Origin: an uncultured Eubacteriales bacterium
Lineage (GTDB): Bacteria; Bacillota; Clostridia; Lachnospirales; Lachnospiraceae
NCBI GenBank assembly: GCA_900317515.1
Contig: ONHA01000026.1
Location: forward strand, 1 to 40,008
Length of the DNA: 40,008 nucleotides
Direction of reading: 5' to 3'
The translations under genes and the position numbers were made by a program. Position 1 is the first letter of the stretch; each line of letters begins with the position of its first letter. Shown here in pieces: positions 1-40,008 of the stretch. A model generated the notes under the pieces. The model was given only the letters and a program-made list of their open reading frames with translations. It was not told the DNA's origin and ran no database searches.

Positions 1-68
1 GCACGGGTGATGTGCATGGTATCGCTTTTGTCCCGCTTGGGGCTTCCGTTCAAAACAAGTATTTTCAT
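1..68 (-). CDS. NAD(P)H-dependent FMN reductase / flavodoxin-like protein, N-terminus only
   Basis: Only the first 22 codons are in the window; the rest lies beyond the left edge. The visible peptide begins MKILVLNGSPKRDKSDT, a hydrophobic first beta strand followed by the GSPK-type phosphate-binding loop of the flavodoxin-like NADPH-dependent FMN reductase family. Such proteins bind FMN and reduce flavins, quinones or other small acceptors in the cytoplasm. Its ATG overlaps the TGA of the preceding hydrolase gene by four bases (ATGA), so translation is probably coupled. The family call rests on a short stretch and the specific substrate cannot be inferred. Confidence 0.72.
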   Translation of the reverse strand, partial: MKILVLNGSPKRDKSDTMHITR

Positions 69-673
69 CGTATGCTCCTTCCTTTTATGATCCAGTTATC
101 CAGAAACTGCATTTGCTCATCCGTGTGAAACCAGTGTTCTCCGCCGTCCATCACGGTTAATTCGGCGCCATGAGCCTTTGCAAATGCAGTGATCGTTTCA
201 TGCGATGTCAGGTTATCCCGGCTGCCATACAGGATCCTGGTCGGAACAGTCCATGAGGCAGGATGCTCGCGGACATAACACAGGTACTCCCAGGACAGAT
301 CTTCGCCGAACGAAGTGGGGATCACGCCTTTCTCTTTCAGTTCTCTCTCCGTTACATTGGCCCAGGACATCATGTTCAGGATCAGCTGCTCCATATCAAC
401 AACAGGAGAAATGAAATATGCGCTGCAGATCATCGCATCGATTCCGGCATTCATGCTGAAAAACGCGCCGATACTGTTGGCGATCAGATCGATACTGTCA
501 TATTTCGCTTTCAGTTTTATGACTGCCTCCCGGATTTCCTTCCCGGTTTCCCATGGTGTAAAGGTCTGATAATCCAATCCAATAACTTCACATTCAGGAA
601 ATAGCGGCATATAAAATTCGCTTTCCCCGGCACTGCCACCCTTGCCTTGGATATACAATACCACCTCATTCAT
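65..673 (-). CDS. Small alpha/beta hydrolase
   Basis: A 202-residue protein with the layout of a minimal alpha/beta hydrolase. An N-terminal strand (VVLYIQGKGG) carries the oxyanion loop. The nucleophile elbow NSIGAF supplies the serine near residue 68, the YGSRDNLT segment near residue 150 the probable acid, and GGEHWFH near residue 178 the histidine. The elbow departs from GxSxG in its first glycine, as in some small serine hydrolases. There is no signal peptide, so it is cytosolic. The substrate is unknown. I chose the ATG at 673 (MNEVV) because the tripeptide before it adds little; an ATG two codons upstream (679) is an alternative. The stop overlaps the start of the FMN reductase gene, suggesting one operon. 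Confidence 0.75.
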   Translation of the reverse strand: MNEVVLYIQGKGGSAGESEFYMPLFPECEVIGLDYQTFTPWETGKEIREAVIKLKAKYDSIDLIANSIGAFFSMNAGIDAMICSAYFISPVVDMEQLILNMMSWANVTERELKEKGVIPTSFGEDLSWEYLCYVREHPASWTVPTRILYGSRDNLTSHETITAFAKAHGAELTVMDGGEHWFHTDEQMQFLDNWIIKGRSIR

Positions 674-722
674 ATGCATAATGATCCCATTTACCTCCAG
701 ATCTTTTCCTCTCGTTCTTTTA

Positions 723-1649
723 TTAGCGGTGGACGTACATCCTTGTCATCCCCGGTTCGCCGTCGCCCTGCACCATGCAGAAAAACTCCCAGCCGTAACG
801 CTCGTAGAAGCCGGTGTGGTCGGTGACAAGATAGAGGGGAGAAATGCCCTTGCTGCGCATATCCTCTACCACTATGTTCAGCAGCCGTCCGGCGATCCCC
901 TGTCCGCGAAAAGCCTCTTCGGTGTAAACTGCGCAGACATTGGGCGTCAGATCCTTTCGGTCATGAAAATCGTTTTCGATCACGCCCATGCCGCCGATGA
1001 TTCTGTCCCCATTCAGGCATAGATACCAGCCATATTCCGTCTCCCGGTTCAGATAAGCCGTCATGCAGTCGAGATAGGCTTGCTCCGGGACGCCCCATTT
1101 GCTGTGGAACCACGCCGCAGCAGCATCCTTCAGCTCAGGCTCGTCCCGTAAAGTTATATACTTTCGGTGAATCGCATAATAGGTCAGATCCCGCTCGACA
1201 TCCAGATAGGTCAGTTCTTTCTCCGAGAAGTGATCGAAGGTCATGCCGGACTTCTCCATCACACGGCGGGAAGCGTCATTTCCGGTAAAGAAAGAGGCAT
1301 ATACTGTTTGCATTCCTTTCTCCCGGAACAGGTATTCAAGAAACCGTCTTACAGCCTCCGTTGCATAGCCCTGATTCCAGAACGCAGAGCCGATCCCGTA
1401 TCCGATCTCACAGGAATCCTCTTTTTCATCGAAGTACAGAATAATCCCGATGAGACGCCCGGTTTCCTTCAGGCGGATCGCAAACAGTTCCTGTCTTCCC
1501 GGATAGGAGGAAAAGTCAAAGTCCTCCAATGTATCCGCATATCGGCAAATAAAGTTCTCCAGGACCTTTTTGTCATGCGAGATATTGATAAAATAATCCT
1601 CTTTATCAGCCGCTCTGATTGGGTCTATAATCAGTCTTTCAGTCTCCAT
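723..1649 (-). CDS. Tandem GNAT acetyltransferase (two domains)
   Basis: A 308-residue fusion of two GNAT N-acetyltransferase domains. The first (about residues 1-160) is of the RimJ/RimL type, with METERLIIDPI at its start and a GYGIGSAFWNQGYATEA acetyl-CoA loop. The second (about 165-308) has the motif A sequence FRGQGIAGRLL and ends in a GFYERYGWE segment typical of motif B. Each domain would transfer an acetyl group from acetyl-CoA to an amine; substrates are unknown, and fused GNATs of this sort often act on small molecules or antibiotics. The start at 1649 is preferred over an ATG five codons earlier because it sits one base after the stop of the upstream GNAT gene and seven bases after a GAGGGG site. 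Confidence 0.82.
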   Translation of the reverse strand: METERLIIDPIRAADKEDYFINISHDKKVLENFICRYADTLEDFDFSSYPGRQELFAIRLKETGRLIGIILYFDEKEDSCEIGYGIGSAFWNQGYATEAVRRFLEYLFREKGMQTVYASFFTGNDASRRVMEKSGMTFDHFSEKELTYLDVERDLTYYAIHRKYITLRDEPELKDAAAAWFHSKWGVPEQAYLDCMTAYLNRETEYGWYLCLNGDRIIGGMGVIENDFHDRKDLTPNVCAVYTEEAFRGQGIAGRLLNIVVEDMRSKGISPLYLVTDHTGFYERYGWEFFCMVQGDGEPGMTRMYVHR

Positions 1650-1650
1650 G

Positions 1651-2028
1651 TTATTTCCCCTCATATTTCATCGGTGTAAACCGGATGCCGTTCACGGTCT
1701 TTTCTTCATCGGTCGGCACAAATCCAATCGCCTTATAGAAGGGGAGACCATACGGTGAGGAATTGAGGGTGATCGTCTCGTTCGGGTAGTCTTCAAGCAA
1801 CCGTCGAAACATTCGTGTGCCAATCCCGCGCCGGTGATACCTGCCGTCCACAAAGAAAAAACAGATATGTTTTCTGTCCGGCCTGATGGCGATCTCCCCG
1901 ATCAGCTTCCCTCCATCAAAAGCACCGTAATAGTGCAGGCCGGAAAGATACGCTTCATCGTGAAGACATTTTCGGAACTCCTCTGTCCCTTCTGCAGAGT
2001 AATCCGGGGATTCATATTCCGAGAACAC
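1651..2028 (-). CDS. GNAT acetyltransferase, apparently lacking its N-terminal strand
   Basis: A 125-residue single GNAT domain with a clear acetyl-CoA loop, HRRGIGTRMFRRLLED, near residues 64-79 and a C-terminal GLPFYKAIGF motif. Family members normally have about 20 residues before the VFSEYESPDYS segment, supplying strand 1. Here the frame upstream is open for only six codons (reading QVWAWV) before a stop, and the best start is a GTG at 2028 inside the end of the MATE gene, without a good ribosome site. The residues just upstream (W-V-V-F) still resemble the family, so the gene seems to have lost its 5' end by fusion of the MATE gene onto it. It may be non-functional or translated by coupling. 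Confidence 0.65.
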   Translation of the reverse strand: MFSEYESPDYSAEGTEEFRKCLHDEAYLSGLHYYGAFDGGKLIGEIAIRPDRKHICFFFVDGRYHRRGIGTRMFRRLLEDYPNETITLNSSPYGLPFYKAIGFVPTDEEKTVNGIRFTPMKYEGK

Positions 2029-3415
2029 GACCCACGCCCATACCTGTCAGGTTCTTAAGCCAGCGTTCCTTCTTCAGCCAGATATGGAATATCACGACTT
2101 TAATCAGGTCAATGAGTTTCACACAACCGTACATACCAACCGGCCCGATCATTGTAAACTTACCAAGCAGGATCACCATCGGGATCATCACCAACAATGT
2201 AAGCAATGAATCCGCATAAGCTCCCATAGCCGTGTCCCCTCCTGCTCTGGCCACAGCCTGTTGGGTATTCATATAAACCCACAGCGGCATGAACGCCGCC
2301 ATCAGGATAACCATACTTCGGCAGATAGCGACTGCGCTCCTGCTGAGCTTACCGAAAACAAGCGGGACAATCAGCGTCGTTCCGAACCCGAAGGCCATCA
2401 TTACAAGACCGAACACGACAGCTCCGGACAGCAGCCAGGTTTTTTCTTCCCTGGCTCTTTCCAGTTCCCCGGCACCCAGTGTTTTCCCGATAACCACACC
2501 AGTCGCAGAATAGATCCCGCCGAATGCCACGAAAAACAGATTAGCGATCGCAAAGCCCGAAGCCATGCCCGACACTACATCCGCTCCTCCTCTTCCGTTA
2601 TAAACAGCGGTTGTGATGGTTTCAGAGATCGCCCAGACCATCTCACAGAACAGAACAAGGAATCCTTTCACGAGTGTTTCGCGGAATTGTATCCGGTTGA
2701 TTTTCAGGAAATCAGCAGCCTTCACGGCAAATTCAGGCTTTGTACGGATGTAAATCACTACAAATATTGTTAATTCCAGTGCCCTTGCAATCACTGTAGC
2801 CAGCGCAGCCCCTTCGACGCCCATCTTCGGGAAACCCAGGTGCCCATAGATCAGCAGCCAGTTTAGTATTGTGTTGGTTAACGTAGCAGCGATAGTTACA
2901 TACAGAGGGATTCGGACCTTCCCTATGTCTCGAAGCGAACTGGCAATGCTTATTGATATAGTCACCGGAATACCTGTGAAGAACATAATGCGGATATATT
3001 TCACCGCTTCGTCCAGAATCGGTCCCGCCTGACTGTTTCCGACCAGCATCAGTGACAGCACCTGCCGCGGAAATGTCATACACACCAGGTAATACGGAAC
3101 AAATGCAGCAAGACCCATAATAAGCTTGTAACGGAAAGCCTGTCCCATTCCCTCACGGTTCCTGGCTCCATAAAACTGCGTCATAAAAATGCCGCCCGTC
3201 ATGCATATCGCATTGAGAAAAACCATAAACACAAACAGCAGCTGCCCGGCGACATTTACTCCGGACATAGACACATCCCCTAATCCGGAAACCATAAAAT
3301 TGTCAATAAGGGATACCAGGCTCTGGATCAGCTGCTGCAGCATGATCGGCACAGCAATGACCAGGGCATTTTTATAAAACATACCGGAACCGAATAGTCT
3401 GCTCCTGTAATTCAT
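2012..3415 (-). CDS. MATE family multidrug exporter
   Basis: A 467-residue polytopic membrane protein with about twelve hydrophobic segments and the two-fold MatE arrangement. The first repeat opens with IMLQQLIQSLVSLIDNFMVSGLG and the second begins near residue 240. MATE proteins expel cationic drugs or metabolites in exchange for Na+ or H+. The start at ATG 3415 is preferred to a TTG nine codons upstream that has no Shine-Dalgarno site; a GAGAGG lies about 15 bases before the ATG, further than ideal. The last codons overlap the 5' end of the truncated GNAT gene, and the C-terminal tail (MGVGRVLGI) is read from that DNA in another frame. The promoter carries the same operator word as the tetR promoter, so it is probably repressed by the TetR protein. 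Confidence 0.88.
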   Translation of the reverse strand: MNYRSRLFGSGMFYKNALVIAVPIMLQQLIQSLVSLIDNFMVSGLGDVSMSGVNVAGQLLFVFMVFLNAICMTGGIFMTQFYGARNREGMGQAFRYKLIMGLAAFVPYYLVCMTFPRQVLSLMLVGNSQAGPILDEAVKYIRIMFFTGIPVTISISIASSLRDIGKVRIPLYVTIAATLTNTILNWLLIYGHLGFPKMGVEGAALATVIARALELTIFVVIYIRTKPEFAVKAADFLKINRIQFRETLVKGFLVLFCEMVWAISETITTAVYNGRGGADVVSGMASGFAIANLFFVAFGGIYSATGVVIGKTLGAGELERAREEKTWLLSGAVVFGLVMMAFGFGTTLIVPLVFGKLSRSAVAICRSMVILMAAFMPLWVYMNTQQAVARAGGDTAMGAYADSLLTLLVMIPMVILLGKFTMIGPVGMYGCVKLIDLIKVVIFHIWLKKERWLKNLTGMGVGRVLGI

Positions 3416-3525
3416 TTCGTTTGACTTTAACCTCTCTTTCAAATTACATCGAATTTATGCATTCCCCATAAAACTGTCATGGAGATTGGAAAGACTTTAT
3501 TCTTCATCGCTAACCCTTCTTTAGC

Positions 3526-3553
3526 ATCCTATCGTTCGTTAGTTATATGTTAA
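3526..3553 (-). promoter_or_regulatory. MATE gene promoter with TetR operator
   Basis: Reading the minus strand, TTAACA (3548-3553) and TAGGAT (3526-3531) are 16 bases apart and 110 bases before the MATE start. Between and across them is the imperfect palindrome CTATCG-TT-CGTTAG (plus-strand 3529-3542). The 12-base word TCGTTCGTTAGT (3532-3543) recurs exactly in the tetR promoter at 4294-4305. A repressor bound here would block RNA polymerase directly. Confidence 0.6.
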
Positions 3554-3590
3554 AAAATAATGCCGGCCAGCTATATGCAATCTGACCGGC
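3552..3590 (-). terminator. Rho-independent terminator after tetR
   Basis: On the minus strand a nine-pair stem GCCGGTCAG/CTGGCCGGC (one G-U pair, 11-base loop) is followed by ATTATTTTTT. It ends the tetR transcript 24 bases after its stop and lies immediately before the -35 box of the MATE promoter, so the two genes are transcribed separately. Confidence 0.78.
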
Positions 3591-3613
3591 TCCGGCAATT
3601 CTATTTGCCGACT

Positions 3614-4231
3614 TTATTTCCGGTAGATATTAAAAAATTGTATTACATGCTTTCGAATCAGTTCCATCACTTCATCTTCCCTTTCCGGCTCTCTGTCACA
3701 AAGATTGATCCATACTGTAATCGGTGAAGAAAACTGTGCGGCCATAATTTCAGGATCTGCATTCTTCAGCACTCCATCCCGCATCAGAAATCTCATCATG
3801 CCGGAAAAATAGGACATCACGCCCTCATAATTTTGCCTGGTCTGAAGAACCGCCATTTCCTGATTTCGGAACTGTTCTATCATAAGCATCTTCCGACCCT
3901 TTTTTATATGAGGATCATGGAGGATATACCGGATCTGTCCCATCACGTTATCTGCCGCCTCTTCTGCAGTCATTTTCTGTTTATCCTTAGTAAAAGCAGG
4001 ATCATCCCAGTTTGCTCTGGCAAAAATTGAATGCTTTGCATACCCACCCAGTACCGTATCCACCACTGTCTCCAGGATTTCATGCTTATTAGCAAAATGG
4101 CTGTAAAGAGATGCTTTACGGATTCCGACAGCATCCGCAAGCTGTGAGATACTGGTTGCCTCGTATCCATTTACAGAAAACAAATCCAGTGCCGCCTCTA
4201 TGATTTCTTCCCTGGTATTGTTCTTCTCCAT
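3614..4231 (-). CDS. TetR/AcrR family transcriptional repressor
   Basis: A 205-residue regulator. The N-terminal helix-turn-helix is clear: REEIIEAALDLFSVNGYEATS, then SQLADAVGIRKASLYSHFANK near residues 28-50. The rest is an all-helical ligand-binding domain with no recognisable ligand signature. TetR proteins repress efflux genes until a toxic ligand binds. The ATG at 4231 is preferred over a GTG at 4240 because GGAAGAGAG lies about eight bases before it. It is followed by its own terminator and then the MATE exporter. Both promoters contain the same 12-base operator word, so this is most simply a local autoregulated drug-efflux switch. Confidence 0.9.
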   Translation of the reverse strand: MEKNNTREEIIEAALDLFSVNGYEATSISQLADAVGIRKASLYSHFANKHEILETVVDTVLGGYAKHSIFARANWDDPAFTKDKQKMTAEEAADNVMGQIRYILHDPHIKKGRKMLMIEQFRNQEMAVLQTRQNYEGVMSYFSGMMRFLMRDGVLKNADPEIMAAQFSSPITVWINLCDREPEREDEVMELIRKHVIQFFNIYRK

Positions 4232-4279
4232 ATTGATCACTCTCTTCCAAAACGATAATGACAGATATCCGTGACTTTT

Positions 4280-4308
4280 ATAATAACTACCGTTCGTTCG
4301 TTAGTCAA
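4280..4308 (-). promoter_or_regulatory. tetR promoter with operator in the spacer
   Basis: Minus-strand TTGACT (4303-4308) and TATTAT (4280-4285) are exactly 17 bases apart. The imperfect palindrome ACTACCG-TTCGTT-CGTTAGT (plus-strand 4286-4305) fills the spacer and touches the -35 box. This geometry is typical of TetR autorepression. Confidence 0.72.
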
Positions 4309-4351
4309 TAGCTATTTTTATATTTTCATTTCCATTTCACAAATCAGCGAA

Positions 4352-4483
4352 TCAGAGCATTTGTCTATACAAATACACGATTTCCGTTCTCTGCTCTGCT
4401 GAGATCCCGTAAGCCAGCATGTTCTGATTGGTGACTACGGAAGTCATTTTGCCGCCGAATATAACTTCGACTGTTCCGGTCAT
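4352..4483 (-). other. Unidentified 43-codon reading frame in a gene-poor stretch
   Basis: The interval 4309-4590 has no normal gene. It contains one short minus-strand frame starting MTGTVEVIFGGK and ending IVYLYRQML before a TGA. The composition looks protein-like, and the frame stays open about 27 codons upstream of the ATG, which would fit the C-terminal remnant of a larger, deleted gene. No good ribosome-binding site precedes the ATG, and a small GCGGCT/AGCCGC hairpin lies just upstream. I do not recognise the family. Treat it as a possible pseudogene fragment or a chance frame. Confidence 0.3.
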
Positions 4484-4590
4484 CTCGCGGCTCAGCCGCT
4501 CGCTGAACGTTGGCCGTCGAATACATGCTGGTGCCCTAAAGGACTAGCTTTGCGTCGCAAGCACCGCATGCGCTCTCCGGCTTATCGCTC

Positions 4591-4630
4591 AAATGAAAAC
4601 AGCCCCAAGGTTTTTGCTTCCTCAGGGCTG
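4591..4630 (-). terminator. Rho-independent terminator after lysS
   Basis: An 11-pair stem (CAGCCCTGAGG with CCTTGGGGCTG, two G-U pairs, nine-base loop) is followed by TTTTCATTT. It ends the greA-lysS transcript. The T tract is also a copy of the dispersed AAATGAAAAC word in its reverse orientation. Confidence 0.8.
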
Positions 4631-4664
4631 CCGTCATGTGTCATTTTTTAATTTTTAAACCGTC

Positions 4665-6167
4665 TCAATCCTTCACAGTCTTCATCGTCGGGAAAAGGAG
4701 CACGTCTCTGATCGCCTCCGCCCCCGTAAACAGCATCACCATGCGGTCGATGCCGTAGCCGATGCCGCCCGTCGGCGGCATGCCGATCTCGAGCGCGTTC
4801 AGGAAATCCTCGTCCGTGTGGTTGGCCTCCTCGTCGCCGGCGGCAAATGCCTCCTCCTGGGCGGCGAAGCGCTCGCGCTGGTCAATCGGGTCATTGAGCT
4901 CGGAGTAGGCGTTGCACATCTCCCAGCCGTTCATGAACATCTCGAAGCGGAGAACCTTGCCCGGGTTCTCCGGATCCTTCTTGGTCAGCGGGCTGATCTC
5001 GATCGGATGGCCGGTCAGGAAGGTCGGCTGGATCAGGTGCTCCTCGACGTACTCGTCGAAGAAGAGGTTCAGGATGTCGCCGACTTTGTGGTGCTTCTCG
5101 TAGTGGATGTCGCGCTCGTCACAGAGGGCGCGAGCCTCCTCGATCGTCTTCACCTCGTCGAAATCGACGCCCGAGTACTTCTTGACCGCCTCGGTCATCG
5201 TCATCCGCGCGAACGGCTTGCCGAGGTCGATTTCATGATCCTTGTAGTGAAGGAGGGTTGTGCCCAGGACTTCCTGCGCAACCGTGCGGTACATATCCTC
5301 GGTCAGGCGCATCATGCCCTCGTAGTCCGTGTAAGCCTGGTAGAGCTCCATCAGGGTGAACTCCGGGTTGTGCTTGATATCAAGGCCCTCGTTGCGGAAG
5401 ACGCGGCCGATCTCGTAGACGCGCTCAAGGCCGCCGACGATCAGGCGCTTTAAGTAGAGCTCCAGGGAAATGCGGAGCTTCTTGTCCTCGTCCAGCGCAT
5501 TGAAATGCGTGGTGAACGGGCGGGCTGCCGCGCCGCCGGCATTTTCGACCAGCATCGGCGTCTCGACCTCCATGAAGCCGCGCTCATCGAGGTAGCGGCG
5601 GATCGCGGAGATAATCTTGGAACGCTTGACGAAGACGTCCTTCGACTCCGGATTCATGATGAGGTCAACGTAGCGCTGACGGTAGCGAAGGTCCGTGTTG
5701 GTAAGGCCGTGGAACTTCTCCGGCAGGATCTGCAGGCTCTTGGAGAGGAGCGTGACCTCCTTAGCGTGGATCGAGCGCTCACCCTTCTGTGTGGTGAAGA
5801 CGAAGCCCTTCACGCCGACGATGTCGCCGATGTCGAGCTTCTTGAAGTCCTTGTAGGCTTCCTCGCCGAGGTCGTCGCGGGTTATGTAAACCTGTATGTT
5901 ACCCTTAAGATCCTGGACATTCGCAAAGGAGGCCTTGCCCATGACTCGCTTGGCCATGAGGCGGCCGGCGATGGAGACATTTTTGCCCTCGTAGGCCTCG
6001 TAGTTATCCTTGATATCCTGGGTGTGCTCCGTCTGGTCATAGGTCACGATCTCGTAGGGGTTCTTCCCTGCCGCGACGAGCTCCGCGAGCTTCTCACGGC
6101 GCACCTTGCGGAGCTGGTTCAAATCCTGCTGGGGAGCGTTTGCCGCCTTCTTTGCATTTTCTGCCAT
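4665..6167 (-). CDS. lysS: Lysyl-tRNA synthetase, class II
   Basis: A 500-residue enzyme of normal length that charges tRNA-Lys with lysine using ATP. Residues about 55-165 form the N-terminal OB-fold anticodon-binding domain (VSIAGRLMAKRVMGKASFANVQD). The rest is the class II catalytic core: motif 2 FRNEGLDIKHNPEFT, and motif 3 GIGYGIDRMVMLFTG close to the C-terminus. A strong AAGGAG site lies seven bases before the ATG. It follows greA by 51 bases, separated by a short hairpin with a weak T tract, so it is probably co-transcribed from the greA promoter with some attenuation. No T-box leader is visible. Confidence 0.97.
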   Translation of the reverse strand: MAENAKKAANAPQQDLNQLRKVRREKLAELVAAGKNPYEIVTYDQTEHTQDIKDNYEAYEGKNVSIAGRLMAKRVMGKASFANVQDLKGNIQVYITRDDLGEEAYKDFKKLDIGDIVGVKGFVFTTQKGERSIHAKEVTLLSKSLQILPEKFHGLTNTDLRYRQRYVDLIMNPESKDVFVKRSKIISAIRRYLDERGFMEVETPMLVENAGGAAARPFTTHFNALDEDKKLRISLELYLKRLIVGGLERVYEIGRVFRNEGLDIKHNPEFTLMELYQAYTDYEGMMRLTEDMYRTVAQEVLGTTLLHYKDHEIDLGKPFARMTMTEAVKKYSGVDFDEVKTIEEARALCDERDIHYEKHHKVGDILNLFFDEYVEEHLIQPTFLTGHPIEISPLTKKDPENPGKVLRFEMFMNGWEMCNAYSELNDPIDQRERFAAQEEAFAAGDEEANHTDEDFLNALEIGMPPTGGIGYGIDRMVMLFTGAEAIRDVLLFPTMKTVKD

Positions 6168-6186
6168 TGTTTCTCTCCTTATATGT

Positions 6187-6212
6187 AAAAGAAGCCGCGG
6201 TTTATCCGCGGC
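6187..6212 (-). terminator. Hairpin with weak T tract between greA and lysS
   Basis: The minus strand reads GCCGCGG-ATAAA-CCGCGGC followed by TTCTTTT. The seven-pair all-GC stem and interrupted T tract suggest partial termination or a processing site, ending only about 20 bases before the lysS start. It could lower lysS expression relative to greA. Confidence 0.55.
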
Positions 6213-6218
6213 ATAAAT

Positions 6219-6710
6219 TCAAACGTTTCTCGTGATCTCGAGGACTCTGTAGTGATCCGTATCGCCGAGCGGTGTATCAACATCCACGGTGTCGCCGATC
6301 GATGCGCCGATGAGGGCGCGGCCGAGCGGGGATTCATTGGAAATGAGACCCTTCAGGCTGTTCGCCTCCGTGGAGCCGACGATCGCGTATTCGACTTCCT
6401 CATCATATGTCTCATCGTAGAGCTTCACCTTGCATCCGACGTTGATCGTGTTGATGCTGGCTTCATCTTCGACGACGACTTCGACGTTCTTTAAGATCTT
6501 CTCGATCTCCTCGATACGCGCCTCGATATCTCTCTGTTCGTCTTTTGCTGCGTCATATTCTGCATTTTCCGAAAGGTCGCCCTGTTCGCGCGCTTCCTTG
6601 ATCTTCTGGGAGATCATCTTGCGCTGGTTGACTTTCAGATCTGTAAGTTCATCTTCGAGCTTTTTAAGCCCGGCATAGGTGAGTATATTTTTCTTTACTC
6701 CTTCTGCCAT
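6219..6710 (-). CDS. greA: Transcription elongation factor GreA
   Basis: A 163-residue protein of typical GreA length. The N-terminal antiparallel coiled coil (about residues 10-80) carries the acidic tip GDLSENAEYDAAK, whose Asp and Glu reach into the RNA polymerase secondary channel and stimulate cleavage of backtracked RNA. The C-terminal FKBP-like domain (about 85-160) contains ISNESPLGRALIGASIGD. A GGAGGTG site lies six bases before the ATG. It is the first gene of a greA-lysS operon, with a consensus promoter 40-70 bases upstream. Confidence 0.97.
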   Translation of the reverse strand: MAEGVKKNILTYAGLKKLEDELTDLKVNQRKMISQKIKEAREQGDLSENAEYDAAKDEQRDIEARIEEIEKILKNVEVVVEDEASINTINVGCKVKLYDETYDEEVEYAIVGSTEANSLKGLISNESPLGRALIGASIGDTVDVDTPLGDTDHYRVLEITRNV

Positions 6711-6753
6711 TATCCACCTCCGTACCTGAATCCCGACAATTGTGCATTAGTGA

Positions 6754-6782
6754 ATTATAATCACGAACTTTCACAATGTCAA
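6754..6782 (-). promoter_or_regulatory. Consensus sigma-A promoter of greA-lysS
   Basis: The minus strand has a perfect TTGACA (6777-6782), a 17-base spacer and a perfect TATAAT (6754-6759), 43 bases before the greA start. It sits between the end of dusB and greA, so greA-lysS has its own strong constitutive start. Confidence 0.9.
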
Positions 6783-6807
6783 GCAAAATAAGGCTTTGTT
6801 TCTCTCT

Positions 6808-7782
6808 TTATGAGCGAAGCCAGCCGTTAAGAACATCCTGCATCTCCTCGAAGGACATGACCTCGTTGATCCGGGCTCTGAGCCTCGAGGAGTTCTCAAA
6901 CCCCTGGGTGTACCAGGCGACGTGCTTGCGCATCTCGAGGATCCCCAGCCGGTCGCCCTTTAAGGCAAGCTGCATCCTCGCGTGCCTGAGCATGAGCGAA
7001 ACGACTTCCTCCTTCGAGGGTCTCTCCGGGATCGTCCCGTTTTCGTAAAATGAAAGGCAGTCCCGAAAAAGCCACGGATTCCCCTGGGCGGCCCGGGCGA
7101 TCATCACATAATCGCACCCGGTCTCCTCCATGATTGCGGCCGCCCGCGCGGGCGAGGTCACGTCTCCGTTTCCGATGACCGGGATCTTCACCGCATCCTT
7201 CACCCGTCTGATGATCCCCCAGTCGGCCTTCCCCGAGTAGTACTGCTCGCGGGTCCTTCCGTGGACCGCCACTGCGTCCGCGCCGGCCTCCTCGAGAGCG
7301 CAGGCCATCTCGACCGCGTTGATCTCTTCCGCGGAAAAACCTGCCCGGATCTTCACCGTGACAGGCTTCTTCGTGACCGCTTTTACCGCTTTTACGATGG
7401 CCGCCGCCCCCGGGATATCCCGCATCAGGGCGGAGCCTTCATTGTTCTTTACGATCTTCGGGACCGGGCAGCCCATGTTGATGTCGATGATCTCGCAGGG
7501 CACGTCCTTAAGCTTCTCCGCCGCGAAGGCCATGACCTCCGGATCCGGTCCGAAGAGCTGCATGGATACGGGGTGTTCATTTTCCGAGATACCGACAAGT
7601 TCCCAGGTCTTGCGGTTCCCGTGGTAGACCGCGTTGGCACTCACCATCTCCATGCAGACGAGGGCGGCGCCCATCTCCCGGCAGATCATCCGGAAGGGCA
7701 TGTCCGTCACACCCGCCATCGGGCCCAGAATAAACGGATTATCGAGCTTCACACTGCCGATCGGGGGAAGTTCACGCTTCAT
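6808..7782 (-). CDS. dusB: tRNA-dihydrouridine synthase (DusB type)
   Basis: A 324-residue flavoenzyme that reduces specific uridines in tRNA to dihydrouridine with FMN and NADPH. The TIM-barrel start LGPMAGVTDMPFR binds FMN. INMGCPVPKIVKNNEGSAL near residue 100 carries the catalytic Cys of the MGCP motif. Further FMN contacts are in VKIRAG, VHGRTREQYYSG and IGNGD. The start at 7782 (MKREL) is preferred to an ATG 11 codons upstream because GGAGGG lies five bases before it. The gene overlaps the end of the DUF6145-like gene by 11 bases and is the last gene of the argF operon. Confidence 0.93.
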   Translation of the reverse strand: MKRELPPIGSVKLDNPFILGPMAGVTDMPFRMICREMGAALVCMEMVSANAVYHGNRKTWELVGISENEHPVSMQLFGPDPEVMAFAAEKLKDVPCEIIDINMGCPVPKIVKNNEGSALMRDIPGAAAIVKAVKAVTKKPVTVKIRAGFSAEEINAVEMACALEEAGADAVAVHGRTREQYYSGKADWGIIRRVKDAVKIPVIGNGDVTSPARAAAIMEETGCDYVMIARAAQGNPWLFRDCLSFYENGTIPERPSKEEVVSLMLRHARMQLALKGDRLGILEMRKHVAWYTQGFENSSRLRARINEVMSFEEMQDVLNGWLRS

Positions 7783-8146
7783 CCGGGCCCTCCAGATCGA
7801 TGTCGAGGCCCTCAAGCGCCCGGGCAGCGTCCCATTTTAGAATCCTGATGCGGTAGAAGACCGCGAGGCGGGACATAAGGTCCGCCTTCTCGCGCTGATA
7901 TTTCTTGATGAGCAGCTCGGCGCCGATCTCGTCGAAACGCTGATCGCCCTCCGCCGACCGGACCGAGAAGTGCGGGCAGGCGTCCTCCCCGAAATAGATC
8001 GTGAACACGCCGCCGACATCCTCCGTGAACTCCACCGCGAGGATGTGCAGCTCATCCTGCACATCCTTCGGGAGCCCGGCGAAAGCCTCGTTGAAGTAAT
8101 ATTTCTGATTGTACCAGCTCGCCCCAAGGAGCGTTGTCTCTTCCAT
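7772..8146 (-). CDS. Uncharacterised DUF6145-like protein
   Basis: A 124-residue soluble acidic protein starting MEETTLLGASWYNQKYYFN. It has a central amphipathic segment (LPKDVQDELHILAVEFTEDVGGVFTI) and a helical C-terminal half rich in charged residues. From memory it resembles the Lachnospiraceae family DUF6145, which has no assigned function. It lies between a small membrane protein and dusB, overlapping dusB by 11 bases, so the three are translated from one message. No catalytic motif is visible. Ribosome-site quality is poor (AGGACGGAC, with irregular spacing). Confidence 0.68.
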   Translation of the reverse strand: MEETTLLGASWYNQKYYFNEAFAGLPKDVQDELHILAVEFTEDVGGVFTIYFGEDACPHFSVRSAEGDQRFDEIGAELLIKKYQREKADLMSRLAVFYRIRILKWDAARALEGLDIDLEGPDEA

Positions 8147-8158
8147 ATAAAGTCCGTC

Positions 8159-8437
8159 CTAGATAAAGATTAAAACCACACATACGGCTGCCGCCGCGGC
8201 AAAGATCCAGCCGCGGAGCTTTAATGCATGGGTAAAAAACCTGACCGCCACCAGGATATTCAGGCAGGTGCCGAACATAAAGATCACCCGGCGGATCAGC
8301 TCAGCCTGCTCCGGCAGGATGAGCATCGCAAACACGGCCGCGATGATGAAAAATGAAAACAGCACGCACATCACGACATACAGGATCTCGTCGGCCGCGC
8401 GGCCTGCCCGCATGTCGCGTTTTTCCTTCGTCTCCAT
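8159..8437 (-). CDS. Small membrane protein with three predicted helices
   Basis: A 92-residue protein. After a charged N-terminus ([13 protein letters not shown]) there are three hydrophobic stretches at about residues 18-40, 48-66 and 74-91, and a very short C-terminal end. The ATG at 8437 overlaps the argF stop as TGATG, so translation is coupled to argF. I do not recognise a named family and no conserved polar residues suggest transport. Confidence 0.65.
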   Translation of the reverse strand: METKEKRDMRAGRAADEILYVVMCVLFSFFIIAAVFAMLILPEQAELIRRVIFMFGTCLNILVAVRFFTHALKLRGWIFAAAAAVCVVLIFI

Positions 8438-9372
8438 CACTCGCCCAGCGTCGCGACCATGACCGCCTTGATCGTGTGCATGCGGTTCTCGGCCTCGTCG
8501 AACACGACGCTCTGTGCCGATTCGAAGACTTCCTCGGTCACTTCATTTCCCTTGACCGCCGGCAGGCAGTGCATGAAGATCGTGCTGTCCTTGCCGGTCA
8601 TCTTCATGAGGTCCGAATTGACCTGATAGGGAGTGAGCAGCTTGATGCGCTCGGCCGCCTTGGCCTCCTCGCCCATCGATGCCCAGACGTCCGTGTAGAT
8701 GACGTCCGCACCCGCGACATCCCTCACATCATCGGAAATGAGGATCTCGGAGCCCGCCTCGGCCGCATAGGTGCGGGCAAGCGCGACCAGGTCTTCCGCC
8801 GGCCAGAGCTCCTTCGGCGCGATGATGGCAAGGTTCACGCCCATCTTGCCGCAGCCGACCAGGAACGAGTTGGCCATGTTGTTGCGGCCGTCGCCGACGA
8901 AGACGAACTTCTTGCCCCTGATCCCGCCCAGATGCTCGCGCATGGTCAGGAAATCCGCCAGGATCTGCGTCGGATGGAAATCATCGGTGAGGCCGTTCCA
9001 GACCGGGACGCCCGAGAACTCCGCGAGGGCCTCGACCGTCGAGTGCTTGAAGCCGCGGAACTCGATGCCGTCGAACATTCTGCCGAGGACACGGGCGGTG
9101 TCCTTGACGCTCTCCTTGCCGCCGAGCTGGATATCGTGCACACCGAGGTACTCCGCGTTTCCGCCCTCATCCTGGGCGCCGACCGTGAAGGCACAGCGGG
9201 TCCTTGTGGACGGCTTCTCGAAGATCAGCGCAATGTTCTTGTGGGCAAGGCTGGTGCCGTAGATGCCCTGCTTCTTCTTCGCCTTGAGCTCCGAGGCGAG
9301 GTCGAGGAAATACTCGATCTCCTCCGGGGTGAAATCCTTTAATGTGAGAAAGCTCCTTCCGTGCAGATTCAT
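8437..9372 (-). CDS. argF: Ornithine carbamoyltransferase
   Basis: A 311-residue enzyme joining ornithine and carbamoyl phosphate to give citrulline, in arginine synthesis or, reversed, in arginine breakdown. The carbamoyl-phosphate motif STRTR is near residue 55. HPTQ is near residue 133. The ornithine-side residues include the Asp-containing TDVWASMG segment, and MHCLPAVKG near residue 267 holds the catalytic Cys. The ATG at 9372 is preferred to one two codons upstream because AAGGAG lies seven bases before it. No other arg or arc gene is in the window. It is the first gene of an operon with two uncharacterised genes and dusB. Confidence 0.95.
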
Positions 9373-9419
9373 AATCATACTCCTTATATCCCGTGAAAAA
9401 CAATAAAAAGATAGCGGTA

Positions 9420-9448
9420 ATTATACCGTATTTTTAAGGAAATGAAAA
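9420..9448 (-). promoter_or_regulatory. Probable promoter of the argF operon
   Basis: The minus strand has TATAAT (9420-9425) 17 bases after TTTTCA (9443-9448), 48 bases before argF. The -35 box and start of the spacer are a copy of the dispersed AAATGAAAAC word in reverse orientation. No ARG-box-like palindrome is obvious. Confidence 0.62.
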
Positions 9449-9454
9449 CCCCTT

Positions 9455-9485
9455 AAATTAAGAAGCCCGCCTCACGGCAGGCTTC
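9455..9485 (-). terminator. Terminator overlapping the rRNA methyltransferase stop codon
   Basis: A ten-pair stem GAAGCCTGCC/GGCGGGCTTC (one T-G pair) with a GTGA loop is followed by TTAATTT. The loop includes the TGA stop at 9472-9474. The T tract is short, so it may be leaky into the argF promoter region. Confidence 0.65.
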
Positions 9486-10245
9486 TCTGTCTTTTCGCTT
9501 CGTACATTAAGATTCCGGCAGCCATGGCGGCGTTTAAGGACTCGACCTGCCCGGACATCGGAATTTTCATGAGGACGTCCGCCTTATCCGAGAGCTCATC
9601 GGTGAGACCGCGCCCTTCATTTCCGATAAAAAACGCCGTGCCTTTCCGACAGGCGGCATCCGTGTAGCTCCGGTCGCCCTTAAGGTGGGCCGCATAGGTC
9701 GTGACGCCGTTTTCGCGGAACCGCAGGAGCAGTTTATCCACATCATCCACATAGAAATGCGGCACCCTGAAGATCGAGCCCATGGTGGAGCGGACCGTCT
9801 TCGGGTTGGTGAAATCGACCGAGCCCTCCGTGAGGAAGACCGCGGTCACGCCCGCCGCCTCCGCGGTTCGGAGGATCGTGCCGGCGTTGCCGGGATCCTG
9901 CAGATTCTCGAGGAGCAGGTAGAGCGGGGAGGGCACGGCCAGCACCTTCTCCATGTCAAAGGAGGTCTTCTTCATGACCGTGAGGATCCCCTGGGGGGTC
10001 TTCGTGTCGGAGAGAGAGGCAAAGCGCTTCTCGTCGAGATCCGCGATGAGGCCGGCTCCTTTCGGCAGGGCTTTAAGCTCCGCCTCGTGCTCCTTCGCAT
10101 AGGTCTTCGTCGCAACCACGCAGACGATATCCTCCCGCGGGGCCTCCAGAAACAGCTTTCTTCCTTCCGTCACAAAAAGGCCCTGCTCATCGCGGGCCTT
10201 TTTCATTTTCACAAGGTTTTTTATGTCCTTCAGTGAGATAAGCAA
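9472..10245 (-). CDS. SpoU/TrmH-family RNA 2'-O-methyltransferase
   Basis: A 257-residue SPOUT methyltransferase that transfers a methyl group from S-adenosylmethionine to a ribose 2'-OH of rRNA or tRNA. An N-terminal substrate-binding domain (about 1-95, with QGLFVTEGRKLF) precedes the trefoil-knot domain: motif 1 LQDPGNAGTILRTAEA, motif 2 FFIGNEGRGL and motif 3 IPMSGQVESLNAAMAAGI. The length matches the RlmB/TsnR-like group; the exact nucleotide cannot be assigned. The likely start is a TTG directly after the pfkA stop (GGGAGG five bases upstream), giving tight coupling to pfkA. Confidence 0.9.
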   Translation of the reverse strand: MLISLKDIKNLVKMKKARDEQGLFVTEGRKLFLEAPREDIVCVVATKTYAKEHEAELKALPKGAGLIADLDEKRFASLSDTKTPQGILTVMKKTSFDMEKVLAVPSPLYLLLENLQDPGNAGTILRTAEAAGVTAVFLTEGSVDFTNPKTVRSTMGSIFRVPHFYVDDVDKLLLRFRENGVTTYAAHLKGDRSYTDAACRKGTAFFIGNEGRGLTDELSDKADVLMKIPMSGQVESLNAAMAAGILMYEAKRQRSLP

Positions 10246-11268
10246 TTATGCCTCCCTGCCGTCCGCAAGCGCTTCCGACTTGTAGTAGTTGTGGGACAGC
10301 GAGCGGGCGATCTCGATCTGGTACTCATCGATGTTCTTGGTCATGGCCAGACCTTCGTTGATGTCGTAGTCGCGGAACGCACCGTTCGAGTAGGAAACAA
10401 CGCGCTTGGTCTTGCCCTGAGCCAGAAGGTCAACCGCGATGCAGCCCATCGTGGACGCATAGACGCGGTCCTTGCAGGTCGGGCTGCCGCCGCGCTGCAT
10501 GTAGCCGAGGATCGTCGCACGGGTCTCGATGCCGGTCGCGGCCTCGATGCGTCTCGCCATGGATGCGGAGTGACCGACACCCTCGGCGTTGATGATGATG
10601 TGGTGGGTCTTGCCGCGGCGCTTGTTGTCGATGATGTTGTCGATCAGCTTCTGCTCATCGTAGTCATACTTCTCCGGAAGAATGATATCCTCGGCGCCGT
10701 TCGCGATGCCGCACCAGAGAGCGATGTAGCCGGCAGCGCGGCCCATTACCTCGATGATCGAGCATCTCTCGTGAGAGGAAGATGTGTCGCGGACCTTGTC
10801 GATCGCTTCCATCGCGGTGTTGACCGCGGTGTCAAAGCCGATCGTGTACTCGGTGCAGGCGATGTCAAGGTCGATCGTGCCCGGAACGCCGATGACGTTG
10901 ATGCCCTCGTTGGCCAGCTTCTCCGCGCCGCGGTAGGAGCCGTCGCCGCCGATGACGACCAGGCCTTCGATGCCGTACTTGTGGCAGACTTCTACGGCAC
11001 GGGCGATGCCTTCCGGCGTGCGCATTTCCTTGCAGCGCGCGGTCTTGAGGATCGTGCCGCCCTTCTCGATCGTGTCGGAGACGTCGCCGGCACGCATTTC
11101 CTTGATATCCTCTTCCATAAGGCCGGTGTAGCCTCTGTAGATGCCGTATACCTTCATGCCCTTTGAGAGACCGTGACGGACTACGGCACGAATGGCGGCA
11201 TTCATGCCAGGAGCATCTCCGCCGCTCGTAAGGACGCCGATAGTTTTGATTTTCGTTGTCTCAGCCAT
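10246..11268 (-). CDS. pfkA: ATP-dependent 6-phosphofructokinase
   Basis: A 340-residue glycolytic enzyme phosphorylating fructose 6-phosphate. TSGGDAPGMNAAIRA at the N-terminus and GGDGSYRGA near residue 104 form the nucleotide site. Glycines in GGDGS and PGTID indicate ATP rather than pyrophosphate use. PGTIDLDIACTEYTIGFDTA holds the catalytic Asp, with Leu where E. coli PfkA has Asn in TIDND. MGRAAGYIA and GYMQRGGSPTCKDR are substrate-binding. An additional 20-residue C-terminal stretch is present relative to the 320-residue E. coli enzyme. GGGAGGTC precedes the ATG. It heads a two-gene unit with the rRNA methyltransferase. Confidence 0.96.
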   Translation of the reverse strand: MAETTKIKTIGVLTSGGDAPGMNAAIRAVVRHGLSKGMKVYGIYRGYTGLMEEDIKEMRAGDVSDTIEKGGTILKTARCKEMRTPEGIARAVEVCHKYGIEGLVVIGGDGSYRGAEKLANEGINVIGVPGTIDLDIACTEYTIGFDTAVNTAMEAIDKVRDTSSSHERCSIIEVMGRAAGYIALWCGIANGAEDIILPEKYDYDEQKLIDNIIDNKRRGKTHHIIINAEGVGHSASMARRIEAATGIETRATILGYMQRGGSPTCKDRVYASTMGCIAVDLLAQGKTKRVVSYSNGAFRDYDINEGLAMTKNIDEYQIEIARSLSHNYYKSEALADGREA

Positions 11269-11347
11269 TTTTTGACCTCCCGGTTTTTCTATTTTTTACA
11301 AATTATACGCGGAATTTTCACATATAAATGTGCATGTTTACCTTTCC

Positions 11348-11376
11348 ATTCTAAATCATCCGGCGGTTTTTTTCAA
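11348..11376 (-). promoter_or_regulatory. pfkA promoter
   Basis: Minus-strand TTGAAA (11371-11376), 17-base spacer and TAGAAT (11348-11353), about 80 bases before pfkA and immediately after the dnaE stop. A second TATAAT lies about 40 bases nearer the gene (GCGTATAATTTG) but lacks a matching -35 box. Confidence 0.68.
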
Positions 11377-11381
11377 CACAT

Positions 11382-14300
11382 TTATCTTTTGGAAATACGG
11401 ATTTTTACATTTTCCGCCCCGAGAAGGTTCTTAAAGAGGAGCGGGACATTTTCTCCGAGCCCGATCGTCCGGTTCACCGTCTCCTCCCGGTAGGTTTTTC
11501 CCTTCCTGATGAAAATGAAAACCCTGTCGGCCCCCGGGTCCGCCGTCTCGAGCACCTCTCTGATCTCCCGTTCCTTCTCCTTAAAGTCCTCCATGTCCGG
11601 AAATGCCAGCCAAATCTCCCGTGGCACCTCGGTAAACAGGGTCACCTTGTCCGCGATCAGCTTGCTCGCCCGCTCATCCTCGGCGGATACCCGACCTTCG
11701 ATGAGCACTTTCCTGTCGACCTCGAGCTTGTCCCGGTATTTCTCAAAGGGCTTCGGGAAGACAAGGACTTCCACCGACCCCATAAGGTCCTCGACGGTGA
11801 CGAAGGCCATGGTCTGGTTGTTCTTCGTGTACTTGAGGGTCTTATCGGCGATGATGCCGCCGACGGTCACCCACTTGCCGTTCTCCGCCTTCGCCTCGCC
11901 CGTCTCCTCATCCGGCACAAAGTCCGAGGAGAAGGCTGTGCAGCGTGTCTTGATGATCTCCTGGTACTCCTCCAGCGGGTGGCCGGATAGGTAGACACCC
12001 AGGACCTCCTTCTCGAAGGCCAGCAGTTCCTCCCTGGAGAACTCGCCGACCGGCGGCAGGGAGATCTCATAGGCCTTCTTCATCTCGGGGTCCATGAAAT
12101 CAAACAGGTTCATCTGGCCCGTCATGCTCTCCTTCATCTCCGCCGCCACGGAATCGATGACCCTGGAGTAGACCTGCAGCAGCTGCTTGCGGGTCCCGGG
12201 GATCTCATCCATCGCGCCGGCCCGGATCAGGTTCTCGACGGCCCTCTTGTTCATATCCTTCCCGTAGGTCCGCTCGATAAAGTCGCGGATCGAGCCGTAG
12301 GGACCGTTTTTCCTGCGCTCGGAGACGATCATGTCGATGACGCCGCGGCCGATCGACTTGATCGCGTACATGCCGTAGCGGATCGCGCCCTCCTCCGTCG
12401 TGAACGGACCGTCGCCGTTGTTGACCGAAGGCGGGAGGATGCGGATGTTCATTTCCCGGCAGTGCTGAATGTACTCCGTGCACTTCTCGGGGTGGTCGAT
12501 GACCGAGGTCATGAGCGCGGCCATGAACTCCACCGGATGGTAATATTTAAGGTAGGCGGTCTGGATCGACACGACCGCGTAGGCCGCCGCGTGGGATTTG
12601 TTGAACGCGTAGTTCGCGAAGTCCGTCATCTCGTCGAAGATGCGGTTTGCGACCTGCTCGGACACCCCGTTTGCGAGGCACCCGGGAACGCCTTCCTCCT
12701 CGTTTCCGTAGACGAAGTTTTTGCGTTCCTTTTCCATGACGGAGGCTTTCTTCTTGGACATGGCGCGGCGGACGAGGTCCGAGCGGCCCATGCTGTAGCC
12801 CGCGAGATCCCGCACGATCTGCATGACCTGCTCCTGGTAGACGATGCAGCCGTAGGTCGGCTCAAGGATCGGCCGGACCATCTCGCAGTCGTATGTGACC
12901 GTCTCCGGGTGCTCCTTGCCGCGGATGTATTTCGGAATGAAATCCATCGGGCCCGGGCGATAGAGCGCGATGCCCGCGATGATATCCTCGATCGTCCTCG
13001 GCTTCAGCTGCTTCATGAAGGATTTCATGCCGGCGGATTCAAGCTGGAAGATACCCTCGCATCTTCCCTTCCCGATCATGTCCATGACGCCCGGGTCGTT
13101 GTAGTCAATGTGGCGGATATCGAGACGGTCCGGCTTTCCCTCCGCCTCATAGCGGCGGTTGACCAGCATCTCCGCGTCCTGGATGACGGTCAGGGTCCGG
13201 AGGCCCAGGAAATCCATCTTGAGAAGCCCCAGTTCCTCCAGCGTCGTCATCGTGTACTGGGTCGTGACAGACCCGTCCTGGGATCTCGCCAGCGGGACAT
13301 ACTCTTCCACCGGCAGGCGGGAAATGACAACCCCGGCCGCATGCATGGACGTATTCCTGGGCAGCCCCTCAAGGCGCCTTGCCATATCGATGAGGAAGTG
13401 AACCTTCTCATCCTCGTCGTACTTCTTTTTAAGGTCCGGGTTCATCGAGAGGGCCTTGTCGAGCGTGATGTTGAGCTCCTTCGGGACCATCTTCGCGATG
13501 GCGTCCGCCTCGCTGTAGGGGAAATCCAGAACGCGGGCGACGTCTCTTATGACGCCCCTCGCCGCCATCGTGCCGAAGGTTACGATCTGCACGACGCGGT
13601 CGCGCCCGTATTTTTCGACGACGTAATCGATGACCTCCTGCCGGCGCTCGAAGCCGAAGTCCATGTCGATATCGGGCATGGTCACGCGCTCGGGGTTCAG
13701 GAAGCGCTCGAAGATGAGGCTGTATTTCATCGGGTCAAGGTCGGTGATCCCGAGCGAGTAGGCGACGATCGAGCCCGCCGCGGAGCCTCGGCCCGGACCG
13801 ACCGCGATCCCGTGGTCCTTGGCAAATTTGACATAGTCCCAGACGATGAGGAAGTAATCGACAAACCCCATGCCTTTGATCGTGTCGAGCTCATACTGAA
13901 GGCGCGAGCGGTGCTCCTCCGTCACGACCTCATAGTTTCGCTTTAAGCCCTCCTCGCAGAGCATGGTGAGGTATTCCAGCGCGGTGTAACCCGCCGGCAC
14001 CGGATACTCGGGGAGCTTGCGCTCGCCGAAGGTGATGGTCACATGGCAGCGCTCGGCGATCTTCTCCGTGTTTTTGACGGCCTCCGGCACAAAGCGGAAG
14101 AGCTGCGCCATCTCCTCGGGGGATTTCACATAGTACTGCCCGCCCTCGTAGCGCAGTCTGTCCTCGTCGGACACCTTCTTGCCGGTCTGCAGGCAGAGGA
14201 GGATGTCGTGGGGCTCCACGTCCTCCTTGTAGGTGTAGTGGCAGTCGTTCGTGCAGACGAGCGGAAAGCCCTCCTCCTCGTGCATCCGGACCAGCTGCCG

Positions 14301-14864
14301 GTTCACGTGCTTCTGCTCCGCGATACCGTGGTCCTGCAGCTCGAGGAAGAAATTGTTCTCCCCGAAAATGTCCCGGTACTCAAAGGCCGCCCTCTTCGCT
14401 CCTTCGTAGTCCCCGCGCGTGATTGCCTTGGGGATCTCGCCCGCAAGGCAGGCCGAGAGGCAGATGAGCCCTTTGTGGTATTTCCTTAAAATCTCCTTGT
14501 CCACCCGGGGCTTGTAATAGAAGCCGTCGACGAAGCCGGCGGAGACGATCTTCACAAGGTTCGCGTAGCCCTCATTCGTCTCGGCGAGCAGGACAAGGTG
14601 GTAGTAGCGCTCTTCATTTTTGCCGCCTTCACCTCTGTCAAAGCGGCTCTTCGGCGCGACATAGACCTCACAGCCCAGGATCGGGTTGATGCCGGCCGCC
14701 GTCGCTTCCTTATAGAAATCAATGCAGCCGTACATGACCCCGTGATCCGTGATCGCCGCGGCCGTCATCCCGAGCTTTTTCACCTGGGCAACATATTCTT
14801 TTATTTTATTGGAGCCGTCCAGAAGCGAATACTCCGTGTGGACGTGGAGATGGGTAAAAGGCAT
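11382..14864 (-). CDS. dnaE: DNA polymerase III alpha subunit, DnaE type
   Basis: A 1160-residue replicative polymerase. The PHP domain occupies about residues 1-280 (FTHLHVHTEYSLLDGS, ITDHGVMYG). The palm holds GPGRGSAAGS near 360 and PDIDMDF near 400, whose two Asp match E. coli D401 and D403. KMDFLGLRTL supplies the third region. The C-terminal part has tandem HhH and an OB fold (VTVGGIIADKTLKYT, near 1000). There is no epsilon-type exonuclease insertion, so this is DnaE, not PolC. MPFTHL at 14864 is favoured over an ATG three codons upstream because AAGGGG lies nine bases before it. It is separated by one base from the upstream membrane-protein gene and ends the thioesterase-cvfB operon. 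Confidence 0.97.
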   Translation of the reverse strand: MPFTHLHVHTEYSLLDGSNKIKEYVAQVKKLGMTAAAITDHGVMYGCIDFYKEATAAGINPILGCEVYVAPKSRFDRGEGGKNEERYYHLVLLAETNEGYANLVKIVSAGFVDGFYYKPRVDKEILRKYHKGLICLSACLAGEIPKAITRGDYEGAKRAAFEYRDIFGENNFFLELQDHGIAEQKHVNRQLVRMHEEEGFPLVCTNDCHYTYKEDVEPHDILLCLQTGKKVSDEDRLRYEGGQYYVKSPEEMAQLFRFVPEAVKNTEKIAERCHVTITFGERKLPEYPVPAGYTALEYLTMLCEEGLKRNYEVVTEEHRSRLQYELDTIKGMGFVDYFLIVWDYVKFAKDHGIAVGPGRGSAAGSIVAYSLGITDLDPMKYSLIFERFLNPERVTMPDIDMDFGFERRQEVIDYVVEKYGRDRVVQIVTFGTMAARGVIRDVARVLDFPYSEADAIAKMVPKELNITLDKALSMNPDLKKKYDEDEKVHFLIDMARRLEGLPRNTSMHAAGVVISRLPVEEYVPLARSQDGSVTTQYTMTTLEELGLLKMDFLGLRTLTVIQDAEMLVNRRYEAEGKPDRLDIRHIDYNDPGVMDMIGKGRCEGIFQLESAGMKSFMKQLKPRTIEDIIAGIALYRPGPMDFIPKYIRGKEHPETVTYDCEMVRPILEPTYGCIVYQEQVMQIVRDLAGYSMGRSDLVRRAMSKKKASVMEKERKNFVYGNEEEGVPGCLANGVSEQVANRIFDEMTDFANYAFNKSHAAAYAVVSIQTAYLKYYHPVEFMAALMTSVIDHPEKCTEYIQHCREMNIRILPPSVNNGDGPFTTEEGAIRYGMYAIKSIGRGVIDMIVSERRKNGPYGSIRDFIERTYGKDMNKRAVENLIRAGAMDEIPGTRKQLLQVYSRVIDSVAAEMKESMTGQMNLFDFMDPEMKKAYEISLPPVGEFSREELLAFEKEVLGVYLSGHPLEEYQEIIKTRCTAFSSDFVPDEETGEAKAENGKWVTVGGIIADKTLKYTKNNQTMAFVTVEDLMGSVEVLVFPKPFEKYRDKLEVDRKVLIEGRVSAEDERASKLIADKVTLFTEVPREIWLAFPDMEDFKEKEREIREVLETADPGADRVFIFIRKGKTYREETVNRTIGLGENVPLLFKNLLGAENVKIRISKR

Positions 14865-14865
14865 G

Positions 14866-15513
14866 TCATTCATCCCCTTCGGTGGTAGAGAACTGGTAGC
14901 GCATCGCCGCTGCGGCGAGAATAAATCCTAAAACCAGCACGATGATCGTCTCCGTGCGGGAAGATTCGATGGTCGCCACGCGTGCGAGCACCTCCGTGAT
15001 CAGGATATCGCTGAGCGCAAGACCGCCCGCAGCGGAGGAGGCGGCGATGATGCACACCTTCCCGAGCCAGGCGGAGAGGCCGCCGAGGAGGAGACCCGCT
15101 CCGAGCGCGATCCATCTCGTGTAATCCCCGGAATAGAAGACCGGCAGGATGATGAGCGCCAGGTTGTAGCCGGCCGCCGCAAAGACCACGAACAGCCCGA
15201 ACTTATAGATGAGGCCCACGACGACGGCCAGGAGGACCGCCAGAACCAGGGAAATGATGACGATCATCTTGTCGTCAAGATCGAGGCGGATCGCGAGGCT
15301 GCCTCCGAGGACAAGCCCGATGACAAAGCCGGCCGCCGCCAGAAGGAAGCGGATCAGCTTGTAGCCGAAAAATGTAAAGAGAAGCGCGAGCAGGATGCCG
15401 AGTCCGATCCCGACAAGCCCGAACATGGTAAACTGAGGAAACAGCTCCTCAAGCGCTTCCAGGTATCTCTCCGCAAAATTGATGCCCTTCTCCACCTGCA
15501 TTTCCACCTGCAT
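14866..15513 (-). CDS. Polytopic membrane protein, DUF4203/TMEM198-like
   Basis: A 215-residue protein. A short N-terminal amphipathic helix (INFAERYLEALEELF) precedes about seven transmembrane segments from residue 30 onward, rich in Gly and Ala (GIGLGILLALLFTFFGYKL, AAAGFVIGLVLGG). It resembles the DUF4203/TMEM198 membrane family, but I cannot confirm the match. Function is unknown. The ATG at 15513 was chosen over a GTG three codons earlier because AAGGAG sits eight bases before it. It lies in an operon between cvfB and dnaE. Confidence 0.7.
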   Translation of the reverse strand: MQVEMQVEKGINFAERYLEALEELFPQFTMFGLVGIGLGILLALLFTFFGYKLIRFLLAAAGFVIGLVLGGSLAIRLDLDDKMIVIISLVLAVLLAVVVGLIYKFGLFVVFAAAGYNLALIILPVFYSGDYTRWIALGAGLLLGGLSAWLGKVCIIAASSAAGGLALSDILITEVLARVATIESSRTETIIVLVLGFILAAAAMRYQFSTTEGDE

Positions 15514-15536
15514 CTGCCGCACTCCTTCCCGGATTC

Positions 15537-16379
15537 TCAGATCTCCCTGATCGAATCCTCCTCAATGACAATCTTTCTCTCCTTGTAGAGCTTTCCGATC
15601 GCCCGCTTAAATGCGGCCTTGGAGAGCCCGAAAACCTCCCGGATCTTCTCCGGGTCCGCCTTTTCGCCGAATGGCAGGACGCCCTCATAGTCCTCATGGA
15701 TCTTCGCGAGCACCCGCACCGCGTCCGTGTCCATCTGCTCGTAGGCCTTGCGCCTTACGGAGAGGTCCAGCTTGCCGTCCTCCTTGACATTCGTGACCCG
15801 AAGCGCCAGGACCTGGCCGACCGGATAGCCGTCCGGGGCCTCCCTCCGCGGGATCATTCCCGAATACATGCTGTCCACGGCGACAAAGGTGCCGAAGTTG
15901 TGGGCATTTTCATAGACCGTCCCGGTCACCATGTCCCCGATCTGGTACGGCGGATCCTGCCTGAGGTACGGGTAGAGCTTCATGGTCGCCGCAAGGCGCC
16001 CGCTCTTGTCCACATAGAGCGCGGCCAGGATCTCCTCGCCCTCGCGCACCCGTCTCGTCTGCTCGTGGAAGGGCAGCAGAAGGTCCTTCTCAAGCCCCCA
16101 GTCGAGGAAAGCGCCGATCCTGGTTACCTGTTTGACGTCGAGGGCTGCCACGCCGTGGAGCAGCACCTTCGGCCGCACGGTTGTCGCGATCAGGCGGTCG
16201 GAGGAATCCCGGTAAATGAAAACCGTGACCTCATCTCCCTCCTTCGCGCCTTCCGGGACCTGCTTTGCCGGGAGAAGCACTCTCTCCTCGGGCCCCGCCT
16301 CCGCGGACTCACCGACGTAGACGCCGAATTTCTCTTTGCGGACGATGATCAGCTTCTGCATTTTTCCGAGTTCTATCAT
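15537..16379 (-). CDS. cvfB: S1-domain RNA-binding protein CvfB
   Basis: A 280-residue protein with CvfB architecture: three S1-like OB folds (FGVYVGESAEAG; GAFLDWGLEKDLLLPFHEQ; NFGTFVAVDSMYSGMIP) followed by a winged helix at about 220-280 (EKIREVFGLSKAAFKRAIGKLYKERKI). CvfB binds RNA and in Staphylococcus affects expression of secreted factors; the role in other Firmicutes is poorly defined. The start at 16379 follows the thioesterase stop by one base, with AGAGG upstream. The frame continues open for 51 codons upstream inside the thioesterase gene, but that stretch is a shadow. Confidence 0.9.
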   Translation of the reverse strand: MIELGKMQKLIIVRKEKFGVYVGESAEAGPEERVLLPAKQVPEGAKEGDEVTVFIYRDSSDRLIATTVRPKVLLHGVAALDVKQVTRIGAFLDWGLEKDLLLPFHEQTRRVREGEEILAALYVDKSGRLAATMKLYPYLRQDPPYQIGDMVTGTVYENAHNFGTFVAVDSMYSGMIPRREAPDGYPVGQVLALRVTNVKEDGKLDLSVRRKAYEQMDTDAVRVLAKIHEDYEGVLPFGEKADPEKIREVFGLSKAAFKRAIGKLYKERKIVIEEDSIREI

Positions 16380-16380
16380 A

Positions 16381-17166
16381 TCACATATCCTCTTTCGTCT
16401 TCGTCCCGGGGGTTCCGAGATCGATTCCCGGGGCAATAGGCACAAGCACCTCGCCCTCTTTGATCCGGAAATAGGAGGTGCAGCAGGATTTGCCGTCCAG
16501 CTCCAGCCAGACGATGTATTCATTTCCCTCATGCCAGACCTTCGGGACCAGCGTGTCCCCGAGTCTTGCCTGGGAGATATACTGAACCCTGAGCTCCTCC
16601 ACCTTGAGGCCGGCGGGCAGGCACCCGATCATGAGTGCGATGTACTGTTCGTTGTTCACGTGACCGTTCGAGTCGAGATTCTCCACGCGGATACGGATCT
16701 CCGGCTTCGTCCGGTAGTTCTCCGCCGGGATGCGGATCCTGCGCGGCGCCTTGTTCTCCATCGGGAGCTCCGGGTCGAGCCCGTAGGCATCCATCTCGTA
16801 GGAGGGGACTCGTAAGGGCCGCAGGGCCGCGGTGTCAAAGTAGGCCCAGCTCGAGTTCGCGTAGGCAAGGAGCTTTCCGTCCTTATCCCTCATCGTAAGG
16901 TTTCGGTTGGCCTCGAAGCCCTTGAACTTGTAGGCCCAGGTCGCGGTGGTGACCTCCTCGCCGACCATCGGGTACTCGTTTACGACGATCTGCCAGAAGG
17001 TGATGATCCAGCCGTAATGTTCATTTTTCCAGGTGTCGGGCCCGCGGTTCACATCGATCGCGTGGAAGACCGCGCAGTCCTGAAAGTAGTTGACCAGCCC
17101 GGCCAGCGAGAGCCGGGCGTCCGGTGCGCATTCCGAATAGCGTATGTTGGAAGTAAATTCGTACAT
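16381..17166 (-). CDS. Acyl-ACP thioesterase (FatA/FatB-like)
   Basis: A 261-residue double hotdog enzyme releasing fatty acids from acyl carrier protein. The first hotdog (about 1-135) starts MYEFTSNIRYSE and contains LVNYFQDCAVFHA. The second (about 150-261) has LDSNGHVNNEQYI, the Asn-x-His pair of the family active site. AAGGAG lies nine bases before the ATG. It is the first gene of a thioesterase-cvfB-membrane protein-dnaE operon. Chain-length preference cannot be read from sequence. Confidence 0.92.
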   Translation of the reverse strand: MYEFTSNIRYSECAPDARLSLAGLVNYFQDCAVFHAIDVNRGPDTWKNEHYGWIITFWQIVVNEYPMVGEEVTTATWAYKFKGFEANRNLTMRDKDGKLLAYANSSWAYFDTAALRPLRVPSYEMDAYGLDPELPMENKAPRRIRIPAENYRTKPEIRIRVENLDSNGHVNNEQYIALMIGCLPAGLKVEELRVQYISQARLGDTLVPKVWHEGNEYIVWLELDGKSCCTSYFRIKEGEVLVPIAPGIDLGTPGTKTKEDM

Positions 17167-17190
17167 GATGTTGTTCTCCTTAGGAACTCT

Positions 17191-17220
17191 ATTATATATT
17201 CCCGGGAGGAAAAATGCCAC
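17191..17220 (-). promoter_or_regulatory. Promoter of the thioesterase-cvfB-dnaE operon
   Basis: The minus strand has GTGGCA (17215-17220), an 18-base spacer and TATAAT (17191-17196), 25 bases before the thioesterase start. The -10 box is perfect, the -35 box only four of six. Confidence 0.6.
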
Positions 17221-17221
17221 T

Positions 17222-17263
17222 AAAAAAATAATGAAGCCCCCTTCCCACCCGGAAGAGGGCTCC
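17222..17263 (-). terminator. Strong terminator after the GH3 gene
   Basis: A 13-pair stem (two wobble pairs, five-base loop; halves at 17233-17245 and 17251-17263) is followed by ATTATTTTTTT. A second, weaker hairpin with GGGGACG/CGTCCCC arms (17274-17303) lies between the GH3 stop and this terminator. Confidence 0.88.
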
Positions 17264-17310
17264 ATACGCGAACGGGGACGTTTCTTCGCCAGGAAGCGTC
17301 CCCAAACGTC

Positions 17311-20127
17311 TCAGCTGTTCCTCGCGACGTGTGCCTTGATCGTTTCCGTCAGATCCTCTTTCAGCTCCAGCGCGATCCGGTCGATCGAAAGCCCGCTCTC
17401 CCCGAAGAAGAACTGCATGTAGCAGCCGTTCAGCGCAATCATGGGAAGATCAAGGGTCACCCGGCGGGTCTCCGTGTCCATCCCGGTTAAGCTGATCATC
17501 CCGGCCAGCTTGTTGTCGACAAAAACGGAAAGGGGCACCTGCGAAAGCGGGCTCTGGTCCTTCACCGAGCAGTCCATGACAAGGCGGAAGGGGCCCCATT
17601 TTTCGGTATCGATCTTAAAGAGCACCTTGGATCCTCTGTGGGTCGGAATAAGGCCCGGATCAAGCTCAAACACATCCCCCTTACCGTAGACACCGATCGG
17701 AGCCAGCACCTCATCACCCTCCTCCGCCGGGCACTCCGCGAGCGCGCGGTCGATCTCATCCTCCTCCCCGAGGAAATGCTTAAAGACCGGCAGGCGCATC
17801 AGCGTCCGGCAGATATTGGCCGCACACCGCTCGTAATCCGCCCGGGAGGCGACGCCCGACCTGAGTCCCTCCTCAAAATCATCCCCGTTCGAGTTCGTGA
17901 GCGAATCCGCGTTGACCATGTTGAGGTCGTTCTGAGCCCTGGCCTGGACCGCCGTATACTGAAGGCTGCCCGGCCCGTCCTCGTCGCTGCCGGCCGCCCA
18001 CCAGTCGGTCATGACGATCCCGTCAAAGCCCCACTCCTCCCGGAGGATCGTGGTCAGAAGATCGTAGCTCGACGATGTGTAGGTCCCGTTCAGCCGCCCG
18101 TAGGTGCTCATGACGGCCATCGCGCCGCCCTCCTTCACCGCAAGTTCAAAGGCCTTTAAGTAAATCTCCCGAAGCGCCCTCTCGGAGACGACCGCGTCCA
18201 CCGAGTGCCGCTTCCACTCCTGATTGTTGCCCGCAAAGTGCTTGATGACGCCGGAAACGCCGTACGCCTGCATCCCCTGAAGCTGGGAAACCGCCATACG
18301 GCCGGTCAGGAGCGGATCCTCCGAGAAATACTCGAAATTCCGCCCGTTCAGGGGGCTCCTGTGAATATTGAGGCCCGGCCCTAAGAGCAGGTCGATCTTA
18401 TTTTTCCGGAGCTCAAGCCCCTCAAATTCGTAAATTTCCCGGATAAGGTCCGTGTTGAAGGTGGACGCCATCATGGTCCCGTTCGGCATCGCAAATGCCC
18501 TCGTACCGCAGTCCATCCGAATCCCGCTGGGTCCGTCCGAGCAGCACCCGACCGGGATCCCGTAGTTCTTCAGGGCCTCGGTCACGCCGCCGATCGCGCC
18601 GCCGGTCCCCGGGGTCACCTTGGGCGAGTTCATGCCCTCCCCGCGGAGGATCTGGCAGAGCTCCTTATCGGAGAGCTGGGAAATGAAAACCTCCATCGAA
18701 ACCTTCCCGTCCGCCACATCCTTGAGCTTCCACCCGAGGTCGCCCGCCGAGGAAGTGCCCTCCGGGAGCCATTTTTCTCTTTTGGCAAGCGGGGAGACCG
18801 TGCGGAGGGGCATGGGCTCTTCATTTTCCGAAAAATGCCCTCCCTCAAAACGCGGCACAAGGCGCATTGCCTCCGCGATCGGAGCTTCCGCCTCCGCGAG
18901 CTGCCGCACGAGAAGTGTCTTTTTAAGCGTGACCTCCCCGGCAGTCTTTGTATGCCTGACATCACAGCCCGCATGGAAGACATAGGTGCCCGCCTCGAGA
19001 ACATAAGCAGACGTAAAGCCCGTGCGCCCGTCATCGTCGTAGGAGGCGAAGAGATACGGATCCGCACTGATCACAAGCTCCTCGCTCCCGCCCGGGGCAA
19101 GCACCTCTGTCTTTGCAAAGCCGATGAGCGAGCGGACCGGCTGGCCCAGCTTCCCCTGGGGCTTTTCGGCAAAGAGCATCACGGTCTCCCTGCCGGCCGT
19201 ATCGCCGGTGTTTGTGACGCGCGCGGTCAGGGACAGGCAGCCTTCTGCCGTGCCGTCCCAGGAAAACGCCGCCGTCTCAATGTCAAACGTCGTGTAGGAG
19301 AGCCCGTACCCGAAGGGGTAGGCTGCCTTCTCCGGGCAGAAGGTCTCAAAATAGCGGTAGCCGACGTAGATATCCTCGTGGTAGATATTTCTGACCGGAT
19401 CCCCGAAATACTTTGTCGAGGGATAATCCGCGATATCCCACGCGATCGTGTCCGGGAGCCGCCCGCTCGGGGACTCCTTCCCGGAGAGAACATCCGCCAC
19501 TCCGAGGCACCCGGCCTCGCCGCCCTGCCAGATGATCATGACGGCTGACGGATGATATTTTTTCACCCACTTCATGTCGATGATATTGGAGATGTTGAGG
19601 AGCACCACGCTCTTTTTGAAGGCCCCGCAGACCTTCCTGAGCACATCCTCCTCCGCATCCGTCGGCAGATAGCTGCCCGGCTCCGCCGCGTTGTCGTGGT
19701 CCTCGCCGGCCGTCCGGCCAAGCACGATGATGGCCGTATCGGACTCTTCCGCAGCCCGGGAGACGAGCTCGTCGGTAAGAGGCATCTCCTCCTGGAACCA
19801 GGGCTCATTGCCCCAGCCGATCCCGTCGTCATAGGGGTGCTCTTTAAGCCACTCGCGGTAGGTCTCATCGACCTCCTTATTCAGCTCATAGAGCCCGTCC
19901 TTTGCCAGCGCCTCGGGGAGGTCGACGACATGATTCACATTGACCATGCCGCCCGAGCCCGTGCCGCTCTTATAATAATTGTACAAAGCGCGCCCGAAGA
20001 GCGCGATCTTCCCGCCTTTTGCGAGGGGGAGAGTACGGTTTTCATTTTCCAGAAGGACACAGCCCTCCGCCGCGACGCGCGCCGCCAGGGCCGAAAAACG
20101 CTTATAGTCAAAAATCAGATCACTCAT
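17311..20127 (-). CDS. Glycoside hydrolase family 3 beta-glucosidase with permuted domain order
   Basis: A 938-residue cytoplasmic enzyme (no signal peptide) expected to release glucose or a similar sugar from beta-linked oligosaccharides. Domain order is reversed relative to most GH3 proteins. The alpha/beta sandwich comes first (AAEGCVLLENENRTLPL at about 17-32). The fibronectin-III-like domain follows (after PFGYGLSYTTF, about 272-400). Then comes the TIM barrel (GIPVGCCSDGPSGIR, KHFAGNNQE, VMSTYGRLNG) with the nucleophile Asp708 in IVMTDWW, and finally a beta-rich tail of about 130 residues. The same order is known from Ruminococcus and Butyrivibrio beta-glucosidases. AAAGGAG precedes the ATG at 20127. 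The open frame 98 codons upstream is non-coding. It is transcribed alone. Confidence 0.93.
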   Translation of the reverse strand: MSDLIFDYKRFSALAARVAAEGCVLLENENRTLPLAKGGKIALFGRALYNYYKSGTGSGGMVNVNHVVDLPEALAKDGLYELNKEVDETYREWLKEHPYDDGIGWGNEPWFQEEMPLTDELVSRAAEESDTAIIVLGRTAGEDHDNAAEPGSYLPTDAEEDVLRKVCGAFKKSVVLLNISNIIDMKWVKKYHPSAVMIIWQGGEAGCLGVADVLSGKESPSGRLPDTIAWDIADYPSTKYFGDPVRNIYHEDIYVGYRYFETFCPEKAAYPFGYGLSYTTFDIETAAFSWDGTAEGCLSLTARVTNTGDTAGRETVMLFAEKPQGKLGQPVRSLIGFAKTEVLAPGGSEELVISADPYLFASYDDDGRTGFTSAYVLEAGTYVFHAGCDVRHTKTAGEVTLKKTLLVRQLAEAEAPIAEAMRLVPRFEGGHFSENEEPMPLRTVSPLAKREKWLPEGTSSAGDLGWKLKDVADGKVSMEVFISQLSDKELCQILRGEGMNSPKVTPGTGGAIGGVTEALKNYGIPVGCCSDGPSGIRMDCGTRAFAMPNGTMMASTFNTDLIREIYEFEGLELRKNKIDLLLGPGLNIHRSPLNGRNFEYFSEDPLLTGRMAVSQLQGMQAYGVSGVIKHFAGNNQEWKRHSVDAVVSERALREIYLKAFELAVKEGGAMAVMSTYGRLNGTYTSSSYDLLTTILREEWGFDGIVMTDWWAAGSDEDGPGSLQYTAVQARAQNDLNMVNADSLTNSNGDDFEEGLRSGVASRADYERCAANICRTLMRLPVFKHFLGEEDEIDRALAECPAEEGDEVLAPIGVYGKGDVFELDPGLIPTHRGSKVLFKIDTEKWGPFRLVMDCSVKDQSPLSQVPLSVFVDNKLAGMISLTGMDTETRRVTLDLPMIALNGCYMQFFFGESGLSIDRIALELKEDLTETIKAHVARNS

Positions 20128-20185
20128 GGGGGCTCCTTTCGATTTGCTCACGCCGGAATCCGCCGGCCCGGAACAGGATGCCTTA

Positions 20186-20214
20186 ACTTTATAATATTTT
20201 GAAAAATACGTCAA
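20186..20214 (-). promoter_or_regulatory. Promoter of the GH3 gene
   Basis: Minus-strand TTGACG (20209-20214), 17-base spacer and TAAAGT (20186-20191), about 60 bases before the GH3 start. A short GCCGG-rich inverted repeat lies in the leader. It diverges from the plus-strand promoter at 20243-20271, leaving about 28 bases between the -35 boxes for shared regulation. Confidence 0.55.
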
Positions 20215-20242
20215 CCGCCTATCCGCCCTTTCCCGATCGCCC

Positions 20243-20271
20243 TTGTCTTTTGGGCGCGTCTTTGCTACAAT
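20243..20271 (+). promoter_or_regulatory. Promoter of the HMA2-pgcA operon
   Basis: TTGTCT (20243-20248), 17-base spacer and TACAAT (20266-20271), 31 bases before the first ATG. Both boxes are four or five matches to the sigma-A consensus. Confidence 0.62.
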
Positions 20272-20302
20272 CAAAGTATCTGATGAACGGAGGATACAAG
20301 AT

Positions 20303-20728
20303 ATGCGGTTTGCAGTTGAACACGCCACTCCCGGCCGGATCCGTATCCGGACCGCCGACCGGATCTCGCTCGAAGAATCCCGTTCCCTTCGTCTGGCCAT
20401 CCTCGGCATCGAGGGTGTCACGGATGTGCGCTTTTACCGGAATACCGGCAGCATTGCCGTCTTTTTCAGCGGTCCTCCGGACAGGCTCACGGCCTCCCTG
20501 GCCGCGCTTGACGGGACGGCGATCCCCGCATCAAAAGAGTATCCCGACACGAAGCCGGACAGTCCCTTCCTCGATGCAGGCGAGATCAAGAGGCGCGGCC
20601 TCCATCCGCACTTCAAGCGGAAAATGCGCACCCAGATCCTCACCGAAGCGTTTTTTGACGCGGTCATGCCCGCACCCGTTCAGCTTCTCCTCCACGCGGT
20701 GCAGCTTGTGCGCCTTGAGAAAATGTAA
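20303..20728 (+). CDS. Orphan HMA2-like domain (N-terminal domain of a metal P-type ATPase)
   Basis: A 141-residue protein. The first 70 residues have the ferredoxin-like pattern HATPGRIRIRTADRIS ... GIEGVTDVRFYRNTGSIAVFF of the HMA2 domain found at the front of some P1B ATPases; there is no CxxC metal site. A charged linker (GLHPHFKRKMR) and an amphipathic end (MPAPVQLLLHAVQLVRLEKM) follow, resembling the stretch just before the first membrane helices of such ATPases, where this protein stops. GGAGG lies nine bases before the ATG at 20303. pgcA begins 24 bases downstream, so no ATPase follows. It may be a decayed ATPase or a genuine stand-alone partner protein. Confidence 0.6.
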   Translation: MRFAVEHATPGRIRIRTADRISLEESRSLRLAILGIEGVTDVRFYRNTGSIAVFFSGPPDRLTASLAALDGTAIPASKEYPDTKPDSPFLDAGEIKRRGLHPHFKRKMRTQILTEAFFDAVMPAPVQLLLHAVQLVRLEKM

Positions 20729-20752
20729 ACCTCTGAAGAAAGGAGATCTACC

Positions 20753-22450
20753 ATGTCCGTCGAATATGAGCGCCTTTCATACTGGCTCGACAGCCTTCCC
20801 GAAAGCGATCCCTTCCGCGAGGGGCTCATCGCCGTAAAGGATGATCCCGCGGAGATCCGCGAGCGCTTCGCCGCCGAGCTCGCCTTCGGCACCGCCGGCC
20901 TGCGCGGAAAATTAAAAGCCGGCACCGCCTGCATGAACTATCAGGTCGTGGGACGCGCCGCCCAGGGCCTTGCCGACTACATTGTCGCAAAAGGCCCCGA
21001 AGCCATGGCAAAAGGAGCCGTCATCGCGCACGACCCGCGGCATTATTCAAAAGAATTCTCCAACCTCACCGCCGGGATCCTGGCGGCAAACGGTATCAGG
21101 GCTTTCATTTTCCCGGATCTTCGGCCAACGCCGGAGCTCGCCTTCCTGGTCCCGCGGCTTGGGACGATCGCAGGCGTGAACCTTACGGCCTCCCACAACC
21201 CGAAGGACTACAACGGGATGAAGCTCTACTGGGAGGACGGCTGCCAGATCAGCGGCGAGATCGCCGATGCGATCTACGAATGCATAAAGAGCCACGACTA
21301 CTTCACCGGCATCAAAACGATGTCCCTCGAGGAGGGAATCGCCGCCGGTCTCATTGAGGTCCTGCCGGAATCGCTGGACGATGAGTACTTAAGCAAGGTC
21401 CTCTCCCTCTCCGTGCGCGGAAGCGAAGATCTCGACCTTTCGATCCCGCTCGTCTACACCCCCTTAAACGGGGCCGGCTCGATCCCCTTCACGAAGATGC
21501 TCGCCGCCCGCGGCTTTACCAACTGGCGCGTCGTGCCCGAGCAGAAGGACCCGGATCCGGATTTCACGACCGTCGGCTACCCGAACCCCGAGAGCCCGGC
21601 CGCCTTTGCGATGAGCGAGGCGCTCGGAAAGACCTTCGGGGCGGAGCTTCTCATGGCGACCGACCCGGATTCCGACCGCTTTGCGATCGAACTCCTAAAC
21701 GACAAGGGCGAGTATGTCCCGCTGAACGGCAACCAGACCGGCTATCTCCTCGTCAATTACCTGCTCGAGGGCAGCAAGAACGCGGGCACCCTGCCCGAAA
21801 ACGGCGCGATCGTGAAATCCATCGTGACCAGCACCCTCTCCACCAGGATCGCTGAGCACTACGGCGTAGAGATGTGGGAGGCCCTGACCGGCTTCAAGAA
21901 CATCTGCGGCCGGATCCCCGAGCTTCACGCCGCCGGCCTCACCTACATCTTCGGCTACGAGGAGTCCGTCGGCTACGCCGCCTGCCCCGAGATCCGGGAC
22001 AAGGACGGCATCAGCGCCGGCATGCTGGTCGCGGAAGCCGCTGCCTACTACAGAAAGCAGGGCAAAACCCTCTTTGACGTCCTGAACGAGATCTACGAGA
22101 CCTACGGCTTCTGCTCCGAGATGGAGCCGAACCTGATCCTCGAGGGGCTCGAAGGCGCCGCCCGCATCAGGCGGATGATGGAGAGTCTCAGAAATGAACC
22201 CCTCACCTCCGCCGGCGGCATCGATATCGTAAAGGTCATCGACTATAAGGACGGTTACGAGGACATTCCGCCCTCCAACGTTCTCCGCTATTTCCTCGCC
22301 GACGGGTCCTGGTTCGCGGTCCGGCCGTCCGGCACCGAGCCCAAGATCAAGTTCTACTTCTACGCGTTCGGCGAGAGCCTTGCGGATGCGCAGAAGAAAA
22401 ATGAAGCCATCAGGGAGTCCGTGACAAAAAGAATATCCGGAGTCGAGTGA
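20753..22450 (+). CDS. pgcA: Phosphoglucomutase/phosphomannomutase (phospho-sugar mutase)
   Basis: A 565-residue alpha-D-phosphohexomutase interconverting hexose 1- and 6-phosphates through a phosphoserine. It shows all four family signatures: the active serine loop TASHNPKDYNGMK near residue 144, the metal loop DPDSDR near residue 304, the sugar loop GYEESVGY near 404 and the phosphate loop RPSGTEPKIKFY near 525. The length and the N-terminal FGTAGLRG fit the PgcA/PGM2-like branch of Firmicutes, which links glycolysis to UDP-glucose and cell-surface glycan synthesis. AAAGGAG precedes the ATG. It is co-transcribed with the HMA2-like gene and ends at a bidirectional terminator. Confidence 0.95.
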   Translation: MSVEYERLSYWLDSLPESDPFREGLIAVKDDPAEIRERFAAELAFGTAGLRGKLKAGTACMNYQVVGRAAQGLADYIVAKGPEAMAKGAVIAHDPRHYSKEFSNLTAGILAANGIRAFIFPDLRPTPELAFLVPRLGTIAGVNLTASHNPKDYNGMKLYWEDGCQISGEIADAIYECIKSHDYFTGIKTMSLEEGIAAGLIEVLPESLDDEYLSKVLSLSVRGSEDLDLSIPLVYTPLNGAGSIPFTKMLAARGFTNWRVVPEQKDPDPDFTTVGYPNPESPAAFAMSEALGKTFGAELLMATDPDSDRFAIELLNDKGEYVPLNGNQTGYLLVNYLLEGSKNAGTLPENGAIVKSIVTSTLSTRIAEHYGVEMWEALTGFKNICGRIPELHAAGLTYIFGYEESVGYAACPEIRDKDGISAGMLVAEAAAYYRKQGKTLFDVLNEIYETYGFCSEMEPNLILEGLEGAARIRRMMESLRNEPLTSAGGIDIVKVIDYKDGYEDIPPSNVLRYFLADGSWFAVRPSGTEPKIKFYFYAFGESLADAQKKNEAIRESVTKRISGVE

Positions 22451-22466
22451 CCTTAGACGGCGCCTC

Positions 22467-22513
22467 CGGCATGAAAAAGGAGCTTGCAAAACGCAAGCTC
22501 CTTTTTCATGCCG
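22467..22513. terminator. Bidirectional terminator between pgcA and the Nudix gene
   Basis: A perfect 21-pair stem (22467-22487 with 22493-22513, loop AAAAC) with runs of A and T inside the arms. Read on plus it ends pgcA (CTCCTTTTTCATG); read on minus it gives the same for the convergent Nudix gene. It is one of the longest perfect inverted repeats in the window. Confidence 0.9.
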
Positions 22514-22547
22514 GGATCGTTTTTTCATTTCCGCAGCATCCCGGACC

Positions 22548-23246
22548 CTACTCTTCACTCATTTTCCTGCGGTAGTAACGGCTCGGCCTGTGGGCCTCCC
22601 CGGATGTATAGTGATCCGTCTCCTCGATCATCGGCGCCACCTTCTTTCGGAAATTCGCCTTAAAAAGCGGCTTGCCGAGAATGATCTCGTAGACCCGCTG
22701 GAGCTCCGGCAGCGTGAACTCCTCCGGCACCAGATGGAAGGCTATGTCCGTGTACTCCACCTTGTTTCGCAGGCGCCACAGGGCATACTCGATGATGCGG
22801 CGGTGGTCAAATGCAATCTCCTCATTTTCATCCAGAAGATCCCTCACCGGCAGAAGGACCGCCTCTGTCGTCCGCTGCCCGGCGCGGAAGGAGAGCTTAT
22901 CCCTCGAGACCAGGTTCATGTAGGAGACCGAGATGACCCTGGTTCTGGGGTCGCGGTCAAGAGCGCCCCAGGTGTAGAGCTGCTCGTAATAGATGCCGGA
23001 AAGCCCCGTCTCCTCGAAAATGCCTCTCTCCGCAGCCTCATCCAGCGTCTCCTCCTTCCCCACGAACACGCCCGGCAGGGCCAGGCAGCCCGAGAAGGGG
23101 TGCTCCCCGCGGCGGACCATCAGGATCTTCAGGCAGTCGTCCTCCACCGTGAAGGTGAGAAGGTCGACGGCCACCGAGATCCTCTCGTAGAGGCTTGCGT
23201 CGTAATTTTTGAGAAATTCCTCTTCCCCGGGCGAGTGGCTGTTCAT
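22548..23246 (-). CDS. Nudix-domain transcriptional regulator, NrtR-like
   Basis: A 232-residue protein with an N-terminal Nudix domain (about 15-150) and a C-terminal winged helix (about 155-225, with FTLPELQRVYEIILGKPLFKAN). This is the NrtR-type layout, in which the Nudix fold senses a nucleotide or sugar-nucleotide ligand and the winged helix binds DNA. The Nudix box reads LPGVFVGKEETLDEAAERG then IFEETGL: the catalytic Glu of the RE pair is Gly, so hydrolase activity is probably lost. GGAGG lies about ten bases before the ATG at 23246. It is the last gene of the run that includes the PurA-like and VWA genes, and an inverted repeat lies in its leader. The regulon is unknown. Confidence 0.78.
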   Translation of the reverse strand: MNSHSPGEEEFLKNYDASLYERISVAVDLLTFTVEDDCLKILMVRRGEHPFSGCLALPGVFVGKEETLDEAAERGIFEETGLSGIYYEQLYTWGALDRDPRTRVISVSYMNLVSRDKLSFRAGQRTTEAVLLPVRDLLDENEEIAFDHRRIIEYALWRLRNKVEYTDIAFHLVPEEFTLPELQRVYEIILGKPLFKANFRKKVAPMIEETDHYTSGEAHRPSRYYRRKMSEE

Positions 23247-23264
23247 CTTGTTCTTTCCTCCGTA

Positions 23265-23325
23265 AAATGGCCGTTTCTTAAAGACCATTCTAGCACATTT
23301 GAGGCGGAAGGGAAACCGGCCATTT
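23265..23325. repeat. Inverted repeat upstream of the Nudix regulator
   Basis: The 13-base arm AAATGGCCGTTTC (23265-23277) is matched in reverse orientation by GAAACCGGCCATTT (23312-23325), with one extra base. The arms are 34 bases apart and flank a possible -10 (minus-strand TAGAAT near 23288-23293). It could be an operator pair for autoregulation or a loose terminator after the PurA-like gene. Confidence 0.5.
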
Positions 23326-23334
23326 GCCTGCGCC

Positions 23335-24513
23335 TCACTTCCCGGAAATCCTTACGCTCCCGAATCTCTCCCCGCCGCTTGCATAGAGCCTGTCAAAATG
23401 CTCCCCAAAAGCCTCCCCGGGATCCTCCCTCTTCCCGGGACCGGCCAGGCACCCTCCCGTCTCGTTAAGGTGCGTCACGGCAAGCGAACATGCGGCGCCC
23501 GGCAGCTTCCCACCGAAATCTTCCCTGATTCGCCCCTGAAGAGCATCTGTATCCAAAAGCCCGTACCTGAGCGTCCCCTGAAAAGGATTGGGCACGTTGG
23601 TCCGGTCAATCATATCCGCGTTTATCGCCGCCTTTTCGCACTCATGCTCCATCGGCCCCGCCCCGTGCCGGGTCAGATACGTCCGGGTCACATAGCAGAC
23701 CTCCGCTTCCGCCTCCCGGTCCTTCAGGATCCGCGCCGGCTCCGCGAGCCCCGTATGGCTGGGCGTCGTGTGGTCGAGGACCTCAAGGCGCCCCATGTCG
23801 AGCAGCAGTCCCTGCCCGTTCTCGAACACAGCCGTATCGTATTTTTCCAAAATGCCGTCATCCGCCTCAGCCGTATGGGCCAGGAAGAAGCGCCAGTCCT
23901 CGAGGTAATGCTCAACAAGGGCATCCCCGGCCAGGATCTCCCGCCAGACCTCCGGGATCCCCGGCATCCCGAGCTCCAACGCTCTGGCCGGCACATACTC
24001 ATCCCGCATGAAAATGAGAACCTCCCGCACCGCCGCCTCATCGCACTCGCCGAACGTGCGGGATCCCGCACCTTTCCGGCAGCGCAGGACCGTCTCCCAG
24101 ATCCCGAAGCCGCAGCTCCCGTGCCGCTTTCCGCCGCGAAATTCCTCCGCCATCTGGTTTAGGATCATGTCATAGGGCGTCGTCCAGCGGCAGGCGGGGT
24201 GGACGAAAACCCTGAAATCCGCTCCCGCTCTCCGAAGCGCCTCGTACTCCCCGCGGAAAATCATCGGATTGATGAGAAAGGCATCGCAGAAAAACGTGTC
24301 CGCTCCCGCAAAACTCCCGGACCCCAGATGGTGAAATATATGCCGGATCCCCTCCGGCGTCACCACGGTGTGGCCCCGCTGGGGCCCGCCGTTGGTGAGG
24401 ACATTAAGGCACGTTTCTCCCTGGGCAGCCGCCTCCCGGCAGAAGTAATCGGTCATAAGGCCCTTCCCTTCATCTCCGTAATTGGCTCCGATCACGATCT
24501 TCGCGCGCTTCAT
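23335..24513 (-). CDS. Divergent adenylosuccinate synthetase (PurA) paralogue
   Basis: A 392-residue protein of the PurA fold. The P-loop-like start IGANYGDEGKGL keeps the catalytic Asp (residue 14) and Lys17 but has Leu where PurA has the last Lys of GDEGKGK. GGPQRGHTVV keeps the catalytic His48. FENGQGLLLDMG matches the GAQGTLLD region and TRHGAGPMEHE the TRVGAGPF region. Two substrate loops differ: the IMP loop TTGRGIGP reads SCGFGIWE, and the aspartate loop TTGRxRR is replaced by NPFQGTLR. So it probably ligates or phosphorylates a different nucleobase-like substrate; I cannot name it. GAGGAGG precedes the ATG. It lies 42 bases after the VWA gene. Confidence 0.78.
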   Translation of the reverse strand: MKRAKIVIGANYGDEGKGLMTDYFCREAAAQGETCLNVLTNGGPQRGHTVVTPEGIRHIFHHLGSGSFAGADTFFCDAFLINPMIFRGEYEALRRAGADFRVFVHPACRWTTPYDMILNQMAEEFRGGKRHGSCGFGIWETVLRCRKGAGSRTFGECDEAAVREVLIFMRDEYVPARALELGMPGIPEVWREILAGDALVEHYLEDWRFFLAHTAEADDGILEKYDTAVFENGQGLLLDMGRLEVLDHTTPSHTGLAEPARILKDREAEAEVCYVTRTYLTRHGAGPMEHECEKAAINADMIDRTNVPNPFQGTLRYGLLDTDALQGRIREDFGGKLPGAACSLAVTHLNETGGCLAGPGKREDPGEAFGEHFDRLYASGGERFGSVRISGK

Positions 24514-24555
24514 GTCCGTACCTCCTCTCCGGCATTTTTTACATTCCGCCTAAGC

Positions 24556-25497
24556 TCACCAGCTGATTCCCTTAAAGAGCCCGGCCATAAAGCCGCCGGC
24601 CTTCTTTTCATTTTCCGCACCGACAGGATTCTCTCCGGTAAGATCCGGCACCTTCCAGGTGAGAACTTCGTTCTCTTCCCAGCTCTCCCCGGTCACGATA
24701 TCCACAATGACGTCCGCGATATTCTTAAGGGAAACATTTCTAAAGTGCCTGCCGTCCAGATATCTGCGGAAGGACGGCTCGACCCGGGCGTCGGTCCGCG
24801 CCCTGTGCTGCACATTTAAGTGGTAGATGTCGTAGAGGGCCAGGCACTCCTCATAGAGCGCTCCCGTCTCCACATCCGCCTGAAGATCGTCTCCGGTCAC
24901 CTCAGAAAGTCCCGTTCTGCTGCCTTTGAGCGGCAGATAGGGGTTTAGCGGCTCGTCGCCCATGGTGATCAGGATGCCCCGTTTTCCCCTCTTCCAGCAG
25001 TCCAGGCTGGTGTGGCGGGCCGCCATGTACCAGGCCGCCGTGTAGGACTCGTAGGCGTTACCGCCGCCTCCGAATTCAAAATAAATCTTCTCCAGCTGGT
25101 CCGCGATCCGGATATCCGCCTCGAACTGGGAGATCTGGACCGGCACCGCGTCGCAGGCGAGGTCTCCGATGCCCATGACCATGAATTCCACATCTTTCAC
25201 TTTGTCGTAGAGGCGGGTCATGATCACGTTGAGCTGTCTCGCCACTTCCACCGCCGCCTGGCCCATGCTGCCGGTCACGTCCAGCGCCAGAATGACCGGA
25301 ATCGTCTCCGGGTGCTCCCCGGAATCGCAGCACTCCCGCATGACGTTTTTGGGATCCAGCGCCGGATCCAGCTTTCTCGCCGTGAACATATCCTGATTTT
25401 TGTAATCCCCCGAGACTCTTCCGTCCCTGTCCACCTTTCTGCCGCGGGCTTCGCTGTATCTCTCAAAACTTGTTCTGTCCCAGTTTCCGTATCCCAT
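24556..25497 (-). CDS. Cytosolic VWA-domain protein of unknown function
   Basis: A 313-residue soluble protein without signal peptide or membrane segment. Residues about 65-245 form a von Willebrand A domain. The metal-ion (MIDAS) motif is LALDVTGSMG (Asp73, Thr75, Ser77), with a second acidic site in ITMGDEPL (Asp181) and a glycine stretch GGGGNAYESYT near 143-153. The N-terminus (GYGNWDRTSFERYSEARGR) is basic and aromatic; the C-terminal tail is short and hydrophobic (GGFMAGLFKGISW). VWA domains bind protein partners through a metal. The likely partner is the preceding gene product, 29 bases upstream in the same operon. AAAGGAGG precedes the ATG. There is no adjacent MoxR ATPase, which normally accompanies bacterial VWA proteins. 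Confidence 0.8.
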   Translation of the reverse strand: MGYGNWDRTSFERYSEARGRKVDRDGRVSGDYKNQDMFTARKLDPALDPKNVMRECCDSGEHPETIPVILALDVTGSMGQAAVEVARQLNVIMTRLYDKVKDVEFMVMGIGDLACDAVPVQISQFEADIRIADQLEKIYFEFGGGGNAYESYTAAWYMAARHTSLDCWKRGKRGILITMGDEPLNPYLPLKGSRTGLSEVTGDDLQADVETGALYEECLALYDIYHLNVQHRARTDARVEPSFRRYLDGRHFRNVSLKNIADVIVDIVTGESWEENEVLTWKVPDLTGENPVGAENEKKAGGFMAGLFKGISW

Positions 25498-25526
25498 AGG
25501 TTCCTCCTTTCAGCGCCCGTCCGGGC

Positions 25527-26117
25527 TTATTCCGCAGTGCCGTCCGTGTTTTCATTTTCATCGTCAAATGAAAACAGCTCATCAAACACATCTTCCCCCC
25601 TGCCGCCCATCATCATCATGGCCAGCATGGCCTGCCCCATGGGGCTGGCCGGGCTCTTTCCGCCCGCGCCGTTCCCCTTCAGCATCTCGCTCAGCATCAT
25701 GTACTTCATGATGCGGTTCATGCCTTTTCGCCCGCCGCTGCCGTTTCGGCCGAATAAAGAGACGATCTTGCCGTAGAAGACGGCGTCCCCCATCAGCATG
25801 TGGCGCTCGGGCAGGATTCTCTCCACGGAGGCATCCTCGTAGTTCACGGCGGTGATAAGATCATGGTCCGCCTTGATCACGCATTTGGGGCGGCCGCCCG
25901 CAAGGATGATGTCTCCCTCGCGGATCTTACCGGTCGGTATGAGAAAGAAGAACTCTTCCCCGATATTGAACACGAAGGAGTCACAGTTCGTGAGCTTTCC
26001 TGTCTTTGCGGAGTAGGTTCTGTAGCCTCCCGACGTCTTGATGGCGATGCTGCCGTCCATGGAGAGCCGGCACATCCCCGGGGCGATCTTTCCGAACATT
26101 CCCTGAAAAATTTCCAT
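25527..26117 (-). CDS. Uncharacterised beta-rich protein with Met/Gly-rich tail
   Basis: A 196-residue soluble protein of no family I recognise. Residues 1-120 look like an all-beta domain (SIAIKTSGGYRTYSAKTG; EFFFLIPTGKIREGDIILAGG). Residues 125-170 are low-complexity and helical, rich in Met, Gly and Lys (NRIMKYMMLSEMLKG; MGQAMLAMMMMGG). The end is acidic (FDELFSFDDENENTDG). This composition suggests an assembly or scaffold role rather than an enzyme, but that is inference. It is the first gene of the operon with the VWA protein; AAAGGAGG precedes the ATG. Two copies of the dispersed word face each other inside its 3' end. Confidence 0.65.
   Translation of the reverse strand: MEIFQGMFGKIAPGMCRLSMDGSIAIKTSGGYRTYSAKTGKLTNCDSFVFNIGEEFFFLIPTGKIREGDIILAGGRPKCVIKADHDLITAVNYEDASVERILPERHMLMGDAVFYGKIVSLFGRNGSGGRKGMNRIMKYMMLSEMLKGNGAGGKSPASPMGQAMLAMMMMGGRGEDVFDELFSFDDENENTDGTAE
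25548..25575. repeat. Perfect inverted pair of the dispersed 10-mer
   Basis: GTTTTCATTT (25548-25557), eight bases, then AAATGAAAAC (25566-25575). It lies within the coding region of the Met/Gly-rich protein and forms a possible ten-pair hairpin. Inverted pairs of uptake-type words are known in Neisseria; the parallel is only structural. Confidence 0.85.
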
Positions 26118-26133
26118 GAAGTACTCCTCCTTT

Positions 26134-26195
26134 CTACTTAGTAGCTATCCACTACTTTCTGATTGCATGATAGTATATATTTGCTACTATGTCAA
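26134..26195 (-). promoter_or_regulatory. Promoter of the VWA operon with three AGTAG/CTACT palindromes
   Basis: Minus-strand TTGACA (26190-26195), 17-base spacer and TATCAT (26167-26172). Three inverted repeats share half-sites: ATAGTA-n9-TACTAT (26170-26190) in the spacer, AGTAG-n7-CTACT (26140-26156) near the expected transcript start, and CTACT-T-AGTAG (26134-26144) just before the Shine-Dalgarno site. The arrangement indicates strong repression by a dimeric regulator that is not identified here. Confidence 0.75.
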
Positions 26196-26256
26196 GCGTT
26201 TTTGCCGCGCCATCCACATTCTTATTGATTCTGCACAAAAAATGCCTCCCGATATG

Positions 26257-26285
26257 TTGTTTCTCTGTCGCAATCGTAGTATAAT
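26257..26285 (+). promoter_or_regulatory. Promoter of the ABC importer operon
   Basis: TTGTTT (26257-26262), 17-base spacer and perfect TATAAT (26280-26285), 62 bases before the binding-protein start. The leader contains a small hairpin, GCCGTG/CACGGC (26304-26323), followed by ATGTAAAAAAAGG. No riboswitch fold is apparent. It diverges from the VWA promoter about 60 bases away. Confidence 0.68.
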
Positions 26286-26347
26286 AGCAGGTAGCTTGTA
26301 AGAGCCGTGTAAAGTCGCACGGCATGTAAAAAAAGGAGGTATCTGAA

Positions 26348-27748
26348 ATGAAAAAGTTACTGGCATTACTCTTAACCGGCACCATGATCCTGGGGCTGGG
26401 CGCCTGCGGCGGCGGAACGGCAAGCACCGCGCAGCCGGCAGCATCCGGCACCGGAAAGACAGAATCGGCTGCCGCACCGGCCGCCGACGAGGGCAGCCTC
26501 TCCGCGACCCAGAAGATCATCAAGGAAGCCCAGGGCATGAGCCTTGAGGAGCTCGCCGCCAAGGCCATCGAGGAGTCCAACGGCAAGATGTTCTACGGCG
26601 TCGGCAACTCGAGCCGCGGCAAGAGCGCGCTTCCGCTCTTCATTTCCTATCTGCAGACCATCGACCCGAGCTACAGCATGGAATTCGAATGGCAGCAGCC
26701 GAAGAACAACAAGATCTTCGACCAGCTGACCGCCGACTCCCTGAAGGACACCGGAACATTCGCGATGACCCTGATCCAGGACGGCAACCAGATCCAGTCC
26801 AAGATGGTCCAGCCGGGCGTCCTCGACACCTTCATCCCGAAGGACTGGGCGGATGCCAACGGCACAACGGCGGATGCCTACAAGGGCTATCTCCCGCTGC
26901 AGACCCTGAACAAGGTCTTCGAGTACAACAACACAGGTTCCAAGACCTATGACAACGTCTGGGATTTCGTCGCCGAAGGCGAGCACGGCCTCTTCATGGA
27001 TATCGACTCCGAGATCGTCGGTAAGAACTTCCTCTACATGCTGACCCGCGACGATTACGCGGCATGGATGAAGGAAGCGTTCGAGGCTCTTTCGGATGCT
27101 GAGAAGGCCTACTTCCAACCCGTCGTTACCGCGATGGAGAGCGAAGCGGCCGACCTGATGCTCGGCCCGGATGCCGCCTACTCGCTCGCATGGATCAAGC
27201 TGTGGGTCGAGAGCTACAACGCCCAGACCGACGACGGCCCGATCTGCTCCACGCTCGTCGACGCTTCCGCGACCGACCAGTTCGGCCTGCTCGTCTACTC
27301 CAAGCTCCGCTCCGTTGAGGAGTCCGCGACCGTCTCCGTCAACAACATCGACGTTGCCGCGTATAACGACGGCTACACCGGCATCGGCGGCTACGGCTAC
27401 TGCCACTACCTCTTCGTGACGGACAACAGCCCGCTTCCGTGGACAGCCTGCGCGTTCATCGCCTACATGACCTGCACGGCGGACGGCTTCTCCGCATGGG
27501 GCAAGGATATGGGCGGCTACTCCTCGAATCCGAAGGTTCTTGCGGAAAATGAAGAGATCTATCACCACATGACCGGCGGCATGGCTGAAGACGGAACGAC
27601 CGTCCGGTTCGCTGCCAAGAACGACCGCGGCTACGAGTGGTGGACCACCGACGGCAAGCTGGTTCTGGAAGATCCGGAATACTGCGCTTCCGTCGCCTTC
27701 ACCGTCGGCTCCTGGATCGAAATGCTGACCAAGTACAGCGCTGAATAA
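26348..27748 (+). CDS. ABC transporter substrate-binding lipoprotein
   Basis: A 466-residue extracellular lipoprotein. The signal peptide MKKLLALLLTGTMILGLGAC ends in lipobox LGAC (Cys20), followed by a Gly/Ala/Ser/Thr linker to about residue 55. The rest is a two-lobe solute-binding fold of the family accompanying FbpB-type permeases (ferric iron, polyamine, phosphonate or thiamine class). No metal-binding tyrosine cluster is obvious, so the ligand is unknown. Its codon use is strongly biased, consistent with high expression. AAAGGAGG lies seven bases before the ATG. It heads a three-gene operon with the permease and ATPase, and a stable intercistronic hairpin follows its stop. Confidence 0.88.
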   Translation: MKKLLALLLTGTMILGLGACGGGTASTAQPAASGTGKTESAAAPAADEGSLSATQKIIKEAQGMSLEELAAKAIEESNGKMFYGVGNSSRGKSALPLFISYLQTIDPSYSMEFEWQQPKNNKIFDQLTADSLKDTGTFAMTLIQDGNQIQSKMVQPGVLDTFIPKDWADANGTTADAYKGYLPLQTLNKVFEYNNTGSKTYDNVWDFVAEGEHGLFMDIDSEIVGKNFLYMLTRDDYAAWMKEAFEALSDAEKAYFQPVVTAMESEAADLMLGPDAAYSLAWIKLWVESYNAQTDDGPICSTLVDASATDQFGLLVYSKLRSVEESATVSVNNIDVAAYNDGYTGIGGYGYCHYLFVTDNSPLPWTACAFIAYMTCTADGFSAWGKDMGGYSSNPKVLAENEEIYHHMTGGMAEDGTTVRFAAKNDRGYEWWTTDGKLVLEDPEYCASVAFTVGSWIEMLTKYSAE

Positions 27749-27761
27749 TAAAGATGGCTGC

Positions 27762-27796
27762 CGCCCCGGGTACTGCAGCATTGGGTACCCGGGGCG
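27762..27796 (+). other. Intercistronic hairpin after the binding-protein gene
   Basis: A perfect 12-pair GC-rich stem (27762-27773 with 27785-27796, 11-base loop) with no T tract. In binding-protein operons such hairpins protect the 3' end of the first cistron from exonucleases and raise its level over the permease. It lies 23 bases before the permease start. Confidence 0.72.
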
Positions 27797-27819
27797 TACT
27801 GCATATTTAAGGAGGTCTT

Positions 27820-29649
27820 ATGGAACAATCCAGCAAGAGGAAGGCCAGCAAATTCACGATCATGCGGAACAAGGTCGCAACGTACCTTTCAAAGCCCTAC
27901 AATGTGATCCTGCTCCTCATGGGCATTGTCCTGTCCTTCACGACGATCGCGCCGATCATCGCGATCGTCGAAGATACCTTTAAGATCCATCCCGGCACGA
28001 TCGACGCGCACCTGACCGGGCAGTCCAGCGGCTACTCCGTCGTCAACTATGTGGACCTCTTCACGTCCCGCATGGCGAAGACCAATCTCTGGACGCCGCT
28101 CCTAAACACCGTGTACCTCGCGGTCGGCACCTGCATCGTCTCGATCCTCTTCGGCGGCATCGTCGCCTTCCTGATCACCCGGACGGATCTCGCGTGGAAA
28201 AAATATATCAGCTCGATTTTCATTTTCCCCTATATCATGCCTCAGTGGACGCTGGCGGTCGTATGGCAGCATCTCTTCAACTCCAACAAGATCACCGGAA
28301 CGTCGAACGGCCTTCTGGCCTCTCTCTTCGGCATCAACATGCCGATCTGGTGGTGCAAAGGTCTCTTCCCCAGCCTTGTCGTTCTCGGGCTTCACTATGC
28401 GCCGTTCGCCTACATCCTGATCGGCGGCATTTTCCGGAATATGGACGCCAACCTTGAGGAAGCGGCCACCATTCTGGACACCCCGAAATGGCGCATCATG
28501 ACCCGGATCACCCTGCCGATGGTAAAGCCGGCGATCCTCTCCACGATCCTGTTGGTCTTCGGCAGCGCGATGGGCTCCTACCCTGTCCCGCATTACCTGG
28601 GCCTCACGACGCTGTCCACCAAATACGTCTCGATGAACTCCAAGTACACCGGCGAAGCTTCGATCCTCGCGATCATCATGATGATCTTCGGCGTCGCAAT
28701 CATGCTCTTAAACCAGCTGAGCCTGACCAGCCGCAAGAGCTACACGACGGTCACCGGCAAGTCCGGCCAGATCTCCAAGATCCGCCTCGGCCGCGCCGGC
28801 CGCTACGTGATCGCTCTGGTGCTCGTATTCCTGACGTTCTTCACAAGTATTTTCCCGATCGTCTCCTTCGGCTTCGAGACTTTCCTGCCAAACCCGGGCG
28901 ACTATTCGTTCCTCTACACGGGAGATTTCTCGAACCTGACCACAAAATGGTGGGTGACCGCGGAAAATATCACCGAGAACGGCATGTACGGCCAGATGGG
29001 CATCCTGCACAACAAGACGATCTGGAACGCCTTCAAGGGAACGCTTCTGGTCTCCCTTGCCTGCTCGCTCCTCGCCGGCACCATCGGCACCCTGGTCGGC
29101 TACGCGGTCTCCAAGAACCGCCGCGACAAATGGACCAACTACGTGAACAGCGTCGCGTTCCTGCCGTACCTCATGCCCTCCATCGCGGTCGGCGTCGCCT
29201 ACTTCATTCTGTTCTCGAACAAGTACGTGAATCTCTTCAACACCTACACGCTCCTGATCATCGTCGGTACGGTAAAATACATACCGTTCGCCTCGAGGAG
29301 CTCCCTGAACTCCATGCTGCAGCTGTCCAACGAGATTGAAGAGTCGGCGATCATCCTGAATGTCCCCTGGATCAAGCGCATGACGCGGATCATCATCCCG
29401 ATCCAGAAGTCGTCGATCATCAGCGGCTATCTGCTGCCCTTCATGACCTGCCTTAGAGAGCTCTCGCTGTTCATGCTCCTCTGCGTGCAGGGCTTCATTC
29501 TCTCAACGACACTGGACTATTTCGACGAGATGGGCCTCTATGCTTTCTCCAGCGGCATCAACCTGATCCTGATCGTCACGATTTTAATTTTCAACGCAAT
29601 CGTAAACAAAGTAACCGGAGCAAGCCTGGACAAGGGTATAGGAGGTTGA
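27820..29649 (+). CDS. ABC transporter permease, two fused permease domains
   Basis: A 609-residue inner-membrane protein made of two binding-protein-dependent permease modules, as in FbpB-type importers. Each half has about six transmembrane helices and one EAA loop that docks on the ATPase: EEAATILDTPKWRIMTRITLP near residue 211, and ESAIILNVPWIKRMTRIIIP near residue 508. In both loops the usually conserved Gly is replaced, by Asp and Asn. A 75-residue extracellular loop (about 355-410) separates the halves. AAGGAGG precedes the ATG. The ATPase starts four bases after the stop, with its ribosome site inside the last codons. Confidence 0.9.
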   Translation: MEQSSKRKASKFTIMRNKVATYLSKPYNVILLLMGIVLSFTTIAPIIAIVEDTFKIHPGTIDAHLTGQSSGYSVVNYVDLFTSRMAKTNLWTPLLNTVYLAVGTCIVSILFGGIVAFLITRTDLAWKKYISSIFIFPYIMPQWTLAVVWQHLFNSNKITGTSNGLLASLFGINMPIWWCKGLFPSLVVLGLHYAPFAYILIGGIFRNMDANLEEAATILDTPKWRIMTRITLPMVKPAILSTILLVFGSAMGSYPVPHYLGLTTLSTKYVSMNSKYTGEASILAIIMMIFGVAIMLLNQLSLTSRKSYTTVTGKSGQISKIRLGRAGRYVIALVLVFLTFFTSIFPIVSFGFETFLPNPGDYSFLYTGDFSNLTTKWWVTAENITENGMYGQMGILHNKTIWNAFKGTLLVSLACSLLAGTIGTLVGYAVSKNRRDKWTNYVNSVAFLPYLMPSIAVGVAYFILFSNKYVNLFNTYTLLIIVGTVKYIPFASRSSLNSMLQLSNEIEESAIILNVPWIKRMTRIIIPIQKSSIISGYLLPFMTCLRELSLFMLLCVQGFILSTTLDYFDEMGLYAFSSGINLILIVTILIFNAIVNKVTGASLDKGIGG

Positions 29650-29653
29650 ACAT

Positions 29654-31267
29654 ATGCCGCGCATTACACTGGAACATATCAATAAAAGATGGAATAAATT
29701 CTATGCGACCGATGACGTCAGCATGGTGATCGAGGACAACGCGTTCGTGACGCTGCTCGGCCCCTCCGGCTGCGGCAAGACCACCATCCTCCGTATGATC
29801 GCAGGTCTCGAGACGCCGACGACCGGGAAAATAACAATCGGTGACCGCGTCGTCTTCGACTCCGACATGGGCATCAACGTGCCGCCCAACAAACGCAAGG
29901 TCGGCTTCCTCTTCCAGAACTACGCGCTCTGGCCGAATATGACCGTCCATGACAATATCGCCTTCGGCCTCGCCAATGTGAAGGAGTCCATGCCGAAGAT
30001 CGATTTCGAGGCAAAGACGACCTGGCAGCTCGGCCAGGCGCTCAGAAAGCCCGCCGAGGTGAAGAAGATCGTCGAGGACTGCCGGGACAAGGACGGCAAG
30101 ATCGACGAGAAGCGGGCCCTCATCAAGCTGATCGACGGCTTCACGATCTCCATGCCGACCGCGAAGAAGCTCTTTGCCTATCATGTTGAATCCGGCAAGG
30201 ATGTCTCCGCGGAAGCGGCAAGCCTCATCAAGACCGCCGAAGCCGCCAAGAGCTCCAAGGGTTTGAACGATAACTTCGAATATGTGCAGAACGGCTCGGT
30301 CGTCACCGAGGTCCGCAAGCTCTCGAAGGAGGAGATCGACCTCGCGGTGCGCCGCGTCTCCCGCATCGTCAAGATCGGCATGTTCATGGACCGCTACCCG
30401 GCCGAGCTCTCCGGCGGCCAGCAGCAGCGTGTCGCGATCGCCCGCACGCTCGCGCCGGAACCGACCGTCCTCTTCATGGACGAGCCGCTCTCGAACCTGG
30501 ACGCCAAGCTCCGCCTCGAGATGCGCTACGAGCTGCAGCGTCTGCACGTGGAGACCGGCTCGACCTTCGTCTACGTCACTCATGACCAGATGGAGGCCAT
30601 GACGCTCGCCTCCCAGATCTGCCTCTTAAATAACGGCGTCCTCCAGCAGTACGAGGTGCCGCTGACCGTCTACAACGAGCCGGAGAACACCTTCGTCGCG
30701 GACTTCGTCGGCAACCCCTCGATCAACTTCATCGAGGCCTCCGGAAAGCAGAGCGCCGACGGCTCCATCCCGCTGACCCTGCTCGGCGGAAATAAGCTCA
30801 CCTTCACGCCGGCAGAGCCCATAAATCTCGACAAATGGTTCGCGGACCGCGACGCGGCCGCCGCGGCCGCCGCGGAAGCCCTCAAAGCCAAAGCTTCCCT
30901 GAAGGGCTACGTCGAGAAGGGCAACAAGGACGAGGTCTTCCGCTACGCGATCTCCCGCGTGGACGAGGAGGAAACTCCTTTCGATCCCTCCTCCATGACA
31001 AATGAAGACCTCCTCATCGGTGTGCGCCCCGAATTCATCGATATCGTGAAGGAAGGCGGCATCGAAGGCGAAGTCTACGGCGTCATGCCGACCGGCATGG
31101 AGACCACCGTCAAGATCCGCATCGGCGATTTCCTTCTCACCGGCGTTGTCTTCGGGAGCGATATCTTCACGATCGGCTCCCGGGTCCGGATCCGCTTCTC
31201 GGGCACCCGCGTCATGCTCTTCGACAGAAAGAGCGGCAAGCGCATCGCAAACGGCTCTCTCTCATAA
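29654..31267 (+). CDS. ABC transporter ATP-binding protein with large internal insertions
   Basis: A 537-residue ATPase, well above the 340-370 usual for this class. Walker A GPSGCGKT is at 36-43, the Q-loop at 88 (FQNYALWP), the signature LSGGQ at 252-256, Walker B TVLFMDEP at 271-278 and the H-loop at 310. The gap from Q-loop to signature is about 164 residues rather than about 50. The extra 110 or so residues (about 107-220) are charged, helical and in frame with normal codon use. A second insert, Ala- and Lys-rich, interrupts the C-terminal regulatory (TOBE-type) domain near 395-450. It powers the fused permease. A strong terminator follows. Confidence 0.9.
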   Translation: MPRITLEHINKRWNKFYATDDVSMVIEDNAFVTLLGPSGCGKTTILRMIAGLETPTTGKITIGDRVVFDSDMGINVPPNKRKVGFLFQNYALWPNMTVHDNIAFGLANVKESMPKIDFEAKTTWQLGQALRKPAEVKKIVEDCRDKDGKIDEKRALIKLIDGFTISMPTAKKLFAYHVESGKDVSAEAASLIKTAEAAKSSKGLNDNFEYVQNGSVVTEVRKLSKEEIDLAVRRVSRIVKIGMFMDRYPAELSGGQQQRVAIARTLAPEPTVLFMDEPLSNLDAKLRLEMRYELQRLHVETGSTFVYVTHDQMEAMTLASQICLLNNGVLQQYEVPLTVYNEPENTFVADFVGNPSINFIEASGKQSADGSIPLTLLGGNKLTFTPAEPINLDKWFADRDAAAAAAAEALKAKASLKGYVEKGNKDEVFRYAISRVDEEETPFDPSSMTNEDLLIGVRPEFIDIVKEGGIEGEVYGVMPTGMETTVKIRIGDFLLTGVVFGSDIFTIGSRVRIRFSGTRVMLFDRKSGKRIANGSLS

Positions 31268-31275
31268 CCGCAAAC

Positions 31276-31316
31276 GGACTCCGCGCAGACCTTCGGCTGC
31301 GCGGAGTCCTCTTTTT
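31276..31316 (+). terminator. Terminator of the ABC importer operon
   Basis: A perfect 13-pair stem GGACTCCGCGCAG/CTGCGCGGAGTCC with an eight-base loop is followed by TCTTTTTA. Confidence 0.9.
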
Positions 31317-31382
31317 ACGTGCGGTTCATGAAATTTTCTTCCCTATTTTGTGTGCTTTCAATTCCCCCGGAGATAAATCTTG

Positions 31383-31391
31383 TGTTATAAT
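31383..31391 (+). promoter_or_regulatory. Extended -10 promoter of the L,D-transpeptidase gene
   Basis: TGTTATAAT gives an extended TGn motif and a perfect TATAAT (31386-31391), 31 bases before the ATG. No recognisable -35 box is present at the correct distance, which extended -10 promoters tolerate. Confidence 0.5.
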
Positions 31392-31421
31392 GAACCATCA
31401 AAAAAACTGGCAGAGACGATT

Positions 31422-32882
31422 ATGGAAGAAAAAACCCGCAGAACACGAACGAAAAAAAGAAAAAGAGCCCGGCAAAGGCGCATCCGCGCCGTCCTTTGCA
31501 CGCTCATCGCCGCTCTCATCCTCATCTTTGGAGTATCCCTCTTCTGGCGCGCCTTTTTAAGGCCCTCTCTCACACTCACTGCATCTGAGGCTTCCGCGGA
31601 GCTGGGGAGCGAGCCGGCTCCGCTCTCCTTTGTAAAAGAGATTAAGCACGCCTCTCAGGATGCCGTCACCGTGACAAGGACAGGCGCAAAGGAAGGTGAA
31701 ACCGGCGAGGCTGTGTTCACCTATTCCGTGAGGCAGACAAAAGGATTTTCGAAGTTCATTTCCCTGTTCCCGAAATTTATCCGCGGCGCCATCTCGCGCA
31801 GGCTCTGGGCCGAGCCGCAGGAGCTTGTGCTCAGCATCACCGACACGACGCCGCCGGTCCTCACCGTGAAAGACACGATCCCCGCGATGGAAATCGGAAG
31901 CACCCTGTCCGTCGATGCCGTCGTTGCCGCCGTGACCGATCTTGCCGGCGCGGAGATTCATTTTGCGGACGGCTCCGACTCTCTCACCTTTACGGAAGCC
32001 GGCGATATAAAGGTCGGGCTCTTCGCGGTCGACCGAAGCGGAAACCGTACTGAGGCCGATGTATCCGTGAGTGTCCTTCCGCCGGATACGACCGCGCCGG
32101 AGATTCTCGGCGCCGGCGACATCGTAATGCCCTGCGGCAGCATCTTTGAGGTGATGGGCGGCGTCACAGCCCGGGACGACCGGGACAGCGCGCCGACGCT
32201 CACCGCCGCGCCGTCCTCCGTAAACACAGACTATCCCGGCACCTCCACCGTGCTCTACACCGCCCGCGACAGCGCGGGAAATGAATCCTCCGTCCTCCGC
32301 AGGATCACCGTCGCGGAAAATGTGCTCACCGTAAACGGCGTCAACTACGCGATCCACTGGGACACGGAAGGCATCCCGCGCCAGCCCTATCTGGTCACGG
32401 TCAACCGCACTTTCAACACGGTCACAATCTATGAGCAGGACGATAACGGGCACTACACGATCCCGGTCAAAGCCATGCTCTGCTCGGTCGGTGACGATAC
32501 GCCCACCGGCTACTACCGCACGATGGAGCGCAATCGCTGGAAGGAGCTCTTCGGCGACTGCTACGGTCAGTACTCGATCCGCATAACAGGCCACATCCTC
32601 TTCCACTCGGTCCCCTACTTTGAGAAAGACCCCTCCACGCTGGAGTACGACGAGTTCAATCTCTTAGGGACCCCCGCCTCGCTCGGCTGCGTGCGCCTGT
32701 GCGTCGCGGACGAAAAATGGCTCTACGACAACTGCCCCGAAGGCTTCCCCTGCTGCATCTATGATGAGGAGACAAGCCCCGGACCGCTCGGGAAGCCCCA
32801 GGGCGTCACGATCGATACGTCCGATTCACGGCGCGGCTGGGACCCGACCGATCCGAATCCCGACAATCCCTGGAATTGGTAA
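31422..32882 (+). CDS. Membrane-anchored L,D-transpeptidase with Ig-like domains
   Basis: A 486-residue protein that would make 3-3 cross-links in peptidoglycan or attach proteins to it. A very basic N-terminus (KTRRTRTKKRKRARQRR) precedes a membrane anchor at about 23-43. Two Ig-like beta domains follow at about 140-218 and 220-296; the second (DTTAPEILGAGDI) resembles DUF5011. The YkuD catalytic domain spans about 320-446, with FHSVPY (His395) and the catalytic Cys423 in SLGCVRL. A Pro/Asp/Trp-rich tail ends the protein. The ATG at 31422 was chosen because the protein family starts with the basic segment; its ribosome site is weak. It is followed 25 bases later by a D,D-dipeptidase. Confidence 0.9.
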   Translation: MEEKTRRTRTKKRKRARQRRIRAVLCTLIAALILIFGVSLFWRAFLRPSLTLTASEASAELGSEPAPLSFVKEIKHASQDAVTVTRTGAKEGETGEAVFTYSVRQTKGFSKFISLFPKFIRGAISRRLWAEPQELVLSITDTTPPVLTVKDTIPAMEIGSTLSVDAVVAAVTDLAGAEIHFADGSDSLTFTEAGDIKVGLFAVDRSGNRTEADVSVSVLPPDTTAPEILGAGDIVMPCGSIFEVMGGVTARDDRDSAPTLTAAPSSVNTDYPGTSTVLYTARDSAGNESSVLRRITVAENVLTVNGVNYAIHWDTEGIPRQPYLVTVNRTFNTVTIYEQDDNGHYTIPVKAMLCSVGDDTPTGYYRTMERNRWKELFGDCYGQYSIRITGHILFHSVPYFEKDPSTLEYDEFNLLGTPASLGCVRLCVADEKWLYDNCPEGFPCCIYDEETSPGPLGKPQGVTIDTSDSRRGWDPTDPNPDNPWNW

Positions 32883-32907
32883 CGAAGCCCTTAAGAAAGG
32901 AAAAACG

Positions 32908-33564
32908 ATGACTGATTTCGAGAAGAAAGTGACCATGGACCCGTCCGGCTTTGTCGTGCTGGCGGATGTCGTCCCTTCCGTCATACAGGAGATCCGCTAC
33001 TATTCGACCTACAACTTCATCGGCGACCGGATCGACGGGTATGAAGAACCCTGTGCGCTCATCACAAAGGAGGCCGCCAGAGCTCTCAAAGCGGTCAGCG
33101 GCGAAGCCAACGCCCAGGGCTTCCGGCTCAAGGTCTTCGACGCCTACAGGCCCGCGTGCGCGGTGCGCCATTTTGTGCTCTGGGGGATTGAGGATCTGGA
33201 CCTTCGCATGAAGCCCTTTTTCTATCCGGGACTCGAAAAGCACGAGCTTTTCTCCCGGGGCTATATCGCGAAGCGCTCCGGCCACAGCCGCGGGAGCACG
33301 ATCGACCTCACGCTTTTCGACATGAAGACCGGCAGAGAGGTCGATATGGGAAGCCCGTTCGATATGTTCAGCGAGATCTCGCATCCCGGCAGCCGTGCTG
33401 TCACGGAAGAACAGTATGAAAACCGCATGTTCCTGCAGAAGATCATGGTACGGGGCGGGTTTCAGCCGCTCGACTGCGAGTGGTGGCATTTTACGCTGGA
33501 GGACGAGCCCTATCCGGACACCTATTTTGAGTTTCCGGTTTCGGCGGCGTACCTCAGGCGCTGA
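32908..33564 (+). CDS. VanX/DdpX-type D-Ala-D-Ala dipeptidase
   Basis: A 218-residue zinc peptidase of family M15D. It shows the full metal site: SGHSRGSTID (His and Asp ligands), then EWWHF near residue 190 with the catalytic Glu and third ligand His. DAYRP supplies the transition-state Arg. Enzymes of this family cut free D-Ala-D-Ala; some members recycle the dipeptide for carbon or act in glycopeptide resistance. No vanH or vanA ligase is nearby, so recycling or remodelling together with the L,D-transpeptidase is more likely. There is no signal peptide, so it is cytoplasmic. AAAGGA precedes the ATG. Confidence 0.9.
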   Translation: MTDFEKKVTMDPSGFVVLADVVPSVIQEIRYYSTYNFIGDRIDGYEEPCALITKEAARALKAVSGEANAQGFRLKVFDAYRPACAVRHFVLWGIEDLDLRMKPFFYPGLEKHELFSRGYIAKRSGHSRGSTIDLTLFDMKTGREVDMGSPFDMFSEISHPGSRAVTEEQYENRMFLQKIMVRGGFQPLDCEWWHFTLEDEPYPDTYFEFPVSAAYLRR

Positions 33565-33588
33565 GATTTTCATTTTCGAAAAATAAGA

Positions 33589-33618
33589 CCATCCGGATTT
33601 GTCCGGATGGCCTTTTTT
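33589..33618. terminator. Bidirectional terminator between the dipeptidase and hydA
   Basis: A nine-pair stem CCATCCGGA/TCCGGATGG with loop TTTG, followed on plus by CCTTTTTT and on minus by TCTTATTTTT. It serves both convergent units. Confidence 0.88.
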
Positions 33619-33629
33619 ACTGCCTGAGG

Positions 33630-35396
33630 TTATGCGAAACGTTCCCTCGCCGCATAGGAGGTGTGCAGCAGCTCATGTGCCTTATGAGAATTGGGCTCGC
33701 CCAGGAACTTCTCATAGAGCTCGATGATCTGCGGGTTGTTGTGGGACTGACGGATCACCTGGCGCTCGTCCTCAGTGTAGAGCGCCTTCGCCCTCTTCTC
33801 CTTGTAGGTGTCGAGGATATCGTCAGACTCATTCGGCAGGAAGCACGGACGGACGTAGGACTGGCCGCCGCCGTTGATGCAGCCGCCCGGGCAGCCCATG
33901 ATCTCGATAAACTGATATTCGGACTTGCCTGCGCGAATCTCGTCAAGCAGCACGCTCGCGCTCTTCATGCCGGAAGCGATGGCCACCTTGACAACCGTTC
34001 CGTTGATGTCGATCGCCGCCTCGCGGATGCCCGCATCGTGGCCGCGGACCTCCTCAAAGGTGATGGACTCTTTCTCCTTGCCGGTGAGCTTGAAGTAAAC
34101 GGTACGAAGGGCAGCTTCCATAACGCCGCCGGTGACGCCGAAAATGACGCCCGCGCCCGTGTAGTCGCCCATGATATCCTGATCCCACTCTTCATCCGGC
34201 AGACGGTTGAACATGATGCCGCCGCGGCGGATCATTCTGCCGAGCTCGCGGGTCGTGATGACCGCATCGACATCCGGGATACCGTTGACCTTCTCCTGCT
34301 CTCTCTCCTTCTCACCCTTCTTGGCTACGCAGGGCATGACAGAGACGACGAAGACGTCTTTCGGGTCATAGCCCATCTGCTGGGCCCAGTAGGACTTGAT
34401 GATGGCGCCCTGCATCTGGTGCGGGGACTTGCAGGAGGACAGGTGCGGCAGCAGATCGCCGTAGTTGAACTCTGCGTAGTTGACCCAGCCCGGGGAGCAG
34501 GAAGTGATCATCGGAAGCACGCCGCCCTCGGTCAGGCGGTGCAGAAGCTCCGTGCCTTCCTCCATGATCGTGAGGTCGGCGCCGAAGTTGACGTCGTAGA
34601 CGCGCTCGAAGCCGAGTCTGCGGAGAGCTGCGATCATCTTGCCGGTGACCGGCGTTCCGATCGGATAGCCGAACTCCTCGCCCAGGGATGCTCTGACAGC
34701 CGGAGCCGCCTGAACAACCACGTGCTTGCCCTGGCGGAACGCTTCGTCGATCTTACCGATCTCGGACTTCTCCATGAGAGCGCCGGTCGGGCAGACGCTC
34801 ACGCACTGGCCGCACTGGATGCACGGAGAGTTCGCAAAGCTTCTGTTCTCGGCCGGGGAGACAAAGGTCTTGAAGCCTCTGTTCTCAAAGCCCAGGATGC
34901 CGAGGCCGTGCGCGTTCTGGCATCTCGCGATGCAGCGGCCGCAGAGGATGCACTTGGATGTGTCGCGGACAAGGCCCGGAGCCAGCTCGTCGAGATAAGT
35001 CTCGGAGTGAGAGCCCTGATAAGCGCCCTCACGGGCACCCGTCATCTGAGCGACGTGTAAAAGCTCGCAGTTGCCGTTCTTTAAGCACTGCTGGCAGTTG
35101 ACATTGTGGTTGGAGAGCAGCAGCTCAACGCTGCGGCGTCTCGCCTCGACAGCCTTCGGCGAGGAGATCTTGATCTCCATGCCTTCGGCGACCGGGTATA
35201 CACAGCTGGCCACAAGGCCTCTCGCGCCGGTTGCCTCTACGAGACATACGCGGCAGGAGCCCTGATTGCACTCGCCGTGGTTAAAGGTACACAGGGAAGG
35301 TATCTCGTAGCCGCAGGCTTTCGCCGCTTCCAGGATGGTCAGACCGGCCTCTACCTGGTAGGGTACACCTTCAATTTTAATATTGACCAGGGACAT
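33630..35396 (-). CDS. hydA: [FeFe]-hydrogenase catalytic subunit (HydA/HndD-like)
   Basis: A 588-residue subunit that makes or oxidises H2 at the H-cluster. N-terminal [2Fe-2S] domain: Cys36, 48, 51, 65. His-Cys [4Fe-4S]: His97, Cys101, 104, 110. Two ferredoxin clusters: Cys149-159 and Cys192-202. The H-domain motifs are TSCSPGW (298-304), MPCVAKK (354-360) and MGCPGGCINGGGQ (500-512). The second Cys of the usual TSCCP, the proton-relay Cys, is Ser301. A small-subunit-like tail (LYEKFLGEPNSHKAHELLH) ends the protein. It follows the NuoF-like gene by 17 bases. Together the three genes form a cytosolic NAD-linked, possibly electron-bifurcating hydrogenase. Confidence 0.95.
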   Translation of the reverse strand: MSLVNIKIEGVPYQVEAGLTILEAAKACGYEIPSLCTFNHGECNQGSCRVCLVEATGARGLVASCVYPVAEGMEIKISSPKAVEARRRSVELLLSNHNVNCQQCLKNGNCELLHVAQMTGAREGAYQGSHSETYLDELAPGLVRDTSKCILCGRCIARCQNAHGLGILGFENRGFKTFVSPAENRSFANSPCIQCGQCVSVCPTGALMEKSEIGKIDEAFRQGKHVVVQAAPAVRASLGEEFGYPIGTPVTGKMIAALRRLGFERVYDVNFGADLTIMEEGTELLHRLTEGGVLPMITSCSPGWVNYAEFNYGDLLPHLSSCKSPHQMQGAIIKSYWAQQMGYDPKDVFVVSVMPCVAKKGEKEREQEKVNGIPDVDAVITTRELGRMIRRGGIMFNRLPDEEWDQDIMGDYTGAGVIFGVTGGVMEAALRTVYFKLTGKEKESITFEEVRGHDAGIREAAIDINGTVVKVAIASGMKSASVLLDEIRAGKSEYQFIEIMGCPGGCINGGGQSYVRPCFLPNESDDILDTYKEKRAKALYTEDERQVIRQSHNNPQIIELYEKFLGEPNSHKAHELLHTSYAARERFA

Positions 35397-35413
35397 TACT
35401 TATACCTCCTCTC

Positions 35414-37297
35414 TCATACTTTCGAAATAGCCTTGAATTTGCAGGAGCTCATGCAGGAACCGCATTTTACGCACTTGGATGCGTCGATCGCCATGGAAGC
35501 CAGCTTGTGCTTCGGAGCGATGTAGTCGGTCCTGGTGATGCAGCTTGCCGGGCAGTTCTTCGCGCACATGCCGCAGCCGATGCACTTGTCCGGATCGATC
35601 ACATACTGCATCAGGTTCTTGCAGACGTGAGCCGGGCACTTCTTGTCCACGATGTGGGCGATGTACTCGTCCCTGAAATGCGTGAGCGTGGACGTGATCG
35701 GGTTCGCGGATGTCTGGCCGAGCGCGCAGAGAGAGTTGTTCTTGACGGTCTGGCTGAGCTCTTCAAGCTCATCAAGATCCTTCATGGTGCCCTTGCCCTC
35801 GGTGATGCGGGTCAGGATCTCGAGCATTCTCTTGGTGCCGATGCGGCACGGTGTGCATTTTCCGCAGGACTCATCGCAGATGAACTCCATGTAGAACTTC
35901 GCCACGTCGACCATGCAGTTGTCTTCGTCCATGACGATCGCGCCGCCGGAACCCATCATGGAGCCCTTCGCGACGAGGTTGTCGAAGTCGATCGGCTCGT
36001 CAAGATACTCTTCCGTGAGGCAGCCGCCGGACGGTCCGCCGGTCTGGATGGCCTTGAACTTCTTGCCGTTCGGGATGCCGCCGCCGATGTCATAGATCAG
36101 CTCGCGGAGGGTCGTGCCCATCGGGACCTCGACGAGGCCGACGTTGTTGACCTTGCCGCCGAGAGCGAAGACCTTGGTGCCCTTGGATCTCTCGGTACCG
36201 ACGGATGCGAACTCATCCGCACCGTTGCGCAGGATGTACGGTACGCAGGCCAGCGTCTCAACGTTGTTGACGCAGGTGGGCTTGCCCCAGAGGCCCTTGA
36301 CCGCCGGGAAAGGCGGACGCGGACGCGGCATGCCGCGCTTGCCCTCGATAGAGTTCAGCAGAGCAGTCTCCTCGCCGCAGACGAACGCGCCGGCGCCGAG
36401 ACGGATATGGCAGTTGAAATTGAAGCCGGTGCCGAGAATATTCTCGCCGAGCAGGCCGGCCTCTCTTGCCTGGCTGATGGCCAGTCTGAGTCTCTTGACC
36501 GCGATCGGGTACTCGGCACGGACATAGAAATAGCCCTCGGATGCGCCGAATGCGTAGCCCGCGATCATCATGCCTTCGATGACGGCCAGCGGATTTCCCT
36601 CGAGGATCGAGCGGTCCATGAACGCGCCCGGGTCGCCCTCGTCGCCGTTGCAGACCACGTACTTCTGGTCAGCCTTTACGTTGTAGGCGAACTGCCACTT
36701 GCGGCCTGCCGGGAATCCGCCGCCTCCGCGTCCGCGGAGCCCGGATTTCATAACCTCGTCGATGACTTCCTGCCGGGTCATGGAGAGAGCTTTCTTTAAG
36801 CCCTCGAATGCGCCCATGCCGAGAGCTTCGTTGATGTCCTCCGGATTGATGACGCCGCAGCCGTGAAGCGCGATTCTTCTCTGCTTCTTGTAGAAGTTGA
36901 TCTCATCCTGCTTGGAGACCTTCTCCTTGGTAGCCGGGTCAACATAGAGCAGGCGCTCCACGACCTGGCCGCCCGCGATATCGACGTCGACGATCTCCTC
37001 GACGTCCTCGATCTTCACCAGACGGTACAGAGTGTCTTCCGGGTAGATCTTGACGAACGGTCCCTGAGAGCAGAAACCGAAGCAGCCGACGATGTTGACG
37101 GTCGCTTTGTCCGCGAGGCCTTTTGCCGCGAGGACTTCGTCAAACTTTTCCTTGATCTTGTCGGAGTGGCTGGAGAGACAGCCCGTGCCGCCGCAGAGCA
37201 CGATGTGACGCTTGCCGTCGGAGCCTGTGATCTTCTCATCGAGACATTTTGTGCAGGCCGCGGTCTTTTCATTTAACTGATCGATCGTTCCAATCAT
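35414..37297 (-). CDS. hydB: NuoF-like diaphorase subunit of the hydrogenase (HydB/HndC)
   Basis: A 627-residue flavo-iron-sulfur protein. Residues about 25-110 form a thioredoxin-like [2Fe-2S] domain (VLCGGTGCLSS; GCFGFCSQGP). The NuoF core follows: GLRGRGGGGFPAGRKW and CNGDEGDPGAFMDRS bind FMN and NAD(H). Then comes a [4Fe-4S] motif, SCGKCTPCRIG with SLCALGQT. The C-terminus carries two ferredoxin clusters (CIGCGMCAKNCP; CVKCGSCMSSC). It passes electrons between NAD(H), ferredoxin and HydA, and is the site of bifurcation in HydABC enzymes. Its ATG overlaps the stop of the NuoE-like gene (ATGA). Confidence 0.95.
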   Translation of the reverse strand: MIGTIDQLNEKTAACTKCLDEKITGSDGKRHIVLCGGTGCLSSHSDKIKEKFDEVLAAKGLADKATVNIVGCFGFCSQGPFVKIYPEDTLYRLVKIEDVEEIVDVDIAGGQVVERLLYVDPATKEKVSKQDEINFYKKQRRIALHGCGVINPEDINEALGMGAFEGLKKALSMTRQEVIDEVMKSGLRGRGGGGFPAGRKWQFAYNVKADQKYVVCNGDEGDPGAFMDRSILEGNPLAVIEGMMIAGYAFGASEGYFYVRAEYPIAVKRLRLAISQAREAGLLGENILGTGFNFNCHIRLGAGAFVCGEETALLNSIEGKRGMPRPRPPFPAVKGLWGKPTCVNNVETLACVPYILRNGADEFASVGTERSKGTKVFALGGKVNNVGLVEVPMGTTLRELIYDIGGGIPNGKKFKAIQTGGPSGGCLTEEYLDEPIDFDNLVAKGSMMGSGGAIVMDEDNCMVDVAKFYMEFICDESCGKCTPCRIGTKRMLEILTRITEGKGTMKDLDELEELSQTVKNNSLCALGQTSANPITSTLTHFRDEYIAHIVDKKCPAHVCKNLMQYVIDPDKCIGCGMCAKNCPASCITRTDYIAPKHKLASMAIDASKCVKCGSCMSSCKFKAISKV

Positions 37298-37785
37298 GCG
37301 CTCATGCCCTCCTTCTGTCTGATTTCCTCAATGATTCCGGCAACCTGGTCCGGGCTGACCTTCGGATGGACCTGTCCGCTGATGCTGACCGCCGGAGCGA
37401 TACCGCATGCGCCGATGCAGCGCAGCGCGTCCAGCGTAAAGAGGCCGTCCTCTGTCGTCTGGCCGGGTTTGATTTTCAGGATCTCGGAGAATTTGTCGAT
37501 TACCTGCTGTGCGCCTTTGACGTAGCACGCCGTGCCGAGGCAGCAGCCGATGATGTACTTGCCCTTCGGCTCCAGGGAGAAGAAGGAGTAGAAGGTTACG
37601 ACACCGTAGATCTCCGCCACGGAGATGCCGGTCTTAGCGGAGACCAGCTCCTGAACCTCGAGCGGGATGTACCCGTACTCGTTCTGAATGTCGCTGAGGA
37701 TCATCATCAGGGGCGTTTTCTCGTCCTTGTAACGATCACAGATCTCGGCGATCATTTTTGCGGCATTTTCACTAAGCTTTGCCAT
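37294..37785 (-). CDS. hydC: NuoE-like [2Fe-2S] subunit of the hydrogenase (HydC/HndA)
   Basis: A 163-residue thioredoxin-like ferredoxin. An N-terminal helical domain (about 1-70) precedes the cluster ligands in CCLGTACYVKGA and CIGACGIAPA. It completes the NAD-linked hydrogenase. The ATG at 37785 is preferred to a GTG two codons upstream because AAAGGA lies nine bases before it. It is first in a three-gene operon, hydC-hydB-hydA, with four-base and 17-base junctions. The promoter region contains a long palindrome. Confidence 0.95.
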   Translation of the reverse strand: MAKLSENAAKMIAEICDRYKDEKTPLMMILSDIQNEYGYIPLEVQELVSAKTGISVAEIYGVVTFYSFFSLEPKGKYIIGCCLGTACYVKGAQQVIDKFSEILKIKPGQTTEDGLFTLDALRCIGACGIAPAVSISGQVHPKVSPDQVAGIIEEIRQKEGMSA

Positions 37786-37859
37786 GTTCACCTGTCCTTT
37801 CTTAAATAAGGTATGATCAGCAGAAACATTTATTCAGTTACGCATTGTCTGCTAGTTTA

Positions 37860-37904
37860 TTTATACCACAAAAGACCCCGTTTTGTACTTTTAAAGATAC
37901 AAAA
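37860..37904 (-). promoter_or_regulatory. Hydrogenase operon promoter overlapped by a 24-bp palindrome
   Basis: The minus strand has TATAAA (37860-37865), with the -35 position at 37883-37888 (GTACAA, weak). The -35 lies inside a near-perfect palindrome at 37881-37904 (outer arms TTTTGTA/TACAAAA, two mismatches in 12 pairs). The weak -35 box under a palindrome suggests control by a dimeric regulator. It does not match the Rex or FNR consensus. A longer-range AGCAGA/TCTGCT stem (37819-37853) lies in the leader. Confidence 0.6.
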
Positions 37905-38153
37905 AGGTTCAACTTTGTTTATTAACTATAACTAACTCCGTAATTTCGTTTCACATTTTCCGCATTTACTGACAATTTTGGGTATGAAAAATGAATTTCT
38001 CTCCGTTTTCTGTCATATTCCCGCCTTTAAATTCGCATTTTGACCCATTTGGGACATATTTTTCGTTGGGCAACATTGCATATATTTTCATACAATCCGC
38101 CGTTATTTAGCTGATGCTAACACTGTTTTCATTGAAAGCCCTTTCATTTTTTA
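37905..38153. other. AT-rich gene-free stretch upstream of the hydrogenase operon
   Basis: About 250 bases with no coding frame of note. It is the most AT-rich part of the window and contains two copies of the dispersed AAATGAA word (37989 and 38143). Short A/T runs and a TTTGTTTATTAAC segment are present. It may hold distal regulatory sites for hydC; I see no RNA gene. Confidence 0.5.
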
Positions 38154-38190
38154 CAAAAATATGCCCCGGACAGCTTGCGCATGTCCGGGG
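38154..38190 (-). terminator. Terminator after the TSUP permease gene
   Basis: The minus strand has a nine-pair stem CCCCGGACA/TGTCCGGGG, nine-base loop, then CATATTTTTG. Confidence 0.82.
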
Positions 38191-38214
38191 TGCCGCAATT
38201 GTACGAATTTTCCC

Positions 38215-38967
38215 TCACGTCAATATTTTAATCAAAAGCAGCGCCAGCACAACGAGGATCACCGGCCGCACGATCTTCGAACCCTTCTCCATCGCAAGGC
38301 CCGCGCCGATGTAGTTGCCGGCCATGTTGCAGACCGCGGCGGCGATCCCGAGCAGGATCACCACCTGCCCGCTCATGAGGAAGACCACGAGCGAGGTGAT
38401 GTTGGTCGTGAGGTTGATGACCTTAGTCTGGGCGTTCGCGGCGGTGAGGCCCATCTTGGCGAAGACCGTGAACGCGATGATGAGAAATGTCCCCGTCCCG
38501 GGCCCGTAGAATCCGTCGTAGACTCCAATGACGAATGCCGCCACCGCCGCCACGATGTAGGTCCTTTTATCTGTCTTCGCCTCCTCCCCGGAGTCCTTGA
38601 AGAGGTGCTTGTTGAGCACGAAAAATGCCGCGACCGGCAGCACGACAAAGAGCACCGTTTTCATGACCGAGTCATCCATCCTGAGCGAGAGCTGCGCCCC
38701 GAGCGAGGAGCCGATCACCGCGCAGATCACCGACGGCACCGCGAGCTTATAGTCCACCAGCTTGTGGCGGATGAAGCGCACCGTGGCGAGGGCCGTCCCG
38801 CAGGTGGACGAGAGCTTGTTGGTCGCGATGGCCGCGTGAATAGGCAGGCCCGCGAAGAGGTAGGCCGGGAGCGAGATGAGGCCGCCGCCACCGCCGATCG
38901 CGTCGACGAAGCCGGCCAGAAAGAGCATCGGGCAGACGATGAGAAACATTTTGGGGGTGAGTTCCAT
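38215..38967 (-). CDS. TSUP (TauE/SafE) family permease
   Basis: A 250-residue membrane protein with about eight transmembrane helices in two related halves. The family signature GFVDAIGGGGGLISLP is near residues 19-34, and its counterpart GVYDGFYGPGTGTFL near 148-162. Members export sulfite, sulfoacetate or other small organic anions; the substrate here is unknown. The AAGGAA ribosome site lies five bases before the ATG. It is apparently monocistronic, lying between the hydrogenase operon and tRNA-Gln, with its own terminator. Confidence 0.9.
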   Translation of the reverse strand: MELTPKMFLIVCPMLFLAGFVDAIGGGGGLISLPAYLFAGLPIHAAIATNKLSSTCGTALATVRFIRHKLVDYKLAVPSVICAVIGSSLGAQLSLRMDDSVMKTVLFVVLPVAAFFVLNKHLFKDSGEEAKTDKRTYIVAAVAAFVIGVYDGFYGPGTGTFLIIAFTVFAKMGLTAANAQTKVINLTTNITSLVVFLMSGQVVILLGIAAAVCNMAGNYIGAGLAMEKGSKIVRPVILVVLALLLIKILT

Positions 38968-39000
38968 GATTCCTTACTTCCTGTCTTAAAACTTTGCATG

Positions 39001-39030
39001 AAAAAACCCGAACCGTTCGGTTCGGGTTTT
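39001..39030 (-). terminator. Terminator directly after tRNA-Gln
   Basis: The minus strand has a 12-pair perfect stem (AAAACCCGAACC with GGTTCGGGTTTT) and a four-base loop, followed by TTCATG. It begins two bases after the tRNA 3' end. Confidence 0.88.
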
Positions 39031-39032
39031 AG

Positions 39033-39104
39033 CTGGGCTACAAGGATTCGAACCTTGAAATGACGGAGTCAGAGTCCGTTGCCTTACCATTTGGCGATAG
39101 CCCA
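39033..39104 (-). tRNA. tRNA-Gln (anticodon CTG)
   Basis: 72 bases fold as a standard cloverleaf. The acceptor arms are TGGGCTA/TAGCCCA, with the U1-A72 pair typical of tRNA-Gln. The anticodon stem is ACGGA/TCCGT around loop CTCTGAC (anticodon CTG, codon CAG). The T arm is AAGGTTCGAATCCTT. The discriminator is G73 and CCA is not encoded. It has its own promoter and terminator. Confidence 0.95.
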
Positions 39105-39122
39105 ATGCTGCGTGCGAAGAAT

Positions 39123-39151
39123 ATTATAGTCGATACTCCCGCAGAATGCAA
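39123..39151 (-). promoter_or_regulatory. tRNA-Gln promoter
   Basis: Minus-strand TTGCAT (39146-39151), 17-base spacer and perfect TATAAT (39123-39128), 19 bases before the mature tRNA 5' end. Confidence 0.72.
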
Positions 39152-39230
39152 GCATTTTTTTCGAAAATTATAAGATTTTCTTACCCTTATTTTCCAGAGA
39201 TTTTCCGACTAAATCATCTCGCGGAACAGA

Positions 39231-39725
39231 TCAGTACCAGTTATTCCTGAACTTGGGCTCATATCCGTCATCGCCTCCATCGCCATCACAGGACAAAAAT
39301 TCGAACCCGTTCTGTTCACTCCACTGTTTCACATCATATTCCAGATTATCTTCGAAATCTTCAACGACTGGCTGATAGTAATCCTCACAGGTGCAGTAGT
39401 AATCGAACTCGTGGTCAAGATACTCCTGCAGTCGTCTGGCGAACAAATCACGGATCTTTTCTTTAGTCGTAAACGGAATCTTCGCGAGCAATCTCGCCAA
39501 CTCTTTATCCTCAGAAACCGCTTTTGTCGGTTTCACAACGATCCTTGCCTCATAGTGACAGTCTACCGTACCGTTTCCCGCATCCCAGACCGCATAACCT
39601 TTCCAATCGTATAAAAACTCTTCATTCAGGAACTGCGTCAAACCTTCTTTTTCCTTACTGCGCCATTCCCTTTTGTTGTCCTGCGAAGAAAGCGTATGCA
39701 GGATGATGGCAAGCCTGTCTGCCAT
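39231..39725 (-). CDS. Uncharacterised acidic protein, possible mobile-element cargo
   Basis: A 164-residue soluble protein starting MADRLAIILHTLSSQD. The middle is rich in charged residues, and the C-terminal half is strongly acidic and aromatic, with DHEFDYYCTCEDYYQPVVED and, near the end, GDGGDDGYEP. I recognise no domain. The start at 39725 follows the stop of the upstream small coiled-coil gene by four bases and lacks a clear ribosome site, so coupling is likely. A longer frame to 39803 overlaps that gene and is rejected. Base composition is more AT-rich than the core of the window, which suggests recent acquisition. Confidence 0.62.
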   Translation of the reverse strand: MADRLAIILHTLSSQDNKREWRSKEKEGLTQFLNEEFLYDWKGYAVWDAGNGTVDCHYEARIVVKPTKAVSEDKELARLLAKIPFTTKEKIRDLFARRLQEYLDHEFDYYCTCEDYYQPVVEDFEDNLEYDVKQWSEQNGFEFLSCDGDGGDDGYEPKFRNNWY

Positions 39726-39729
39726 CCGC

Positions 39730-39984
39730 TTATTGATACTGCATTCCCTTCGGATCGATTCCGATAGCAGTTCCGGTGCCAAGAAACTCCAGCACTTCCT
39801 CATATGTCCTGTCGCTTTTCATGATCGCTTTCACCAGTTCATCCCTGCGGAGCGCATCCCTCTTATCAAGGAGGTCGCTGAGCGCTGCAACAGCCGCATC
39901 GTACTGTTTCTTTGTCTTGCTGACCTGGGCCTGCGCTTTTTCGATCTTTGCATCCAATGCTTCCATCGATGTCATTCTCGCCAT
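39730..39984 (-). CDS. Small coiled-coil protein, DUF4315-like
   Basis: An 84-residue protein. Residues 8-55 form a predicted coiled coil (EALDAKIEKAQAQVSKTKKQY) and residues 50-70 a short helical end (ELVKAIMKSDRTYEEVLEFL). This layout resembles the small DUF4315-type proteins encoded in conjugative elements of gut Firmicutes. The resemblance is from memory and needs a profile search. GGGAGG lies eight bases before the ATG. The right edge of the window may be the start of an integrated element. Confidence 0.55.
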   Translation of the reverse strand: MARMTSMEALDAKIEKAQAQVSKTKKQYDAAVAALSDLLDKRDALRRDELVKAIMKSDRTYEEVLEFLGTGTAIGIDPKGMQYQ

Positions 39985-40008
39985 TTCGTATTCCTCCCTC
40001 AGATTCCT

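Follow-up and report, generated by a model that had tools for sequence, protein, structure and literature searches.

The window analysed here, a 40,008-nucleotide stretch of a clostridial genome, holds called genes that include dnaE and a NuoF-like gene, and the short word AAATGAA recurs along it (Table 1). All 39 positions given in an earlier note were reproduced exactly, 16 on the plus strand and 23 as TTCATTT, as were the nine copies (7 + 2) that extend to AAATGAAAAC and the GG directly before the A run in about half of the copies (19 of 39). The total of 39 compares with 2.3 expected from base composition and 5.3 from a second-order Markov model, under which AAATGAA ranks first among the 7-mers of the window. 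The control word AAGTAAA, put at about two copies in the same note, has three on the plus strand (17151, 18158 and 34093). Copies do lie on both strands and in varied codon contexts, as had been described; the further placing of copies in promoters and terminators applies to a minority at most, since 31 of the 39 overlap called genes and 8 are intergenic.

Table 1. Copies of AAATGAA in the window, with the longer form where a copy extends to it
Word	Position	Strand	Context
AAATGAA	409..415	+	antisense in gene 65-577(-), FIS
AAATGAA	3411..3417	-	intergenic
AAATGAA	4325..4331	-	intergenic, preceded by GG
AAATGAAAAC	4591..4600	+	intergenic
AAATGAA	7048..7054	+	antisense in gene 6808-7782(-)
AAATGAA	7576..7582	-	sense in gene 6808-7782(-), ENEH
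AAATGAAAAC	8351..8360	+	antisense in gene 8159-8437(-)
AAATGAA	8542..8548	-	sense in gene 8437-9378(-), GNEV
AAATGAAAAC (GGAAATGAAAACC)	9440..9449	+	intergenic
AAATGAA	9616..9622	-	sense in gene 9472-10245(-), GNEG
AAATGAA	10202..10208	-	sense in gene 9472-10245(-), KMKK
AAATGAAAAC	11513..11522	+	antisense in dnaE (11382-14873 -)
AAATGAA	12448..12454	-	sense in dnaE (11382-14873 -)
AAATGAA	14613..14619	-	sense in dnaE (11382-14873 -), KNEE
AAATGAAAAC	16214..16223	+	antisense in gene 15537-16379(-)
AAATGAA	16519..16525	-	sense in gene 16381-17265(-), GNEY
AAATGAA	17020..17026	-	sense in gene 16381-17265(-), KNEH
AAATGAAAAC (GGAAATGAAAACC)	18681..18690	+	antisense in gene 17311-20127(-)
AAATGAA	18820..18826	-	sense in gene 17311-20127(-), ENEE
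AAATGAAAAC (GGAAAATGAAAACC, full consensus)	20038..20047	-	sense in gene 17311-20127(-), ENEN
AAATGAA	21104..21110	-	antisense in gene 20753-22450(+)
AAATGAA	22192..22198	+	sense in gene 20753-22450(+), RNEP
AAATGAA	22399..22405	+	sense in gene 20753-22450(+), KNEA
AAATGAA	22524..22530	-	intergenic
AAATGAA	24607..24613	-	sense in gene 24556-25497(-), ENEK
AAATGAAAAC	25548..25557	-	sense in gene 25527-26117(-), ENEN; faces copy 25566..25575
AAATGAAAAC	25566..25575	+	antisense in gene 25527-26117(-); inverted pair with 25548-25557
AAATGAA	26346..26352	+	covers called start codon of gene 26348-27748(+)
AAATGAA	26639..26645	-	antisense in gene 26348-27748(+)
AAATGAA	27547..27553	+	sense in gene 26348-27748(+), ENEE
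AAATGAA	28219..28225	-	antisense in gene 27820-29649(+)
AAATGAA	31000..31006	+	sense in gene 29654-31267(+), TNED
AAATGAA	31755..31761	-	antisense in gene 31422-32882(+)
AAATGAA	31957..31963	-	antisense in gene 31422-32882(+)
AAATGAA	32279..32285	+	sense in gene 31422-32882(+), GNES
AAATGAA	33569..33575	-	intergenic
AAATGAA	37268..37274	-	sense in gene 35414-37297(-) (NuoF-like), LNEK
AAATGAA	37989..37995	+	intergenic
AAATGAA	38143..38149	-	intergenic

Abundance, form and gene context across the genome

The excess extends to the whole genome, where a count proposed in the earlier note gave 291 copies of AAATGAAAAC (153 + 138) in 2.72 Mb, against 3 (1 + 2) for the backward control. AAATGAA itself occurs 388 times in 458 kb of sampled DNA. 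In a sample of 422 kb, ranked against a third-order Markov background, the motif supplies the top words at every length from 6 to 12. The consensus is a graded, non-palindromic GGAAAATGAAAACC, and the word is AT-rich in a genome of 56% GC. Perfect copies do not outnumber those with a single mismatch, either for AAATGAAAA (114 against 377, a ratio of 0.30 for this 9-mer) or for AAATGAAAAC (60 against 174).

Copies are spaced at random, with a mean gap of 1124 bp and a coefficient of variation of 1.00, and thus no more regularly than chance. Their orientation is near neutral: on contigs of an open assembly, 187 copies follow the G-rich strand and 159 run opposite to it, as counted in 20 of 21 stretches after omission of one that had no clear skew. 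Close inverted pairs (<40 bp), the hairpin arrangement of known USS/DUS, show no clear enrichment, with 9 pairs in opposite and 4 in the same orientation where 6.5 of each are expected. The window holds one inverted AAATGAAAAC pair, at 25548-25575. In 39 kb of low-GC DNA that includes defence islands the word is near background (22 copies against 16.5 expected), whereas the remaining GC bins hold 4 to 12 times the expected number. AAATGAAAA occurs 4 times in the 42-48% GC bin, where 1.0 is expected, and an integrated mobile element (L246, 3.3-13.9 kb, 10.6 kb) carries 8 copies of the word against 2.6 expected, showing no depletion.

Codon use does not account for these counts. Sampled coding DNA contains 279 copies of AAATGAA where synonymous shuffling predicts 44, and the genes of the window contain 30 where 500 such shuffles gave a mean of 3.2 and a maximum of 7; the codon-preserving shuffle that the earlier note had named as its check therefore fails to reproduce what is seen. 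A stricter shuffle with both neighbouring bases fixed predicts 57 copies when pooled over genes, and 133 when confined to single genes, a version that has little freedom. Both strands are in excess (165 sense copies against 31.1 expected, 114 antisense against 12.9), and the slight lean of copies towards the majority gene strand (199 against 157) has the same direction as this codon background. Together with the conservation described below, the shuffles and the both-strand excess support the view that the DNA word is itself the target of selection, as the earlier note had proposed, or else of drive. Coding DNA holds its 279 copies in 371.6 kb and intergenic DNA, uncorrected for composition, 53 in 50.8 kb. 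A bias towards gene ends was rejected, as the profile along genes is nearly flat (deciles 40, 31, 32, 33, 26, 35, 25, 30, 30 and 26).

Conservation and dialects among related species

The density of AAATGAA is similar in the genome under study (84.7 per 100 kb) and in its close relatives G043 (83.6) and G046 (78.9). In non-overlapping alignments of at least 300 columns and at least 70% identity, 13 per relative, 15 of 22 copies are intact in G043 and 17 of 29 in G046, against 47% and 23%, respectively, for anagram control words. The reverse comparison gives 15 of 21 and 17 of 34. The word is therefore kept in relatives above its controls, and aligned places that lack it differ mostly by substitutions and rarely by gaps. 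In a test for permissive regions, on small samples, identity in the flanks was 0.812 against 0.817 overall for G043 (n = 22) and 0.760 against 0.780 for G046 (n = 29).

Related species prefer different flanks around a common AAATG core, and these preferences form reciprocal dialects. Among 42 genomes of the genus, AAATGAAAAC occurs 291, 262 and 265 times in our genome (G000), G043 and G046 against 11, 13 and 10 times in G052, G017 and G003, while TGCAAATGA occurs 232, 254 and 161 times in the latter three against 35, 19 and 21 in the former. GGAAATGAG peaks in G016 (258), and AAATGCC words lead the de novo list of G023. De novo word discovery covered 13 genomes in one run (at least 27 kb sampled from each) and 8 in another; with the same pipeline, 160 kb of G041 gave no AAATG-type word among the eight reported per length, except AATGCATT-like ones. 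Raised levels of both GGAAATGAG and AAATGCCG occur in several scattered lineages, the genus-wide count of AAATGCCG being a weak probe that is raised in many genomes.

To place the dialects, a quick one-gene tree was made from DnaE for 30 of the 42 genomes, those whose matches came with a locus, with G043, G001 and G049 outside. The high-TGCAAATGA type forms a single clade on it, with 1 change, and none of 500 shuffles gave so few. The AAATGAAAAC type requires 3 changes, a clustering that is not significant (65 of 500 shuffles as low), and the two types together require 4 (1 of 200).

A possible uptake signal

Among the roles that the earlier note had offered, an uptake signal fits best, given the density, the small orientation bias, the lineage dialects and the near-background level in low-GC DNA; a Chi-like role is disfavoured by the absence of clear polarity. 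We give a probability of roughly 0.5 to the reading that the word serves this clostridial anaerobe as a self-recognition signal of the uptake-sequence kind. Its behaviour resembles that of an uptake sequence, and the function itself is inferred.

The genome encodes ComEA-like (HHH_3+SLBB), ComEC and DprA proteins. It also encodes a secretion ATPase that has T2SSF as its neighbour and that we read as Tad type; a PilB-type ATPase was not found in this MAG, and its presence across genomes does not follow the motif. Over 16 and 17 genomes the distribution of competence genes likewise fails to follow that of the motif: motif-poor G041 possesses ComEC and DprA, and ComEC was not found in G005 or in G023, which is 94% complete and has its own AAATGCC word. 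The missing ComEC in G023, together with the two spellings scattered on the tree, lowers the odds of an uptake signal and raises those of a chromosomal-protein site.

We hypothesize that AAATGAA represents one class of copies of a non-palindromic watermark of 'self' that extends through the genome, with GGAAAATGAAAACC as its graded consensus and AAATG as its core. A DNA-binding competence component (ComEA, perhaps, or a pilin) may favour DNA that bears the word, with the Tad-type pilus as the candidate filament. Fragments from kin that carry the word would then be taken up and recombined more often, and molecular drive would scatter copies through native DNA at random and in either orientation, as far as the encoded protein allows. 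A change of receptor in one lineage would shift the preferred flanking bases and so yield dialects with a shared core. This fuller version, in which a gut or rumen genus of anaerobic clostridia channels transformation within species through lineage-specific AAATG flanks, read by a competence component and perhaps a Tad-type pilus, is tentative, and we would put it somewhat short of even. If true, sequence-guided sex would have arisen a further time, in a clostridial genus, and active transformation would be indicated for uncultured bacteria of the gut and rumen. The spellings of related species resemble the 'uptake passwords' that let some other bacteria tell the DNA of their own kind, and several related species with distinct words would offer a test of reader-word co-evolution.

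Comparison with known words and rival explanations

Veillonella is a genus of the Firmicutes. The portion of a Veillonella screen that we draw on reports no word of at least 10 bp with at least 100 copies, and more than 800 words of 9 bp (PMC5397411). The groups for which PMC7811141, in the section used here, describes uptake words are the Pasteurellaceae and Neisseriaceae. As far as the excerpted text of PMC1626085 goes, known USS/DUS have a frequency close to one copy per kb and show no orientation bias, and the clostridial word resembles Pasteurellaceae USS in frequency, in the lack of significant orientation bias, in copies within coding DNA (here beyond codon use) and in having more than one type per group. 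It differs in that no AT-rich tracts were found on the 3' side of its copies, and in its 9-mer ratio of 0.30, where in genomes with Hin-type USS, the kind of H. influenzae, perfect cores outnumber those with one mismatch according to the same excerpt. The word lacks three features of classical USS/DUS, namely a majority of perfect over near-miss copies, regular spacing and frequent inverted pairs; over-representation at about 1 per kb, dialects around a core and competence machinery are present.

With the DUS of Neisseriaceae, as described in parts of PMC3630211 and PMC2397512, the word shares its short non-palindromic form, a frequency of about 1 per kb, interspecies conservation and dialects around an invariant core (CTG in DUS; PMC3630211). 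A scarcity in low-GC, probably acquired DNA may be shared as well, with the mobile element L246 as an exception; recently acquired genes lack DUS (PMC2397512). Unlike DUS, the word belongs to a clostridial genus, is AT-rich in a genome of 56% GC, has a weaker, graded consensus and no clear inverted-pair excess, and only one of its dialects marks a clean clade. Furthermore, DUS have the ComP receptor, whereas the reader of the clostridial word is a candidate one, perhaps ComEA or a pilin.

The alternative that survives best, although we regard it as unlikely, is that the word is bound by an abundant protein that organises the chromosome or maintains DNA (in the nucleoid, in segregation or in SMC-like loading), or that it is a HIP1-type word tied to a methyltransferase, with selection holding it at about 1 per kb. 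Density, near-neutral orientation and the location of most copies inside genes would all fit, as would the failure of competence-gene presence to predict the motif. In the part of PMC4390886 on which we rely, HIP1 of cyanobacteria is likewise a very frequent word of unsettled role and forms a class of its own, apart from Chi and uptake words; however, it is an exact palindrome tied to GATC and CGATCG methylases, and the clostridial motif is non-palindromic and graded. Changed flanks around an intact core, and a near-background level in low-GC DNA, are less expected of a general chromosome protein, though possible.

A Chi-like recombination hotspot read by AddAB/RecBCD appears improbable. The word is in excess overall and stands relatively higher where the GC content is native, and Chi too, in the passages of PMC8022716 used here, is over-represented and commoner in native DNA and in core than in acquired genes; yet the clostridial word is not clearly polarised relative to the G-rich strand, is longer and graded, and differs between related species of one genus. 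That the word reflects codon use, a dipeptide or start-codon context is refuted as a codon artefact by the synonymous shuffles, and the antisense excess and the words of G041 make it very improbable, even though Asn-Glu is the commonest reading frame (130 of 308 in-gene copies) and one copy in the window lies over a called start codon. Dispersal by a mobile or repeated element would have a precedent in the genome's dispersed, mostly intergenic GGGACGGTTCT repeat arrays and is just as improbable, as the copies share no more than about 14 bp, are randomly spaced and occur within genes that have nothing in common (dnaE is one of them), and the places without the word in relatives differ by substitution far more than by gaps.

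Over-representation of AAATGAA at the DNA level

AAATGAA is the top 7-mer of the window, with 39 copies against 5.3 expected under a second-order Markov model and 2.3 from base composition alone. A recount found all 39 AAATGAA/TTCATTT positions of the earlier note to be correct, together with its nine copies of the 10-mer extension AAATGAAAAC; the backward control AAGTAAA, reported there about twice, occurs three times. The excess is a property of the whole genome, as the 2.72 Mb assembly (79 contigs, window included) holds 153 + 138 copies of AAATGAAAAC and 1 + 2 of its backward control. In a 422 kb sample (382 kb plus the window) analyzed with a third-order Markov model, AAATGAA ranks first among 7-mers (356 versus 102 expected), and the top words at lengths 6 and 8 to 12 are overlapping pieces of the same motif, with an unrelated second repeat word scoring nearly equal at length 12. 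The graded consensus is GGAAAATGAAAACC, of which AAAT is the least variable part, and AAATGCA is the most frequent single-mismatch variant of AAATGAA.

The over-representation acts at the DNA level. Genes were called with a small script of our own, without an annotation pipeline. Called genes of the window contain 30 copies, whereas 500 synonymous-codon shuffles averaged 3.2 and never exceeded 7. Similar counts under a codon-preserving shuffle, named earlier as the mark of a codon-use artefact, were not reproduced in the larger sample, where shuffling within genes gave 31.1 sense and 12.9 antisense copies (44) against 165 and 114 observed (279). Fixing the neighboring bases as well raised the expectation to 57 when pooled and to 133 inside single genes, the latter still well below the observed count. 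In-gene copies occupy all five frames open to the word, the remaining frame being barred by a stop codon, and intergenic DNA carries 53 copies in 50.8 kb.

Comparison with two close relatives, G043 and G046 (82% and 78% aligned DNA identity), shows the word kept above control 7-mers. Densities per 100 kb are 84.7 in the source genome, 83.6 in G043 and 78.9 in G046. In G043, 15 of 22 copies are intact (anagrams 47%, other 7-mers with six A/T 31%), a modest margin over anagrams; in G046 the contrast is clear, with 17 of 29 intact (anagrams 23%, other 7-mers 19%). In the reverse direction, 15 of 21 G043 copies and 17 of 34 G046 copies are intact in the source genome.

Spellings across the genus

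When words were sought against synonymous shuffles, first in 13 genomes and then with more DNA in 8, AAATG-core words with differing flanks emerged within the genus. AAATGAA is the spelling of the source genome (G000), G043 and G046, and is weaker in G005, G047 and G008; G016 and G009 use GGAAATGA(A/G) and AAATGCA, G023 uses AAATGCC, G052 uses TGCAAATG, G045 has a weak GGAAATGA excess (about 3 times), and the lists from G015 and G044 were mixed and weak. In 160 kb sampled from the closed genome G041, AAATG words were absent from the top words, except for AATGCATT; a smaller sample showed a slight AAATGCA excess (18 versus 5.4). This 3.27 Mb genome (single contig G041:C1) is poor in AAATG words; relative to the shuffled control, CCGGATCCGG-like palindromes and AATGCATT rank highest in it.

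Whole-genome counts in 42 genus members agree with word discovery on the main contrast. AAATGAAAAC occurs 291, 262 and 265 times in G000, G043 and G046 versus 11, 13 and 10 in G052, G017 and G003, while TGCAAATGA occurs 35, 19 and 21 times versus 232, 254 and 161. TGCAAATGA is also elevated in G001 (178) and G020 (133), both outside the DnaE tree. GGAAATGAG is highest in G016 (258), followed by G045 (185), G049 (177), G009 (175) and G014 (165), and AAATGCCG is elevated in many genomes (e.g., G044 587, G023 579, G056 558, G001 540).

A quick, midpoint-rooted tree of one gene, DnaE, covers 30 of the 42 genomes and leaves 8 of its 27 inner branches open. In it, genomes of the high-TGCAAATGA type make up one clade (SH-aLRT 100), with 73 to 79 copies per Mb. 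Sister pairs are G000 with G046 (107 and 102 AAATGAAAAC per Mb) and G016 with G009; G041, G011 and G006, all sparse in AAATGAAAAC, TGCAAATGA and GGAAATGAG, cluster. AAATGAAAAC is also elevated in G057 and G008, placed elsewhere; its type needs 3 changes, equalled by 65 of 500 shuffles, and all labels jointly need 4, with as few in 1 of 200. Given these change counts, spellings are inherited by lineage in the best cases, and not every one is congruent with the tree. Named DnaE relatives are rumen and gut assemblies labeled Lachnospiraceae, at 60 to 79% identity.

In a sample of 195 other genomes from the order, all outside the genus, AAATGAAAAC peaks at 74 copies (control 52 in that genome), and the best contrasts in genomes with at least 40 copies are 44 versus 5 and 45 versus 3. 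As far as sampled, this spelling, the only one counted in the order, is therefore limited to the genus at the level of the source genome.

A possible uptake-like role and its alternatives

USS and DUS, the uptake words of Pasteurellaceae and Neisseriaceae, are reported to occur about once per kb with little bias in orientation, to be in excess inside genes, to form dialects around a core and to be low in low-GC DNA (PMC1626085, PMC3630211, PMC2397512). AAATGAA has these in common with them. Gaps between copies average 1124 bp, and orientation divides 187 versus 159 relative to GC skew (20 of 21 stretches, those with clear skew) and 199 versus 157 relative to the majority gene strand. In 1-kb bins, copies number 70 versus 5.9 expected above 60% GC, 228 versus 32.1 at 54-60%, 86 versus 21.2 at 48-54% and, across the 39 kb under 48%, 22 versus 16.5. 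Counter to depletion in acquired DNA are an element with integrase matches in L246 (8 AAATGAA versus 2.6 expected) and AAATGAAAA in the 42-48% bin (4 versus 1.0).

Unlike in classical USS/DUS, perfect copies do not outnumber near-misses, spacing is no more regular than random (CV 1.00; 9 gaps below 30 bp versus 8.8 expected), and there is no clear abundance of inverted pairs (9 opposite- and 4 same-orientation pairs within 40 bp, 6.5 expected for each). Outside about -3 to +10 no strong signal is seen in the flanks, which show faint ripples at the codon period and some T at -6. Because these three classical features are wanting, we do not class the motif as a USS/DUS member, and suggest, at a probability of about 0.5, that it functions in the manner of an uptake sequence, one of the roles offered earlier. 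The chief rival, a target of a chromosomal protein or methylase, is retained as rather unlikely. A Chi-like site is disfavored, as clear polarity is wanting.

The source genome encodes DprA, a ComEA-like protein (SLBB + HHH_3) a few genes from ComEC, and one strong T2SSE ATPase match with an adjoining T2SSF gene; its length and neighborhood lead us to interpret this ATPase as Tad type. In Liberibacter and Micrococcus luteus, Tad or Flp pili are reported to contribute to DNA uptake (PMC8513845, PMC6370729). A ComEC match turned up in 14 of the 16 genomes searched, the exceptions being G005 and G023, and all 17 genomes searched for DprA have it. Motif-poor G041 is among the carriers of both, and these genes are therefore no predictor of the motif. 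Among the matches listed from a mostly open-access literature other than bioRxiv preprints, no uptake word was described for such a genus, whether under Clostridia, Firmicutes, Lachnospiraceae or Gram-positives.

Islands, repeats and other features

Ten proteins scanned from three low-GC islands (GC as low as 36-37%, against 56% for the genome) include TIR, type I restriction-modification and Eco57I-like methylase genes, content typical of mobile defense islands; TPR/STAND-like genes also occur.

Locations of additional features (L, stretches of the source genome)
Feature	Location	Content
Low-GC island	L094:3441-14000	read as defense island
Low-GC island	L099:4000-11000	read as defense island
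Low-GC island	L102:6500-14500	read as defense island
Integrated mobile element	L246:3300-13900	two integrase matches; ParA- and relaxase-like genes (by eye from translations); AAATGAA at normal density
GGGACGGTTCT array	L083:13493-13563	
GGGACGGTTCT array	L184:5537-5627	
GGGACGGTTCT array	L096:529-619	
Hydrogenase genes	window 33630-37297	[FeFe] hydrogenase group A6 (588 aa) adjoining NuoF-like subunit

Also over-represented is GGGACGGTTCT, often spelled GGGGACGGTTCTCCGC, a word that forms palindromic tandem arrays at these and other sites; we take them to resemble REP/BIME-type intergenic repeats. The word occurs 29 times in 458 kb of the source genome (26 outside called genes), 28 times in 159 kb of G043 and twice in 259 kb of G046. 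The hydrogenase and NuoF-like pair is presumably an electron-bifurcating-type hydrogenase cluster.
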